Below are positions 1 to 64,000 of a stretch of 64,000 nucleotides of DNA, piece by piece; position 1 is the first letter of the stretch, and every line of letters starts with the position of its first letter. A model generated the notes under the pieces. The model was given only the letters and a program-made list of their open reading frames with translations, was not told where the DNA came from and did no database searches. A program made the position numbers and the translations under genes. Origin of the DNA: Antedon mediterranea (taxonomy: Eukaryota; Echinodermata; Crinoidea; Comatulida; Antedonidae); the NCBI RefSeq assembly GCF_964355755.1, contig NC_092671.1:12032501-12096500 (forward strand). Reading direction: 5' to 3'.

Positions 1-370
1 TCTATTGGAGGGCAAGTCTGGTGCCAGCAGCCGCGGTAATTCCAGCTCCAATAGCGTATATTAAAGCTGTTGCAGTTAAAAAGCTCGTAGTTGGATCTTG
101 GGCCGCCGCAAGGCGTGTCACTGCCCGTCCTGGCCTTTCTCTCGGTATTCACCCGGTGCTCTTGATTGAGTGGCGGGGGTGACCGGAACGTTTACTTTGA
201 AAAATTAGAGTGTTCAAAGCAGGCCATACGCCTGAATAGCAGAGCATGGAATAATGGAATAGGGCCTTTGTTCTATTGCGTTGGTATTCGGAACTCGAGG
301 TAATGATTAAGAGGGACTGACGGGGGCATTCGTATTGTGGTGTCAGAGGTGAAATTCTTGGATCGCTGTA
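1..370 (+). rRNA. 18S rRNA, internal fragment (copy 1)
   Basis: Highly conserved eukaryotic 18S blocks are readable: the universal GTGCCAGCAGCCGCGG block, the AATTCCAGCTCCAATAGCG block, and the GAGGTGAAATTCTTGGATCG block at the end. The piece covers the central part of 18S only. The 5' part lies outside the window. Right after GGATCGC the rRNA stops and a 9-bp tandem array begins, so the gene is broken here. A second copy of positions 143-370 follows at about 2364. The gene cannot give a functional small-subunit rRNA as assembled. Confidence 0.93.
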
Positions 371-784
371 CTAGCCGTACTAGCCGTACTAGCCGTACTA
401 GCCGTACTAGCCGTACTAGCCGTACTAGCCGTACTAGCCGTACTAGCCGTACTAGCCGTACTAGCCGTACTAGCCGTACTAGCCGTACTAGCCGTACTAG
501 CCGTACTAGCCGTACTAGCCGTACTAGCCGTACTAGCCGTACTAGCCGTACTAGCCGTACTAGCCGTACTAGCCGTACTAGCCGTACTAGCCGTACTAGC
601 CGTACTAGCCGTACTAGCCGTACTAGCCGTACTAGCCGTACTAGCCGTACTAGCCGTACTAGCCGTACTAGCCGTACTAGCCGTACTAGCCGTACTAGCC
701 GTACTAGCCGTACTAGCCGTACTAGCCGTACTAGCCGTACTAGCCGTACTAGCCGTACTAGCCGTACTAGCCGTACTAGCCGTA
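366..784. repeat. 9-bp tandem array (CTAGCCGTA)n, copy 1
   Basis: About 46 near-perfect head-to-tail copies of the 9-mer CTAGCCGTA join the 18S break to the 5' region of the R2-like element. Because the unit is a multiple of three, it keeps every frame open and produces artificial Ser-Arg-Thr or Ser-Thr-Ala repeat ORFs on both strands. These are not genes. The array is very homogeneous, which suggests recent expansion or ongoing homogenisation. Confidence 0.95.
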
Positions 785-1002
785 ACGAGGTAGGGGTTGT
801 AAGCCAGTTGACTTGTTTAATTGGCGACGAACAGACTAGGGTGGCTGCTAATTAGGGCACTGTCAGCGACTCTTTTACAGATCCTGCAACGTGAATGTCC
901 CTGTACATCCAGTTGCCGATCACAAAAGATTCCAAAAGATGGCGAATATATAGAAATGAGAACCTACCGTACGTGTGTTCTTACCGTACCTCACTGGTCT
1001 AA

Positions 1003-1869
1003 TTGGGTTTAATCTCCCGAGAGTTTAAAAACAAGTTGATTTGTACACGTATATTTAATTATATTCCCGGACTAGGGACCCGGCCTCATCTGTTGCAGGT
1101 GCAGATGGGGGTTGTGACACACTTGCAGGTACAGGAGCGGGCATGCACGTCTCCTGTATTTGATTCTCCCGCATGCAGGACGGCCGATAGGTCAACCGTG
1201 CAGCAGGTTGCTGCATATAACGTACGACGCCACAGCATGAACTATAGAGACGCTCCGGTGTCTTTAGATGAATGCTCGTGCTATAGTCAGTCGGGAGGCG
1301 GTGGCGCCTGTTTTCTTCATAAGGAAATAAACGACCGCGTTCGGAAGGGTGCAAACAGCCTTTCGTCCACTAAATTGCATACTGTACGGGAGTCGAGTCT
1401 GTTGCTGGGACAGGTCGATTCCGAAGGAAAACCTAGCACAAAATCAGTGCTGACAATGCCCTTCCGGCATTGTGAGTTTAGAAGTCATAAGCATCCTGTA
1501 ATAGACGGGCACAACATCCCACCGTCAAGTCTAAAAGAGTTCTTCAAAATAAGAACTCCAATTGAGGATTTATCTATACCTGAGAGCGCTCAGGATATAC
1601 CTGTTGTCCGTTCTGCTGATAGTAGAAAGGAGGTAGAGAACAACCCGGTTGTGGTAGTACCTGTCCCGTTTACATACTTTGTGTGTCCCATGTGTAACAC
1701 CGGTTATACAGAAATAAGAAAATTGACCACTCACCTACACAAGCATACCGATGCGAGTGTACTATTTAAATGCGGAAATGTGGGAAGTTTTCCAAAACGG
1801 GGCACGGTGCTACCATACACTACGCCAAATGTAGTATATTGGAACAACCTACTACCGCCCAGGTGTTAG
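1003..1869 (+). pseudogene. R2 N-terminal ORF with first zinc finger (broken)
   Basis: An open frame of 288 codons carries the first CCHH finger near residues 228-250. After it the frame drifts out of register, so the second finger continues in the frame starting at 1770 and the third needs another one-base shift near 1911. In R2 proteins these N-terminal fingers bind target DNA or element RNA. The matching frame of copy 2 (3126-3899) is nearly identical up to its deletion. The start codon is arbitrary: R2 elements are often translated from processed rRNA cotranscripts without a clear ATG. Confidence 0.7.
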
Positions 1870-1963
1870 ACTTTGTCTGCTCCTGTGGCAAGGCATTTAA
1901 GACTAAACGGGTCTCTCCCAGCATGAAAGGCACCGACACCCTATCCTGCGTAATTTAAAGAGG

Positions 1964-2363
1964 GTGGAAGCTCAACAGGCGGAAGTAGAGGGGAAGAGAT
2001 TGCAAAGGGCAAAGAATAGCAAAAGATCTAAGAAGTCAATCTGGTCAGATGAAGAAGTTGAAAAACTAATCTATCTGAACTCTGAATTTCAGGGGTCCAG
2101 ACAGATCAATAGTGACATTGCTAAACAGCTGTTATCGAAAACGAACAAGCAGGTGAGTGACAAACGACGAGCACTAGGGCTACTTTTCGGTCCAAAGGCA
2201 AAATCAGCTGTTCAACTCCCTGTCATCCGAGTTCCAATGCCAAAAAGACCACAGCGAAAAGAGGATATTCCAAAGGAGCCTTTCGAAGAAGCCTTAATAT
2301 CTGCTACGGGGCAGATAGCAAATACAGAGTTGGGAAATCTAACATCATTTACCGGTACCGTAC
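1964..2363 (+). pseudogene. R2 Myb-domain segment, truncated
   Basis: This frame reads a basic stretch (KRLQRAKNSKRSKKSIW) followed by a Myb-like helix-turn-helix core with WSDEEVEKL and a downstream VSDKRRALGLLFG block. In R2 proteins this domain lies between the zinc fingers and the RT and contacts the 28S target. The frame is cut at about 2363, where 18S sequence returns; codons after that are read from rRNA. The Myb segment is missing from copies 2 and 3, so this is its only occurrence in the window. Confidence 0.75.
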
Positions 2364-2590
2364 CGGTTTTCACCCGGTGCTCTTGATTGAGTGGCGGGGG
2401 TGACCGGAACGTTTACTTTGAAAAAATTAGAGTGTTCAAAGCAGGCCATACGCCTGAATAGCAGAGCATGGAATAATGGAATAGGGCCTTTGTTCTATTG
2501 CGTTGGTTTTCGGAACTCGAGGTAATGATTAAGAGGGACTGATGGGGGCATTCGTATTGTGGTGTCAGAGGTGAAATTCTTGGATCGCTG
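2364..2590 (+). rRNA. 18S rRNA fragment (copy 2)
   Basis: A near-identical duplicate of positions 143-370, from the TTCACCCGGTGCTC block to GGTGAAATTCTTGGATCG. It differs by a few substitutions and an extra A in an A-run near 2425. It breaks into the same 9-bp array at the same base as copy 1, so the second break was inherited by duplication and did not arise separately. Confidence 0.93.
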
Positions 2591-2905
2591 TACTAGCCGT
2601 ACTAGCCGTACTAGCCGTACTAGCCGTACTAGCCGTACTAGCCGTACTAGCCGTACTAGCCGTACTAGCCGTACTAGCCGTACTAGCCGTACTAGCCGTA
2701 CTAGCCGTACTAGCCGTACTAGCCGTACTAGCCGTACTAGCCGTACTAGCCGTACTAGCCGTACTAGCCGTACTAGCCGTACTAGCCGTACTAGCCGTAC
2801 TAGCCGTACTAGCCGTACTAGCCGTACTAGCCGTACTAGCCGTACTAGCCGTACTAGCCGTACTAGCCGTACTAGCCGTACTAGCCGTACTAGCCGTACT
2901 AGCCT
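2589..2905. repeat. 9-bp tandem array (CTAGCCGTA)n, copy 2
   Basis: The same 9-mer array as at 366-784, here about 35 units. The last unit ends AGCCTTCACGAGG where copy 1 ends AGCCGTAACGAGG. The two arrays differ in unit number, as expected for slippage or unequal exchange after the surrounding 2.2 kb duplicated. Confidence 0.95.
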
Positions 2906-4331
2906 TCACGAGGTAGGGGTTGTAAGCCAGTTGACTTGTTTAATTGGTGACGAACAGACTAGGGTGGCTGCTAATTAGGGCACTGTCAGCGACTCTTTTA
3001 CAGATCCTGCAACGTGAATGTCCCTGTACATCCAGTTGCCGATCACAAAAGATTCCAAAAGATGGCAAATATATAGAAATGAGAACCTACCGTACGTGTG
3101 TTCTTACCGTACCTCACTGGTCTAATTGGGGTTAATCTCCCGAGAGTTTAAAAACAAGTTGATTTGTACACGTATATTTAATTATATTCCCGGACTAGGG
3201 ACCCGGCCTCATCTGTTGCAGGTGCAGATGGGGGTTGCGACACACTTGCAGGTACAGGAGCGGGCATGCACGTCTCCTGTATTTGATTCTCCCGCATGCA
3301 GGACGGCCGATAGGTCAACCGTGCAGCAGGTTGCTGCATATAACGTACGACGCCACAGCATGAACTATAGAGACGCTCCGGTGTCTTTAGATGAATGCTC
3401 GTGCTATAGTCAGTCGGGAGGCGGTGGCGTCCGTTTTCTTCATAAGGAAATAAACGACCGCGTTCGGAAGGGTGCAAACAGCCTTTCGTCCACTAAATTG
3501 CATACTGTACGGGAGTCGAGTCTGGCGCTGGGACAGGTCGATTCCGAAGGAAAACCTAGCACAAAATCAGTGCTGACAATGTCCTTCCGGCATTGTGAGT
3601 TTAGAAGTCATAAGCATCCTGTAATAGACGGGCACAACATCCTACCGTCAAGTCTAAAAGAGTTCTTCAAAATAAGAACTCCAATTGAGGATTTATTTAT
3701 ACCCGAGAGCGCTCAGGATATACCTGTTGTCCGTTCTGCTGATAGTAGAAAGGAGGTAGAGAACAACCCGGTTGTGGTAGTACCTGTCCCGTTTACATAC
3801 TTTGTGTGTCCCATGTGTAACACCGGTTATACAGAAATAAGAAAATTGACAACTCACCTACACAAGCCTTGGAGGCTAGTGGGCAAGGGTGAAAGCTAAA
3901 TAACACCATAGCATGCACTTCATTAGCATACGCAGATGACACTGCCTTGTGCTCTGACAGTTCTGAAGGAATGCGTGCACTCCTAAAGATTTTCGAACAG
4001 TTTTGTCATCTGACTGGTATGAACATCAATGCCAGTAAAAGTGCAGCGTTCTCGATAGAACCTTTGCATAAAACGTATGCTCTAAACATTACCCGTTCTT
4101 TTCAGGTCGACTCAGAAACCATACCATGGGTTGAACCAGGTACCAGTAATGGATATCTTGGAGCACTATTCGATCCTTGGAATGGCCTGAAAAATTCGAG
4201 GGCGTATCTACATTAGATACATGGTGCAAAGCATTTCTCAAACCCCGTCAGAAAGTGGATATTCTAGTTAGAAACATCTGAAACTCAAATTAAAAAGCTA
4301 GACGATACCATCAGATACTGGATCAAACTGT
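2906..4331 (+). mobile_element. R2-like retrotransposon, internally deleted (copy 2)
   Basis: The 5' region is almost identical to copy 1 through the first zinc finger (TTHLHK near 3862). At about 3867 it jumps directly to the RT region: TTGGAGGCTAGTGGGCAAGG matches 7212 of copy 3. The deletion removes fingers 2 and 3, the Myb domain and most of the RT, but the SLAYADD catalytic block (3926-3946) and the following thumb segment remain. At about 4331 the element stops inside the thumb and 18S resumes. The element is dead. Copy 2 keeps 5 bases (ATGAA near 4019) that copy 3 lacks, so it preserves the older frame there. Confidence 0.83.
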
Positions 4332-4478
4332 GCTACACTGAAAGAATCAGCGTGTTTGCCCTTGGCCGACAGGTCTGGGTAATCCGTTGAACCTCTTTCG
4401 TGCTAGGGATAGGGACTTGTAATTATTTCCCTTCAACGAGGAATGCCCAGTAAGCGCGAGTCATCAGCTCGCGTTGAT

Positions 4479-4524
<46 letters not shown>

Positions 4525-4603
4525 AATGGTTTAGTGAGATCATCGGATCGGCCGTGTCGGTTTTACCGTTCACGTGCCGAAAAGACGCTCAAACTTGATC
4601 ATT

Positions 4604-4661
<58 letters not shown>
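4332..4661 (+). rRNA. 18S rRNA 3' end
   Basis: The terminal 330 bases of 18S. They include the block from CTACACTGA to GAATCAGCGTG, the CCCTTTGTACACACCGCCCG decoding-site block, GTCGTAACAAGGTTTCCGTAG, and the conserved end GAACCTGCGGAAGGATCATT followed by A. The left edge abuts retrotransposon thumb sequence. Between the earlier 18S fragments and this one about half of the 18S coding region is missing. Confidence 0.95.
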
Positions 4662-4664
<3 letters not shown>

Positions 4665-4977
4665 CAATCGCAAGAACGTTTTGTCACCCAGCACGGCCGA
4701 CTCGCACGCGAGTCTGCCTGGTCGTGGCTAGAAGGAGGGCCGGACGGTAAGCGACCGGCTGGCGAAAACCAATCGAACTTGGGAGTGCACTAGCGAAAAC
4801 CGCCCGACCTTCCGAGGTGTTCGGGATGCTTTTCGGGGCCGCCCGTGGTCTGGTTCGGTGGCTCTGCTTGAAGGACGCGCCCGGACCGGCGCCTCCGCTC
4901 CCGTTCTTTGTTTTTTCTCAAACGAAAATCTTTTTTTTTTGTCCCGCACTCTGTAAGCGTTGAAAACGCAAGTTGCG
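4662..4977 (+). other. Internal transcribed spacer 1 (ITS1)
   Basis: GC-rich sequence between the 18S end and the 5.8S-like gene, about 316 bp. It contains a short inverted repeat (GACTCGCACGCGAGTC) and a T-run near 4930. Assigned by position only. Confidence 0.85.
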
Positions 4978-5128
4978 AACAATTCTTAGTGGTGGATCAC
5001 TAAACTCGTGCGTCGATGAAGAACGCAGCCAGCTGCGTTAACTAATGTGAATTGCAGGATACATTGATCATCGATACTCCGAACGCACATTGCGGCCCGG
5101 GTCCTCGCGATCCGGACCACGTCCGGCT
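4978..5128 (+). rRNA. 5.8S rRNA, apparently degenerate
   Basis: The core block GTGCGTCGATGAAGAACGC and the ATGTGAATTGCAGGA block are diagnostic of 5.8S. Positions that are nearly invariant in functional genes are altered: GGATCACTAAACTCGTG where CGGCTCGTG is usual, and CAGCTGCGTTAACT where CTGCGAGAA is usual. The 3' end runs directly into 28S-internal sequence with no recognisable ITS2. Both facts point to an rDNA pseudogene unit. The exact 3' edge is approximate. Confidence 0.85.
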
Positions 5129-5129
5129 G

Positions 5130-5519
5130 CGGGCCCGTAAAGCACCGCGGCTCTTGCGGTGTCCGGTGCGCTTCCGCTGGCCCTTGAAAATCTGAGGGAC
5201 ACCGACTGATTTTCGCCTCGGCTCGTACCCATAACCACAGCCGGTCTCCAAGGTGAATAGCCTCTGGCCGATAGAACAATGTAGGGAAGTCGGCAAATTA
5301 GATCCGTAACTTCGGGAAAAGGATTGGCTCTAAGGGCTGGGTCGGTCGGGCTGGGGAGTGAAGCGGGACCGGGCGCGTGCCGTGACTGGGCGAGGCCTGC
5401 GCAAGCAGGGCGAGCCCGGACTAGTGCCGGGCCCATTCCGTGGACCTTCCTGGCTTGGGGGTCTTTCGGGGTCGCTTCGGCCGGCGCCAAACAGCCAACT
5501 TAGAACTGGTACGGACACG

Positions 5520-5553
<34 letters not shown>

Positions 5554-5579
5554 CGACGTCCGCAACCATGGCATTGACG

Positions 5580-5613
<34 letters not shown>

Positions 5614-5649
5614 AGTGAAGAAATTCAACGAAGCGCGGGTAAACCAAAT
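5130..5649 (+). rRNA. 28S rRNA internal fragment, upstream of the R2 site
   Basis: Conserved 28S blocks appear in order: GCTGGCCCTTGAAAAT, CTCGTACCCATA, GTCTCCAAGGTGAATAGCC, CGGCAAATTAGATCCGTAAC, CAGCCAACTTAGAACTGG, ATTAAAACAAAGCATTGCGA and GAAGAAATTCAACGAAGCG. The 5' two-thirds of 28S and ITS2 are missing, deleted between about 5128 and 5140. At GCGGGTAAAC (5649) the rRNA ends about 28 bases short of the R2 cleavage site and R2 leader sequence begins. Loss of target bases at the 5' junction is common for R2 insertions. Confidence 0.92.
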
Positions 5650-6412
5650 GTAGTGAATGTCCCTGTAAATCCAGTTGCCGATCACAAAAGATTCCAAAAG
5701 ATGGCGAATATATAGAAATGAGAACCTACCGTACGTGTGTTCTTACCATACCTCACTGGTCTAATTGGGGTTTCTCTTAGGTTAATCTCCCGAGAGTGTA
5801 AAAACAAGTTGATTTGTACACGTATATTTAATTATATTCCCGGACTAGGGACCCGGCCTCATCTGTTGCAGGTGCAGATGGGGGTTGCGACACACTTGCA
5901 GGTACAGGAGCGGGCATCCTGTAATAGACGGGCACAACATCCCACCGTCAAGTCTAAAAGAGTTCTTCAAAATAAGAACTCCAATTGAGGATTTATCTAT
6001 ACCTGAGAGCGCTCAGGATATACCTGTTGTCCGTTCAGCTGATAGTAGAAAGGAGGTAGAGAACAACCCGGTTGTGGTAGTACCTGTCCCGTTTACATAC
6101 TTTGTGTGTCCCATGTGTAACACCGGTTATACAGAAATAAGAAAATTGACAACTCACCTACACAAGCATACCGATGCGAGTGTACTATTTAAATGCTGAA
6201 AATGTGGGAAGTTTTCCAAAACGGGGCACGGTGCTACCATACACTACGCCAAATGTAGTATATTGGAACAACCTACTACCGCCCAGGTGTTAGACTTTGT
6301 CTGCTCCTGTGGCAAGGCATTTAAGACCAAAACGGTGTCTCCCAGCATGAAAGGCACAGACACCCTATCCTGCGTAATTTAAAGAGGGTGGAAGCTCAAC
6401 AGGCGGAAGTGG

Positions 6413-7375
6413 ATGTGTCCTTTAAAAGTGGATGAAATCCATGAGGTGTATAGAGACAGATTTTCAGCTAGTTCGGCTGAAGTCGATCTCAGTCATCTGC
6501 CTCCGCCCAAGGCAAGGGTAGACAATAAAAATTTATTGTTTCCAATTACGGTGGAGGAAGTGAATACAGCCATAAAGGCCACAAAAACAGCAACGGCTGC
6601 TGGTCCAGATAAGGTTACTCTCGAGGACCTAAAATGCAACCCTAACATCAATACGGTACTCGCTAGTCTGTACAACTCTTTTCTTATCAGTGGGAAGATC
6701 CCCAAGGATCTTAAAGAAAACCGTTCAATTTTGTTGCCAAAAGGAAGTGGCGACTCCGATTCCATCAATGATTGGCGACCCTTGACTATTTCTTCTATCG
6801 TGCTCAGACTATACACACGAATTCTGGCGAGTCGACTCCAAAAGGCGGTAACACTAAACAAAAGACAGAGAGGTTTTATTAAGGCTCCTGGATGCAAAGC
6901 AAATATCACCCTGCTAACCGACATGATTCAGGAGGCAAAGAATCGTGGACAACATCTTTCGGTAGTGTTTCTTGATTTGGCAAAGGCCTTCGACACAATT
7001 TCACATGAACATGTGTTCGAGGGTCTTAGAAGGTTTGGAGTGCACGAGCATTTCATCGGTATGGTTAAAGACATGTACACCGGTACATGTACGTCATTCA
7101 AGGTACCAGATGGAACCACGGACCCCATCGAAATGAGTAGAGGTGTAAAGCAAGGTGATCCCATGTCACCTATCCTGTTCAACATTGCAATGGACCCTCT
7201 CCTGTGCGCCTTGGAGGCTAGTGGACAAGGGTGGAAGCTAAATAACACCACAGCCTGCACTTCATTAGCATACGCAGATGACACTGCCTTGTGCTCTGAC
7301 AGTTCAGAAGGAATGCGTGCACTCCTAAAGATTGGTGAACAGTTTTGTCATCTAACTGGTCATCAATGCCAGTAA
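6413..7375 (+). pseudogene. R2 reverse transcriptase domain (frameshifted)
   Basis: Encodes the fingers and palm of an R2-type RT that makes cDNA from element RNA at the nicked 28S target. Visible motifs: AAGPDKVTLEDLK, NDWRPLTISSIVLRLYTRIL, QRGFIKAPGCKANI, VVFLDLAKAFDTISHEH (first catalytic Asp), SRGVKQGDPMSPILFN and LAYADDTALCSDS (catalytic YADD). The frame ends after about 320 codons, because 5 bases (ATGAA in copy 2) are missing at about 7361, just after the YADD block. The thumb continues in other frames with stops. The start is arbitrary: the frame opens at the deletion junction that removed the Myb domain. Confidence 0.88.
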
Positions 7376-7700
7376 AAGTGCAGCGTTCTCGATAGAACCT
7401 TTGCATAAAACGTATGCTCTAAACATGACCCGTTCTTTTCAGGTCGACTCAGAAACCATACCATGGGTTGAACCAGGTACCAGTAATGGATATCTTGGAG
7501 CACTATTCGATCCTTGGAATGGCCTGGAAAAATTCGAGGCGTATCTACATTAGATACATGGTGCAAAGCATTTCTCAAACCCCGTCAGAAAGTGGATATT
7601 CTAGTTAGAAACATCTGAAACTCAAATTAAAAAGCTAGACGATACCATCAGATACTGGATCAAACTGTGGCTCAAACTACCCAATTGCATATCAACGCAT

Positions 7701-8593
7701 TTGTTGTATACCTCCGCTAGAGACGGTGGACTAGGAGTTCCCTGCTTGTCACAATCTGTTCTATCTGCAAGGTTGCATAATCTAGGCCGGTGCCTAGATT
7801 CGTCCGATCATTTTGTTCGTAGCTGGGCGGAAGGTAAAGGATTCGCCGATCGAATTCAAAAGCTCGCTACTAAATGGAAGCTGGACATTCCACACCGAAA
7901 GAAGCTTAATCGCAAATGGAAAGAGGAAAGACAACGCAATTGGGCCGCTCAAGGATCGCAAGGCATTGGTGTAGAAAACTGGAAGGGATCGAAAGTTTCA
8001 AATCACTGGATTTCAAAACGATCATTCCTAAAAGAAGGGAGTACATATCAGCATTGTTACTGTGAAGCAACACCTATCCTACTAGAGAAGCCGTTTCCAG
8101 AGGTAGAGAAGGAAGAGATGTGCGATGTAGAAGGTGTCTGACCACTATTGAGACAGTAGGTCACATTTCCGGTTGGTGCTACGTAGTTAAGGAAGCAAGA
8201 ATCAGGCGTCATAATAACGTCTGCATGTCAACGGGAACTTTAAAACCCGATATTTTACTGGTTAAGGATGATCGCGCTCTGATTGTGGACCCCACGGTGG
8301 TATGGGACAATTGTAGTCGGAGTCTATCATTAACTGCGAGGAAAAAGATCTCAAAATACAGTTGTTTGATACCACAGGTGAGGAACTCGACCGGGGCCGA
8401 ACAAGTGACTGTTATACCAGTAGTGATTGGAGCTAGAGGCACATGGGGTGCCGAAAACAACGCAATTGTTGAAGCTGGAACAGATTACCTTAAAAGTCTT
8501 GTGCGATACAATCCAATTATTTGCTGCATTCATGGATTGTTAACCATGATAAGGAATGTGTACTTGTGGTTAGTCCATTTTAATTTAACATGA
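7701..8593 (+). pseudogene. R2 C-terminal region: CCHC motif and restriction-like endonuclease
   Basis: Two overlapping frames, 7701-8141 and 8120-8593, together cover the thumb end and C-terminus. The second frame, which really begins upstream near 8040 with PTREAVSRGREGRD, holds the R2 CCHC motif CRRC...HISGWC. It is followed by RIRRHNNVC and the PD-(D/E)XK nuclease core KPDILLVKDDRALIVDPTV, with the PD and later D expected for the enzyme that nicks 28S. An in-frame TGA sits at 8063-8065, where an Arg codon (CGA) is expected. The frame change falls upstream of about 8040. The nuclease core itself looks intact. Confidence 0.85.
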
Positions 8594-8868
8594 AGGAGGA
8601 CCCAAAAATGAGGACAGGTACGTAGTGGGCTACGTAAGATTGTGTCTTGTGTACCATGAGGGAATAACACCTATCCCTTGCCTTCAACGGATATGTGTAA
8701 GATCGGGTTACACATATTTCGGTGTCAAGGAGATTCTCGCACATAGACGTGAATATCCTTGACGGGACAGTGTGGAAGGTTTCTCGTCATTTTCAGTGAC
8801 GCCTACTGTCTTAAGGTGGAAAGACTTGAGGTTGTGGCAGTTTCTACTGCTGTACCTAAGTCATCTAA

Positions 8869-8924
<56 letters not shown>

Positions 8925-8927
8925 TCA

Positions 8928-8977
<50 letters not shown>

Positions 8978-8983
8978 CAGAAT

Positions 8984-9022
<39 letters not shown>

Positions 9023-9250
9023 TGACCTTGTGAAGAGACATGAGGGGTGTAGAATAGGTGGGAGGCTCACGCCGCCGGTGAAATACCACTACTTTCATCG
9101 TTTCTTTACTTATCTGGTGATGCGGGAAGCGGGCCCACCGGGTCCACGATTCTAGCGTTAAGCGCGACTTGTCGCGCAACCCGCTCCGGAGACAGCGTCA
9201 GGCGGGGAGTTACGGTACATCTGTCAAATGGTAACGCAGGTGTCCTAGCC
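8869..9250 (+). rRNA. 28S rRNA fragment downstream of the R2 site
   Basis: Begins at the R2 target with TAGCCAAATGCCTCGTCATC and continues through ATTAACGAGATTCTCACTG, CTATCTAGCGAAACCACAGC, GAAGACCCTGTTGAGCTTGA and TCTGTCAAATGGTAACGCAG. About 10 bases are missing in GGCGGGGAGTTACGGTACAT, where GACTGGGGCG is normally present. 28S is cut at GGTGTCCTA and a TAGCC tandem repeat starts. The rest of 28S is absent. Confidence 0.93.
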
Positions 9251-9332
9251 TAGCCTAGTCTAGCCCAGCCCAGCCGGGTCGGGTCTGGCCTAGCCTAGCC
9301 TAGCCTAGCCTAGCCAAGCCAAGCCAAGCTTA
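9246..9332. repeat. 5-bp tandem repeat (CCTAG/CCCAG/CCAAG)n at the rDNA edge
   Basis: About 17 degenerate copies of CCTAG with variants CCCAG and CCAAG lie at the junction between the broken 28S and AT-rich non-rDNA sequence. The repeat grows out of the 28S word TGTCCTA, so it may have started by slippage at the break. It is not a canonical TTAGGG telomere repeat. Confidence 0.8.
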
Positions 9333-10719
9333 CGCTCAGTCTATATCGGTTAGCAACGGAGGCCGGAAAAAATTATAAAATTATAGTTTCTATTGATACT
9401 ATTAGCCTAATTACTAGTCTCTAAACCCATGTCTATTCTAGTAGTAGCTGTGTTGGTTTGTGTGACGTGTGTGTTAGTTAGGTATGACACAGTCCGAGTA
9501 ATAGGCCTAAGTCAGCAAAATTAAACAATAAACATTACACAAAAATACATTTTTTATTCTCGTTTTTAAAGTTTCTTTGAGTACATATTGTTTGATAATA
9601 AAATAGCAGAATTAAAAAATTACAGTACACACATTATACACATTCTTTATTTATTTCTTTGGGCTATGTCCAATTACTACTTAGTTTAATGTCTTGTCTA
9701 GCTGTCGATTAGCCTCCACACATTTGCATAGTAGTGGACGTGTGTGTGAAAAAGAGTGCGCGAAGGCGAGAATCCTAGGCCTATTGTAGAAAGAATCGTA
9801 TCGCAGTTGTGTAAATCACTTCTAGTTGCTATACGCTTGGGTGCACACGGAACAACAAATTTAACTTAACTGATGTTTATTTTGTGACGTTTCATTGTTG
9901 TATTTTTTACATTACTTTCAGTAATTTTAGGTTGTTGTTTTTAGTCGCGTGGAAGCGACTCTATAGTTCACTATGTCGGTCGGTCGGTCGGTCTGTCGGT
10001 CCGGTATCACTATGCGTTTTATCGCTTTCTGACCTTATCTTGATATCAGTTTAATCTAGGTAGGTCAATTTTTCACAGTATATTCCTTATGGCCAGGAAT
10101 CAATGTGGTTATGTTTTCACGGTGCGCAATAAAAAATTACGCGGTCTACGCACGATTTAACGAAATCACGTTTGTCATCATATCTTCACAACCATGAATC
10201 ACAATTAAATAAAATTTGGTACTCATAAATTTCAGGGCATAAATCATCATATGGCAATACAATTACGTGCGTAGCGCATGTAACGCATGCGTACGCGCGC
10301 TTAACATTTTCAAAATTTATTTTCGATGAAATAAGAGTACATTTCAGGCAATTTTAAGCGTTTACAAAATTGCCATGAGTGCGCATATTTTTGCGCGCGC
10401 ACTGCGCGTTAAATGTTTTTGCGCACTCTTTTTGCCCGATTTCTGTTTTCTTGACTCACTTTTCAACTCGAAATTACGTTATACGAGCACGTCAAAAGTG
10501 ACAGGCTACGCACGTGTAAATTTAAAAAAAATAAATGTTTTTAAACATTTCAACATTTTTAAACATGTTCAGTAATTTCGGTCAGTATAGTTCACTATGT
10601 CGGTCGGTCGGTCTCTCTGTCTGTCTGTCTGTCGGTCTGTCGGTCTGTCTGTCGGTCTGTCTGTCGGTCCGGTATCACTATGCATTGTAGCACGCGACTT
10701 AATGGCTGTTGGCCTTGTT
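9333..10719. other. Intergenic AT-rich DNA with CGGT/CTGT simple repeats
   Basis: No gene is visible. Two related blocks, 9969-10012 and 10585-10687, consist of TTCACTATG followed by (TCGG)n or (CTGT)n and then GGTCCGGTATCACTATGC. They are copies of one dispersed repeat. A hairpin AGTCGC...GCGACT at 9943-9961 precedes the first block. Between 10100 and 10560 there are many GCGC-rich words in an AT-rich background. The ORFs at 10375 and 10569 are chance frames. Confidence 0.6.
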
Positions 10720-10951
10720 TTCAGTAACTTAGCTTTTCCCATTCTACTTAGGCCTACTGAATGAAACATGTATAACTTTTTAGGCTAGCTAAAAAAAACA
10801 ATATTTAAGTTTAAATTACTTACTAGCTTCAAATTATTTGGGTAAAATTATTATCACGGTAAGTTTCAACAATATAAGAATGAACTACTGTATTATCAAT
10901 GAATTTAAGAACAAAATCTACAGTATCCAATTTCAGGCCTAGATTAGGGTC
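10720..10951. repeat. Dispersed repeat shared with the 33-35.6 kb block
   Basis: From TTTTCAGTAACTTAGCTTT to ATTTCAGGCCTAG this sequence is nearly identical to 33822-34080 and related to 33440-33690, 34450-34700 and 35290-35540. No coding potential is seen. It is interrupted on the right by the Harbinger-like element that starts at 10955. Confidence 0.75.
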
Positions 10952-10954
10952 TAA

Positions 10955-13493
10955 AGGCTGGTTTCCTGTCGACGTAAGAACATCACTTTTGTTGCGACTA
11001 CGTCGATTTGTCGTAAGAAATGCGGATTTTACGATCGAAAATTTATAAAATCGACGTAACGTAAGAAAAATGGTAACGACAAACGATTTTACAGGAAACC
11101 GATGACCTAACAATTGTTGCGTTACGACGTTTTCTTCAGATTTTCGCAAGAGACGTAAGCGCAATCGTAACAAGCAACCAATGAGCGACAAGAGTTATGA
11201 CGTAATGTGTATGACCTTACAGTGAAATATAGCCGGACAATAACATTTGTATGTATTTATCGTACTACTACAATTTTAGCCCACTTTACGATGTTGTACA
11301 ATGTACATACTTTACAAATGCACAGTAGTTTCAATATAATATTGTTCTAATCAGGAAGTTTACAACTCATATCAAAATATAATACTCTTATTTATGGACG
11401 TGCAATAAACAATCCGCATTGAAACCGACATTCTTCTGTTCTATTTGTCAGTAGAAACGTCGCGATAATGAACATTTGCAACAAGATAAGATATATAGAA
11501 AGCCCTTGTAAGCAATATAATATTATTATGTAACTTTAAAAAAAAATGTTTTCTTGATTTTGTATAATTTATATTGTTTTGTCAAATTTATTCTTATTAT
11601 AGGTAAATAATGGGTATCTAATAATAATAATAGGAATCCCGAAATGATTTGCCGTTTTTTAATTTTGAAAACTATTTAAGGCCAGAATAATTAATTCATA
11701 TTTTGGTTCATACAATAGTGCATAGGCCTAGCCTATTAGCCTGGCTCCTAGGCTAGTTTGATTATATTTTGGTCAAATCCATTCCTATTAGTACAGTATT
11801 AATTAAGTATTACTAGATGGTACGCTCGCTTCGCTCGCGTACCATCTAGGTCGTGCCCACAGATGGTTCTCGAATATAGGCCTACAGTAATTTCAGCGTA
11901 ACAAAACTGGCGATTTCAAATGTACGTACCGCAGGACTATAATACATTGTCGTTTACAGAAACGAATAAATAGACACGATGATTTATGTAGTCAACTAAA
12001 ATTAGCACCCTGGGAATTACTTCCGAAGGAGAAACTTTTCACAAAATGAGTCCAAATTTTTGATTTGGACTCATTTAAAGAAACCCAATTTGTGTTTTGT
12101 ATGTAACATTAGGGTTGAGGGATGGGAAAGCGGATAGGTACAAAGAGGAACAATTTTTAAATATATTCTTTATCCACTCAGTAACGAAATATTTTGTTCA
12201 TGTTTTATAAGCATATACATAATATACCTCTAAATACAGTAAAACATTTGCGATTTAATACTTTGTTAAAACTGTCACTGTCATAATCGATTGAAATATT
12301 AAAGTACATGTCACGATACACCACTACGACGTTTATATTTTTGGTAATTATTAATTAATACAAACGTTGAGAAGGAACTGTCAGTATAAAGTGTATTTGT
12401 ATATAATAATGTGTTTATATATTCACAGTAAGAAATTTTCGATTCAAATGAGTTCCAAAAATAGTTATTTACAGTATTGTCAAAGTATTGCAAGTTTATT
12501 CTCAAAGGGCCCATATATTTACCTACCGTATGTGTTAAGCCAAGGGCTCATAAATTTACCTACAGTACTTGTGTTAAACCAAACTCTGGCAGACTGAGAG
12601 ATTGGGATGTTCCATTCATCGCAAATCAATACATTTGTATAATCGTATATTAAATCTATCAAAATAGTATTTTTTAAAGAAAATCGGCCTGTCTTCAACA
12701 TTATGATGGTGTACTCTAGCTGTTCAACCGGTTTTCAGCTATTAAAAACAATTATCGTAGGAGGAGATAGGAAAATGCGAAGCCTCCTCGCATTTTTGTG
12801 GCGGGTATTTTTCAAGATGGACATCCATTAGACAGTGTATACCACGATCGGAAAACACCCCTATTTGGGGCAAATCGTTAAACCTAAATTCGTTTTAATC
12901 GTCAATAACTAATTATCTAACTTAATTTAATTAGTAAACAGGGTTACATCAGGTGGTTAAAATCAGTACCGAAAGTACGAACCAACTTTATATACCATTG
13001 AGTGAAAATTCTAGAAGTAAGGCGCGATTTACCGAATTTTGCCCTTACGTAAATTTATATATAGATTACTAATACTAGGGCCTAGCCTATCTACTAAAAA
13101 TAATATGTTGGTGTGCTGCACTGACACTGAGTAGCTACAGGTACAATAACAACATTCAACATTTCGCGCGAAAAATGATAAAACCCGCTCTAAAAAGAAA
13201 CACCAATCATAGATGTTGTTTCAAATACGTCATAAATCTGACCGACGAAAGAAAAAAATTTCAACTTTCGTAACAACACTAAAATCGACGTAAGCATACG
13301 ACGTGTGTTTCACAGCCAAAATTTCAACTTTCGGGAGCAGCATAACTACAGATGTTTCTTTGCGGCCTGACACGATCTTGACTAACGTCAACGACGTCAA
13401 TTTTTTCTCAACTTTCGTAAGAGACGTAAGAAACGTATGAAACGCAAGAGTCGTTGCAAAATTCGACTTCTTACGTCAACAGGAAACCAGCCT
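10955..13493. mobile_element. PIF/Harbinger-like element (TAA duplication) carrying a Helitron
   Basis: Terminal inverted repeats AGGCTGGTTTCCTGTCGACG (left) and the complement of CGTCAACAGGAAACCAGCCT (right) are flanked on both sides by TAA (10952-10954 and 13494-13496). A 3-bp TWA duplication is the mark of the PIF/Harbinger superfamily. The subterminal parts hold many ACGTAAGA/TCTTACGT words in both orientations. No transposase ORF is seen, so the element is non-autonomous. Of its 2,539 bp, 1,253 bp are a nested Helitron (11813-13065). Confidence 0.75.
11813..13065 (-). mobile_element. Non-autonomous Helitron, family 1, copy A
   Basis: On the minus strand the element begins TCTATATATAAATTTACG and ends with a 13-bp-stem hairpin (CTAGATGGTACGC, loop GAGCGAAGCGA, GCGTACCATCTAG), so it terminates in CTAG. 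The flanks are host A on the 5' side and T on the 3' side, with no duplication. This is the canonical Helitron architecture (5' TC, 3' hairpin plus CTRR, insertion between A and T). There is no Rep/helicase ORF, so it would need a partner in trans. The ORFs at 12311-12701 are chance frames inside it. Confidence 0.85.
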
Positions 13494-13496
13494 TAA

Positions 13497-13760
13497 GCGG
13501 CCACCAACCAAAGCGGCCGCTAGTTCAATAATCTGTATGGAAGGCCATGTGTGCTTCGATTGTTGTTGCCATTGTGCTTCAATATTATATAGTATTCGAA
13601 ATTAGCCAATGATATATATAGCAAAATATATATAATATATTGTTGTTATTATATATTAGTAAATTAACTACTGTAATAACAAGAAACCAAAGTGTTCGCA
13701 CTCATAACTTTTAACTTTCAATTTATTTACAATAACAAGAGCAATTTATTTATATATATA
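13497..13760. other. Short intergenic AT-rich DNA
   Basis: Between the Harbinger-like element and the minisatellite. Mostly AT-rich with a GCGGCCGC word at 13511. No gene or RNA is recognised. Confidence 0.6.
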
Positions 13761-13761
13761 G

Positions 13762-15036
13762 ACCATCCACAGACAAAGAAGGGGGTATAAGACCACCCAC
13801 AGACAAAGAAGGAGGTATAAGACCATCCACAGAAAAAGAAAGGGGTATAGGACCATCCACAGACAAAGAAGGGGGCGTAGGACCGTCCACAGACAAAGAA
13901 TGGGGTACAAGACCATCCACTGACAAAGAAAGGGTATAGGACCACTTACAGACAAAGAAGAGGGTATAAGACCATCCACAGACAAATAAGGGGTGTAGGA
14001 CCATCCACAGACAAAGAAGGGAGTGTAGGACCATCCACAGACAAAGAAGGGGAGAAGACCATCCACAGACAAAGAAGGGGATATAAGACCATCCACAGAC
14101 AAAGAAGGGGGTATAAGACCATCCACAGACAAAGAAGGCGGTGTACTGTAAGACCATCCACAGACAAATTAAAGGAGTCCAAGACCATCCATACACAAAG
14201 AAAGGGGTGTATAAGACCATCCACATACAAAAAAAGGGTTTAATACCATCAACGGACAAAGAAAGGGGTGTAATACCATCAACAGACAAAGAAGGGGGGT
14301 ATAAGATCACCCACAGGCACAGAATGGGGTATAAGACCGTCCACAGAAAAAGAAAGGGGTGCAAGATCATCCGAAGACAAAGAAGGGGGTGTAGAACCGA
14401 CCACTGACAAAGAAAGGGGTATAGCACTACTTACAGACAAAGAAGGGGTATAAGACCATCCACAGACAAAAAAAGAGGTGTAGGACCATCGGACTATCCA
14501 CAGACAAAGAAGGGGGATGTAAGACCACCCACAGACAAAGAAAGGGTGTAAGACCATCCACATACAAAGAAGGGATTATAAGACCATCTACAGACAAAGA
14601 CAGGGGTGTAAGACCATCCACACACAAAGAAAGGGGTTTAATACCATCAACGGACAAAGAAAGGGGTGTAATACCATCAACAGACACAGAAGGGGGTATA
14701 AGACCATCCACAGACAAAGAAAGGGGTGTAAGGCCATCCACAGACAAAGAAGGGTGCATAAGACTATCCACAGACAAAGAAGGGGGTGTAGGACCATCCA
14801 CAGAAAAAGAAGGGGGTGTAGGACCATCCACAGACAAAGAAGGGAGTGTAGGACCATCCACAGACAAAGAAGGGGTGTAAGACCATCTACAGACAAAGAA
14901 ATGGGTGTAAGACCATCCACACATAAAGAAAGGGATGTAATAATACCGTCAACAGACACAGAAGCGGGTATAAGACCATCCAGAGACAAAGAATGGGATA
15001 TAAGACCATCTACAGACAAAGAAGGAGGGTTAGGAC
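13762..15036. repeat. Minisatellite, ~30-bp unit
   Basis: About 40 imperfect tandem copies of a roughly 30-bp unit: GACCATCCACAGACAAAGAA followed by a variable GGGGGTATAA or GGGGTGTAG tail. Variants such as CATCAACGGACAAAG and CATCCACACACAAAG recur in the same order at 14206-14290 and 14600-14700, which indicates higher-order duplication of blocks within the array. The long minus-strand frames reading Ser-Val-Asp-Gly-Leu repeats come from unit periodicity. They lack any start-site logic and are not called as genes. Confidence 0.93.
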
Positions 15037-15172
15037 CATATTAACCGAGGAAGCATACAAAAATAAGATGCAATCAAAATAGGCCTACCACTTGGAAAAC
15101 AATAAATTGTAGAATAACTGTGGCTTAATTGTTGAAATAGAAAGGGTTCTTTGTAAGGTCATTAATAATATA

Positions 15173-15209
15173 CTAGAGGGTGAGCTCGCTTCGCTCGCTC
15201 CCCCTCTAG
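15173..15209 (-). mobile_element. Helitron 3' terminus, variant of family 1
   Basis: On the minus strand an imperfect hairpin GAGGGGGAGC/GCTCACCCTC with loop GAGCGAAGCGA ends in CTAG followed by host T. It resembles the family 1 terminus but the stem bases have changed together, so pairing is kept. The downstream word GATGGTTCTCG at 15223 is also shared with family 1. I could not place the 5' end. Confidence 0.65.
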
Positions 15210-15594
15210 GAAGTGTAGACGATGGTTCTCGGAATGATAATGTTCTCCTTATACATTTTCTGTCGGTTACCATTATTGAAAATGCTTGACATTCGTAAAA
15301 CTAAACTACTTTGTTTCACAGTGTTTTAGATGATTAATAATATTTTAAAGTATATAGTTTTTATTGTTTGGTAGGGCCCTTTGGGGAGGTCATTTGAGGG
15401 AGGTGCTTATTCGAGGGATATATGTTAATTTTTTAGTTCTAATAATATGGTAACATTTATAATCAAATGAAATCCTCTCATAGATATGAAAAGTGGTAAA
15501 AAAGAATAACAAATGCTTGGTAAATTGCAGATAACAGTGCGGTGAATTCTACTACAAATAGTATAATTGTGTTATTATAAATATGTGGATGGAC
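15210..15594. other. AT-rich DNA, probably Helitron body
   Basis: No coding potential. It begins with the Helitron-related GATGGTTCTCG word and then becomes AT-rich unique sequence. The body of the Helitron whose 3' end is at 15173 probably lies here, but its other end was not found. Confidence 0.45.
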
Positions 15595-16010
15595 GTTAAC
15601 ATTAAAATCATACATCATACATTATATTTATATATTAAATTATTTAAAATAACATTAAAATCATACATTATATTTATATATTAAATTATATAAATTAACA
15701 TTGAAATCATACATCATACATTATATTTATATATTAAATTATTTAAATTAACATTAAAATCATACATCATACATTATTTTTATATATTAAATTATATAAA
15801 TTAACATTAAAATCATACATCATACATTATTTTTATATATTAAATTATTTAATTAACATTAAGATCATACATCATACATTATATTTATATATTAAATTAT
15901 TTGAATTAACATTGAAATCATACATCATATTTATATATTGAATTATATAAATTAACATTCAAATCATACATCATACATTATATTTATATATTAAATTATT
16001 AAATTAAAAA
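15595..16010. repeat. AT-rich tandem repeat, ~55-65 bp unit
   Basis: Seven to eight copies of a unit reading TTAACATTAAAATCATACAT then CATACATTATATTTATATAT then TAAATTAT. Unit length varies because the CATACATTA word is present or absent. Non-coding. Confidence 0.88.
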
Positions 16011-16133
16011 CAATAAAATTGAACATTTTAACTAATAAGTTTAATTAACTAATAACTAAGTGGCTGTCATAATTTGTTAACTTTCAATTTATTTATTTAA
16101 TATCACACATCATACATAATTATCTAATTTTTT

Positions 16134-16315
16134 ATGGAATTGAGGAATCCCAAAGTAAAAACCCAGAAACAAGACGACACAGATCAGTTAAATGAGATCT
16201 TGCGTCGCAAATTAGATGTACAAAAGTACGAAGTTAAAGCAGTTTACAGACTTGGGAAAAGAGATTTAGAAAAATGCAGACCTTTGAAAGTAGAGATGGA
16301 TCAAGTCAGTACATG
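16134..16315 (+). pseudogene. Non-LTR retrotransposon ORF1 fragment (upstream half)
   Basis: Encodes an ORF1-type RNA-binding protein segment with EILRRKLDVQKYEVKAVYRL, then GKRDLEKCRPLKVEMD, the RRM-like 'RLG...RPLKV' signature found in ORF1 proteins of several LINE clades. The reading frame continues across the site of a 2.5-kb insertion: removing positions 16324-18828 joins it in frame to the downstream half at 18829. Later codons of the open frame (after 16324) come from the inserted element. The first ATG at 16134 may not be the true start. Confidence 0.65.
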
Positions 16316-16354
16316 TTATGAAGGAATTCGATCCAACTCTGTCCTAAACCGTCT

Positions 16355-16481
16355 CGACCAAAGTCAAGTCGGCCCCAAGTCAAGTCGGCCCCAAGTCAAG
16401 TCGGCCCCACGTCAACTCGGCCTCAAGTCAACTCGGCCTCACGTCAACTCGGCCAAAATCTAATCCGTCAACTCGGCCTCT
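16355..16481. repeat. Subterminal minisatellite (GTCAAGTCGGCC unit), left arm
   Basis: Six or more direct copies of a 15-17-bp unit alternating GTCAAGTCGGCCCC and GTCAACTCGGCCTC. The inverted counterpart lies at 18717-18812. Such arrays in terminal repeats may bind transposase, but that is inference. Confidence 0.85.
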
Positions 16482-17135
16482 AAAAACTTTTGAACTCAAA
16501 AAGTGCTAATATAGTAGTTAATATTATAATGGCAAGATAAACATCACAGTACGGTTAGGACTAGGGCCTACATAATAGACGAAATAAATGGAAAATTCAA
16601 TATAAATTATAACATACTGGGCCTGATCATTTTTCGTTTAATTGATAGGTAGTAGTTATTTATATTGTTTGAAAAAAATAAATATTTCTTCACATTTAGT
16701 ATACAGAAATAACTGTCAAAGACATTTTAATGAATAATATTTAAACAATATACTTCGGTCTGCAACTGTATATATACATCAATATAAAAAGAATAAAATA
16801 ACATTAAAATCATAACAAATCAAAAGGCAAGAATACAAATTGTATAAGCATTATGGGTATAGGTTACATGCACACACACCCAGACATGAATGTGCATTAT
16901 TTACAAATAGGCCTTACCGTTTTTTTGTATGACATTTTTATTTTCATTTCGTTTCTACTTCATAATTAATCATAATTAATACGGTACACCATGGGAAGAG
17001 AGAAATTTGCTTCCATGACAGTCCATGTTGTTATTTCTCTTAATTTTAAGGTATTGTTATTCCAAACAAAGTATCACATGATGACTGACGTTTGTATATA
17101 AGTGTTATTTGGCTACTGTATATTCTCATGACTAA

Positions 17136-17918
17136 AGGGGCATTCACACCTGTTTTGTTTCACGGAACGGAGAACGGCACCATTTTGTTAGAAAATCAAA
17201 AAGCGTTAAAACAATAGCAGCGTTTACACCAAATCTGTTCCGTGAAAAATGAACGGCCGGTGAAAAACAACGGAACTGACAGATCGCTCATAACTTGATA
17301 GAAACGGAACGGAAACGAAACACGGTCTACTTTGACCAATCATAACCCGTTTCGTAGTTTATTATGTCAAGGGTCATGAAGTTAAAAAATGTGGCGGGAA
17401 TTGGAGAGACCTCTGATCGCGAGGGGATGTGATTGTGATTTTAATGTATTAAATTACAGATTCATGGAATTTGTCATGGTGTGTGTTGTTACTATCATCG
17501 GGAATCTTGTGTCCCGTTTTGTAATATCATTTTTAATTAAACTGACAAGATGACCGTATTGGTAAAGCGTCATTCTAAAATAATTGAAGAATTCGTCTTC
17601 ATTGGTCGCCAGTTACGTTTTACCAATGTTTCAAATTGACCAAATTTCTTTCTTTCGGAACAGATCTCGTTTACCCATTTCTTTTCCTTCTTTTGGCTAA
17701 AATTATAGCGGAAAGAATAATTTCTTCCTCACTATCATCCGATGACCATCCAGAAACGGCTGACATTTTAACGTTTGCCCATTGTCACGGAATACGTCAC
17801 AAAACGGAACAGGTGTGAATGTTTACAACGGAACGGCGAGCGGGCGCGCGTCACGTTGAAAAAAAACGGCACCGTCTTCCGTTCCGCGAAACGGAACAGG
17901 TACTGTGGGAATGCTCCT
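17136..17918. mobile_element. Nested MITE with inverted repeats, Harbinger-like
   Basis: Left end AGGGGCATTCACACCTGTT and right end (complement) AGGAGCATTCCCAC form imperfect inverted repeats, followed internally by GTTTC.CGGAACGGA words in both orientations. Left flank TAA and right flank TTA could be a TWA duplication with one mismatch. The element is 783 bp with no transposase. It sits inside the 8-bp-TSD element, so it inserted later. Confidence 0.6.
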
Positions 17919-18716
17919 TTAGGTGATCAATTTTATTGAACAATACAGGGCGCGGTGGGTGTTAAAAAAACAGATGAGAATGCTAAGGCAATAGTATGTT
18001 GTTTAGGAATTCCGTTGTTTAGGACTCAAACAAGATGTTTTAGTTTTTGCTTGACAAAATAAAATTACGCCATTATATCATGATGATTTCTTCAGTGTGT
18101 TTTAGATTAGTTTTTATGCTTGACAAAATAAAAATACACCATTTTTTCCATGATGATTTCTTCAGTGTGTTTTAGATTAATTTCCCATACATAAAATGTA
18201 TTCATTGAATTCTCCATTATAATCAAATCACAAAAGTAATAAAAACAATTTGAATAGCGCACAATTACAATAGAACTTTAACATGACAGAACATTTCGAA
18301 TTTGTTTCCATAATCTCTTCGGTAGTTTGATTGACATCGTCATTGTACCCCAAAAAAAATAAATGTGTGAAAGAATTTGTAACTGTAATATACCATTTTA
18401 TTGTCACACATATTATAGTTATTCACTTTGACCGTAACATATTGCTAATAATTTGAGAGAGAATATATACACAAAAAAACATTTTTATTTTACTGTATTA
18501 ATCTAATAATATCTATATAATAATAATAGGCCTTCTAATAATATTTCGATTCTTTCTGGGAACATCCTTGTATCAAAAAATAGGTCTAACAAACATTTAA
18601 ACAATTTACATTGAAATTTCGGTTTTATTTCGTCTATTATGTAGCCATAACCATACTATATCCTGCCATTGTAATAAATGAACTACTATATTAGCACTTT
18701 TTGCGTTCCTTACTTT

Positions 18717-18812
18717 TTAGAGGCCGAGTTGACGTGAGGCCGAGTTGACTTGAGGCCGACTTGACTTGGGGCCGACTTGACTTTGGCCGAGACGGTTTAG
18801 GGCCGAGTTGAC
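18717..18812. repeat. Subterminal minisatellite, right arm (inverted)
   Basis: The inverted counterpart of the array at 16355-16481, reading GGCCGAGTTGACGTGAGGCC and GGCCGACTTGACTTGGGGCC units. Confidence 0.85.
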
Positions 18813-18828
18813 CTGCACCCTTATGAAG

Positions 18829-18938
18829 TCTTAAAAAAACTGAGAAATATAAAGCCAGAATCTGTACAAATATCCAAGGATCGAACAAAAACTGAGAGAG
18901 AGAAGTATAAGGCACTTAGAAAAAAACTTCGTAATTAG
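18829..18938 (+). pseudogene. Non-LTR ORF1 fragment (downstream half)
   Basis: Continues the 16134 frame after the inserted transposon. It reads VLKKLRNIKPESVQIS then KDRTKTEREKYKALRKKLRN and stops at TAG. The DRTKTEREKYK-LR block is typical of the region after the RRM-like domain in LINE ORF1 proteins. No ORF2 follows; Helitron DNA begins at 19093. Confidence 0.65.
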
Positions 18939-19092
18939 AAACTATAAAATAGTTCATCATAGTTTTCGGACCACTGACAGAGCCGAGTAGAAGAAATTTA
19001 AAACTACAGAAAAATTTAAGTTTAAATGTTTCAAGTACCACAAGAATAAATAACATTACGTTCATGTATACTAACTGCGACTCAATTCTAAA

Positions 19093-21120
19093 CTAGATTT
19101 GAACTCGTCACTACGGACGAGTTAGGTTATCCACAGCGCAAACACCAAGTGCACGTCATACGTTAGAATATTGCGCACAGAAAAACGATTATGCCATTGA
19201 AAAAACGTTAGTGTGCTCTCTATTTTGTGTCACGTCTAAGTATATACAGTATATACTATATACAGTATACGTACTACATACAGTGCAGAATAGGTGAAAA
19301 TAAGTGACCAAAGTTATTGACGCTTTTGAACATGATGACGTCATCACAATTTTAAAAATGGTGAATCATGCGAAAGAGAATTGATTAACTTAGACAATAC
19401 AAAAAAATGGGAGAAAATGGAATACGGATAAGTGGAGATGTGCTCTATTTAATGTGATGAGCTATGACGAAAGATACAAAAATCCTATATTTTATATTCA
19501 AGTGGCCATACGATGACGTCACAATGTCCGGTTAGCCATATTCATGCATGATTTGATATCTACAACTCATCTACTTCCACGCGTGGGAATTTTTGAAATG
19601 CTCAAAATGACATGAAACGCGTAGAAAGTTGATTAGAAATTGATATTTCGCATATTGAAATTACGCGCGTAACTTTCTGTAAAACATGCCATTTTTAATC
19701 CATAGAAAGTTTGCGCATGATATCAATTAAATTTTTGCCAAGTTCCAATTTAAATTTTGCACACAGAAAAATATTGGCATTATAACCTGAACTGAAGAAT
19801 ATGATGTGTTGTTAGTGCTGAATGCTGTATATTTTGTGTCATATAGTATACACAGTATAATCTGTATACATATCACAAACAGTGTAAAATAGGTGAAATA
19901 ACGGGACCCGTATTTTATTCCAATTTTAACATGTTGACGGTTTCAAAATGAAACGCGAAGGTAGTAATTTCGGTAATTATCTCAGCAACAACATATTAAC
20001 GTTTAGAAGAAATTTGAATACGTGAAATATTGATGCGTGCTCTTTTAAATGTAATGAACTATGACGCAAAAGATGAAAATACGACTTTGTTTATTTAACT
20101 GGCCATATGATGACGTCACAACATCTGATTGGGGAAAAGTTCACATGATTTCGTATCTACAATCCCATAGCTTCCTGAAAACGTTTTAATCGTGATTATC
20201 ACATTTTATTCTTACGAGCTATAACAGATTAAAATTTACTGTAAAGATGAAATTAATGATTCTGTTAATTGAAATTTTTAGGCGTATTGACGTAATAAAA
20301 ATTACAATATTTTTAACTCATGCGTAAGATAGTTTGACCAAGACAATATTATCTCGGAGAAAAATGAATACAGATAGGCGTGATGCGTTCCATTGAATAT
20401 GATGAGCAATAACGAAAGAGACAAAAATCCTATATTTTACATTCGTGTGGCCATACGATGATGTCACAATGTCCGGTTAGCCATATTGATTCATGATCCG
20501 ATATCTACAACTCATCAACTTCCAGAGTATGTAATTAAAAAAAAGTTCACCTCGTTGTTTACAATCTATGACTGTTTAAAAAAAGGCATAATTTTGACGA
20601 ATTTTTGAACTTTTTCAATAAAAACGCGCGCAAATTGTACAATTTGACGTGGTAAATTTACTATAAAAGGCTGGAAAAATATAATTAAAATATGTTTTTA
20701 GCGCTACGTGCACACCGCGCGTGTAAAATTTTTCGCTTGCGTGGACATTTTTGACATTCTCAAAATGTCATGATCAGCGTAGAAAGTTGATTAGAAATTA
20801 ATTTTGCGCACTTTGAAATTTTAAATGCGCGTGCACGCGTAACTTCTTGTAAAACATGTCCTTTTTTATCTACAAAAAGTTTGCTCTTGATATGACTGAA
20901 ATTTTCACAAAGTGTAAAAAAAAAATTAGGCTTGGTTTTGAATCTATGATCAATATAAAAAAAATCATAAAATCACGCGTAAGTCACGTTGCGTAACTAT
21001 GACGTCATTTAAAAATAGGAGGTGCACAACTTCACGTAAATGCACATATGTTGACAAAGTTATGACATGTTATGTTTACACGTTTTAGAGAAACACGACG
21101 CACAAAAATGACAGAAGGAA
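19093..21120 (-). mobile_element. Helitron, family 2 (3' end at 19093)
   Basis: On the minus strand the sequence ends with hairpin ACTCGTC-CGTAGT-GACGAGT, about 9 bases, then CTAG and host T. This is the classical Helitron 3' terminus. The body from 19785 to 20590 matches 36150-36985. It has many GACGTCA and CGCGC words and no ORF. The 5' TC end was not located, so the right limit is an estimate set by the next terminus at 21128. Confidence 0.65.
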
Positions 21121-21127
21121 AGAAGCA

Positions 21128-21160
21128 CTAGACATGAAACTCGTCACTTTGACGAGTTAG
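21128..21160 (-). mobile_element. Helitron family 2, second 3' terminus
   Basis: Minus strand: hairpin ACTCGTC-AAAGT-GACGAGT, spacer TTCATGT, then CTAG and T. Almost the same as the terminus at 36060. The body of this copy must extend to the right but is short or truncated, because a LINE fragment begins near 21215. Confidence 0.65.
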
Positions 21161-21214
21161 TCAGGTTTTACTAAATGTAACAATGAGGATTTTTTTAGGT
21201 TAACCACTGAATCT

Positions 21215-21404
21215 AGAAAAAGAGGACACTTAATTAGTAAACCTCATACTCACTTAAGGATACAGCAGAAATTTTTAACAAACTCTATTATCGACACATG
21301 GAACAGGATGTAATAGAAGCTGCAAATGTTAATCAATTTAAAAACCGACTAGAAAAGTTTTGGAAACACCACCCACTAAACTTTTCCCCATATGATAGAA
21401 CATA
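21215..21404 (+). pseudogene. CR1-type RT C-terminal fragment
   Basis: In two frames this reads RGHLISKPHTH, FLTNSIIDTWNRM and then VIEAANVNQFKNRLEKFW followed by a stop. The pattern 'R...I..WN.LP..V..A.SVN.FKN.LD..W' is the usual C-terminus of CR1/jockey-superfamily ORF2 proteins. A shift between WN and VIEAANVN breaks the frame. Only the last ~60 codons remain. Confidence 0.6.
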
Positions 21405-21546
21405 GAATATACCGGAGGGACACACAAGCATTGCTTTAGATTTCCAAGATCAAGGTAAATCAAGGTAAAATTATATATTTAACTAAAAACAATAAAAATT
21501 AAACATGTACAATTTAAACTAATAAGTTTAACTAACTAATAACTAA

Positions 21547-21765
21547 TTAATTACGGCTAGTAACGCGACTGGCAGCCAACAATAATGCCCTAGCGGTTCG
21601 TGTTCCTCTTGTCCCACAGCAGGTTAAGGCGGACCGTTGCGCGTGCAGCATGGCGTGATTGATCGTGTAGGTTATCCTCCCTGCCGACCAAATCTGCATG
21701 AATCGCAACTGTCCGTCCTTCATCCAATAGCAGCTTACAAAGTAAGTAGAAGTGTAGATTAGCTG
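21547..21765 (-). pseudogene. MULE-type transposase gene, 3'-most exon
   Basis: On the minus strand a good acceptor (TTATTATCTGCAG) at 21766 opens an exon reading LIYTSTYFVSCYWMKDGQLR. It follows the MULE C-terminal exon at 21853-22156. I do not recognise a domain here, so its role rests on position and splice signals alone. Confidence 0.4.
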
Positions 21766-21852
21766 CAGATAATAAAAAAACAATTAAAAATTACATAAGA
21801 TCAACAAATAAACACACAAAACGACAAAATGAATGTTTGAAGTTATTCTTAC

Positions 21853-22156
21853 ATTTCTTTGCTCTTTAGTTAAGGCGTTGGTGATACCGTACCCTTCTAC
21901 ATCATTATTTGTCATTTTTTGCTGCCGAAACACACTCCAATCCATAGGCGTAAACACATCTCCATTAATCCAATAGTTTCGCATGTACGTCGTCATCGCC
22001 AATATGAGTGGTGAGTTGCCTGCAACTTGTTCCAGCAGGTACATGCTCCAATGGCAAAACCGGTAAGGCTATCAGTTTTTAGACTTAGAGTCTGGTATTT
22101 GGTTCCCTCATGTAGGCGCGTTGAAGGCCAACTTCTTGGACCTTGCGAAAGATAGC
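21853..22156 (-). pseudogene. MULE-type transposase, C-terminal exon (frameshifted)
   Basis: Minus strand. The exon starts after acceptor TTTTTTTCTTAG with AIFRKVQEVGLQRAYMRE and KLIALPVLPLEHV. In another frame it continues YMRNYWINGD...DWSVF...KMTNNDVEGYG and ends at donor GTAAGA. These blocks match the C-terminal half of MULE-family transposases as seen in animal FLYWCH/MULE proteins (LG....Y, 'LALP.LP', 'TNN.VEG'). The change of frame near 22040 disables it. It is one exon of a transposase-derived gene with upstream exons at 22424, 23180 and probably 28184. Confidence 0.62.
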
Positions 22157-22423
22157 CTAAGAAAAAAATAAGAAAACATGCATAACATAACATTAGTTCA
22201 GCGTTTACTTTTTGGTGCAGCATAGTTAAAAAAAAAGCAACACAAGAGAATAAACATAATTATTACAACATTCGTAATTTTTAAAATCTTTTTAGGAATA
22301 ATATCTGGATGCGTTCTACGTATATATCCGAAAGTGTAAAGAAATTGCAAATTAGATGCACCATCTAAAAATAAAAAGAATGATTAGATGGGAGGAACAA
22401 CATAGGACAATGAGTATACTTAC

Positions 22424-22745
22424 CAGACTCTGGAATGATCAAGCATTACCATTCTGTCAGTTGCTAGCAATATATGACGGCCACATCAATCACAACATTG
22501 TCTCGCAAAAACCCATCGCCGATATGTTGTTTGTGAAGAACTAAGTTGAGGTTTGGTGGATGTCGAGGTCTGGATAGTTTTCTTTTCTGGTTTGCCTGCC
22601 TTTGGTAAGGTCGGATGTAGTTCAACTTGTCCCACACCAATATCATCTCGCATAACCCTGTCCACAATCTCTGCAGCAGACTCAAATGGCCGTTCCATAG
22701 CTTTTCTCTTGACATCCCGTCGAACAGTCGCCACTTTCCCACGTC
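22424..22745 (-). pseudogene. MULE-type transposase, N-terminal exon
   Basis: Minus strand. Acceptor TTTCTTTTTTTGTAG and donor GTAAGT bracket an exon reading RGKVATVRRDVKRKAMERPF, ESAAEIVDRVMRDDIGVGQV, and later RHILLATDRMVML. This resembles the linker and the start of the catalytic core in FLYWCH-MULE transposases, just before the expected W..DGTF block, which would be in the next exon and was not found. The phase-1 junction with the FLYWCH exon donor at 23180 matches. A TGA in the middle (after ARQCCD) breaks it. Confidence 0.6.
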
Positions 22746-22849
22746 CTACAAAAAAAGAAATATGATTTGATTAGTAAATGGGGTTTTTTTTTCCGTATAT
22801 TATTACTATCTTTCGTACTATACCAGAATATATATTTAATAAAATATAG

Positions 22850-23160
22850 AATATCAAAGATGACATAAAAATAAAATAAGTTGTTTTTCGTATGTCTAAG
22901 TGTCATAATTTGAATAAATTAATTAAGTTACATACTATAGAATGTCAAACATGACATAAAAATAAATTAATTTGTTTTACGGATTGAATTTTGTTTTTCG
23001 TATGTCTAAGTGTCATAATTTGAATAAATTAATTAAGTTACATACTATAGAATGTCAAATATGACATAAAAATAAATTAATTTGTTTTACGGATTGAATT
23101 TTGTTTTTTTGTATTTCGAAGTGTCGTAATTTGAATAAATTAATTAAGTTATATAGAATT
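22850..23160. repeat. Intronic tandem repeat, ~90-112 bp
   Basis: Three partial copies of TAGAATGTCAAACATGACAT with a TAATTTGAATAAATTAATTA tail. They lie within the 434-bp intron (22746-23179) of the MULE-type gene. Confidence 0.8.
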
Positions 23161-23179
23161 AATAATAATAATGACGTAC

Positions 23180-23369
23180 CTAGTCCCATACCACAGATGT
23201 GGTCATGTATGGATCCTCCAGTGTATTCTCCATCCTTCTCAAGTACAGTTGCTTTGCAAGTCACTGCCCTAGTCCGAAGACAACCGTATCGTCACGTTGT
23301 ATTAGCACGTCGTTTATCAACCTTTTTGCAGTATTGGTAGCCGAGACTGTCCACCAAGGTGTCCTTTTT
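23180..23369 (-). pseudogene. FLYWCH zinc-finger exon (nonsense mutation)
   Basis: Minus strand. It reads LVDSLGYQYCKKVDKRRANT, then a stop, then RYGCLRTRAVTCKATV and H-D-H. This is the FLYWCH finger pattern (GY.Y ... W..C ... C.A ... H.H), a DNA-binding finger derived from MULE transposases. The stop at 23292-23294 (TGA) stands where the conserved Trp is expected, as from TGG to TGA. The donor GTACGT at 23179 is in phase 1 and fits the next exon. The upstream edge is cut by the CR1-type element whose 3' tail starts at 23371. Confidence 0.7.
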
Positions 23370-23772
23370 TTTCAAATTCAAATTCAAATAAACATTTATT
23401 TCTTTCATTCATATTTGAGTAAAAAAACATTATAATTTCTGATATTTTATAAATAAATCTATTTTTTTTTTTTTTTTTTTAGAGATATAATACAGTAAAT
23501 CATAATGTATAAAAAGATGATTCAGTTATATACAAAATGAAAGAGGCAAAAAAACCCAAGAAAGTATCGATCAATTGGAAAAAAAAAAATCCAATTGAAA
23601 CTTGTATGTTGGGAAGCCATGTAAGAAGATTATATACTTATATATATAAATGTAAACATATAACTACACAAACACATATAGATCAACAGACACACACACA
23701 CACCAACAGTAAAGGAAGCAATTTCGAAAAAGTTTCTAAAGTTAAAAAAATATTACAAAATAGAGAAAACAA

Positions 23773-26487
23773 TTAGTTATAATTTGAAATAAGATATTCT
23801 TTAAGTTTAAAAGAGAACATTTTGCTAGAAGACGATGATGAAATTTCGGGAGGTAGATTATTGAATAGTTTAGAACCACTATAGCGAATGTTATGTTTCA
23901 TTTTAGTTAGTTTAGGTTGAGGAAGAGGAAGGTCCCGTGATGCTCTTGTGTTATACGAATGGATTTCAGAGTTAGTTAACAAATTACAGGAAAAGTTAGA
24001 AGGCAGTTTGGAATTAATATGTTCATAAACGAAAATGCATTGTTGGAGTTTATTAATATCGTGCACAGTTAAGAGTTTAAGATTATAAAAAAGGATATTA
24101 GTATGAGCAAGACGTGAGTTACCCGAGATAAGACGAACAGCTTTCTTTTGAAGGACGTGTATTTTATTAAGATTTGAAGGGTAATTATTGGCCCATACAA
24201 TGTTACAGTAACTAATGAAAGGCAGAATAAAGGAACAGTAAATATTGCGTAAAATTTGAGACGGTAAAAAGGAAGACAGACGATAAAGTATGCCAATGTT
24301 TTTAGAAATTTTTAATTCAATTTCTTTTATATGATTTTTAAAATTTAGCTCTTGGTCAATTAAAACACCTAGAAATTTGGTTTGCTTAACATGGGGAATT
24401 ACTTGATCACCAATCAGAATTTTATGAGACTCGTCGGTCAGTTTTTGATGACGTATTCCAAACAACATAAAGTTGCATTTACTTAGGTTTATTGAAAGTT
24501 TATTCACATTAAAATAATCGTTAATATTAATTAATTCTTGGTTAAAAGTATGAAAAATTGTTTGAAAGTTAACACTTTTATAAAATAAAGTCGTGTCATC
24601 TGCATAAAGATAAAAGGTAAGGATATCTGAGGCGTTTGGTAAATCATTGATGTAAATTAGAAATAAAAGAGGGCCAAGCAAGGACCCTTGGGGAACACCA
24701 CAGGTAATGGGCTTAAGATCAGAGGTATGATTGTTAACAGAAGTACATTGAAATCTATTTGATAAGTAATTGTTTAAACGTTTAAGAGCAACACCACGGA
24801 TACCATAATTTGAAAGTTTAGTAATCAGAATATGATGGTCAATAGTATCAAAAGCTTTCGACAGGTCAATAAACAAGCCAGAGGGAAAAAAATTGTTTTG
24901 AATTGCATCAATAATGTTGTTGGTTAAATCAATTAGCGCAAAAGACGTAGAATAGTTTTTCCTAAATCCGAATTGTTTATTATAAAGAATGTTGTGCTTG
25001 CTTATAAAATCATAGACGCGGTTATAAATAATCTTTTCAAGAATCTTTGAAAAAAAGGGAAGGATGGAGATTGGACGATAGTTATTTGGATCGGACTTGC
25101 TACCTTTCTTGAAAATTGGAATAACTTTACCAATTTTTAGGGAGTTGGGAAAAACACCAGATGTAAGAGATAAATTAAAAATGTAAGTGAGAGGAGAGAG
25201 AATAGTGTCAATGGATTTTTTAATAACTTTAGCACAAATGTCATCGATGCCAGAGGCCTTGTTGCTTTTAAATGAATTTGTGATTTTGTGCACTTCTTGT
25301 TCGGTTACAGGTGAAAGAAAAATTGAGTTAGGAATAGGGGAATGTAAGAAGTGATGAAAAGTTTTATCAGAGTCATTGTTTATTTTTCCAGCAAGGTTGG
25401 GTCCAATATTTGTAAAGTGGTCATTGAATAGATTTGCTACTATTAAAGGTGCTTTTAATAATTTTCCATCAGCTAAAAGTTCAATATCGGCAGGTGCATT
25501 TTTATTTGACTTAAGAAGAGAATTGATGACACGCCAGGTGGCCTTGATATTGAACTTAAGCTTAGTAAAAGTTTCACAAAAGTAATCCAATTTAGCAGTT
25601 TTTAAAAGGTTGTATAATTTATTTCGATAACGCTTATATTTGGATATATTAGAAAGTGTTGGATGGCGTAGACTTTTAGAATAAAGTTTCTGTTTGTACA
25701 AAATCGAGGTCAAAAGTCCATCGGTCATCCATGGTTTAAGTTTAACTTTAGCTTTGGATGGTTCAATTAAAGGAAAGTGTTTATTATATAAGGTGGTAAA
25801 ATTATTAATAAATGTGTCATATGCCAGATTTGTGTCTTGCGTACTCACGACATCATTCCATGGAAAATTTGATAAATCATTACAAAAATTAAGGATATTG
25901 TGTTCACTAGTATTTCTAAATTTAAGATTGGTATTGATTTCTCGCTTACTCGGTTTATTTGAACTGATGTTAAAAACAGGAAGATGATCTGTAGCATCAT
26001 TAATAATGATACCACTAACAGACGATTCAAGATCATTAGTGAAAATGTTGTCAATTAGGGTAGCAGAATGTTCGGTGATGCGTGTCGGTCTATGAATAAG
26101 CGAAATGAGAGAATTGTTGAAAAGACAATGAACAAAATCATTAATATTGTTATCAGATTCAAATTTGAGTAAGTCAATGTTAAAATCACCGAGGAGAAAT
26201 ATTTTTTTATTTTCTTTCGTTAAGTTTTTAATAAGGAGTTCAAAGTTCTGCGTAAAGAAAGGAATAGAAATGTCATGGGGTCTATATATAGTTCCGATTA
26301 TTATATCTTCTTTTCCGGTTTTAACTTCAATAAACTGAGATTCACAAAAATAGGTTAAAGGAGTTAAGTTATCTCTAATTTTATAATGACACTTATTATT
26401 GATAAAAATATTGATACCTCCGCATTTATATGAACGGGGTTTGAAAACTAGTGAATAAAAATGGTAAATGAATAAGTGGACTAACAC
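23773..26487 (-). CDS. LINE ORF2: endonuclease (C-terminal part) and reverse transcriptase
   Basis: 904 codons open. The N-terminal part carries the end of an APE-type endonuclease: GGINIFINN, EVKTGKEDIIIGTIYRP, LLGDFNIDLL and TDHLPVFN (catalytic D and H). The RT follows with motifs FKSNKASGIDDICAKVI, GKVIPIFKKGSKSDPNNYRP, LEKIIYNRVYDF, GLFIDLSKAFDTIDHHILI, CGVPQGSLLGPLLFLIYIND and FYLYADDTTLF (YADD). The C-terminus ends with FNNLPPEISSSSSSK. It would nick the target and prime reverse transcription from its own RNA. The true start lies upstream (26839) across a one-base frame change near 26480. Apart from that, no stop interrupts it, so it is young. Confidence 0.88.
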   Translation of the reverse strand: MLVHLFIYHFYSLVFKPRSYKCGGINIFINNKCHYKIRDNLTPLTYFCESQFIEVKTGKEDIIIGTIYRPHDISIPFFTQNFELLIKNLTKENKKIFLLGDFNIDLLKFESDNNINDFVHCLFNNSLISLIHRPTRITEHSATLIDNIFTNDLESSVSGIIINDATDHLPVFNISSNKPSKREINTNLKFRNTSEHNILNFCNDLSNFPWNDVVSTQDTNLAYDTFINNFTTLYNKHFPLIEPSKAKVKLKPWMTDGLLTSILYKQKLYSKSLRHPTLSNISKYKRYRNKLYNLLKTAKLDYFCETFTKLKFNIKATWRVINSLLKSNKNAPADIELLADGKLLKAPLIVANLFNDHFTNIGPNLAGKINNDSDKTFHHFLHSPIPNSIFLSPVTEQEVHKITNSFKSNKASGIDDICAKVIKKSIDTILSPLTYIFNLSLTSGVFPNSLKIGKVIPIFKKGSKSDPNNYRPISILPFFSKILEKIIYNRVYDFISKHNILYNKQFGFRKNYSTSFALIDLTNNIIDAIQNNFFPSGLFIDLSKAFDTIDHHILITKLSNYGIRGVALKRLNNYLSNRFQCTSVNNHTSDLKPITCGVPQGSLLGPLLFLIYINDLPNASDILTFYLYADDTTLFYKSVNFQTIFHTFNQELININDYFNVNKLSINLSKCNFMLFGIRHQKLTDESHKILIGDQVIPHVKQTKFLGVLIDQELNFKNHIKEIELKISKNIGILYRLSSFLPSQILRNIYCSFILPFISYCNIVWANNYPSNLNKIHVLQKKAVRLISGNSRLAHTNILFYNLKLLTVHDINKLQQCIFVYEHINSKLPSNFSCNLLTNSEIHSYNTRASRDLPLPQPKLTKMKHNIRYSGSKLFNNLPPEISSSSSSKMFSFKLKEYLISNYN

Positions 26488-26839
26488 AGTCCATCCAAGT
26501 TTCAGTTACCGAAATGACATCAAAGTCAAAATTAAGAGATTGAATGCAACTTGAAATAGATTCAAAGTTTTTTTGTAAGCTTCTAGCATTAAAATGTATA
26601 CAAGAGAAACGATTTTCAAATTCATTGTTATTGAATTTCTTTGTGAATTCATTTGGTAAATAGTAATTAGAAATATTTTGATCATTAAAAAAATTATTGT
26701 CCGGGTCGATGTCGTCAAATTGACTAGCAGTTGATGAGGGTTTAAATAGATGGTTTGATAATCGATTTAAATTATCATTGTTACTGAAAGTTGGTGCTTC
26801 CATATAAGACAAAAACACAAAAAAACACAGACAAAACAC
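26426..26839 (-). pseudogene. LINE ORF2 N-terminus (frameshifted from main ORF)
   Basis: Begins MEAPTFSNNDNLNRLSNHL and reaches the first endonuclease motifs: FSCIHFNARSLQKNFESI (catalytic N) and DFDVISVTETWMD (catalytic E). After WMD the sense frame continues as the 23773-26487 ORF, so one indel at about 26480 separates the two. This ATG is plausible as the real ORF2 start. Confidence 0.78.
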
Positions 26840-26989
26840 AGAACAAATACAAATTAAGAGTTTAGAAAAATTGAGGTATAGTAAGTAACGTGCTTAAGCG
26901 TAAAATGTAATTTTAAACTGCTCAAAACAGAGTCTCTTTATGTATAACTATGAATCAATTGATAAAGTTAGTCAGTTGTAACATACATA

Positions 26990-27090
26990 CATATAAACAC
27001 ACACATATACATATATATATATATACATATACATACATACATTATATATACATACATATATACATATATATATAAATCATCATACTGTCA
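26990..27090. repeat. ATAC/ATAT microsatellite
   Basis: Alternating ACATAC, ATATAT and ACACAC runs in the spacer between the ORF1-like and ORF2 segments of the LINE. A second ACACATAC block is at 27168-27200. Confidence 0.8.
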
Positions 27091-27525
27091 ATTATAAAAA
27101 CAGTGCTGATAGTCGGAACAAGGTCTCATAATCGCGTCGAGCAAAGCTCGAAAGTTCCGTATTATAATATATACACATACACACATACACACATAAATAC
27201 ATCTTCATACACAATAAGCACATGCATTTTAGAACTCTGTGCCTGAGATGATAAAATTTAATTAAATGATTTAAATTCAATGCATTTAATGTATGGGGAA
27301 TAAAATAATGATGAAGTCAGCATAGAGACACTAAATGTGATAAGTATGTGATGGAATAGCAAGATAATAACAATAGTAACTAATTCCGCAATGGTATAAA
27401 TATACACGTGAAAAATGGTTTAATCAGAAGTGTTAATTTGGAACTGAAAAAACAGCAGATTAAACGATTATAATAAAGTATATCAATAACTATAGTAATA
27501 AGAATAATAATACAATAGTTTAAAA

Positions 27526-27880
27526 TTAAGATTTGCCAATGTCAGAAATAGAAAGTATAGGAGTTACAACTTCCCTGCCATTCTTCAAGATGGTTGCAAA
27601 AATACGTCCATCAATCGACCAAACACTGTTTGTATTCTGATGTTGCTTCAATTGAGCCAGAAGATTGCGTCTTTTTAGGGTAAGATCCTCTTGGATAGAT
27701 ATCCCAGAGCCTTTTAATTTCCTTCTCACTGTTATAACGTTTCTTCGACTTCTATATGTGGTAAACTTTACAATAATTGGCCTAGGTCGACGTGCTTTAG
27801 CATTCTTTCGTCCTGTTCGGTGTGAGCGGTCAATGTCGTGTAAGTTGATGTTTACACCCTGTATAGATAATTAACATAGG
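27526..27880 (-). pseudogene. LINE ORF1 C-terminal fragment
   Basis: Minus strand. It reads LHDIDRSHRTGRKNAKARRP, RPIIVKFTTYRSRRNV, then RRKLKGSGISIQEDLTLKRR and VWSIDGRIFATI before a stop. The 'DIDRSHR.G', 'RPRPIIVKF' and 'LKG..I.I.EDLT..R' blocks are the RRM and C-terminal domain of LINE ORF1 RNA-binding proteins. It lies 690 bp upstream of ORF2 of the element at 23371-26880, in the same orientation, so it may be that element's ORF1. The N-terminal part is not seen. Confidence 0.65.
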
Positions 27881-28183
27881 ATACAGTCAAAAAGGATATT
27901 AAACATTTTTTGCTATTGTTATTTTTATTTCATTCGGGAAATTCACCCAACTTTAATAACCATTCAGGCCGCCGGCCTATAACGGTTTTAAACAATATGT
28001 TTTATTTTACAATAGCTAGTTTAGATTATAAAATGATTCCAATGGAAATAAGCTTTTAAGTGAGTTTGTTTGTAAATACTGTACTAACAAAACATGAAAA
28101 CTTAAAACGATTTGGATTAACCCAAATATAATATACAGTTTGATTTTAATTTAGTTTAGATGTTCCTTATAAAACCGTATCTG

Positions 28184-28468
28184 TTATGTCTGCATCAACG
28201 GCAACCGGATTTGGTTCAGGAAATGGGTTGATGTCAATCTCATTTTCAACGTGTGTACAACCGGCTCATTGAAATAGCCAATGTCACCAGCATACATGTC
28301 GACATCATCAGGTTGGTCACAATCTCTGCAATTCCACTCAATATACCGATCTCTCACACCTCGCAAATACTCTGCTCTCGTCACTCCGGTTCACCGATCA
28401 CAGGTATCGCATAACATACCTTCTTCATTCTCTCTTACAGGTTGCTGGCAGTCTATACATTCGTACAT
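28184..28468 (-). pseudogene. PHD-finger exon of transposase-like gene (nonsense mutation)
   Basis: Minus strand from ATG at 28468. It reads MYECIDCQQPVRENEEGML, CDTCDR, a stop, TGVTRAEYLRG and IEWNCRDCDQPDD. C..C, CD.C.RW.H and W.C..C spacing is that of a PHD finger. The TGA at 28391-28393 stands at the conserved Trp, and the next residue is Thr instead of His, so zinc binding is impaired too. PHD fingers accompany FLYWCH/MULE proteins in several invertebrates, as I recall, so this may be the 5' exon of the gene at 21.5-23.4 kb. Confidence 0.5.
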
Positions 28469-28469
28469 T

Positions 28470-29185
28470 TTGATAACAGTATTGGAAGTAATGTGGATTT
28501 TACAAAATTGCTGACTTTATATGGACATAAAGACTCGCGTGCGTGATTTTTGTGCAATAATAGACCTGTACACAAAGAAATTGAAGACGAATATGTTACC
28601 GCAGAGTGATAATGCGCGCAACATCAAGCACAACTTTGAGACAATACATGCAACTTTAGACAATATTTCTGTTGTAATTTGCGTTGCTTTATTGAAAACA
28701 CAAACAGTCCAACCATCGAAACTTTATTTGAATTGTTATTACGTTGAAATGATAAATCTACAAACAAATATTACTATGACATGAACACTTTACATAATAT
28801 TACTTATAAAACAACCACGCCTGGGCAGAAACCGGGATAGAAATGTAATGGCCAATGAAATACATTTGCCACGCAAACGTAAATTAATAATGCAATACTG
28901 TACAAAGACGTAAATTATAATGAAATATTAAGATTCGATGTAAATTACAATATAAGATTCGACTCGCATGTAAATTAATAATAAAATTTATATTGATCTA
29001 ATGCAAACAATACTGTATAAATACAATAGAGATGTAATCATGTAAATTAATAATAAAATACAAATAGCGAACGCAAGTATTAATAATTTATATACAGATT
29101 CGATAGTACATGATTTTTGGCCTATATTCATGCCATACTTTATTTGTTCGACCATACTCCTTTCTGTACGCCATAGGCCATGGCG
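28470..29185. other. Intergenic DNA with degenerate ATGTAAATTA repeats
   Basis: No gene is supported. Between 28860 and 29070 several degenerate copies of a word like TGTAAATTAATAATAAAAT occur. The plus-strand frame at 28521 has no recognisable domain. Confidence 0.5.
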
Positions 29186-29332
29186 TTGACAATGACAATG
29201 ACAATGATTCTTTATTTCTTTTCAGGGTATGAAAGAACAATCTTTCAATCTTGAAAAAAAACAAACTAAACACTTCCAGACATAATTGTTTTGGTCTTAT
29301 ACAAAATTGATATATCGAAAAGCAACATCTAA

Positions 29333-29749
29333 CTAAAACAAATACAACATTTCATGAATAAATTTAGCTAAGTTTGATAGTTTTTTTTTGGATCTGGTAT
29401 TAAGTAATTGGTGCATTTTGGTTCTATTTGGGCGGGTGATATAATACTTTTGAATGTATATTTGGCGCATGGGAGCAAGTAAGGGGCAAATAAATAAATA
29501 GTGGTATTTGTCTCCAGTATCGTTTTGGTTACATAAAGTACATTTGGTTTTGTGTTCATTACTGTATCTTTTAGAGATCGGAAGTCGACGATTCCCACAT
29601 CTGAACCTGCAGAGATCAATCCTTTCATTATCTTTTAGTAAAATTAATGACTTTTCAAATACTAAAACATCCCTAAAATATCTATAATTATCACACATTG
29701 AATTAAAAAAAACATTGTTACGCCATTCCTGTTTTGAGATGTCACTCAA
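29333..29749 (-). pseudogene. LINE ORF2 C-terminus with Cys/His motif
   Basis: Reads KQEWRNNVFFNSMCDNYRYF, RCGNRRLPISKRY and CTLCNQNDTGDKYHYLFICP. The C..C...(10)H...C zinc-knuckle-like motif also ends the plus-strand LINE at 42753-43439 (CTLCGNGEIEDIKHFLLNC). The two elements are therefore related. It follows the thumb segment across a stop at 29750. Confidence 0.65.
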
Positions 29750-30370
29750 TCAGAGATTAATACTCTTTGCTAACCATTTTTTATTAAAATTATCGAAATC
29801 ATTCCACATTTGGGGCATACCACAATTGTTGAGTACATTTTGAATTTTGCTAGTCCATTGTGAGAGATAAACACCCTGATCATGTAATTTTTTAAGTAAC
29901 CTGAACATAATATTTGACAATTTGCTTTGTTTGCTACTTATGATGCGTACCCAAAACTGTAACATTCTTTTATCAATTACTAATTTAATATTTACTCTAC
30001 CGACTTCACCATAAACCATGCAATTTGCAGTGGATTTATTAAGTTTGAGAATATGCTTTAAAAATTTCCTGTAAAAGACCTCGATTGGCAAAACGAGCTG
30101 GTCAAACAGTTCACACACAATGTCTAACGGAAGATTTAATTGTTTGGCTTTTGTTAACATACTGTACATTGCTCTTTTGGCTTGTGTTACTTGCTTGTCA
30201 ATAGCTTTATTAAATCTGCCATTGAAATTAAAGGTTGTCCCTAAATGAATGTAATCATCTACAATCTCAATTTGTTCATCACCAAACATAAACATGGGTT
30301 TATTTCTAACTTTATCTCTAGAGAAAATAATATTTTTTGTTTTTGTTGTGTTAACTGTGAGGTTCCACAT
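29750..30370 (-). pseudogene. LINE RT thumb segment
   Basis: Reads MWNLTVNTTKTKNIIFSRDK, DDYIHLGTTFNFNGRFNKAI and KQVTQAKRAMYSMLTKAKQL. The 'vN..KTK...F' and 'YLG..f...G.f..ai' blocks are conserved RT motifs D and E and the thumb following YADD. It is separated from the catalytic block at 30394-30807 by a frame change near 30390. Confidence 0.7.
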
Positions 30371-30393
30371 ACCACAATAGTTATGAATAGCTT

Positions 30394-30807
30394 TTAATGC
30401 TTCTGAAGTTCTGTGGGACTTTCTGCCATAACAATTGTATCATCCGCATACAATAAAACATATAATTTGAGGAAAACTTCTACATCATCATCACTTAAAA
30501 CCTTGTTGAATTCTTTGGATAGGTAATCTAGACCTTTATAGTAACGACTAACAAAAAATTCAAAATCATTAAGGTAAATCGCAATAAAAAGTGCTGACAA
30601 GTTTTTCCCTTGTCGTACTCCAATATTACATGAGAAACAATCGGAAATTAAACCATTCAATTTGACACAAGACTTGGCCGTTGCATACATATTATAAATA
30701 ACAGTAATAACTTTACCATTTATGCCACATGAAATTAATTTGCTCCAGAAAGACGATCTGTCAACTAAGTCGTACGCTTTCTTATAGATAATGAATGCGC
30801 AAAACAA
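30394..30807 (-). pseudogene. LINE RT catalytic segment
   Basis: Reads FIIYKKAYDLVDRSSFWSKL (motif A region, first Asp followed by the D of YDLVD), NIGVRQGKNLSALFIAIYLN (motif B) and LYVLLYADDTIVMAES (motif C, YADD intact). Frame changes at both ends isolate it. Confidence 0.75.
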
Positions 30808-30831
30808 CCTTTTGTGTTTGTTTAAATATAG

Positions 30832-31092
30832 TTAAATTATGGAGTGTAAAACTAGTATATTATCATTAGTTGAGTACTCATCCCTAAATCCTGCTTGTTC
30901 TTCGCCCATAATACCTTCGATGTAAGAAGAGAGTCGATTGTTAATAGTTGCCGTAAACAATTTCCCCATACAGCTAAGTAGGGTGATCCCTCGATAGTTA
31001 TCAGGATCATTGGGGGAACCCTTCTTTTTGTAGGTGGGCACAATAATTCCGATGCACCAGTCTTGTGGCACTACACCCGAATCAAGAATCAA
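30832..31092 (-). pseudogene. LINE RT N-terminal segment
   Basis: Reads VVPQDWCIGIIVPTYKKKGS, PNDPDNYRGITLLSCMGKLF and EEQAGFRDEYSTNDNI, the conserved RT fingers blocks (G.I.P..KKG, NYRGI.L, QAGFR). The next codons toward motif A are in a different frame. Confidence 0.75.
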
Positions 31093-31561
31093 GTTAAATA
31101 ATCAAGTAATTAATTCAATTAATTCCACAGGGCTGTTTTTTAGGTATTCGTTGATTATGTTATCAATACCAGCTCCTTTATTGTTACGCAGTTTGCTAAT
31201 TGATACTTTAATTTCTTCTGCAGTAAATGGCATATTAATGTATTCATTTATTGAATGGTCTATTTTCCTTGGGTCAAAATCAATACCCTCGTTATCTTTA
31301 CTTTCACTTAATTTTTTTAAGTGTTCTAAATATACCTACGGTAAACTTATATCGGCATTTTTTACATTTTTGTTCAGAATAGCCCAATAATTTTTAGGAT
31401 TGTGTGTTTTTAGATTTCTTAATTTCTTGTTCAATTCTTTATAATATTTTTTTTGTTCGCCCTTAATGAATTTTTTATATACTTTTGCTTTATTTTTTAA
31501 TAGTTCTGTTGCCTCTGTTGAATTAATTTTTTAAAGTTAATTTTTTCCTTTACATTCTTTA

Positions 31562-32227
31562 TTAAACCATGGCTTGTTTGAAGTGGGCTTTCTTTTTTTT
31601 ACCAGGAGTATTAGGTATATTTAGTTTTTTAGCTGAAACCACATATATGTTATTTAAGTCCTTAACTAAAGAATCCATCTCGTCATTTGATATATTATTA
31701 GCGTTCATTTCATACATTTTTGTGTTCAGGTTAGTTATAGGAACTCTATCGCATGCATAATGAAATGGCATTGCCAGACTGTGATTCCAGGTGGTTTTAA
31801 CAGTTACATAATCATTATTTCTAACAATGGTATCCTTTGTCTTAACTGAAGGCGAGGAGGGGGAATGTGAGTGGGTTTGGTTGGGTTTAATTATTTTAAT
31901 AGTTAGTTTTAATGGTGAGAGTATATCCGATAAGGTCTTATCTAGAGTGTCAAGCTCAAATAATTCTATTTTAGGAAATAGTCTCGGGAAAGCAAGTACA
32001 TAATCTACAACACTACCACCACCTTTGTGGCATGTTACTTTACCAATTTCCTTATCAACACCACATCTGCCATTTACAATTAAAAGGTTTAAATTTCTAC
32101 ACATTTGAACCAGCTTTCGACCATTGTTATTAACTAGGTGATCATTATTAAATCTTTTAACTTCAATCCCAAGGTCTTCAAGTTTTGATTTGGTAGAGAA
32201 TATGTCCTCTTCTTCTGTGTCGATGCC
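31562..32227 (-). pseudogene. LINE endonuclease C-terminal segment
   Basis: Reads EVKRFNNDHLVNNNGRKLVQ, MCRNLNLLIVNGRCG and KGGGSVVDYVLAFPRLF, matching the end of APE-type endonucleases (S.iDYv). The expected SDH motif appears as SDILSPLKL, so the catalytic His seems lost. The 5' part is missing beyond 32227. Confidence 0.65.
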
Positions 32228-32232
32228 AGATT

Positions 32233-33110
32233 TTATTTATTTATTTATTCATAAGAATCACCTTTATATCGGTGGCACACATTATCAGTTAATGGTGCAT
32301 CCATTCTACAGACAAAATACAAAGAAACATCAAGGTACAAAGTTCTAAATACTAACACATAACATCAGAACAAAATGTAAACTAATTAATTAATTAATTA
32401 GATCTGTATGAAAATACATAATACGTAAACTGTATGTACAATATATATAACTTACAAAAATAAAAAAAGAACAACAAAAATATATGATAATAAAGAAGTA
32501 AAAATAAATAAATAAAACTTACAGATACATCCTCATAGAGATATCTGTAGCTTGTTTACTATATTAATCAATTAGTTGAGAGAGGCAATGTTGGTAAAAT
32601 TGTAGATCTAGTAACCCATGCTTTTATTAAATATTTTTTACAATAAAAATCAAAGATTTCTCCTAATGTTTCATTTTGAGTAAATAAATTGTCTAGCAAA
32701 AAGTGGTGTTTTAATTCTTGAGATCCACAATTAAAATTATTCCAGTAAATACTTAAATTATTGTCTATGAGGTTGTCTTACATAATCCTGTGTTATGACT
32801 TGACCAGGATTGTCTACGACCCTCAAGATCTAGAGAGTTTGATCTTGCTTTAAATTTTAAATTAATACTCTTAAAATTAGTTTTATCTAATAAATATTGT
32901 TCAAGGTTTGGAGTTCCTTTATACATAGTATATTCTGTTAACGTTGTTTTGCATTGGGCCTTTGAAAACCACTCGTTATGATCAACCTGTTTATTATTTT
33001 TCCTAAATGGCTTTATCCAGTTAGTAGATGGTTCTTGATTAAATTTGTCTATAAAATTTGTTTTATTTAAAATATCTTTTACATTGTCATTAATAGACGG
33101 CGACATTAAT
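32233..33110 (-). mobile_element. 3' fragment of another non-LTR retrotransposon
   Basis: Minus strand. An (AAAT)n tail at 32233-32251 marks the 3' end, and the coding part (33106-32765) reads TMYKGTPNLEQYLLDKTNFK and INLKFKARSNSLDLEGRRQS. This closely parallels the plus-strand LINE C-terminus at 43020-43140 (PNLEKYLLDKTHF, LKFKLRSNTLPL), so it is a diverged relative. It abuts the element at 29186-32227 and probably inserted into it. Confidence 0.65.
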
Positions 33111-35640
33111 CAATTATAAACATTGTTTTTTTGGTATTTATTTAGTTTCTATTTTGTTTTATTTTGCTTTTGGTTGTTTTCAGTTTATTTTTTGTTAGCT
33201 TTCAGTTATTTCCAACTAAACGGAACAATTTTTTTTGATAGAAGAATAATTAACAAGTGGAACTCGCTGCCCGAATTGGTTGTCAATAGCAAGAGTGTAA
33301 ACTCATTCAAAAACAAACTTGACAAACACACACACACATATGAGAGAAGAGGCTCCTTACGAGTTTAAAAACTCATTGCCTTTTAACTTTACTAAAGGTA
33401 AGAATTACTAAAGGTAAGAATTTTCAGTGGTTTTCAGTAATTAGCCTACCCCATTCTACTTGGCCTGCTGAAGGAAACATTAACAAGATAGGCCTAGGCC
33501 TGGTTAGTTTACAAAATATTTCAGTTTAAATTACTTATTTCCCTAATAATATTTGGAGAAAATTATTATTACGGTAAATTTCAACAATATCATAGACTGT
33601 AAAAACATGTATCAAAATTAAAGAATGTACTATTATCAATGAATTTAAGAACAAAATCTACAGTATAGAATTCCAGGCCTAGGCGCGCCATACACCCATT
33701 AAGAAGACAATTACAGTAGCCTATATAGGACAAGTTTAAAATCTTTAGATATACACATAATAATCAAATTGTTGTTGTTTTTAGTATTTTTTTACATTAC
33801 TTTCAGTAATTTTAGGTTGTTGTTTTTTTCAGTAACTTAGCTTTTTCCATTCTACTTAGGCCTACTGAATGAAACATGTATAACTTTTTAGGCTAGCTAA
33901 AAAAAAACAATATTTAAGTTTAAATTACTTACTAGCTTCAAATTATTTGGGTAAAATTATTATCACGGTAAGTTTCAACAATATCGTAGACTGTAAAAAC
34001 ATGTATAAAAATTAAAGAATAAACTATTATCAATGAATTTAAGAACAAAATCTACAGTATCCAATTTCAGGCCTAGGCCATACACCCATAAAGAAGACAA
34101 TTACAGTAGCCTATATAGGCCAAGTTTAACAATGAAAAGTGTTTAGATATACATATAATAATACAAGTTCAGGACCTGTACAAAGATAAATTTGAAGAAA
34201 AAAAACCCGCTAAGTAATTTAACTTGCATAAATAAATATTTGTATTAAGAAAGTGCGAGTTTTTTCTGTAATAACAACATCTGATAAATCAACATACCTC
34301 ATTAATAGAGGGCGACATTGCTAAAATAAAAATTATAAACATTGTTTTTTTTTGGTATTTATTTAGTTTATATTTTGTTTTCGTTTGGTTTTCGGTTGTT
34401 TTCAGCTGCTTTTGGTTGTTTTCAGTTTATTTTCTGTTAGCTTTCAGTGGTTTTCAGTAATTAGCCTGCCCCATTCTACTTGGCCTGCTGAAGGAAACAT
34501 TAACAAGATAGGCCTAGGCCTAGTTAGTTTACAAAATATTTCAGTTTAAATTACTTATTTCCTTAATAATATTTGGATAAAATTATTATTACGGTAAATT
34601 TCAACAATATCATAGACTGTAAAAACATGTATCAAAATTAAAGAATGTACTATTATCAATGAATTTAAGAACAAAATCTACAGTATACAATTTCAGGCCT
34701 AGGACATACACCCATTAATTAAGAATACAATTATAGTAGCCTATATAGACCAAGTTTAACAATGAAAAATGTTTAGATATACATATAATAATAAAAGTTC
34801 AGGACCTGTACAATAATAATTTTGAAAAAAAAAAACCCGCTAATTAATTTAACTTGCATAAATAAATATTCGTATTAATAAAGTGCAAGTTTTTTTCTGT
34901 AATAACAACATCTGATAAATCAACATACCTCATTAATAGACGGCGACATTAATCAATTACAAACATTGTTTTTTTGGTATTTATTTAGTTTCTATTTTGT
35001 TTTCTTTTGCTTTTGGTTGTTTTCAGTTTATTTTCTGTTAGCTTTCAGTTATTTCCAACTAAACGGAAAAATGTTTTTTGATAGAAGAATAATTAACAAG
35101 TGGAACTCGCTGCCCGAATTGGTTGTCAATATCAAGAGTGTAAACTCATTCAAAAACAAACTTGACAAACACACACACACACACACACACACACATATGA
35201 GAGAAGAGGCTCCATACGAGTTTAAAAACTCATTGCCTCTTAACTTTACTAAAGGTAAGAATTACTAAAGGTAAGAATTTCCAGTGGTTTTCAGTAATTA
35301 GCCTACCCCATTCTACTTGGCCTGCTGAAGGAAACATTAACAAGATAGGCCTAGGCCTGGTTAGTTTACAAAATATTTCAGTTTAAATTACTTATTTCCC
35401 TAATAATATTTGGATAACATTATTATTACGGTAAATTTCAACAATATCATAGACTGTAAAAACATGTATCAAAATTAAAGAATGTACTATTATCAATGAA
35501 TTTAAGAACAAAATCTACAGTATACAATTTCAGGCCTAGGACATACACCCATTAATTAAGAATACAATAGTAGCCTATATAGACCAAGTTTAACAATGAA
35601 AAATTTTTAGATATACCTGTACAATAATAATAAAAAAAAC
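33100..35640. repeat. Block of four tandem ~0.5-0.7 kb repeats
   Basis: Units begin near 33100, 33800, 34305 and 34935. Shared words: TTAATAGACGGCGACATTAA, TTTCAGTAATTAGCCTACCC, GGCCTGCTGAAGGAAACATT and AATCTACAGTAT with GGCCTAGG. Units 1 and 4 also hold a short coding remnant (33215-33310, 35075-35165) reading RRIINKWNSLPELVV and SVNSFKNKLDK, the C-terminus of a CR1-type ORF2, followed by a CA microsatellite (24 bp in unit 4, 12 bp in unit 1). Part of unit 2 recurs at 10720-10950. Confidence 0.75.
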
Positions 35641-36059
35641 TAGAATTTAATTCGTCACTTTGACGAATTATAGGTGATCATTTTTATCATTTTGATAAAA
35701 TTAACATTTTTTAAACATGCATGTACGTTAACATACGATCGTTAAAAGTTGATGTACGCCACGTCACGTGCATGACCTTGAAACGCGCAACTTTTTATTT
35801 GCTAATATTTTTACCCTTGACCTGAAGTTTACCTGTAGTGAATTTCATTAATATGTCATAATGAATTATGGAGATATGATTGATAATGTGATTTCACAAA
35901 ATGGCGTATAAATGACGTCACGGATGAGTGATCACGCTGGAAAGCTCATTAGGATTAAGTTATATTATTTGAAAGATATTCTGAAATGTTGGTAATCATT
36001 GACATTAAACTTTTTGAGATAATTGTTACACAAAATAGTGTACAGAAACAATAAAAATA
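35640..36059 (-). mobile_element. Helitron family 2 relative, short copy
   Basis: Minus strand 3' end: hairpin ATTCGTC-AAAGT-GACGAAT, spacer TAAATT, then CTAG and host T at 35640. Both arms of the stem carry compensating changes relative to the ACTCGTC version (C to T and G to A). The body is AT-rich with no ORF. Its right limit is set by the next terminus. Confidence 0.6.
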
Positions 36060-36990
36060 CTATACATGAAACTCGTCACTTTGACGAGTTAGTTATCCGC
36101 ACGACAAACGCCACGTGCACGTCATACGTTGGACACAAAAAGATTATGGCATATTGACATGAACTGAAGAGTATAATATGTTGTTAGTGCTAAATGCTGT
36201 ATATTTTGTGTCATATACTATTTACAGTATACATAGTATAATCTGTATACATATTAATACAGTGTAGGATAGGCGAAATTACGGGTCCCGTCATTTATTC
36301 CAATTTTTAACATGGTGACGGTATCAAAATGAAACACTAAAATAGCAATTTCGGAGGGAAATTATCTCAGCAACAACATATTAACGTGTAGAAGAAATTT
36401 GAATACGTAAAATAATAATGCGCGCTCTTTTAAATGTAATGAACTATGACGCAAAATATGAAAATACGACTTTTTTTATTTAACTGGCCATATGATAACG
36501 TCACAACATCCGATTGGAAAAATTTTTACATGATTTCGTATCTACAATCCAATAGCTTCCAGAAAACGTTTTAATCGTGATTATCACATTTTATTCTTAC
36601 GAGCTATAATAACAGATTAAAATTTACTGTAAAGATTAAATTAATGCCACATGTAATTTAAATTTTTAGGCATGATGACGTCATAACAATTAAAATATTT
36701 TTAACTCATGCGAAAGATAGTTGATTGACCTAGACAATATCAAAATCTGGGTGAAAATGGAAAATGTATAAGTGGAGATGCGCTCTATTAAATGTGAGGA
36801 GCTATGACGAAAGATACAAAAATCCTCAATTTTATATTCGCGTGGCCAAACGATGACGTTAAAATGTCCGGTTAGCCATATTAATACATGATCCGATATC
36901 TACAACTCATCAACTTCCAGAATATGTCATCCACAAAAAGTTGACCGTGTAGTTTAGAAATTACGACTGTTTAAAACAACATAGTGTTTG
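36060..36990 (-). mobile_element. Helitron family 2 copy (terminal CTAG altered)
   Basis: The hairpin ACTCGTC-AAAGT-GACGAGT is intact but the end reads CTAT on the plus strand (ATAG on the minus) where CTAG is expected. The body is homologous to 19100-20590 with a ~600-bp deletion. It is cut near 36990, just before the truncated Ty3/gypsy element. Confidence 0.6.
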
Positions 36991-37025
36991 TTGTTCCACT
37001 CAAACAGGTCAGATGCTACGATCTG

Positions 37026-37385
37026 TTAAGGAAGGTCTGGAATAGGGTGCAATTTCAGTGGTTCCTTTTGTTGATGTGGTTTTAGTGCATTGCATATTTT
37101 ACAGTTCTCTACAAATTTGTGTATGTCACTCTGCATTGTGGGCCAGTAAACGATGGCCCTTGCACACCTCGTTGTCGCTTCTACCCCAATATGTCCACCA
37201 TGAAGGACTTTTAACATATTCCTGTTGCAGTGATTTGGGAATCATGGCTTTGTGAGACTTCATTATAATGTTATCTTGAACTGTTATTTCGTCTCTATAT
37301 GGAAAGAATTTCCAAATTTCGATCGGGTAGTTCAATTGCCTAGTCGGCCACCCTTTTATAATAACGTTTTTAAGAAGCTGCATTT
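37026..37385 (-). pseudogene. Gypsy integrase N-terminus (truncated)
   Basis: Reads PSWWTYWGRSDNEVCKG in one frame and, in the sense frame, LKVLHGGHIGVEATTRCARA, YWPTMQSDIHKFVENCKIC: the HHCC zinc-binding domain (H...H...C..C) at the start of integrase. The frame changes near 37200. The DDE catalytic core is missing. A stop and frame change at 37426 separate it from RNase H. Confidence 0.75.
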
Positions 37386-37425
37386 CTTCGTCTTTGATTG
37401 TAGCTGCTTTTAATTCGTCTTTTCG

Positions 37426-38466
37426 TCACTCTGATATTTGTGATAGTGTCATTACTTCATATTCAAGATCGATGTGTTCTGTTGACTTGCAGGGTGCCCT
37501 TGACAGCGTGTCTGCCAGGTGTAATTCGGAACCTCTTTTGTAAACAAGTGTAAAATTGTAGCGAAGAAGTTGCATCATCATCTTTTGAAGTCTTGCCGGG
37601 GCCTTATGTAAAGGTTTTTTCATTATGGTTACAAGTGGCTGATGATCTGTTTCGATGGTAACATGCTTTCCATAGATGTATTGGTGAAATGTTGTCGTAG
37701 CAAACACAATACTTAATAGCTCTTTTTCGATTTGTGCATAGTTTTGTTCTGTGCTTGTCATTGTTTTTGAGGCAAAGGCAATTGGTTTTCGTTCTTGTAG
37801 GCAACCACAACCCAGTACATACTTTGAGGCATCACAAGTTAGTGTGATTTCTTTATTCACATCGTTAAATGCAAGGACTGGTGGTGAGATTAGCTTTTGC
37901 TTTAATCTTTCAAATGAGCTTTGATAATGTGGTTCCCATTTCCATATTACGTCCTGACGAAGCAGCTCTCGTAGTGGGGCTGTCATTTCACTGAAGTTGG
38001 TGTCTACGAACTTGGACAGATAGTTTAGCATTCCCAGAAACCTGCTCAGCTCGGTTTGGTTTTCAGGTGGTGGTATTTCAACAATTGCTGGTACTTTTGT
38101 CGGGTCTGGTTTGATTCCATCTGTAGTTATTAGGTGTCCAACGTAAGATACTTGGCTTGTTCTGAATCTGCATTTGGCCTTGTTCAGTTTTAGGTTTACT
38201 TCTTTGATTCTAGTTAAAACTTTGTCTAACTTCTCATTGTGATCCGCCATGTCAATTCCTCCTATTAGAAGGTCATCCACTATTATTTCGCATGGGTATC
38301 CTTCAAAGAGTGTCTCCATTGCCCTTTGGTATACTTCGCTTCCACTGTTTACTCCGTATGGTAGCCGTAAGTATTTGAATCTTCCTAGTGGAGTGTTAAA
38401 ACAGGTCAGGTTTGTTGATTCATCATCGAGTGGAAGCTGCCAAAAGGATTTTTTAGCATCGAGCAC
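37426..38466 (-). pseudogene. Gypsy reverse transcriptase (C-terminal part) and RNase H
   Basis: 346 codons: MLDAKKSFWQLPLDDEST (RT motif A), FKYLRLPYGVNSGSEVYQ (motif B), CEIIVDDLLIGG (motif C, VDD with catalytic Asps), LGMLNYLSKF, then RNase H with ITLTCDASKYVLGCGCLQ and QIEKELLSIVFATTTFH, ending TDHQPLVTI...LADTLSRAP. This is the enzyme pair that copies element RNA to DNA. It overlaps the 38406-39083 frame and is joined to it by a shift near 38455. Confidence 0.82.
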
Positions 38467-39160
38467 AGTAAAACCTTACAGTTTGCAAGATTCATTGTCG
38501 CTTGTTCTATTGTACGCATGGGGTGGTGTGGCCTTTTTAAGGCTTTGTTTAGATCACGGGGATCGATACATAATCTTATGTCATCAGTGTTTTTCTTTTT
38601 GGTTACAACCATTGAAGAAACCCAATCGGTGGATTCTTCTACTGGTGTTATGACACCAAGATCTGTCATTCTCTTAAGCTCGGTTTTTACTTTTTCTTCC
38701 ATGGGTTTGGGCACACGCCTTGGTGGTCGAATGATTGGTGGTATATCTGGATCAATTTTCATTTTATATTTTAAAGGCAGATTGCCTAATTTGCCATCAA
38801 ACACTTCTGAAAATTTTGTAATCTCGGGAGCTTCAGCATCGGCTAGCTCGTGTACAATATCATCATTGATAGTTATGAGGTTCAGTTTCAGAGAGTCGTC
38901 AAGTCCTAGAATAGGTGAGCAGTTTTCTTTCACTATGTAGAAGCTTGTGTTGTATGTTTTACCAGCGACAGTTATTGTTAGGTTTATTTGTCCCATTGTA
39001 TGAATAATTGTACCACCGAAAGCTCTTAGGCTGGCACGCTTTGTGCTGTCAATTGCAGCTTCTTGTCCAATACCTTGTATCATGTGATATGGTAAGACAT
39101 TACACTTGGCACCTGTGTCTAACTTTAGAGTTAGAGGTTTGCTGCGTGTGGTGACGTTAC
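38406..39160 (-). pseudogene. Gypsy protease and RT N-terminus
   Basis: The frame contains LTLKLDTGAKCNVLPYHMIQ (aspartic protease DTGA active site, 39083-39132), SPILGLDDSLKLNL, then the RT fingers PPIIRPPRRVPKPMEEKVK, LGVITPVEESTDWVSSMVVT and DDIRLCIDPRDLNKALKRPH. In the family the protease releases pol enzymes from the precursor. The open frame is uninterrupted from about 39160 to 38406 before a shift. Confidence 0.8.
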
Positions 39161-39556
39161 CCTTGATATCATTTGCTTTATTGAGTAGGTCGATTTCAAT
39201 TCCATTTCATAATCACATTCGTCACTTTCAGGCAATTGGCTAATTTCTTGGACATTTTTGTAACGCGAGTAGCTTGGACGCCTTTGCTCCTGTCGGACAC
39301 AGTCGTCTGCATAGTGCCGATTTGCTGTTCTGCTTTGACATAATATAGCAAAATGACCTGTCCTGTCACATTTTCTGCACCTGGCACCAAATGCCGGGCA
39401 GTTTCTACGAGAGTGTGATTTTCCACAGCGAGTACAGTCTTTAATCCATGAGTTGGGACTAGGCCTAGTGGTACTACTAATATTGTTGTTATTACCTGTT
39501 GGTGTACCGGAGATGGTCAACTTTTCTACTGAATTGGTCATAGCACCAGTAAACAT
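39131..39556 (-). pseudogene. Gypsy gag nucleocapsid segment
   Basis: Two zinc knuckles: CTRCGKSHSRRNC (C-x2-C-x3-H-x4-C) and CRKCDRTGHFAILC (C-x2-C-x4-H-x4-C), in a basic, Asn/Ser-rich context. The N-terminal gag region continues to about 40080 in broken frames. Packages element RNA. Confidence 0.78.
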
Positions 39557-40095
39557 TTCACTTGATTTGGCAGTGGCCTCGTGTATCTGGCAGATTTGTA
39601 TAGCTTTTTCTAGTTTTAGGACTTTTTCTCGGAGGAGGGCCTTTCTGACCCTATCGTTGTCTATCCCTACGACTATTCTATCTCTGATTAACTTATCTCG
39701 TAACTCACCAAATTCGCACGTTCCTGCTAATTTCTTGAGTGTGGTGACGTATGTTTGTATAGATTCTCCACTACTCTTATTTGTTGTGTTAAACTTGTGC
39801 CTTTCAATGACAATGTTTCTCGGTGGTGTGCAATGTGCTTTGAATTTTTTTTTTACAATGTCAAGGTTTACCTTTGCTTCTTCGTTCTCAAAATCAAATG
39901 ACCTGTAGCGTTCGATTGCCTCCTCGCCTGCTATATTTAGAAATATGAAGCACTTCTCCTTGTCATTTTTTTGTACCGTGGGCGGCTGCTAGATACACGT
40001 CAAAATCTAGTTCGAATTTTCGCCAATTTTTGGCAACGTTTCCTTCAAAACTTAGTTGGTTAGGTCTCCTAAAGGTCTCGCCCATTCTGACACCA

Positions 40096-40275
40096 TGTAA
40101 ACTATTGTAGAAATAAGACGAGTAGACCAAATGATGCTTTAATACTAATCAGTTTATTATTTTAACTCTTACGATCATGTGCGTGTCGAGGTAACGTATG
40201 ACGGCATGTCGTGACCCGTATGATAAACAACTTTAATAAACAATGAAAATGACTTTAAGAACATCGATGTTCTAC
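40096..40275 (-). repeat. Gypsy 5' LTR (candidate)
   Basis: On the minus strand it would start TGTTGTAGAACATCGATG and end ATAGTTTACA, right before the primer-binding-like TGGTGTCAG. A perfect 14-bp palindrome GAACATCGATGTTC lies near its start. The outer boundary is inferred from where the peptide-gene repeat resumes (ACGACAACTTACC). The second LTR is not in the window, so this cannot be verified by comparison. Confidence 0.55.
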
Positions 40276-40560
40276 AACAACGACAACTTACCGACCGAAT
40301 ACAAAATATCAAAACCCGTTTGTCTTTATTTCTCTATTATTGCAGACTATTCGTGTGTTACAATTGTAATTACAATGCATCATTGTAAAACGTCGCATTG
40401 TTCGAGATATACCACTACATTAACGTTTCAATATGTCCCATTGAAAAATAAGTTATTTCTCCATTCCAACATGATTTTGATCAGAAGAAAAGTTAGAGTA
40501 GGTCTAAATGATTATTAAGTTCAGTTTTTCGACCGTAAAAAATTACATCCAGCAACCATT
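40276..40560 (-). pseudogene. Remnant of a cysteine-rich peptide gene (donor and intron 1)
   Basis: Carries the exon-2 donor context (ACTTACCGACCG on the plus strand), then jumps past the exon to sequence homologous to intron 1 of the other members (TATCAAAAC...TGTCTTTAT...GGGTTACAATTG), followed by the TTACATCCAGCAACCATTTT word. The cysteine exon itself is missing. It shows the array continued leftward before the gypsy insertion. Confidence 0.6.
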
Positions 40561-40675
40561 TTACTAAATATGCGCAACAACTATTATCTGCAGGCTTGTT
40601 TGGTACTGACTGTATGGCCTAAATTGATCATTATTATAACAATTAATTATGAACTAACTGTCAGTTATTTTTTCT

Positions 40676-41172
40676 TCTTCCGCCCTACGTATTGGCTCAG
40701 GTTCTTGTTCTACGATTAACTAAAACATGAAATCAAAATCAATGAATTATCGTAAGTGTGGGACAACTTTGTCCTCTATTATTAGTGACAACAATAACTT
40801 ATCGACCGGAATACGAATACATTTAGCCTTTTTACCATAGGGATAACATTTTTCATTTTCTTGACATGAATTTGAATCAGCACATGGATTAAAAAAGATA
40901 AAATCAGCAATAATAAAGCATAATTTTGAAATATCAAAGCCCGTGTGTATTTCTCTGTTACTCATGCAGACTAATCGTGGGTTACGACAACATTATAGAT
41001 ATACGACTACATTAACGTTTCGTTATGTTACGGTACTCCTTGGATGGTCACTCCAACAGAGTTTTGAAAGAAAAGTTAGAGTAACATAGGTATCGGCCTT
41101 TCACTAACCTGCGCTAGACAACTCGACGGTTACACTAAAATACATGAATAGAATAATTGACAATCGAATCAT
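40676..41172 (-). pseudogene. Secreted cysteine-rich peptide gene 1 (broken splice sites)
   Basis: Minus strand. Exon 1 (41172-41109, phase-1 donor GTTAGTG) encodes an intact signal peptide, MIRLSIILFMYFSVTVELS then SA. Exon 2 homologue (about 40892-40803) still reads CADSNSCQENEKCYPYG with four cysteines. Its donor is ATAAGT where the others have GTAAGT, and the acceptor AG is lost (TTTTTTAATCC). Exon 3 (40728-40676) reads QEPEPIRRAEEEKITD with an intact acceptor and GTTAGT donor. Skipping exon 2 would keep the frame, because all phases are 1, giving a signal peptide plus acidic tail only. No exon 4 was found, because the next sequence is the gypsy side. Confidence 0.65.
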
Positions 41173-41540
41173 CTTGCAGAAAGAAATCTAACACTAATAA
41201 TGAGACAAAACAAAATGTAACTGTTCAAAATAATGCTCACAAAAGTAATACCAAAATGGTGTTCTTTTGAAAACAATATATTTATAATTGTTTAAAAATA
41301 ACTAAATATAATGAAGATCTCAACCGATTCTCTGTGCTGTGTCTAGATTTGCCTATTATAGGAACATTTTGTAATATCATACTGCGTTTCACATGTTTCT
41401 CCCTCCTAGTAACCTTACAAGATACAGGCACAACATGCAAAACAAATGAGATGAAGTATTATCAAATATTCCCAATAGGGCAAATATTGATAGATTTTAG
41501 GAATTATTGATTACCTGAGAGAAGCTGTACCGTTACGTAC
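41173..41540. other. 5' flank of peptide gene 1
   Basis: Homologous to 59073-59350 upstream of gene 4 (GAAGATCTCAACCGATTCTC, CAGGCACAACATG). It may contain the promoter, but no TATA box or initiator stands out. Confidence 0.45.
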
Positions 41541-41607
41541 GTAATCTCAAAACATATGTTTTATTGTCCCATTTATCAAATTAGAAACAATCCCAAGTGA
41601 GTGGAAT

Positions 41608-42804
41608 ATGAGTATCGTTGTACCAATATTTAAAAAAGGAGATCGTAAAGACCTAAATAATTATAGAGGCATCTCATTAACATCTTGTGTTTCCAAAATA
41701 TTTAACAGAATAATCTCAATGTATATATCTTGTTTTGTTGAAAAAGAAAATGTACTTTCGGAAGTCCAGGGAGGCTTTAGAGCCTATCACCGTTGTGAAG
41801 ATCACATCTTTACATTGAAAAGCATTTTATCTTGTCGTTCAATTGAAGGTAAAACTACACATCTAGCTTTCCTGGACTTCCGAAAAGCATTTGATAGTGT
41901 ATGGCGTGATGGTCTCCTAAAATGTGCCTGGGATACGGGAGTTAGAGGGAAAATTTGGAAAATAATAAGCTCTGCACTATATGACAATGTTAAAGCAAAA
42001 GCAAAAGTGGGGGAAAGCATGACTAATGAGTTTAATATCCACAAAGGAGTAAAACAAGGGTGTGTACTCTCACCAATTTTATTTTCTATATTTATTAATG
42101 AATTTGTTAAACTTCTTCGTGAAAGCAATTTCGGGGTAAGAATGAAAGGTGTCTGGATGGGAGGGCTCTTCTGGGCTGATGATGTTATATTGATTGCTAA
42201 TAATGAAAGGGAAATGACTGAAATGTTAGAAATTGCCAATATATTCGCCAAAGAATGGAAACTTGGTTTTAATCATGAAAAAAAATCAAATGTCATGGTT
42301 GTTGGAAAACGCATAAACAAAGATAAAGAGTGGAAATTAGGTGAAAAATCGATAAAAGAAGTAAATAGTTATAAATATTTAGGGGTCAATATTTCCTCAA
42401 ACATGAGTGAACATTCACATTATGAACATGTTATCCAAAAGGGCAACCGGCTTATAGCTTATATCAAAGGTATCATAGCTAACCTTGATGACTTTAACCG
42501 GGTGTACTTTGGAAAGATACTGTGGAAAACCATTGCAATTCCTTCAATAAATTATGCTTGTAGCATTTGGTATAATAAATCCAAGAAGGATAACGAAGAC
42601 CTAGAGAAAGTGCAATTGCAAATGGCCCGCTTTCTTCTCAAAGCTCCACGGTATACTCCAAAAGAGGCACTTTATGGTGACCTCCTTGGGTGGGTTCCAT
42701 TATCCAAGTTACACAAACTGTCCAGAGTTAAATTATTTAATCTTTTATATCTATGGATGACCACAGGTGGCCTAATATTGTACTTAATTCTATGCTACAA
42801 TTGA
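41608..42804 (+). pseudogene. LINE reverse transcriptase (5'-truncated)
   Basis: 398 codons: MSIVVPIFKKGDRKDLNNYR, GISLTSCVSKIFNRIIS (fingers), VQGGFRAYHRCEDHIFTL, HLAFLDFRKAFDSVWRDGLL (motif A), HKGVKQGCVLSPILFSIFIN (motif B), LFWADDVILIANNEREM (motif C with Trp in place of Tyr before ADD), SYKYLGVNIS. The thumb is intact. The last codons are in a wrong frame, and the sense continues in the 42753 frame. The start is a truncation point. Confidence 0.82.
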
Positions 42805-43439
42805 AATGTGACTTTGATCGTTTAAAATATAAATTTCTTAGTAGTTGTGTTGACATATTTGAAAAATGCACAGATATAGGCTTTTACAACAATGTTTTTG
42901 ATAATGATAGTTTAACTCTTGTTCCTTTCTCAGTCAGCAATGTCAAGCGATGTTTGTCAGAATCAAATAAATCAGAGTGGTCAAATAATATAATGCAAAA
43001 AACCTCAATAAATTTATACTCAAAATTGAAACCTTTCCCTAATTTAGAAAAATATTTACTTGATAAAACACATTTTTATGAGACAAGTCTGAAATTTAAA
43101 TTAAGATCTAACACTCTACCTTTAGATTGTAAAACTTATAAATGGTCCAATGATGTGTCCGGTCTTTGTACTTTATGTGGGAATGGTGAAATTGAAGACA
43201 TTAAACATTTTTTATTAAACTGTAAAGCATTTGATAATATTAGGATGAAAGAATTATCCAATCTACAAAATAATCTTGTACTCTGTAATGATTATGACAC
43301 ATGGAATCGTTACACAACAGCAAGTGCTGATGATAAATTACAGTATATTTTAGATGGAGATTCTACCGCGATTTGTAAAGAATCTGAGACCTTTTTTGAT
43401 TTGTTTTGTAAACACTTGTGTTTGCAACCCCTTGGATAA
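42753..43439 (+). pseudogene. LINE ORF2 C-terminal domain
   Basis: Continues the RT polypeptide in the next frame: WPNIVLNSMLQLKCDFDRLK, PNLEKYLLDKTHFYETSLKF, LRSNTLPLDCKTYKWSND and the zinc-knuckle-like CTLCGNGEIEDIKHFLLNC. It ends at TAA after CLQPLG. The 29.3-kb and 32.8-kb elements have matching C-termini. Confidence 0.78.
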
Positions 43440-43500
43440 AATAATATATTTATATAATGGAGAAAGTTAGATATTATAATATTTCTTTTTGATCATACAA

Positions 43501-44614
43501 TGATAATTTTTAAATTACTTCTTAAGAAGTCATACTACTGATTCAAAATAGTGACTTACACCCTGTGGTCAAGGCTTTCTTTGCTCTTATGCTTATTTCC
43601 TCCAACATACAGAGTACATAGGACTTTTTTTATTCATAATTGTTGAATTGTTTCCCAATACATAGTACCTATTGGTATTATATCTAAAAATACAAAGGCG
43701 GCTAACACAGATAGTTCCATATATACAGTACTCTTTTATAAATAAATGTATCTCTCCAAACTACTCCCAACTACCTAATCTAATAATAGTACTATTAGCA
43801 TACTACTATACACTTTGTAGACAAGAAATAAGTTGTATACACTAGAGGACTTATGGTAGTACAGACGATCGCTCTCTCACTGGCCCGGTCAACATAATCT
43901 ATACCTAGATTATTACAGTAATTAAAGTACATTATTACAGGGTTTTTTTTTTTTTTGCAGAAATCAAAGTTATGTGTATAGAAAGCAGTACTCGTATTAA
44001 AAACTAAGCAGGTTGCAGGTCTTGAACGCAAACTGGCAGGATATTTTTAATATTTTTTGTTGTTGAAATGATGGAATCCTAACTTCAATTTCCACGAACC
44101 CTTTTATTTAAATTTATTTGAATAGACCTCCATGTAAACTCATTAAAGGCTACATGATTGTTTTATATTTTAATATGTGATAGTAGAAAATCATTGTGTA
44201 TAATGAGGACTATGAATCTGATATTTACTTGCATTCTCATCTTTTTAAATTATTATTTATAATGCCGGTAATGAGTTTAAAATTTAATTATATTGACTAT
44301 TTTTGATAATCATCATGTCCTTATGAATTCATTTATATTTCTTTTGTGTAATATAGTTCATATATTATGTATTAAGTAAATTGGTAAGGCCCTATACTGT
44401 TACTATTTAAGGAAAGTTTATATACACTATTATTTTATGCCTACCAATATTAGTATTAATTGTTTATGTAAATATTTTGTCTAATTGCCTTGATTTTTTG
44501 TATAGGCCAATGGAATCAATGTTTTTCTCAAAGCAAATTAGCCTAATAATGCCACATTTAGACACATGATTCATTGATTTCTGATATTCTGTACTTGTGT
44601 ATGCATTACTAAAA
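43501..44614. other. Intergenic AT-rich DNA
   Basis: No gene is recognised. It may include the LINE 3' UTR. Positions 43433-43480 are complementary to 47680-47731. The minus ORF at 43795 has no support. Confidence 0.5.
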
Positions 44615-46731
44615 CTAGATGGTACGCTCGCTTTGCTCGCGTACCATCTAGGTCGTGCCCACAGATGGTTCTCGAATACACAGTAATTTCAGGGTAAAAA
44701 ATCTGGCGATTTCAAATGCACGTACCGCAGGACTATAATACATTGTCGTTTACAGAAACAAATAAGTAGACACGATAATTTATGTAGTCAACTAAAATTA
44801 CCACTCTGGGAATTACTTCCGAAAGAGAAACTTACCACAAAATTAGTCCAAATTGTTTATTCATTTAAAGAAACCCAATTATGGTTGAGGGATGGGAAAG
44901 AGGATAGGTACAAAGAAGAACAATTTTTAAATATATTCTTTATCCACGTCAGTAACGAAATATTGTTTTCATTTTTCATAGGCCTATAAATAATATACCA
45001 CCACTAACGGTGACTAAATATAGTAAAACATTTGCGATTTAATACTTTGTTAAAACTGTCACTGTCATAGTCGATTGAAATAGTAAAGTACATGTAACGA
45101 TACACCACTACGACGTTTATATTTTTTGTAATTATTAATTAATGCAAACGTTGAGAAGCAACTGTCAGTAATAAAGTTTATTTGTATATTACGTGTGTAT
45201 ATATCTAACAGTAGAGCCTACCCATAATCACAGTAATAAAGTTTATTTGTATATATTTTTTTACATCTAACAGTATTCACAGTAAGAAATGTTTGTATAT
45301 ATTTTTTTACATCTAACAGTATTCACAGTAAGAAATGTTCGATTCAAATGACGACCAAAAATGGTTAATAGGTATTTGCAGTACTGTATTGTCAAAGTAT
45401 TGCAAGTTTATTCTCCAAGGGCTCATAAATTTACCTACTTGTGTTAAACCAAACTGGCAGACTGAGAGATTGGAATGTTCCATTCATCGCAAATCAATAC
45501 ATTTGTATAAACGTATATTAAATCTATCAAAATAGTATTTTTTTAAAGAAAATCGGCCTGTCTTCAACATTATGATGCTGTACTCGGGCTGTTCAACCGG
45601 TTTTCAGCCATTAAAAACAATTATCGTAGGAGGAGATAGGAAAATGCGAAGCATCCTCGTATTATTGTCTGCGGGTATTTTTCAAGATGGACATACATTA
45701 GACAGTGACGTGTATACACGATCGGAAAACACCCCTATTTGGGGCAAATCGTTGAACCTAAATTCGTTTTAATCGTCAATAACTAATTATCGAACTCAAT
45801 TTAATTAGTAAACACGGTTACATCAGGTGGTTAAAATCAGTACCGAAAGTACGAACCAACTTTATATACCATCGAGTAAACATTCTAGAAATTACGCGCG
45901 ATTTACCGAATTTTGCCCTTACGTAAATTTATATATAGATGCAAACGTTGAGAAGCAACTGTCAGTAATAAAGTTTATTTGTATATTACGTGTTTATATA
46001 TCTAACAGTAGAGCCTACCCATAATCACAGTAATAAAGTTTATTTGTAAATATTTTTTTACATCTAACAGTATTCACAGTAAGAAATGTTTGTATATATT
46101 TTTTTACATCTAACAGTATTCACAGTAAGAAATGTTCGATTCAAATGACGACCAAAAATGGTTAATAAGTATTTGCAGTACTGTATTGTCAAAGTATTGC
46201 AAGTTTATTCTCCAAGGGCTCATAAATTTACCTACTTGTGTTAAACCAAACTGGCAGACTGAGAGATTGGAATGTTCCATTCATCGCAAATCAATACATT
46301 TGTAAAAACGTAAATTAAATTTATCAAAATAGTATTTTTTAAAGAAAATCGGCCTGTCTTCAACATTATGATGCTGTACTCGAGCAGTTCAACCGGTTTT
46401 CAGCTATTAAAAACAATTATCGTAGGAGGAGATAGGAAAATGCGAAGCGTCCTCGTATTATTGTGTGCGGGTATTTTTCAAGTTGGACATCCATTAAACA
46501 GTGTATACCACGATCGGAAAACACCCCTATTTGGGGCAAATCGTTGAACCTAAATTCGTTTTAATCGTCAATAACTAATTATCTAACTCAATTTAATTAG
46601 TAAACAGGGTTACATCAGGTGGTTAAAATCAGTACCGAAAGTATGAACCAACTTTATATACCATCGAGTAAAAATTCTAGAAGTAAGGCGCGATTTACCG
46701 AATTTTGCCCTTACGTAAATTTATATATAGA
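44615..46731 (-). mobile_element. Helitron family 1, copy B, with duplicated 5' half
   Basis: Minus strand: starts TCTATATATAAATTTACG at 46731 and ends with the 13-bp-stem hairpin and CTAG at 44615. Host A and T flank it as in copy A. The 5' half is tandemly duplicated: 45143-45939 and 45940-46731 are near-identical, each ending TATATATAGA. A single element thus has two 5' termini in direct order and one 3' terminus. No Rep/helicase ORF. Confidence 0.85.
45143..46731. repeat. ~0.8-kb direct duplication inside Helitron copy B
   Basis: Unit 1 (45143-45939) and unit 2 (45940-46731) both run from TGCAAACGTTGAGAAGCAAC to ACGTAAATTTATATATAG and differ by a few substitutions. Each unit also has an internal ~60-bp repeat with ACATCTAACAGTATTCACAG. 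Confidence 0.88.
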
Positions 46732-47680
46732 TAGTAGTTAATATATTCCATTTATAATGTATGTATAAACATATATTCATATTTTTTTTAACATTTTTAA
46801 AGTAAAAAATTATTACAATACCTATCAACCTTTCTGATATTGTTACTATTATATAATATTCTTTGAGGCAGCAATAAAAAAAAAATTAGAACAATTAATT
46901 TGAGTTATACTGTACTATGTTAGTTCAGGAGATGAAGTGTGTGTGGGCAGAAACTAGTGTGTTGGAGGTTGGTGGTGTGAGGTGTATAGTTGTCACTTTA
47001 AGACCTAAATTAGATGTTTTCTGAAGAAAAGAAGTAAGCGCGTACGCTTTCAAACAACTCCAAGAAGATTCACACAAAATAAACTACTTTCCAATAAAGT
47101 AGTATAACAGTGTATATTACAGTACATTGAATAAACTCGAGCGGAATAATAACGCACATAAAAAAACATTCATTTTCTTTTTGAAAAGTGCCCTCTCTAG
47201 TTTTCTATTAATTTATTAATAATTATTATTAATTAATGAGTAATATGAACATATTTTTAAATGCTGGAAGCTGGTTCTACTCATAACAAAGTTTCATATC
47301 TCCAAATTTCATCAACGTATTCAAAGCACTTCAATATTAAATATCACATTTAACATAAAAATTCGGGTTTTGGATAGAATTTTGCTTAAAAACATATACA
47401 AAAAAACATCGATAAAAAATACTTTTCGTATTCAAAAACATTTGATACTTGGTATAAATGTTCACTATAGGTTGCTCTATTCACAGAAAAAAATTGCATT
47501 CATGAACGTTTTTTGTTGGTTGTTTTTTCAAAATAGTTATTAGCTTGAAAAAAATGAGTTGGAATTGTATGGTCTTTCATAAGTGTACATTTTGTAAAAA
47601 CGTAAATTTAAAAAATCAGTGATATGGCTTGATAGTTATTTTTTGTTTGCAATATGGATGGAGCAACCTATTTTATATTA
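46732..47680. other. AT-rich DNA with a ~200-bp fold-back
   Basis: No coding region. ATAGGTTGCTCTATTC at 47469 and GATGGAGCAACCTA at 47657 are inverted copies about 200 bp apart, possibly a small MITE. No duplication was found at the ends. Confidence 0.45.
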
Positions 47681-47730
47681 TAATATCTAACTTTCTCCTT
47701 ATATAAATATATTATTTTATCCAAGTGTTC

Positions 47731-47905
47731 ACATGTCTTGTTAAGTATTGCACCTTTGTCCTGTCTTTATGTTTTCTGTAATGTCACTGCACTAACGGGT
47801 GACCACCGGTAAACGAGCTTCGCTCTTACGGTTATCCATCCATATAAGTTGTTCATCTCTTATGTTCAGAAATTGAAATGGTAAATAAACTGAAACTGAA
47901 ACTGT
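47731..47905 (+). mobile_element. LINE 3' end fragment with (CTGAAA)n tail
   Basis: Plus strand: short 3'-UTR-like sequence ending GGTAAATAAA followed by three CTGAAA repeats at 47889-47904. Same tail logic as the CR1-type element at 23371 but a different hexamer. It contains a small stem GAGCTTCGCTC at 47816. No coding part remains. Confidence 0.55.
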
Positions 47906-48200
47906 GCTTATGTGATACAGGTTGACGAGCCAGGAATGATGGTAGTGCCAGTATACCGTGTAGTTTAGCCTCAAGGCAATACCATGTAGCTGGAGTAGCT
48001 TGGACAAATACAGTAGAGATTTATGAGACTTGGTGTGTGATGATTCAGTATGATAAATTTGTGCTGTGAAAGACAAAATTGTAGAATTAGGAAGAAAATA
48101 TTGTAAAATAATATAACAAGGAAATTATACTATAGTATAATTAAGGGGTAACCGTATAATACATAATTAATAGTAATAAAGGCAATGGCAATTACTTATA

Positions 48201-50764
48201 CTAGATAGCACGCTCGCTTCGCTCGCGTACCATCTAGGGGTGCTCACAGATGGTTCTCGAATACAGTAGAATCCACGGACGGGGACTTTTTTGGGACACT
48301 AAACAAAAACGGAAGTGTCCCCCTAATTGGGGTATTCAGAAATAGAGACAACAAAACCAATACTGGATTCTGGACAATTAATTTATGTGGATTAAAGAAA
48401 TTAGGGAGAAATGGAAATGTATGTACGGGAATTGGGCGGCACGTGGTGGTGGTGATGGAACCGCAGTAATAAAGTTGATTGTATTTATATATAATAAGAA
48501 CCAAACTAAATAAATAGACCTAGACATTCTGCGAAATGGAAATCGGAAATTCAAGCTCCTATTCAGTGAAAAATTAAACTGTAGTCTACCTATATATTTA
48601 GGGCAAATCATCGGTTGTGGTGTTGAAATTCCTGTAAACATTTGTGTGAACCAAACTGGGTCGAATTTCTGTCATGAGTACTGATTTGTTGGCCTGTGAT
48701 TTATGACGCCTAAGGGATCTATCTAGACTTATTTTTTAGAATAATGTACGTACCTGTCAGATACAATTGTCTTGTGTCGTATAATAAATAAGTACTGTAA
48801 TAGTTACTGAAGTTACTATTACAATCTCGTCAATGAAAACACGAAAATGTATATGCACTTACTTATGAAAACGTATACAGTATTATACTCAGTTATTGAA
48901 ACAGTAGGTTTAAAAAAGTTTCGTTTGTCTGTAAAATGATGTAATCAAGCTGTTTACATGAGTTTTAATTTATAAGCACATCAATAATAAAATAGTTTAT
49001 CTATCCTGTAATTGGCGAGATTATGGTCGCTGTTGAATGAAATAAAGCCAATCGGTATCATATTTGTACAGAAACGTTTTCGCGGCCGAAGGGTGTAACC
49101 TAAATTCGTTGTATTATCGTCAAGAACTAACTGTAACTAAACTTACATAGAAAGTAGGGTATCATAAATTTGGCCTTAGCACTCGGGGGAGTGGCTAAGA
49201 TGAAGTCCGTGGGACTACTAAATATAAATTGTAATGAACCTCGAGGGAAATAAATAGGAATATTTCATGTTTCATTATCAATGTATAATAAATGGAAACT
49301 GTTTACCGATTCAAATAATAGAAATTGGTTTTTAACATTTTCCGAACCTATTGCAAGTTTATTCTCAAAGGGCCCATATATTTACCTACCGTATGTGTTA
49401 AACCAAGGGCTCATAAATTTACCTACAGTACTTGTGTTAAACCAAACTCTGGCAGACTGAGAGATTGGGATGTTCCATTCATCGCAAATCAATACATTTG
49501 TATAATCGTATATTAAATCTATCAAAATAGTATTTTTTAAAGAAAATCGGCCTGTCTTCAACATTATGATGGTGTACTCTAGCAATCTATCAAAATAGTA
49601 TTTTTTAAAGAAAATCGGCCTGTCTTCACTCTTCAACTTTATGATGGTGTACTCTAGCTGTTCAACCGGTTTTCAGCTATTAAAAACAATTATCGTAGGA
49701 GGAGATAGGAAAATGCGAAGCCTCCTCGCTATGTAACATTAGGGTTGAGGGATGGGAAAGCGGATAGGTACAAAGAGGAACAATTTTAAAATATATTCTT
49801 TATCCACTGAGTAACGAAATATTTTGTTCATGTTTTATAGGCCTATAAATAATATACCTCTAAATACAGTAGGCCTAAAACATTTGCGATTTAATACTTT
49901 GTTAAAACTGTCACTGTCATAATCGATTAAAATATTAAAGTACATGTCACGATACACCACTACGACGTTTATATTTTTGGTAATTATTAATTAATACAAA
50001 CGTTGAGAAGGAACTGTCAGTATAAAGTTTATTTGTATATCTAACAGTAGAGCCTATCCACAGTCTCAGTAATAAAGTTTATTTGTATATATTTTTATAT
50101 TACATCTAACAGTACGAACATTCACAGTAAGAAAGGTTCGATTCAAATGAAAAATAGTTAATAGGTATTTACAGTATTGTCAAAGTATTGCAAGTTTATT
50201 CTCAAAGGGCCCATATATTTACCTACTTATGTTTTAAACCAAGGGCTCATAAATTTACCTACAGTACTTGTGTTAAACCAAACTCTGGCAGACTGAGAGA
50301 TTGGGATGTTCCATTCATCGCAAATCAATACATTTGTATAATCGTATATTAAATCTATCAAAATAGTATTTTTTTAAGAAAATCGGCCTGTCTTCAACAT
50401 TATGATGGTATACTCTAGCTGTTCAACCGGTTTTCAGCTATTAAAAACAATTATCGTAGGAGGAGATAGAAAAATGCGAAGCCTCCTCGCATTTTTTTGG
50501 CGGGTATTTTTTAAGATGGACATCCATTAGACAGTGTATACCACGATCGGAAAACACCCCTATTTGGGGCAAATCGTTGAACCTAAATTCGTTTTAATCG
50601 TCAATAACTAATTATCTAACTCAATTTAATTAGTAAACAGGGTTACATCAGGCGGTTAAAATCAGTACCGAAAGTACGAACCAACTTTACATACCATCGA
50701 GTGAAAATTCTAGAAGTAAGGCGCGATTTACCGAATTTTGCCCTTACGTAAATTTATATATAGA
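48201..50764 (-). mobile_element. Helitron family 1, copy C, internally rearranged
   Basis: Minus strand 5' end TCTATATATAAATTTACG at 50764 and 3' CTAG at 48201, flanked by host T (50765) and A (48200) as in copies A and B. The terminal hairpin is slightly decayed (TAGATAGCACGC against GCGTACCATCTA). Inside, 49336-49730 and 49731-50490 repeat the same Helitron segment, with a ~65-bp local duplication at 49520-49640. Positions 48270-49330 have no counterpart in copies A and B: either captured DNA or a nested insertion. Confidence 0.7.
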
Positions 50765-51898
50765 TTATGTATACATTACAATATTACAAATAAATTCATA
50801 TATTATTTTATTATGATAAGGAAATCTGTTTTAGAATGAGAAAAAAGCCGTCCCAACCCAGATTTGAACCCAGCTATCAATAAAGCTATAAAACAAAATA
50901 GACCATATTGTAGCCGGACTGGGTAGCGTAGACTTACTTGAGGCCTAGGCATAGTACGATTAGCTAGAAGGATACAGGTCAACCCGTACCCATGCCATGC
51001 CAACACGCTCGTACCCAAATTTTGGTTTACATATATCCAACATTTTGGCTTACTCGTACCCATTATGGGCTGCTTAGTAGGAGTAGTAGTAGTAGTAGCC
51101 TAGCCTAAAGCAGCAGGCCCGGCCCTAGCCTACTACAACTTAAGTCTAGGCCTAGCCTAGTACTAGTAGGCCTCTAGCTAGGCCCTAGGCCTAGTAGTTA
51201 ACATCATACATACGCCCTAGAGCCTAGTAGTAGCTACCTACTACTCACTAGCTAGGCCTAGGTAGTAGCAGTAGTAGTTATTAGAGTAGTATTATTGTAT
51301 TGTAGTATTAGTTGTAGCTGTCCGGTGATCCTTGGTCACTTGTCTAGATCCCCTAGTGGGTCTAGGCTAGGCCTAGTACGTAGTTATTCTTCAACAGTCA
51401 CACAATTCAGATTCTGCCGGCCGCTGATTGCTAGTGAACAGGGGGAGGGAGAGAAAGAGTTAGAAGAACTGAAATAAGCCGTGACGTATAATAAACATCA
51501 TACAAAATAATAATATAACTAACGAATCCGTATAATATAATAATGTTGTATGTTATAAAGTAAAGTAAATGCGTTTAATATAATACAATTATATTATAAC
51601 ATAATGTATTTTATTAATAACATAATATTAAATGTTCATAATATAATGCTAAAACCAAATAATATAATACAAAAAGTCAATAATTTGTTACATTTTTCAC
51701 ATAATATATTAGAAATAGATATAATATAATGCTAAAACCAAGTAATATAATGCAAAACGTATAATTCATTACAATACAATATATAATATAATAAAAAAAT
51801 GATATAATAATATAATATTTTGAATACTTCAGACAGCTGAGGCTTGCCATACAGACAGCTGAGGCTTGCCATACAGACAGCTGAGGCTTGCCAGACAT
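50765..51898. other. Intergenic DNA with a CCTAGG/TAG-rich patch
   Basis: 51070-51390 is dominated by TAGTAG, GGCCTAG and CTAGGCCTAG words. 51490-51830 is an AT-rich tract full of ATAATATAAT words. 51828-51895 holds three direct 24-bp copies of ACAGACAGCTGAGGCTTGCC. A tRNA-like B-box (GGTTCAAATC, minus, 50861-50870) is present with no full tRNA. No gene. Confidence 0.55.
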
Positions 51899-52278
51899 AC
51901 CTAGTCCAATGTACCGTTTTATTTCATTTTCAAAAATTTATAATTTTATTTCAGTTATGTTTGACATCCCAACGCGATTTCATGCGGTAGTTCCATGCCA
52001 TTTGATATTGAGCTCCTTGATGTTTCTACATTATTTACGAAAGTGCTCCACCCTCCTTCTGTTTTGTTTTGCTGCTTTTGTAGGACGACATGTAATTTGG
52101 CAGCTATTCTACGTGATAGTGCTTTTATATAGGTCTGATTTGCTTTTTAAAATAAAGGACTATTAGTGCCTATTATAACAAATATTCTGATTTAGAATTT
52201 TACACCCGGGAAGTGCGAGTGATTTGTGCACAACTTAGTGTGTATTATTTATATCCCATAACGTCTTTATCCAGTTTT
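51899..52278. repeat. Segmental-duplication unit flank (copy at 55786-56130)
   Basis: From CTAGTCCAATGTAC to GTGATTTGTGCACAAC it matches 55786-56100 at high identity, including TTTGACATCCCAACGCGATT and GAAAGTGCTCCACC. It lies 3' of peptide gene 2 (minus strand) and 3' of the gene remnant at 56.1 kb, so the duplication unit includes gene plus 3' flank. Confidence 0.8.
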
Positions 52279-53391
52279 TTATTGTCCAACTCTATAAGTA
52301 TCTGCTCTGTTCGCATAAAATCTAGCTGTAAAACGAAAACAAATCAGTGTATTAGAGTCTATTTTAATGCTTAGATAAAAGCAATGAAGAACAATTTCTT
52401 CTGCCTAACATTGATTATGGCCTGTGGCTTATCGTAATCATTTCAACTACTGTCAATCGATGTAGAGGCTTACATTCAAAATAACCATCGAATATTAAGT
52501 TTACAGTTTTACCGTAAATAATTACATTCATCAACCGTTTTACTAAATATTACGCGACAACTAATTGTCTGACACTGACTGTATTGCCTAAATTGATCAT
52601 TATTATAATAATTAATTACGAACTAACGGTCAATTCTCGGTTCTTCTTCCACCTCATAATATTGCACAGGTTCTGGTTCTGCGATTAACAAAAAGATTAA
52701 ATCAACGTCAATGAATTTAGAACTAGAATATTCCATTATCAACATATCGTAAATGTGGGAAAACTTTGTCCCCTGTTAATGGTGACAACGACAACTTACC
52801 GACCGGAAAATTAATACATGTAATCTTTTCATCATAGAAAAAACACATTCCGTTTTCTTTACATGGATTGGGATGACATGGATCGTCTACGAAGAAAAAA
52901 AGATAAATTCAGCATTATTAAAGCATAATATTGAAATATCAAAACTGTGTGTCTTTATGTCCCTGTTACTGTAGACTAATCGTGGGTTACAATTGTAAAT
53001 AAAATGCATCATAAAACATCGCATTATTCGAGATAGGCCTAATACCACTGTAGTAAAGTTTTAATACTGTATGTTATTCCATGGCTGGTCACTCCAACAT
53101 GGTTTTAAAAGAAAAGTTAGAGTAAATGTGAAATACAATTTCATCAATCCAAATGCAATTGGCAAAATATGTGTACTTAGTATAATGAATGGCTACAGAG
53201 CCACTAATAGTGATACGTCGTTGACTGTGTATAACATCCTGAGAACGACATGAAATTAGTTGACAGATTTAATTTACACCAATATTTATTGGACTAGAAG
53301 TAGGTATCGGTAACTCTCACTAACCTGCGCTAGACAACTCGACGGTTACATACACAAACATGAATATAAGAATAATTGACAATCGAAACAT
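52279..53391 (-). CDS. Secreted cysteine-rich peptide gene 2 (appears intact, four exons)
   Basis: Minus strand: exon 1 53391-53325, exon 2 52886-52800, exon 3 52678-52628, exon 4 52325-52279; 252 coding bases, 83 aa including the signal peptide. All introns are phase 1 with GT-AG ends (donors GTTAGT, GTAAGT, GTTAGT; acceptors CTTCGTAG, AATCGCAG, TTTTACAG). Exon 1: hydrophobic signal MFRLSIILIFMFVYVTVEL ending SSA. Exon 2: DPCHPNPCKENGMCF...TC, four cysteines spaced C-x4-C-x5-C-x8-C like the first half of an EGF domain. Exon 3 is Glu/Pro-rich (EPVQYYEVEEEPRID). Exon 4 is a short tail. Exon 3 can also end at a TAG inside its donor if unspliced. I do not recognise the family. It is probably exported; its function is unknown. 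Confidence 0.7.
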
Positions 53392-54205
53392 CTTGCAGAA
53401 AGAAGTCTATATTAAGAGGAATACGTGAAGAAAAACAAATACTGCAAATGTTAAGAATGATGACAATATAGATCACAAATACAACAATATTGAAAACATG
53501 GAATAATGTAAAAATGTAAACTGTTAATTAGATCTAAATAGAATATTTACTCACCTTAGTCGTTAATAGGTAATTTGTATCGTTACGCAAGCTCTCCGTA
53601 GACTAAAAGGTGTGGACATGTAAACTGGTATTTTATCATCTCATCACGCATAGGTTTTAATATATTAATATTAACGGTTATAATAGCAATATTAGCAATA
53701 CAAATATACATACAGCTGTTTTACAATTAGATTAATAAAACGTCAAATAAATTACATCCCGTTCTTTTTTTTCATTTATTTTTTGTTTAATCTTCTTTAT
53801 AGAGGGTGACTCTAAACAGTATATGCTGACAATCAATTGCTTATCGATGATGTTAGCGCTTTCCACTTTAATTCGATTGTAGGTAATTTTAAAAAACAGT
53901 TCAAACAATTAAGTTGACTCAGGTTTCAAGTCGTATCATGTAATAATCGTTTATGATGATGATGGTAGAGCTAATAGAAATTTAAGAAATAAAAACCACA
54001 TATAGTTTTGATTTTGTTATTTTATTAGATTTATTATATATTATTTATATGTCATGTAGTTAAAATCAGTGAGTTCTGCTTGAAATCCCAATTTCCTACG
54101 GTAATAGTCCCTACTATCCGGGAAATTTGAGTGATGTGCATAACTTAGTCTATGTAGGCTATGTATGACATATTTCAAAACTTCTTATTCACACCGTCTG
54201 TTTTA
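53392..54205. other. 5' flank of peptide gene 2, 3' flank of gene 3
   Basis: Homologous to 56550-56880 over GTATCGTTACGCAA, ACATGTAAACTGG and TAATATATTAATA. Presumably contains the gene 2 promoter and 5' UTR; no motif stands out. 53800-53950 resembles 56930-57000 (AGTTGACTCAGGTTT). Confidence 0.5.
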
Positions 54206-55336
54206 CTATCCGTTAGCTCTGTTAACGTCGTGTATGTTGTGATTAAATAAATCTGTAATAAAAACAAAACCAGTGTAATACTGTGCGAGTGCATTATCAT
54301 CAACTCAATGACAATTTTCAATTTTCCTTATTAAAAATTACATTACTCACTAAATGTTATGTAATTACACATATCATTTAGGTTTATAGAATCTTTAAAT
54401 TTCTGTTAATGTTTGTAAATTTGGAATTGAAACATATTGTTTGTATTAAAATGAAATTAAATATGAAAAAGGTAGCCTATAAACAGCTCATTAACCCCCC
54501 AAAAAGCTGAAAAGGTATATCACTCCTCCCTGGGTATACGAACAACGACTTACCAATATACGTACTGGTAATCGGTTCACATACGGCATTTCCATTTAAC
54601 ATGTAACATACTTCCGACGTCTCACATGTATTGGAATGGAGAGGACATGGCACTGTAGTAATACAAAAATATCAAGGTATCGTTTCAAACTTTGTCTTCT
54701 GTCAGCAATGGTGAATATTAATGGGGTATCACATTAATCAGAACGACGACTTGGGACAAGAAATTCATACCAAACTTTAGACGATTAATCTAAGATAGCC
54801 TAATCATTGTAAATAAATTCTTACTTATAGCCGTACATTCAACTTGTCTTTGAACTAACACATGTCATCATTCCAACATGGGTCGTAACAAAGATAAGAT
54901 ATTAAATGTGAAATACACTAGTTTACATCAATCCAAATACAAATTAACTAAATATTTGTATATGGTAAGATTTGACAAATTTAATTTTCATGGAAACCTA
55001 AAACGACGTTATATCAAACCACTTTTTATTTCTGTTTTCGACAGACTATTATTAGGCCTAGCCTATATGCTCTCTCCGTTTACAAACAATCTCTGGATCC
55101 GCCTCTGACGCACTGGTGCACCTTCAGTCAGACCATGGAGGAAAAAATAATCTGTAAATTGTAATCTGTAACTTATCTTTAAATGTTTGCAAATTGTCCC
55201 TAATTGCCAGAATATAAGAATTTGACAGCTCTTTAATACTTGTAAATCATTTGTAAAGAAATGCTTACGTGCACCCAGAAAATTCGACGTTTACATACAA
55301 AAACATGAATATTAGAATAGTTGACAATCAAAACAT
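54206..55336 (-). pseudogene. Secreted cysteine-rich peptide gene 3 (stop in signal exon)
   Basis: Minus strand. Exon 1 homologue 55336-55269 has TGA as codon 3 where gene 2 has CGA, and one extra base near its GTAAGC donor, giving phase 2. Exon 2 (54652-54554, 99 bp) has good CTACAG and GTAAGT sites and reads PCPLHSNTCETSEVCYML then VCEPI, again four cysteines. Exon 4 (54252-54206) is exactly 47 bp as in genes 2 and 4, ends in TAG and reads LFNHNIHDVNRANG. No exon 3 was found. The cysteine exon keeps its frame though the start is disabled: recent loss, an error, or an unseen first exon. Confidence 0.6.
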
Positions 55337-55785
55337 CGCAGAGAGAAATCTAAGAAATGTGAATATAAGACATTATTTTTAAAGTACACACATGAAATTG
55401 TCTGTTACTGTATAAAACAGTTTATCTCCAACCGTGAACAATAAGTTACAGGCAATATGTTTCATGACTCAATATAATCTTTGACAATTACCCTCTCCCT
55501 AATTGTGTGAAATCCTTGATCAAAGTAAAAAAAAGTGAACGCGCAAAAAGCCCTTAGAATTTCAACGAAAATGTACATAGGCCTACTATTCTCCAGATTT
55601 GCAATAAAGTCATAGATCCATATTCATTCACGGACCAAATATTTGGAACGCGCTCTATAAAACCAATAAATTAAAATCCCAATACTCTTTTGAAAAAAGA
55701 AACTAAAGAAATGACATTGAGTACATGTATGTATAGTGCCTCCGGGGGACAAACAGTCTCATGTCCTTTTATACCAAACCTGTAG
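55337..55785. other. 5' flank of peptide gene 3
   Basis: No coding feature. It may hold regulatory sequence. AT-rich and not obviously shared with the other members. Confidence 0.4.
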
Positions 55786-56343
55786 TCCAATGTACAATTT
55801 TATGTCATTTTAGAAATTTAGAATTTTATTTCAGTTATGTTTGACATCCCAACGCGATTTCCTGCGGTAGTTCCATGCCATTTGATATTGAGCTCCTCGA
55901 TGTTTCTACATTATTTACGAAAGTGCTCCACCATCCTCCTGTTTTGTTTTGCCGCTTTTGTAAGCTATTCCACGTGATAGTGCTTTTATATAGGTCTGAT
56001 TTGTTTTTTAAATAAAAGACTATTAGTGCCTATTATAACAAATATTCTGATTTAAAAGGAATTGTACATCCGGGAAGGGCGAGTGATTTGTGCACAACTT
56101 ATGTATGTTGTGTGTATTATTTATATTCTATAATTCCATTCCATTGATTATGGCCTGTAGCTTATCATAATCATTTAAACCACTGTCAGTCGATGTAAAG
56201 GCTTACATTCAAAATATCCATCGAATATTAAGTTTACAGTTTTTACCGTAAATAATTACATTCACCAATGGTTTTACTAAATATTGCGTGACAACTAATT
56301 GTCTGGCACTGACTTTATAGCCTAAATTGATATAATATATAAT

Positions 56344-56384
<41 letters not shown>

Positions 56385-56560
56385 AATAATAATAACAATA
56401 ATAACACTCATAATAATAATATAATAATCTATAATAATCTCCGTTCTTCTTCCACCTCATAAAACATGAATAGAATAATTGACAATCGAAACATCTTGTA
56501 GAAAGAAGTCTATATTAAGAGAAGTAAGTGAATAAAAACAAATATGATGATAATATGGAT
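55786..56560 (-). pseudogene. Deleted copy of the peptide-gene unit
   Basis: Matches the gene 2 unit (51899-53500) at both ends but lacks exons 1 to 3. The 3' flank is kept (55786-56340), then an AATAAT microsatellite (56340-56430), then an exon 3 fragment (CCGTTCTTCTTCCACCTCAT on plus) fused directly to the upstream part of exon 1 (ATGAATAGAATAATTGACAA). No cysteine exon. Non-functional. Confidence 0.65.
56340..56430. repeat. ATA/AATAAC microsatellite
   Basis: (AAT)n and (AATAAC)n run of about 90 bp inside the deleted gene copy. Confidence 0.9.
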
Positions 56561-57192
56561 CACAAATACAACAATATTGAAAACATTAAATAATGTAAAC
56601 TGTTAATTAGATCTGAGTAGAATGTTTACTCACCTTAGTTATACAGGTAATTTGTATCGTTACGCAATCTCTCAGTAGACTAAAATGTGTGGACATGTAA
56701 ACTGGTGTTTTATTATCTCATCACGCATAATATATTAATACTAATTCTTATATTAGAAGGATTAGCAGCAATACATACATGCATCTGCTTTACAATTAGA
56801 ATAATAAAACGCTTATCAAATTAATTACATCCCAGTTTTTCTCGACTTTTTAAAAATGTATTTTTTATTTTGGCATAAATTGATCATTATCATAATAATT
56901 AATTACGAACTGTAGCACACAATTTAAACTATTTTAACCCGAGTCAACTTAAAAGTTGGCTTAGGTTTTCAAGTTGTTTGTAATCTTGAACTTGTTATTG
57001 TATTAGACCAGGTCAATATGTCAGAAATTAGAATCAGTGAGTTCTGCTTAAAATCCCAACCCGATTTGCTACGGTACGGTAATAGTTCCTATAGGCCTAT
57101 CCGGGAAATGCACAACATAGTCTATGTAGGCCTACTAAATATCTTAAACTTATGAAATATTTCATAAATTCTTATTCACACCGTCTGTTTTA

Positions 57193-59072
57193 TTATCTTT
57201 TAGCTCTGTTAACGTCGTGTAAGTTGCGATTCAATGAAGCTGTAATAAAAACAAAATCAGTGTAATACTTGATATCAGTGCATTATCATCAAATCAATTT
57301 TACTTTATAAAACTTACGTTACTCACATTTATTTTTTGATTGTAAAAGCGCTTTATAAATCGAACATTTTAGGGTGTTTGATTCAATGTAATTTGTCATG
57401 GGACAAACAAGTCGACTTGATACTGTATCGAATTGTAACTGTCTCATAGGTCTGATACGACTAATAACATCGAATGCTTCTAAAGAAGTAGCTCTGCACC
57501 TTTATAAGTCACTTGTCCTACCTTGTTTGTATTATTGTTCCCCAGTCTGGTGAGTGTATCTTAAGAAACACATTCATCAGTTTTGGTACAGCGGAGAGCT
57601 ACTTGCATGATACTTAGGAAAAGATACTTGGAACAATCGTATTTCAACAGAAGAATGGAGTAAGGTCTATTGTCTGTCGAAAATAGACGTGCTTTCATTA
57701 ATATGTCCTTTATTGCCAAATTACTTATTTCTCATAGATCTGATTTTATGAGCAATTTTATTGAATCTTTTGTTATTAACAAGATGCATCAAGATGTCAC
57801 TTACGTTTCATCATGGTATCGCTAGGAATGATGCGTACAAATATTCCGGAGTTATTTGTTTTCCAAAGGCCTTTTCTGTACTCTATGTGGGGATTCGTAA
57901 TTATGTCATTGAAGAGCCTTTCCATAAGTTTAAAGCCAGTTTAAAACAATTTTATACTGATGTTTAATTTTGTAAATATAATGATGAATGTACAATAATC
58001 TATTTTTATAATACAAGTATCTATTTTTATAAATCAATCTTTAATGTACAATAATCCTTCTTTTTTTTTTATTATATAAGCATCTATTTTTGCAATTGAT
58101 TATGACCTGTGGCTTATCATAGTCATTTCAACCACTTTCAATCCATATTTTACAAGTAAAATATCAATCGAACGAACTTGTGTTTTACACTGTAAAAATC
58201 TGTACAGTAAAGTTTTTCGACCGTAAAAAAATTACATCCAGCAACAATTTTACTAATTATCTATCTGCAGGCTTGTTTGGTACTGACTGTAATGGCCAAA
58301 ATTGATCATTATTATAATAATTAATTATGAACTAACTGTCAATTCTCGGTTCTTTAGCCTCAGGTTTTAGCTCAGGTTCTTGTGCTGTGGTTAACAAAAA
58401 GATAGAATCAACATCAATGAATCTTAAACTAGAATATTCAATTATCAACGTATCGTAATTGTGGGACTACTTTGACGACTTACCAATCGGATTACGAATA
58501 CATTCAACACTTTTACCATAGGGACAACATGTTTTGTTTTCTTTACATGAATTTGAATCATCACATTTACCGGCTACGGATAAAAAAGGATATATGAATC
58601 AGCATTAATAATGCATAATATTGAAATATCAAAACTGTTTGTCTTTATATTCCTGTTATTGTAGGCCTACACTAATCGTGGGTTACAATTGTAAATAAAA
58701 TGCATCATAAAACATCGCATTATTCGAGATATACCACTATATTAACGTTTCAATACTGTATGTTATTTCATGGATGGTCACTCCAACATGGTTTTGAAAG
58801 AAAAGTTAGAGTAAATGTGAAATACAATTTCATCAATCCAAATGGAATTGACAAAATATGGGTATTTAGTATAATGAATGGCTACAAAGCCACTAATTGT
58901 GATACGTCGTCGACTGTGTATAACATCCTGAGAATGACATGAAATTAGTTGACAGATTTAATTTACACCAATATTCATTGGACTAGAAGTAGGTATCGGT
59001 AACTCTCACTAACTTGCGCTCGACGGTTACATACAAAAACATGAATATAAGAATAATTGACAATCGAATCAT
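57193..59072 (-). pseudogene. Secreted cysteine-rich peptide gene 4 (8-bp deletion in signal exon)
   Basis: Minus strand: exon 1 59072-59014, exon 2 58573-58484, exon 3 58384-58337, exon 4 57239-57193 (47 bp). Exon 1 reads MIRLSIILIFMFLYVTVE but lacks 8 bases present in genes 1 and 2 (TTGTCTAG of the SSA region), so the junction phase is 2, not 1, and a stop follows in exon 2. Exon 2 reads KCDDSNSCKENKTCCPYG and EC (five cysteines, two adjacent). Exon 3 reads QEPELKPEAKEPRID. Splice sites are all intact. Intron 3 holds a LINE fragment (57375-57966). A single repair of length would restore the frame, so check for a sequencing error. Confidence 0.6.
57375..57966 (+). pseudogene. Non-LTR RT C-terminal fragment in intron 3 of gene 4
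   Basis: Plus strand, in broken frames: LHLYKSLVLPCLYYCSPVW, then LKKHIHQ, FINMSFIAKLLISHRSDF and finally VIEEPFHKFKASLKQFYTDV with a stop. This is the post-thumb region of CR1/jockey-type RT. It lies antisense to the host gene. Confidence 0.6.
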
Positions 59073-60840
59073 CTTGCAGAAATAAATCTAGCACTAATAA
59101 TAAGTAGTCACTAAGTGAAGAAAAACAAAATGTAAAAGTTCAAAATAATGTACACAAAAATTAGTACAAAAATTGTGTTCTTTTGAAAACATTATATTTA
59201 TAATATATATTATATAATATAATATATAATATTTATAATAATAAATATAATGAAGATCTCAACCGATTCTCTGTACTGTGTCTAGATTTGTCCATTATAG
59301 GAATATTTGCGTTTTACATGTTTCTCTTTGCTATCATAACCTTACATGAAACAGGCACCACATGTAATACAAATGAGATAGGCCTACTGTATTACCTAAC
59401 AAATTAAAACATATAACAAAAGACATTGATTGGATACCGGCGGCGGGCAAATAAAAAAAAAACAATTCTTACTAGTTAAACAAGTTGATTGTCAATTATT
59501 TTTAATTTATGCAGATATAGGCCTAAGTTGCCGTTTTGTTTGTTGAAATTTGAATTGTTTTTTTTGTTTTCAATCATCATTTATCTTAAGTCGGTTTGTC
59601 CCACTTCTTTATTTCTTCCAAATAATGAACATGGTACAAGACAATAAATACATAGCAGACAATGTACCGTTAAACCATGGAGCTATAGATTCATGGTTAA
59701 ACAACCCAATGTCTGGACATCTAAGATTAATCTTTTATAATAATATTGTAGTCATGGTATTCATATTTTCAACCCAAAAGTGTGTTTCTAACCTATGTTG
59801 TAAATTACTTCCGAAACCCATTTTAGAAGATATTCGTTTTTCTTTGGTATGTCACTCATGGTATGACATTTATAATTACCGTATTTATTCGGATTGACGT
59901 TTGCAGAACGAGCAGTAATAAATGTATGCTGCAGCAGACACTGGTTGTGGGCTACCATGGTCTATTAATAGGCCTATAATCATTTTATGTATAAATCTAA
60001 ATAATTATTGCATGTGTTGAAATTTTATTGATACCGTAAGCAAAAATTACGATACAAACAAAAATTGATTTAATGAGATAATAATCATATAGGCCTAAGC
60101 ATTAACAAAACTGAACATTGTTTTTCAAATTCATTTATAGATAATTTAAAAAAACAGTTTACCATATGCCTATTTTGTCAATAAAACAGATGGTCATATT
60201 AACATATAACACAGTATTCAATATTTATAATTATAGGCTTTACATGATAATTGTTATGCACCTTTGACAAACATGTTTATTTTTAATGACTGTTTTTGAG
60301 CGCCGTAACAAATAAAAATATGATTATGAAATAAAGTTTGAACTGAATAACTCTGAATAATTAATTGTTTTAATTGGAGTGTTGCATGACAACACTGCAA
60401 CGACGCATCACTCGTATAGTGACACATTCATTAACAAACACCTGTCATACATCTTACCTTTTATCAGGTATGTAAAACTTTATATTTACTCTTTCATATT
60501 CAAATCATTTTTGTTAATGAAGACAACATCATAGGCCATATCTGCTACCATAGCCTCAATATATATGTGACAATTTATTATAGAATATGCTTACGATACT
60601 AGACAAATTAAGGCATTAGGCCAATATGGAGATACAGTCCAGAGAATCGAGTAACGCGATGGTGACGGAGAAACTGTATTGTGATATGATGATGACGACG
60701 ACAGTCAAAGGCGACCATGATTTGGTGGTGGTGATAACAATAAATTCTAAAAAAATAATTCCCTAATTTCTTTATTTTATTGTTTTTTCGCACACGTCAT
60801 TTGATGAGATGTTGCATAAAACGTTGCTTATTATTCGTTA
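59073..60840. other. Intergenic DNA between peptide genes 4 and 5
   Basis: 59090-59350 is homologous to the 5' flank of gene 1. 59350-60840 is AT-rich with GGCCTA words. The frame at 59550-59897 (115 codons) has no recognisable domain. This stretch lies between genes 4 (minus) and 5 (plus), so the two are transcribed divergently from it. Confidence 0.45.
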
Positions 60841-60880
60841 CCGTATTTTGTATCTCTAACAGGTTTCTAACATTTAAAAG

Positions 60881-61302
60881 ATGGTTCGAATTTTGATTGC
60901 TTTGTACGTGTTTCTGTTTTTAAACAACGTAATGTTAGAGGCTGCTGGTGGTTAGTAATTATGATTATTATTATTTTTTTACATTTTGTAGGCCTAAGCC
61001 AAATTTTTTATTTTTTTTTAGAGGGTAACCCTCTCAGAAATTACATTTATAACATATAAAATTACACATCCTCATATGTAAGTGTGTGTATTCCAAAACA
61101 ACGTTCAATAAATTTGGCAAGCTATGCCGTTTCATTTTTTTTGTAGTTTTAATTGTTTAATTTTCTTTATATAGATTCAAAACCATGCGACCCAAATCCA
61201 TGTGAATTCACTTGTAATGAGCTTAAAAGTGGAGACCAGGGTTACACATGCACCAAACCTACAAAACTTAAATCTAAGTCACGTACGATTTGTTTGAATT
61301 GA
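60881..61302 (+). CDS. Secreted cysteine-rich peptide gene 5 (plus strand, two exons)
   Basis: Exon 1 60881-60950 encodes a signal peptide, MVRILIALYVFLFLNNVML then EAAG, with donor GTTAGT in phase 1. Exon 2 61175-61302 begins after acceptor TTTCTTTATATAG and reads PCDPNPCEFTCNELKSG...YTC, ending with a basic tail TKLKSKSRTICLN and TGA. 198 coding bases, 65 aa. Cysteine spacing C-x4-C-x3-C-x11-C plus one near the C-terminus. The PC.PNPC core, GTTAGT donor, phase 1 and signal-exon length link it to the minus-strand family, but the acidic and tail exons are replaced by a basic tail. An AATAAA word follows at about 61365. Function unknown. Confidence 0.62.
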
Positions 61303-62450
61303 TTAAACTTTAATTAGGCCTACATCACATCTTGAGAACGAGTCGCACTGTAAATAATTTTAAATTAAATAAATAATCACGACGCATTTGGTCATCGTCG
61401 CTTGTGATTGGTCAACTCACTTGAGTTGCGTCTATATATGTCACTGCGTTGCGTCCAAGAGAGCTTTTGTGAAATTAACAACCAAATTCAATTCATGGTT
61501 GGAAAGGGCAGTTATATTAACATTTCAATTATAACCACAAGTATTCTCCAGATGCATACAGTAACCAGTATCATGATTACTACCATACTTTTTACTTGGC
61601 AAAATATAGTATAGTACTTTCTTTGTATGTTAGCACGGTACCGCCTACAATTTTCAAATTATTATTCTGAAAATGTCGGTGTAATGTATACTTACAGAAC
61701 ATGCCTATTGAAATTCAAGAAAATTGGTTTGTTATAAAATTTATATTCTTTTAACATGGTCCGAAATATCAACATGCGTCCTCTGTTTCAATATTATATT
61801 TATATTTTTTTAAGTACTTCACTCAGTTTCTGAGTGCTTTCATTTATTATTTCAATGATTCTTTTAGATCTTAATGCGATGTTCATCAGTAGGGGTGATG
61901 CTAAACACGATTAGAAGTAATTCTGATCCAGCTGTACTATGCAAGCCATAGTACAAATACAGAAACGAAGCACAATAGGAGAATGGTCGATAACGCCTTT
62001 GCAAATGTATTCTTATTGATATTATATTAAAGTATATGAAAGAAAATAAATGCAACAAAACTATTCTTAGGCCTATTGTCAATGTGTATTTTTTAATTTT
62101 GCCGAGGAGTCCGTGCTAAAAAAACAACAGTAACTAATTATAATTAAAGTAAATCAAAAGGCATTTCATTTACATAATTTTACATTGTTTGCCACAACTT
62201 TGTCAGTAATGGTGACTGTTGATAGAAATCAATTATCACACTCATTTTGGACTAGAACTCATGGTCCTACAAAAAATGCATAGCATTGTCAGACTATATC
62301 GTAAATGAATATCTTAGATTACCTTACCTTGATCAAAGTATAACCTAAGATAACGTGTTATGTTTGACAACTCTGTGCAATACCTGTGAACTTAACATTT
62401 AAAAGTATAGGCCTATGTTAGGGATATACGAATTCTCACTACGGTAACTT
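61303..62450. other. Intergenic DNA
   Basis: No gene is supported. 62190-62260 resembles intron sequence next to exon 2 of the family (CACAACTTTGTCAGTAATGG), so a decayed member may lie here, with the exon-1 remnant at 62450. No cysteine exon could be read. Confidence 0.45.
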
Positions 62451-62519
62451 TTGCTAGAAAACTCGACGTCGATAGTTACATACAACAACATGAATAAAAT
62501 AATTGGCAATCAAAGGATT
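62450..62519 (-). pseudogene. Signal-peptide exon remnant of the peptide family
   Basis: Minus strand. Aligns to exon 1 of genes 1-4 (TTGATTGCCAATTATT, TGTATGTAACTAT, CGAGTTTTCTAGC), but the start ATG is ATC, the third codon is TGA, and the donor is GTTACC. A dead copy. Confidence 0.6.
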
Positions 62520-62813
62520 GTGCAGAAAGTCTATGAGAAGTGTTTGAAGAAATGATTTTTAGTTATGAATATTGACGGCAATAAAGAACACAAGTAAAAT
62601 TAACTGTCTTCTTTATTTATCGTTGAACATGTGAAATAAGTTACGGTATCTAGGCCTAAAATAATAGTAAATTGTTAAACAGATCTGAAATAAAAATGTA
62701 CTTACTTTGTATCGTTATTCAATTCAATTTCAAAATGGCCGATATATAAATTGTGTTTTATCAGGGAAACTGAGTAAATTGTATTATCTCATTATTCATC
62801 TTGTAATACAAAC

Positions 62814-62814
<1 letters not shown>

Positions 62815-62894
<80 letters not shown>
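62815..62894. repeat. (TA)n microsatellite
   Basis: About 80 bp of uninterrupted TA dinucleotide. It creates the artificial Tyr-Ile repeat frame at 62707. Confidence 0.97.
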
Positions 62895-62896
<2 letters not shown>

Positions 62897-63740
62897 TTGT
62901 TTATTAATTCCCTATTGAAAGAAAATTAATTCATGGCACAAAACAGTTGAAGAAACTGTCAATTGTTAATGTTTTAAAACAGTCTCGACATTTTATCGAC
63001 TCTTTTGGTAGTTTCTACGTACAATTGAAATAAGTGATGATTTTGATTGACAATATTGTCAATTTATGTCTATTTTTATTAGACCTATAGTGGTTTCTTT
63101 TTACAGTTGATAAGTAGCAACTTATTTAGTCAGTGACGACGAAAAGTCAACCAGTCAAATGTTCCTTTCCAAGTCTCAAGTTATTGTCTTTATGTCATTA
63201 AGTACGTTTTAATTTTTTGTCTGAATCATCTGATCTAAACTATCGGAAACGAACAAGGAATAACAAAAGTAAAACTGTTACAGTGCTAATATTTTATTCC
63301 TGTTATCGTAAGTATTTTATAATTTTCATTTATACTCTTAGGCCTATGTTAATTACGATTTTAATGTCGAAAAGTGAGAACAGTTAGATGGTCATGGCGC
63401 AAAGATTTAGTTAACCATTTCTAGCAGCATCAGCCCAATTGGAATAGAGTGAACCTGAAGAAAGATAAAAATGAGTACTTTGAAAGAAGCTCTGGGTTTG
63501 TTTATTGTGCAATAGAAAATTGTAATAAAATTCTCCCGAATATGGTGAAGCAGAATGCAGAGTGTCGTGAAATCAGGTTTTTTTTAAAGTCGTGGGATAC
63601 AGGAAATTCACCAACATTTTTGTCAATTTGGGGAATTGTTCGTAAGAAATCTAAAGAACAATCGTTTTATTTACGAAGTATTTTTATTATAAATATTTAT
63701 ACGGTTAACGATTGTTGAGATCAATAAAATCGCATCAAAA
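62895..63740. other. Intergenic DNA, 3' side of peptide gene 6
   Basis: No clear gene. The plus frame at 63449-63718 has three cysteines but no family resemblance. Exons 3 and 4 of gene 6 might lie here but were not recognised. Confidence 0.4.
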
Positions 63741-63749
63741 ATTCCTTAC

Positions 63750-63842
63750 CTATGTCTTGGCACTGCCGGGTTCCATCCTCCATAGTGTAACACTCTTGGA
63801 CCTCTGAACACTCTGGGATACACCGTGGTGGGTGAAGTTCAA
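63750..63842 (-). CDS. Secreted cysteine-rich peptide gene 6, cysteine exon (partial gene)
   Basis: Minus strand exon of 93 bp (31 codons), phase 1 at both sides: donor GTAAGG after ATAG, acceptor AAAAAG with a weak pyrimidine tract. It reads CIPECSEVQECYTMEDGTRQ then C: four cysteines spaced C-x3-C-x5-C-x9-C, in line with exon 2 of genes 1-4. The signal exon would be to the right, beyond the window. Confidence 0.5.
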   Translation of the reverse strand: MNFTHHGVSQSVQRSKSVTLWRMEPGSAKT

Positions 63843-64000
63843 CTTTTTTTTTAAATGCATGAGACATATTTGATAATTGAAATAAAAAATAATTCACTAA
63901 ACTAAAACAAAACGGTTTAACATGCGTGACGCATAAATTAAATCTACGGTCGGCTGGATCGAAAATCGATAAAATAGGGTCTGATGACAATAGTAAATAC

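What the first reader, a model, noticed from the sequence alone, without database searches (positions are those of the whole stretch)
40276..63990. Tandem family of short secreted cysteine-rich peptide genes, apparently undescribed
At least six members and three remnants share a hydrophobic signal exon, a 29-33-codon exon with four cysteines (C-x3..6-C-x5-C-x8..9-C, often with PNPC or SNSC), an optional Glu/Pro-rich exon and a 47-bp tail exon. All junctions are phase 1. The cysteine exon looks like the first half (C1 to C4) of an EGF domain without its second half. Signal exons are similar between members while cysteine exons differ, which suggests diversification of the mature peptide. I do not recognise the family. 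Secreted, fast-changing, tandem families often act in defence, venom or reproduction; which applies is unknown.
Basis: partly seen in the sequence, partly recalled or inferred. Interest (0 to 1): 0.88.

Follow-up and report, generated by a model that had tools for sequence, protein, structure and literature searches.

The report
Clustered genes for small secreted cysteine peptides
An animal chromosome carries a cluster of repeatedly copied genes, many of them now broken, predicted to make small secreted peptides whose core looks like half of a common protein building block (EGF); they look like a fast-changing set of body-fluid peptides, but expression and function are untested.

Summary
Two complete coding models lie in the window (g52 on -, g61 on +); a third (g63) runs over its right edge. 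g54 and g58 keep cysteine and tail exons but have broken signal exons; g40 is a pseudogene; g56 and g62 are scraps. Layout: signal / 4-Cys exon / optional acidic exon / ~14-residue tail, all phase 1. The family continues beyond both edges (g70, g108, multi-module genes) and in a second cluster 3.7 Mb away that is partly a 97-99% copy.

g52's module matches the first 23 of 32 Pfam EGF positions (E 0.012, below cut-off); its AlphaFold hairpin (pLDDT 82) resembles EGF modules best, but not significantly. The C5-C6 half is absent. Nearest published analogue found: starfish KASH2, a two-disulfide hairpin peptide of coelomic fluid; spacing and precursor order differ. Copies appear to exchange 5' cassettes; positive selection on the cysteine exon is suggested, not shown.

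Best guess: a lineage-specific secreted peptide repertoire in body fluid or mucus (defence, injury or recognition). Real genes ~0.9; role ~0.4. No transcript or other species' sequence was available.

The parts
53555..53630 (-). g52: predicted 5'UTR exon ending at donor AAG|GTGAGTAAA; its start is not determined
   Evidence: Read directly; the tract lies in the block shared with gM15/gM23/g56. Prediction only.
53325..53391 (-). g52: signal-peptide exon (MFRLSIILIFMFVYVTVELSSA), phase-1 donor GTTAGT
52800..52886 (-). g52: cysteine exon, C-x4-C-x5-C-x8-C (DDPCHPNPCKENGMCFFYDEKITCINFPV)
   Evidence: Pfam EGF 1-23/32, E 0.012, below cut-off; model pLDDT 82.5
52628..52678 (-). g52: acidic Glu/Pro exon (EPEPVQYYEVEEEPRID), phase-1 donor GTTAGT that also reads as an in-frame TAG if unspliced
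52279..52325 (-). g52: 47-bp C-terminal tail exon (RFYANRADTYRVGQ stop)
60881..60950 (+). g61: signal-peptide exon
61175..61282 (+). g61: cysteine exon, C-x4-C-x3-C-x11-C
61868..61914 (+). g61: 47-bp tail exon (LNAMFISRGDAKHD stop)
63750..63896 (-). g63: cysteine exon C-x3-C-x5-C-x9-C; a 93-bp version with a poor A-rich acceptor is also possible. Signal exon (64925-64988) and a 39-bp Cys exon (64433-64471) lie beyond the window
63411..63454 (-). g63: tail exon, 44 bp (SLYSNWADAARNG stop)
54554..54652 (-). g54: cysteine exon C-x6-C-x5-C-x8-C, both splice sites intact
   Evidence: model pLDDT 73
54206..54252 (-). g54: tail exon (LFNHNIHDVNRANG stop)
55270..55336 (-). g54: broken signal exon (stop at codon 3)
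59014..59072 (-). g58: signal exon with an 8-base deletion; donor falls in phase 2
58484..58573 (-). g58: cysteine exon (5 Cys), splice sites intact
58337..58384 (-). g58: acidic exon (QEPELKPEAKEPRID)
57193..57239 (-). tail exon (SLNRNLHDVNRAKR stop), assigned to g58 by position
40523..41172 (-). g40: pseudogene (signal exon frame open, acceptor and donor of the cysteine exon lost, no tail exon found)
56435..56494 (-). g56: scrap, signal exon joined to acidic exon by an internal deletion
62445..62529 (-). g62: signal-exon scrap, start codon lost

Best explanation
A real, still turning-over cluster of small secreted-peptide genes. Each complete gene makes a 73-97 residue precursor: signal peptide, one or more 4-cysteine modules, often an acidic linker, and a short recognisable C-terminal tail. 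The module is most likely an EGF exon that lost its C5-C6 half; since EGF disulfides pair 1-3, 2-4 and 5-6 (established), what is left can form a closed two-disulfide beta-hairpin (inferred). New genes arise by tandem and segmental duplication and, it appears, by exchange of the promoter/5'UTR/signal-exon cassette between bodies; many copies die. The most likely role is a lineage-specific set of extracellular peptides acting in body fluid or mucus in defence, injury response or recognition, the hairpin presenting variable loops and the tail doing a shared job. Shown: gene structure in DNA, copies, breakage, where homology between copies ends. Inferred: expression, disulfides, secretion, EGF origin, role. 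Estimates: real genes 0.9; EGF-derived module 0.65; body-fluid defence/injury/recognition role 0.4.
For: Strict exon scan 4 vs 0 vs 1 hit in 60 shuffles; 8 of 8 strict signal-exon hits in 144 kb at family loci; recurring tail exon; five complete in-frame models. g52 gene DNA finds 25 matches (a lower bound by the tool's own note), all on C2 in two clusters, 12.008-12.092 and 15.72-15.94 Mb, with a 7.4-kb block 99.2% identical between them. Homology g52 vs gM15/gM23 runs from several hundred bases upstream to +81 from the ATG and stops 15 bases into intron 1. EGF: partial Pfam match of g52, Foldseek list for g52 dominated by EGF-bearing proteins, same hairpin predicted for g54, weak match of g52 to a six-Cys EGF exon on C6. 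Body-fluid role by analogy only: starfish KASH2.
Against: No transcript, proteome, population or cross-species data. Pfam EGF match is below cut-off for g52 and absent in the other 5 proteins and in all 9 (8 family pieces and the C5 N-terminus). No Foldseek match has E<=0.001; g54's list is weak and mixed. Three of six cysteine-exon genes in the window are broken. g61 has no DNA relative in the genome apart from a dispersed repeat; its place in the family rests on layout, signal and tail. g52-g58 nonsynonymous vs synonymous is not significant (Fisher p 0.24). Mature pI 4.1-4.9 in 4 of 5 models does not look like a classical cationic antimicrobial peptide. Homologue searches of g52 and g108 found nothing, though that set is built from predicted contig proteins and probably holds few spliced genes.
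Confidence: 0.42

Rival explanations
1. Reproductive recognition peptides: the family coats or is released by gametes, and its divergence follows sperm-egg or allorecognition conflict.
For: Turnover and possible acceleration of the cysteine exon. A related signal exon precedes a CAP gene on C5; in ascidians a CRISP/CAP protein on sperm and polymorphic EGF repeats on the egg coat act in gamete recognition (PMC9265791, passages only).
Against: No expression data; the CAP link is one shared signal exon only; acceleration not shown.
Confidence: 0.2
2. Signalling peptides: small secreted ligands or decoys of a receptor, with the C-terminal tail as the active part.
For: A tail with a shared ...F-x-S-x-G/A/Q-D... 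core recurs in ten places (the motif was chosen after seeing them).
Against: Cysteine modules vary too much for one receptor; the C5-C6 half of EGF, part of EGFR-ligand folds (recalled), is absent; no consistent amidation or dibasic site seen by eye (no scan run).
Confidence: 0.15
3. Venom or antimicrobial effector peptides, like conotoxin or AMP families (conserved signal, variable Cys-rich mature part; recalled).
For: Similar signal exons with different Cys exons; gene clusters.
Against: Acidic mature peptides in 4 of 5 models; no venom tissue known for this unnamed animal.
Confidence: 0.12
4. A mostly dead cluster: a formerly active family decaying, with no present function.
For: g40, g54, g56, g58, g62, g67 and gM23 are broken or scrap.
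Against: Five complete models with plausible splice sites, recent duplication, signal exon conserved where introns no longer align.
Confidence: 0.1
5. Exons of one or a few large EGF-repeat proteins.
For: Phase 1-1 exons; gM15/gM20 may join into one multi-module gene.
Against: Separate signal exons and stop-bearing tails per complete gene, genes on both strands, no C5-C6 half.
Confidence: 0.03

Closest known systems
EGF-like domain (Pfam PF00008)
   Same: C1-C4 spacing (recalled pattern) in 11 of 13 tabulated modules, PNPC-type start in g52 and g61, phase 1-1 exon; g52's 5' boundary is the same as in an ordinary EGF exon of this genome; predicted hairpin between C3 and C4
   Different: C5 and C6 absent; Pfam score below cut-off (16.3 vs 21.5 bits) for g52 and no match for the others scanned; stands in a short precursor
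KARTESH (KASH1/2) and CHUPA peptides of the starfish Asterias rubens (PMC11891777)
   Same: Short precursor with signal peptide, acidic region and four-cysteine peptide; KASH2 has Cys1-3/2-4 and a beta-hairpin; variable loops; KASH2 structures 8v2u and 8v2m are ranks 4 and 23 in g54's weak Foldseek list
   Different: Order there is signal-acidic-cysteine with convertase cleavage sites; here signal-cysteine-acidic-tail, without dibasic sites obvious by eye; modules do not fit the DDH spacing as I recall it (0 of 13); no sequence homology shown
Conotoxin-type gene superfamilies (recalled)
   Same: Similar signal exon, divergent Cys-rich mature exon, clusters with many broken copies
   Different: Mature Cys part followed by an acidic linker and a tail; no evidence of venom use; no homology shown
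CAP / CRISP family (PF00188)
   Same: A C5 CAP gene has a signal exon 82% identical over 92 bp to that of g108
   Different: No CAP domain in the members scanned

Membership tests
EGF-like domain | Six cysteines, C1-C6 | tested here: not met
   Each tabulated module has 4 Cys (g58: 5); acidic and tail exons have none
EGF-like domain | C1-C4 spacing of the N-terminal half (recalled pattern) | tested here: met
   11 of 13 modules; g108 and gM20-B fail on C1-C2 spacing of 2. Degenerate modules (gM15-A, gM23) and g63's 39-bp exon were left out of the table
EGF-like domain | Profile score above curated cut-off | tested here: not met
   g52 16.3 vs 21.5 bits, positions 1-23/32; none for the other 5 or the 9
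EGF-like domain | Fold: two-stranded hairpin between C3 and C4 | tested here: inconclusive
   Predicted for g52 (pLDDT 82.5) and g54 (73); Foldseek EGF-dominated for g52 but best E 0.37, weak and mixed for g54
Disulfide-directed beta-hairpin (DDH) peptides incl. KASH2 | Cys spacing C-x5..19-C-x2-[G/P]-C-x6..19-C (pattern recalled) | tested here: not met
   0 of 13 modules
Disulfide-directed beta-hairpin (DDH) peptides incl. KASH2 | Connectivity Cys1-3, Cys2-4 | not testable with these tools
   Needs folded peptide
KARTESH/CHUPA precursors | Signal, acidic region, convertase site, then 4-Cys peptide | tested here: not met
   Order is signal, Cys, acidic, tail in g52 and g70
Secreted peptide gene | N-terminal signal peptide with cleavage-like end | tested here: inconclusive
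   Hydrophobic core and small residues near the end (S-S-A in g52) by own scan; no signal-peptide predictor was available
Secreted peptide gene | Spliced transcript | not testable with these tools
   No RNA data

The most novel reading that the evidence does not exclude
EGF exons were cut to their N-terminal half, giving a free-standing two-disulfide hairpin module that was then used, alone or in strings of up to three (perhaps six), as the variable part of a recombining secreted repertoire: promoter/signal cassettes are exchanged between bodies (and one signal exon is shared with a CAP gene), while a short C-terminal tail stays recognisable. That would be an independent route from EGF to a DDH/KASH-like mini-fold used for body-fluid recognition.
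Probability: 0.2. Interest if true: 0.75.

Novelty: new variant of a known kind. Interest (0 to 1): 0.52.

Why it matters
Fast-evolving small secreted peptides are easily missed by genome annotation because their exons are about 30 codons long and share few residues. Here the DNA shows a whole cluster with its dead copies, recent duplicates and cassette junctions, so birth, exchange and death of such genes can be followed in one place. If the half-EGF module folds on its own, it would link one of the commonest extracellular modules to two-disulfide hairpin peptides such as starfish KASH2. All of this is testable with RNA-seq, proteomics and one synthetic peptide.

Tried and rejected
Large EGF-repeat gene: rejected, because complete models have their own signal exon and stop-bearing tail. 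Cationic antimicrobial peptide: made unlikely by acidic mature parts (cleavage points chosen by me). g61's first reading with a stop inside the cysteine exon (used) was replaced by a donor at 61282 plus a tail exon. Diversifying selection: exon 2 of g52/g58 is 67.8% identical against 94.0% (intron 1) and 85.9% (intron 2), and dN/dS by counting is 2.07-2.95 for three non-independent pairs, but synonymous sites are only about 17-18, nonsynonymous vs synonymous gives p 0.24, exon 2 is not faster than introns in g52-g40 or g58-g40 (p 0.28 and 0.52), and the 3' flank carries g52-only changes at a rate (16 of 114) near that of exon 2 (15 of 80); gene conversion of the 5' tract explains much of the contrast, so it is left as suggestive. 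Pfam SLR1-BP, WAP, PMR5N, Zn_ribbon_RRN7 and Conotoxin hits are all under cut-off and were ignored. PDB sequence searches: g52's exon gave 11 weak rows (best 4d90, an EGF-repeat protein, E 0.0077, among fluorescent proteins and others), g54's none. DNA search with g61 found only itself plus a dispersed repeat in its second intron. Literature: searches (listings capped, e.g. 20 of 352 and 15 of 217) showed no paper that I recognised as describing this family; only PMC11891777 (parts 1, 3, 4 of 5 and passages) and PMC9265791 (passages) were opened, the rest are listings. Whole-genome searches with the g108 and g61 proteins and with the g70 gene did not complete.

Full report
What was checked. 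The window is C2:12032501-12096500 of a 354,431,138-bp genome in 18 contigs.

Exons. A strict scan for phase-1, splice-flanked exons with four suitably spaced cysteines finds four in 40-64 kb (g52, g54, g58, g63), none in 1-40 kb, and one hit in all over 60 shuffles. g40 and g61 fail the strict filter and were found by the loose scan. The complete g52 model has exons 53325-53391, 52800-52886, 52628-52678 and 52279-52325 and encodes 83 residues. g61 on the other strand has three coding exons and 74 residues; g63 has four, two of them beyond the window, and 97 residues with eight cysteines; g70 and g108, to the right of the window, have three each. The cysteine-exon acceptors of g63 and g70 are each a choice between two candidates. 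Acceptor-like sequence lies directly before the ATG in g52, g70 and g108, so a 5'UTR intron is likely there.

Broken copies. g58 has an 8-base deletion in the signal exon, g54 a stop at codon 3, and g40 has lost both splice sites of the cysteine exon. g56 lost the cysteine exon by an internal deletion, g62 the start codon. Outside the window g67's cysteine exon is out of phase with its signal exon, g72 has a signal exon and a tail but no cysteine exon was found, and gM23's modules carry stops and a lost cysteine.

Extent. With flanks from -30 kb to +50 kb (20 kb N), the strict signal-exon scan gives eight hits, all at loci I assign to the family; a looser one over the right flank gives 5 of 10 rows. 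On the left are gM15 and gM23, with three modules each of which some are degenerate, and a block of three modules without its own signal exon (gM20), which may be the continuation of gM15 across an insertion or a separate broken gene. DNA of the g52 gene matches 25 places in the genome, all on C2, at 12.008-12.092 and 15.72-15.94 Mb (counts being lower bounds). The second cluster includes an inverted copy of the left flank whose colinear blocks are 97-99% identical, one of 7,396 bp at 99.2%, so duplication is recent (assembly error not excluded).

Cassettes. Around the ATG, g52 shares several hundred upstream bases and the signal exon with gM15 and gM23 at 86-89%, and the similarity ends 15 bases into intron 1, after which the bodies differ (one search gives 94% and 90% for the inner 324-331 bases). 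I read this as exchange of a 5' cassette; replacement of the body would look the same. For pairs whose flanks no longer align, the block shared around the ATG is the signal exon with its splice sites, which points to past constraint on it. g108's signal exon is 82% identical over 92 bp to one on C5 whose next exons belong to a CAP gene (PF00188 E 8.7e-6 on one of four exon pieces tested). g61 stands apart: no DNA relative but a repeat; BLASTP with g52 aligns 34 residues, mostly signal (44%, pairwise E 2e-7); its tail resembles those of g70 and g108.

The module. Pfam EGF matches g52 over positions 1-23 of 32 at E 0.012, under the cut-off; the other five proteins and all nine (eight family pieces, one C5 N-terminus) have no EGF match. 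AlphaFold on the g52 exon with four rows gives pLDDT 82.5, pTM 0.37 and a hairpin at 13-18/21-26; 49 of the 50 chains shown from a Foldseek list of 102 are of proteins with EGF modules (some judged by recall), best E 0.37, TM up to 0.71 on the query. g54 gives the same hairpin at pLDDT 73, but its Foldseek list of 61 (50 shown) is weak and mixed; two entries with EGF modules head it, and the starfish peptide KASH2 is at ranks 4 and 23. In one search, matches to g52 outside C2 are weak (best E 0.003); that best one, the only one I read, is an ordinary six-cysteine EGF exon on C6 whose start (AG|AC-NNN-CCA-TGT) matches g52's. I take EGF descent as likely, not shown.

Selection. See Tried and rejected: exon 2 differs more than its introns between g52 and g58, but not in the two other pairs, and tract conversion and small numbers prevent a firm claim.

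Comparison. KASH2 and relatives in Asterias rubens are coelomic-fluid peptides raised after injury, with signal, acidic region and four cysteines; KASH2 pairs 1-3/2-4 around a hairpin, and did not stimulate human fibroblasts (PMC11891777). Ours would share that topology if the EGF pairing holds, but precursor order and spacing differ and no homology was shown, so I do not file it there. It is also not an EGF domain by the six-cysteine definition.

Verdict. A real gene cluster (0.9), apparently undescribed within what I could search, of a known general kind with an unusual half-EGF module, a recurring tail exon and apparent cassette exchange. Function is an inference by analogy (0.4).

Noticed in passing
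window 1-9727: Interrupted rDNA unit: 18S pieces at 1-431, 2399-2630, 4257-4653, 5.8S at 4981-5136, 28S split over 5270-9727, with an RT ORF at 6413-7375, two ORFs that look near-identical by eye at 1003-1869 and 3126-3899, and (GTACTAGCC)n arrays at 368-784 and 2590-2904. Inserts appear inside the 18S as well as the 28S, unlike classical R2 (recalled).
   Followed up: no
C5:29133334-29135900 (L049): CAP-family gene whose signal exon is related to that of the g70/g108 genes on C2; a second copy of the signal exon, with a stop, lies at C5:29138.8 kb.
   Followed up: partly
C2:15719001-15735000 (L042, L043) vs window -7.4 to -20.4 kb: Inverted segmental duplication 3.7 Mb away, colinear blocks 97-99% identical, with the signal-exon cassette present three times at 15.73, 15.87 and 15.94 Mb.
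   Followed up: partly
window 61590-61850: Dispersed repeat in g61's second intron; 46 match rows (self included) on 11 of 18 contigs, with 40 of 789 candidates scored.
   Followed up: no
window 13755-15039: 42 copies of a 30-bp tandem repeat, with ORFs in more than one frame of the - strand.
   Followed up: no
window 23773-26487 (-), 37426-38466 (-), 41608-42804 (+): Reverse-transcriptase ORFs: a 904-aa LINE-type ORF, a pol fragment with RT and RNase H, and an RT ORF between g40 and g52.
   Followed up: no
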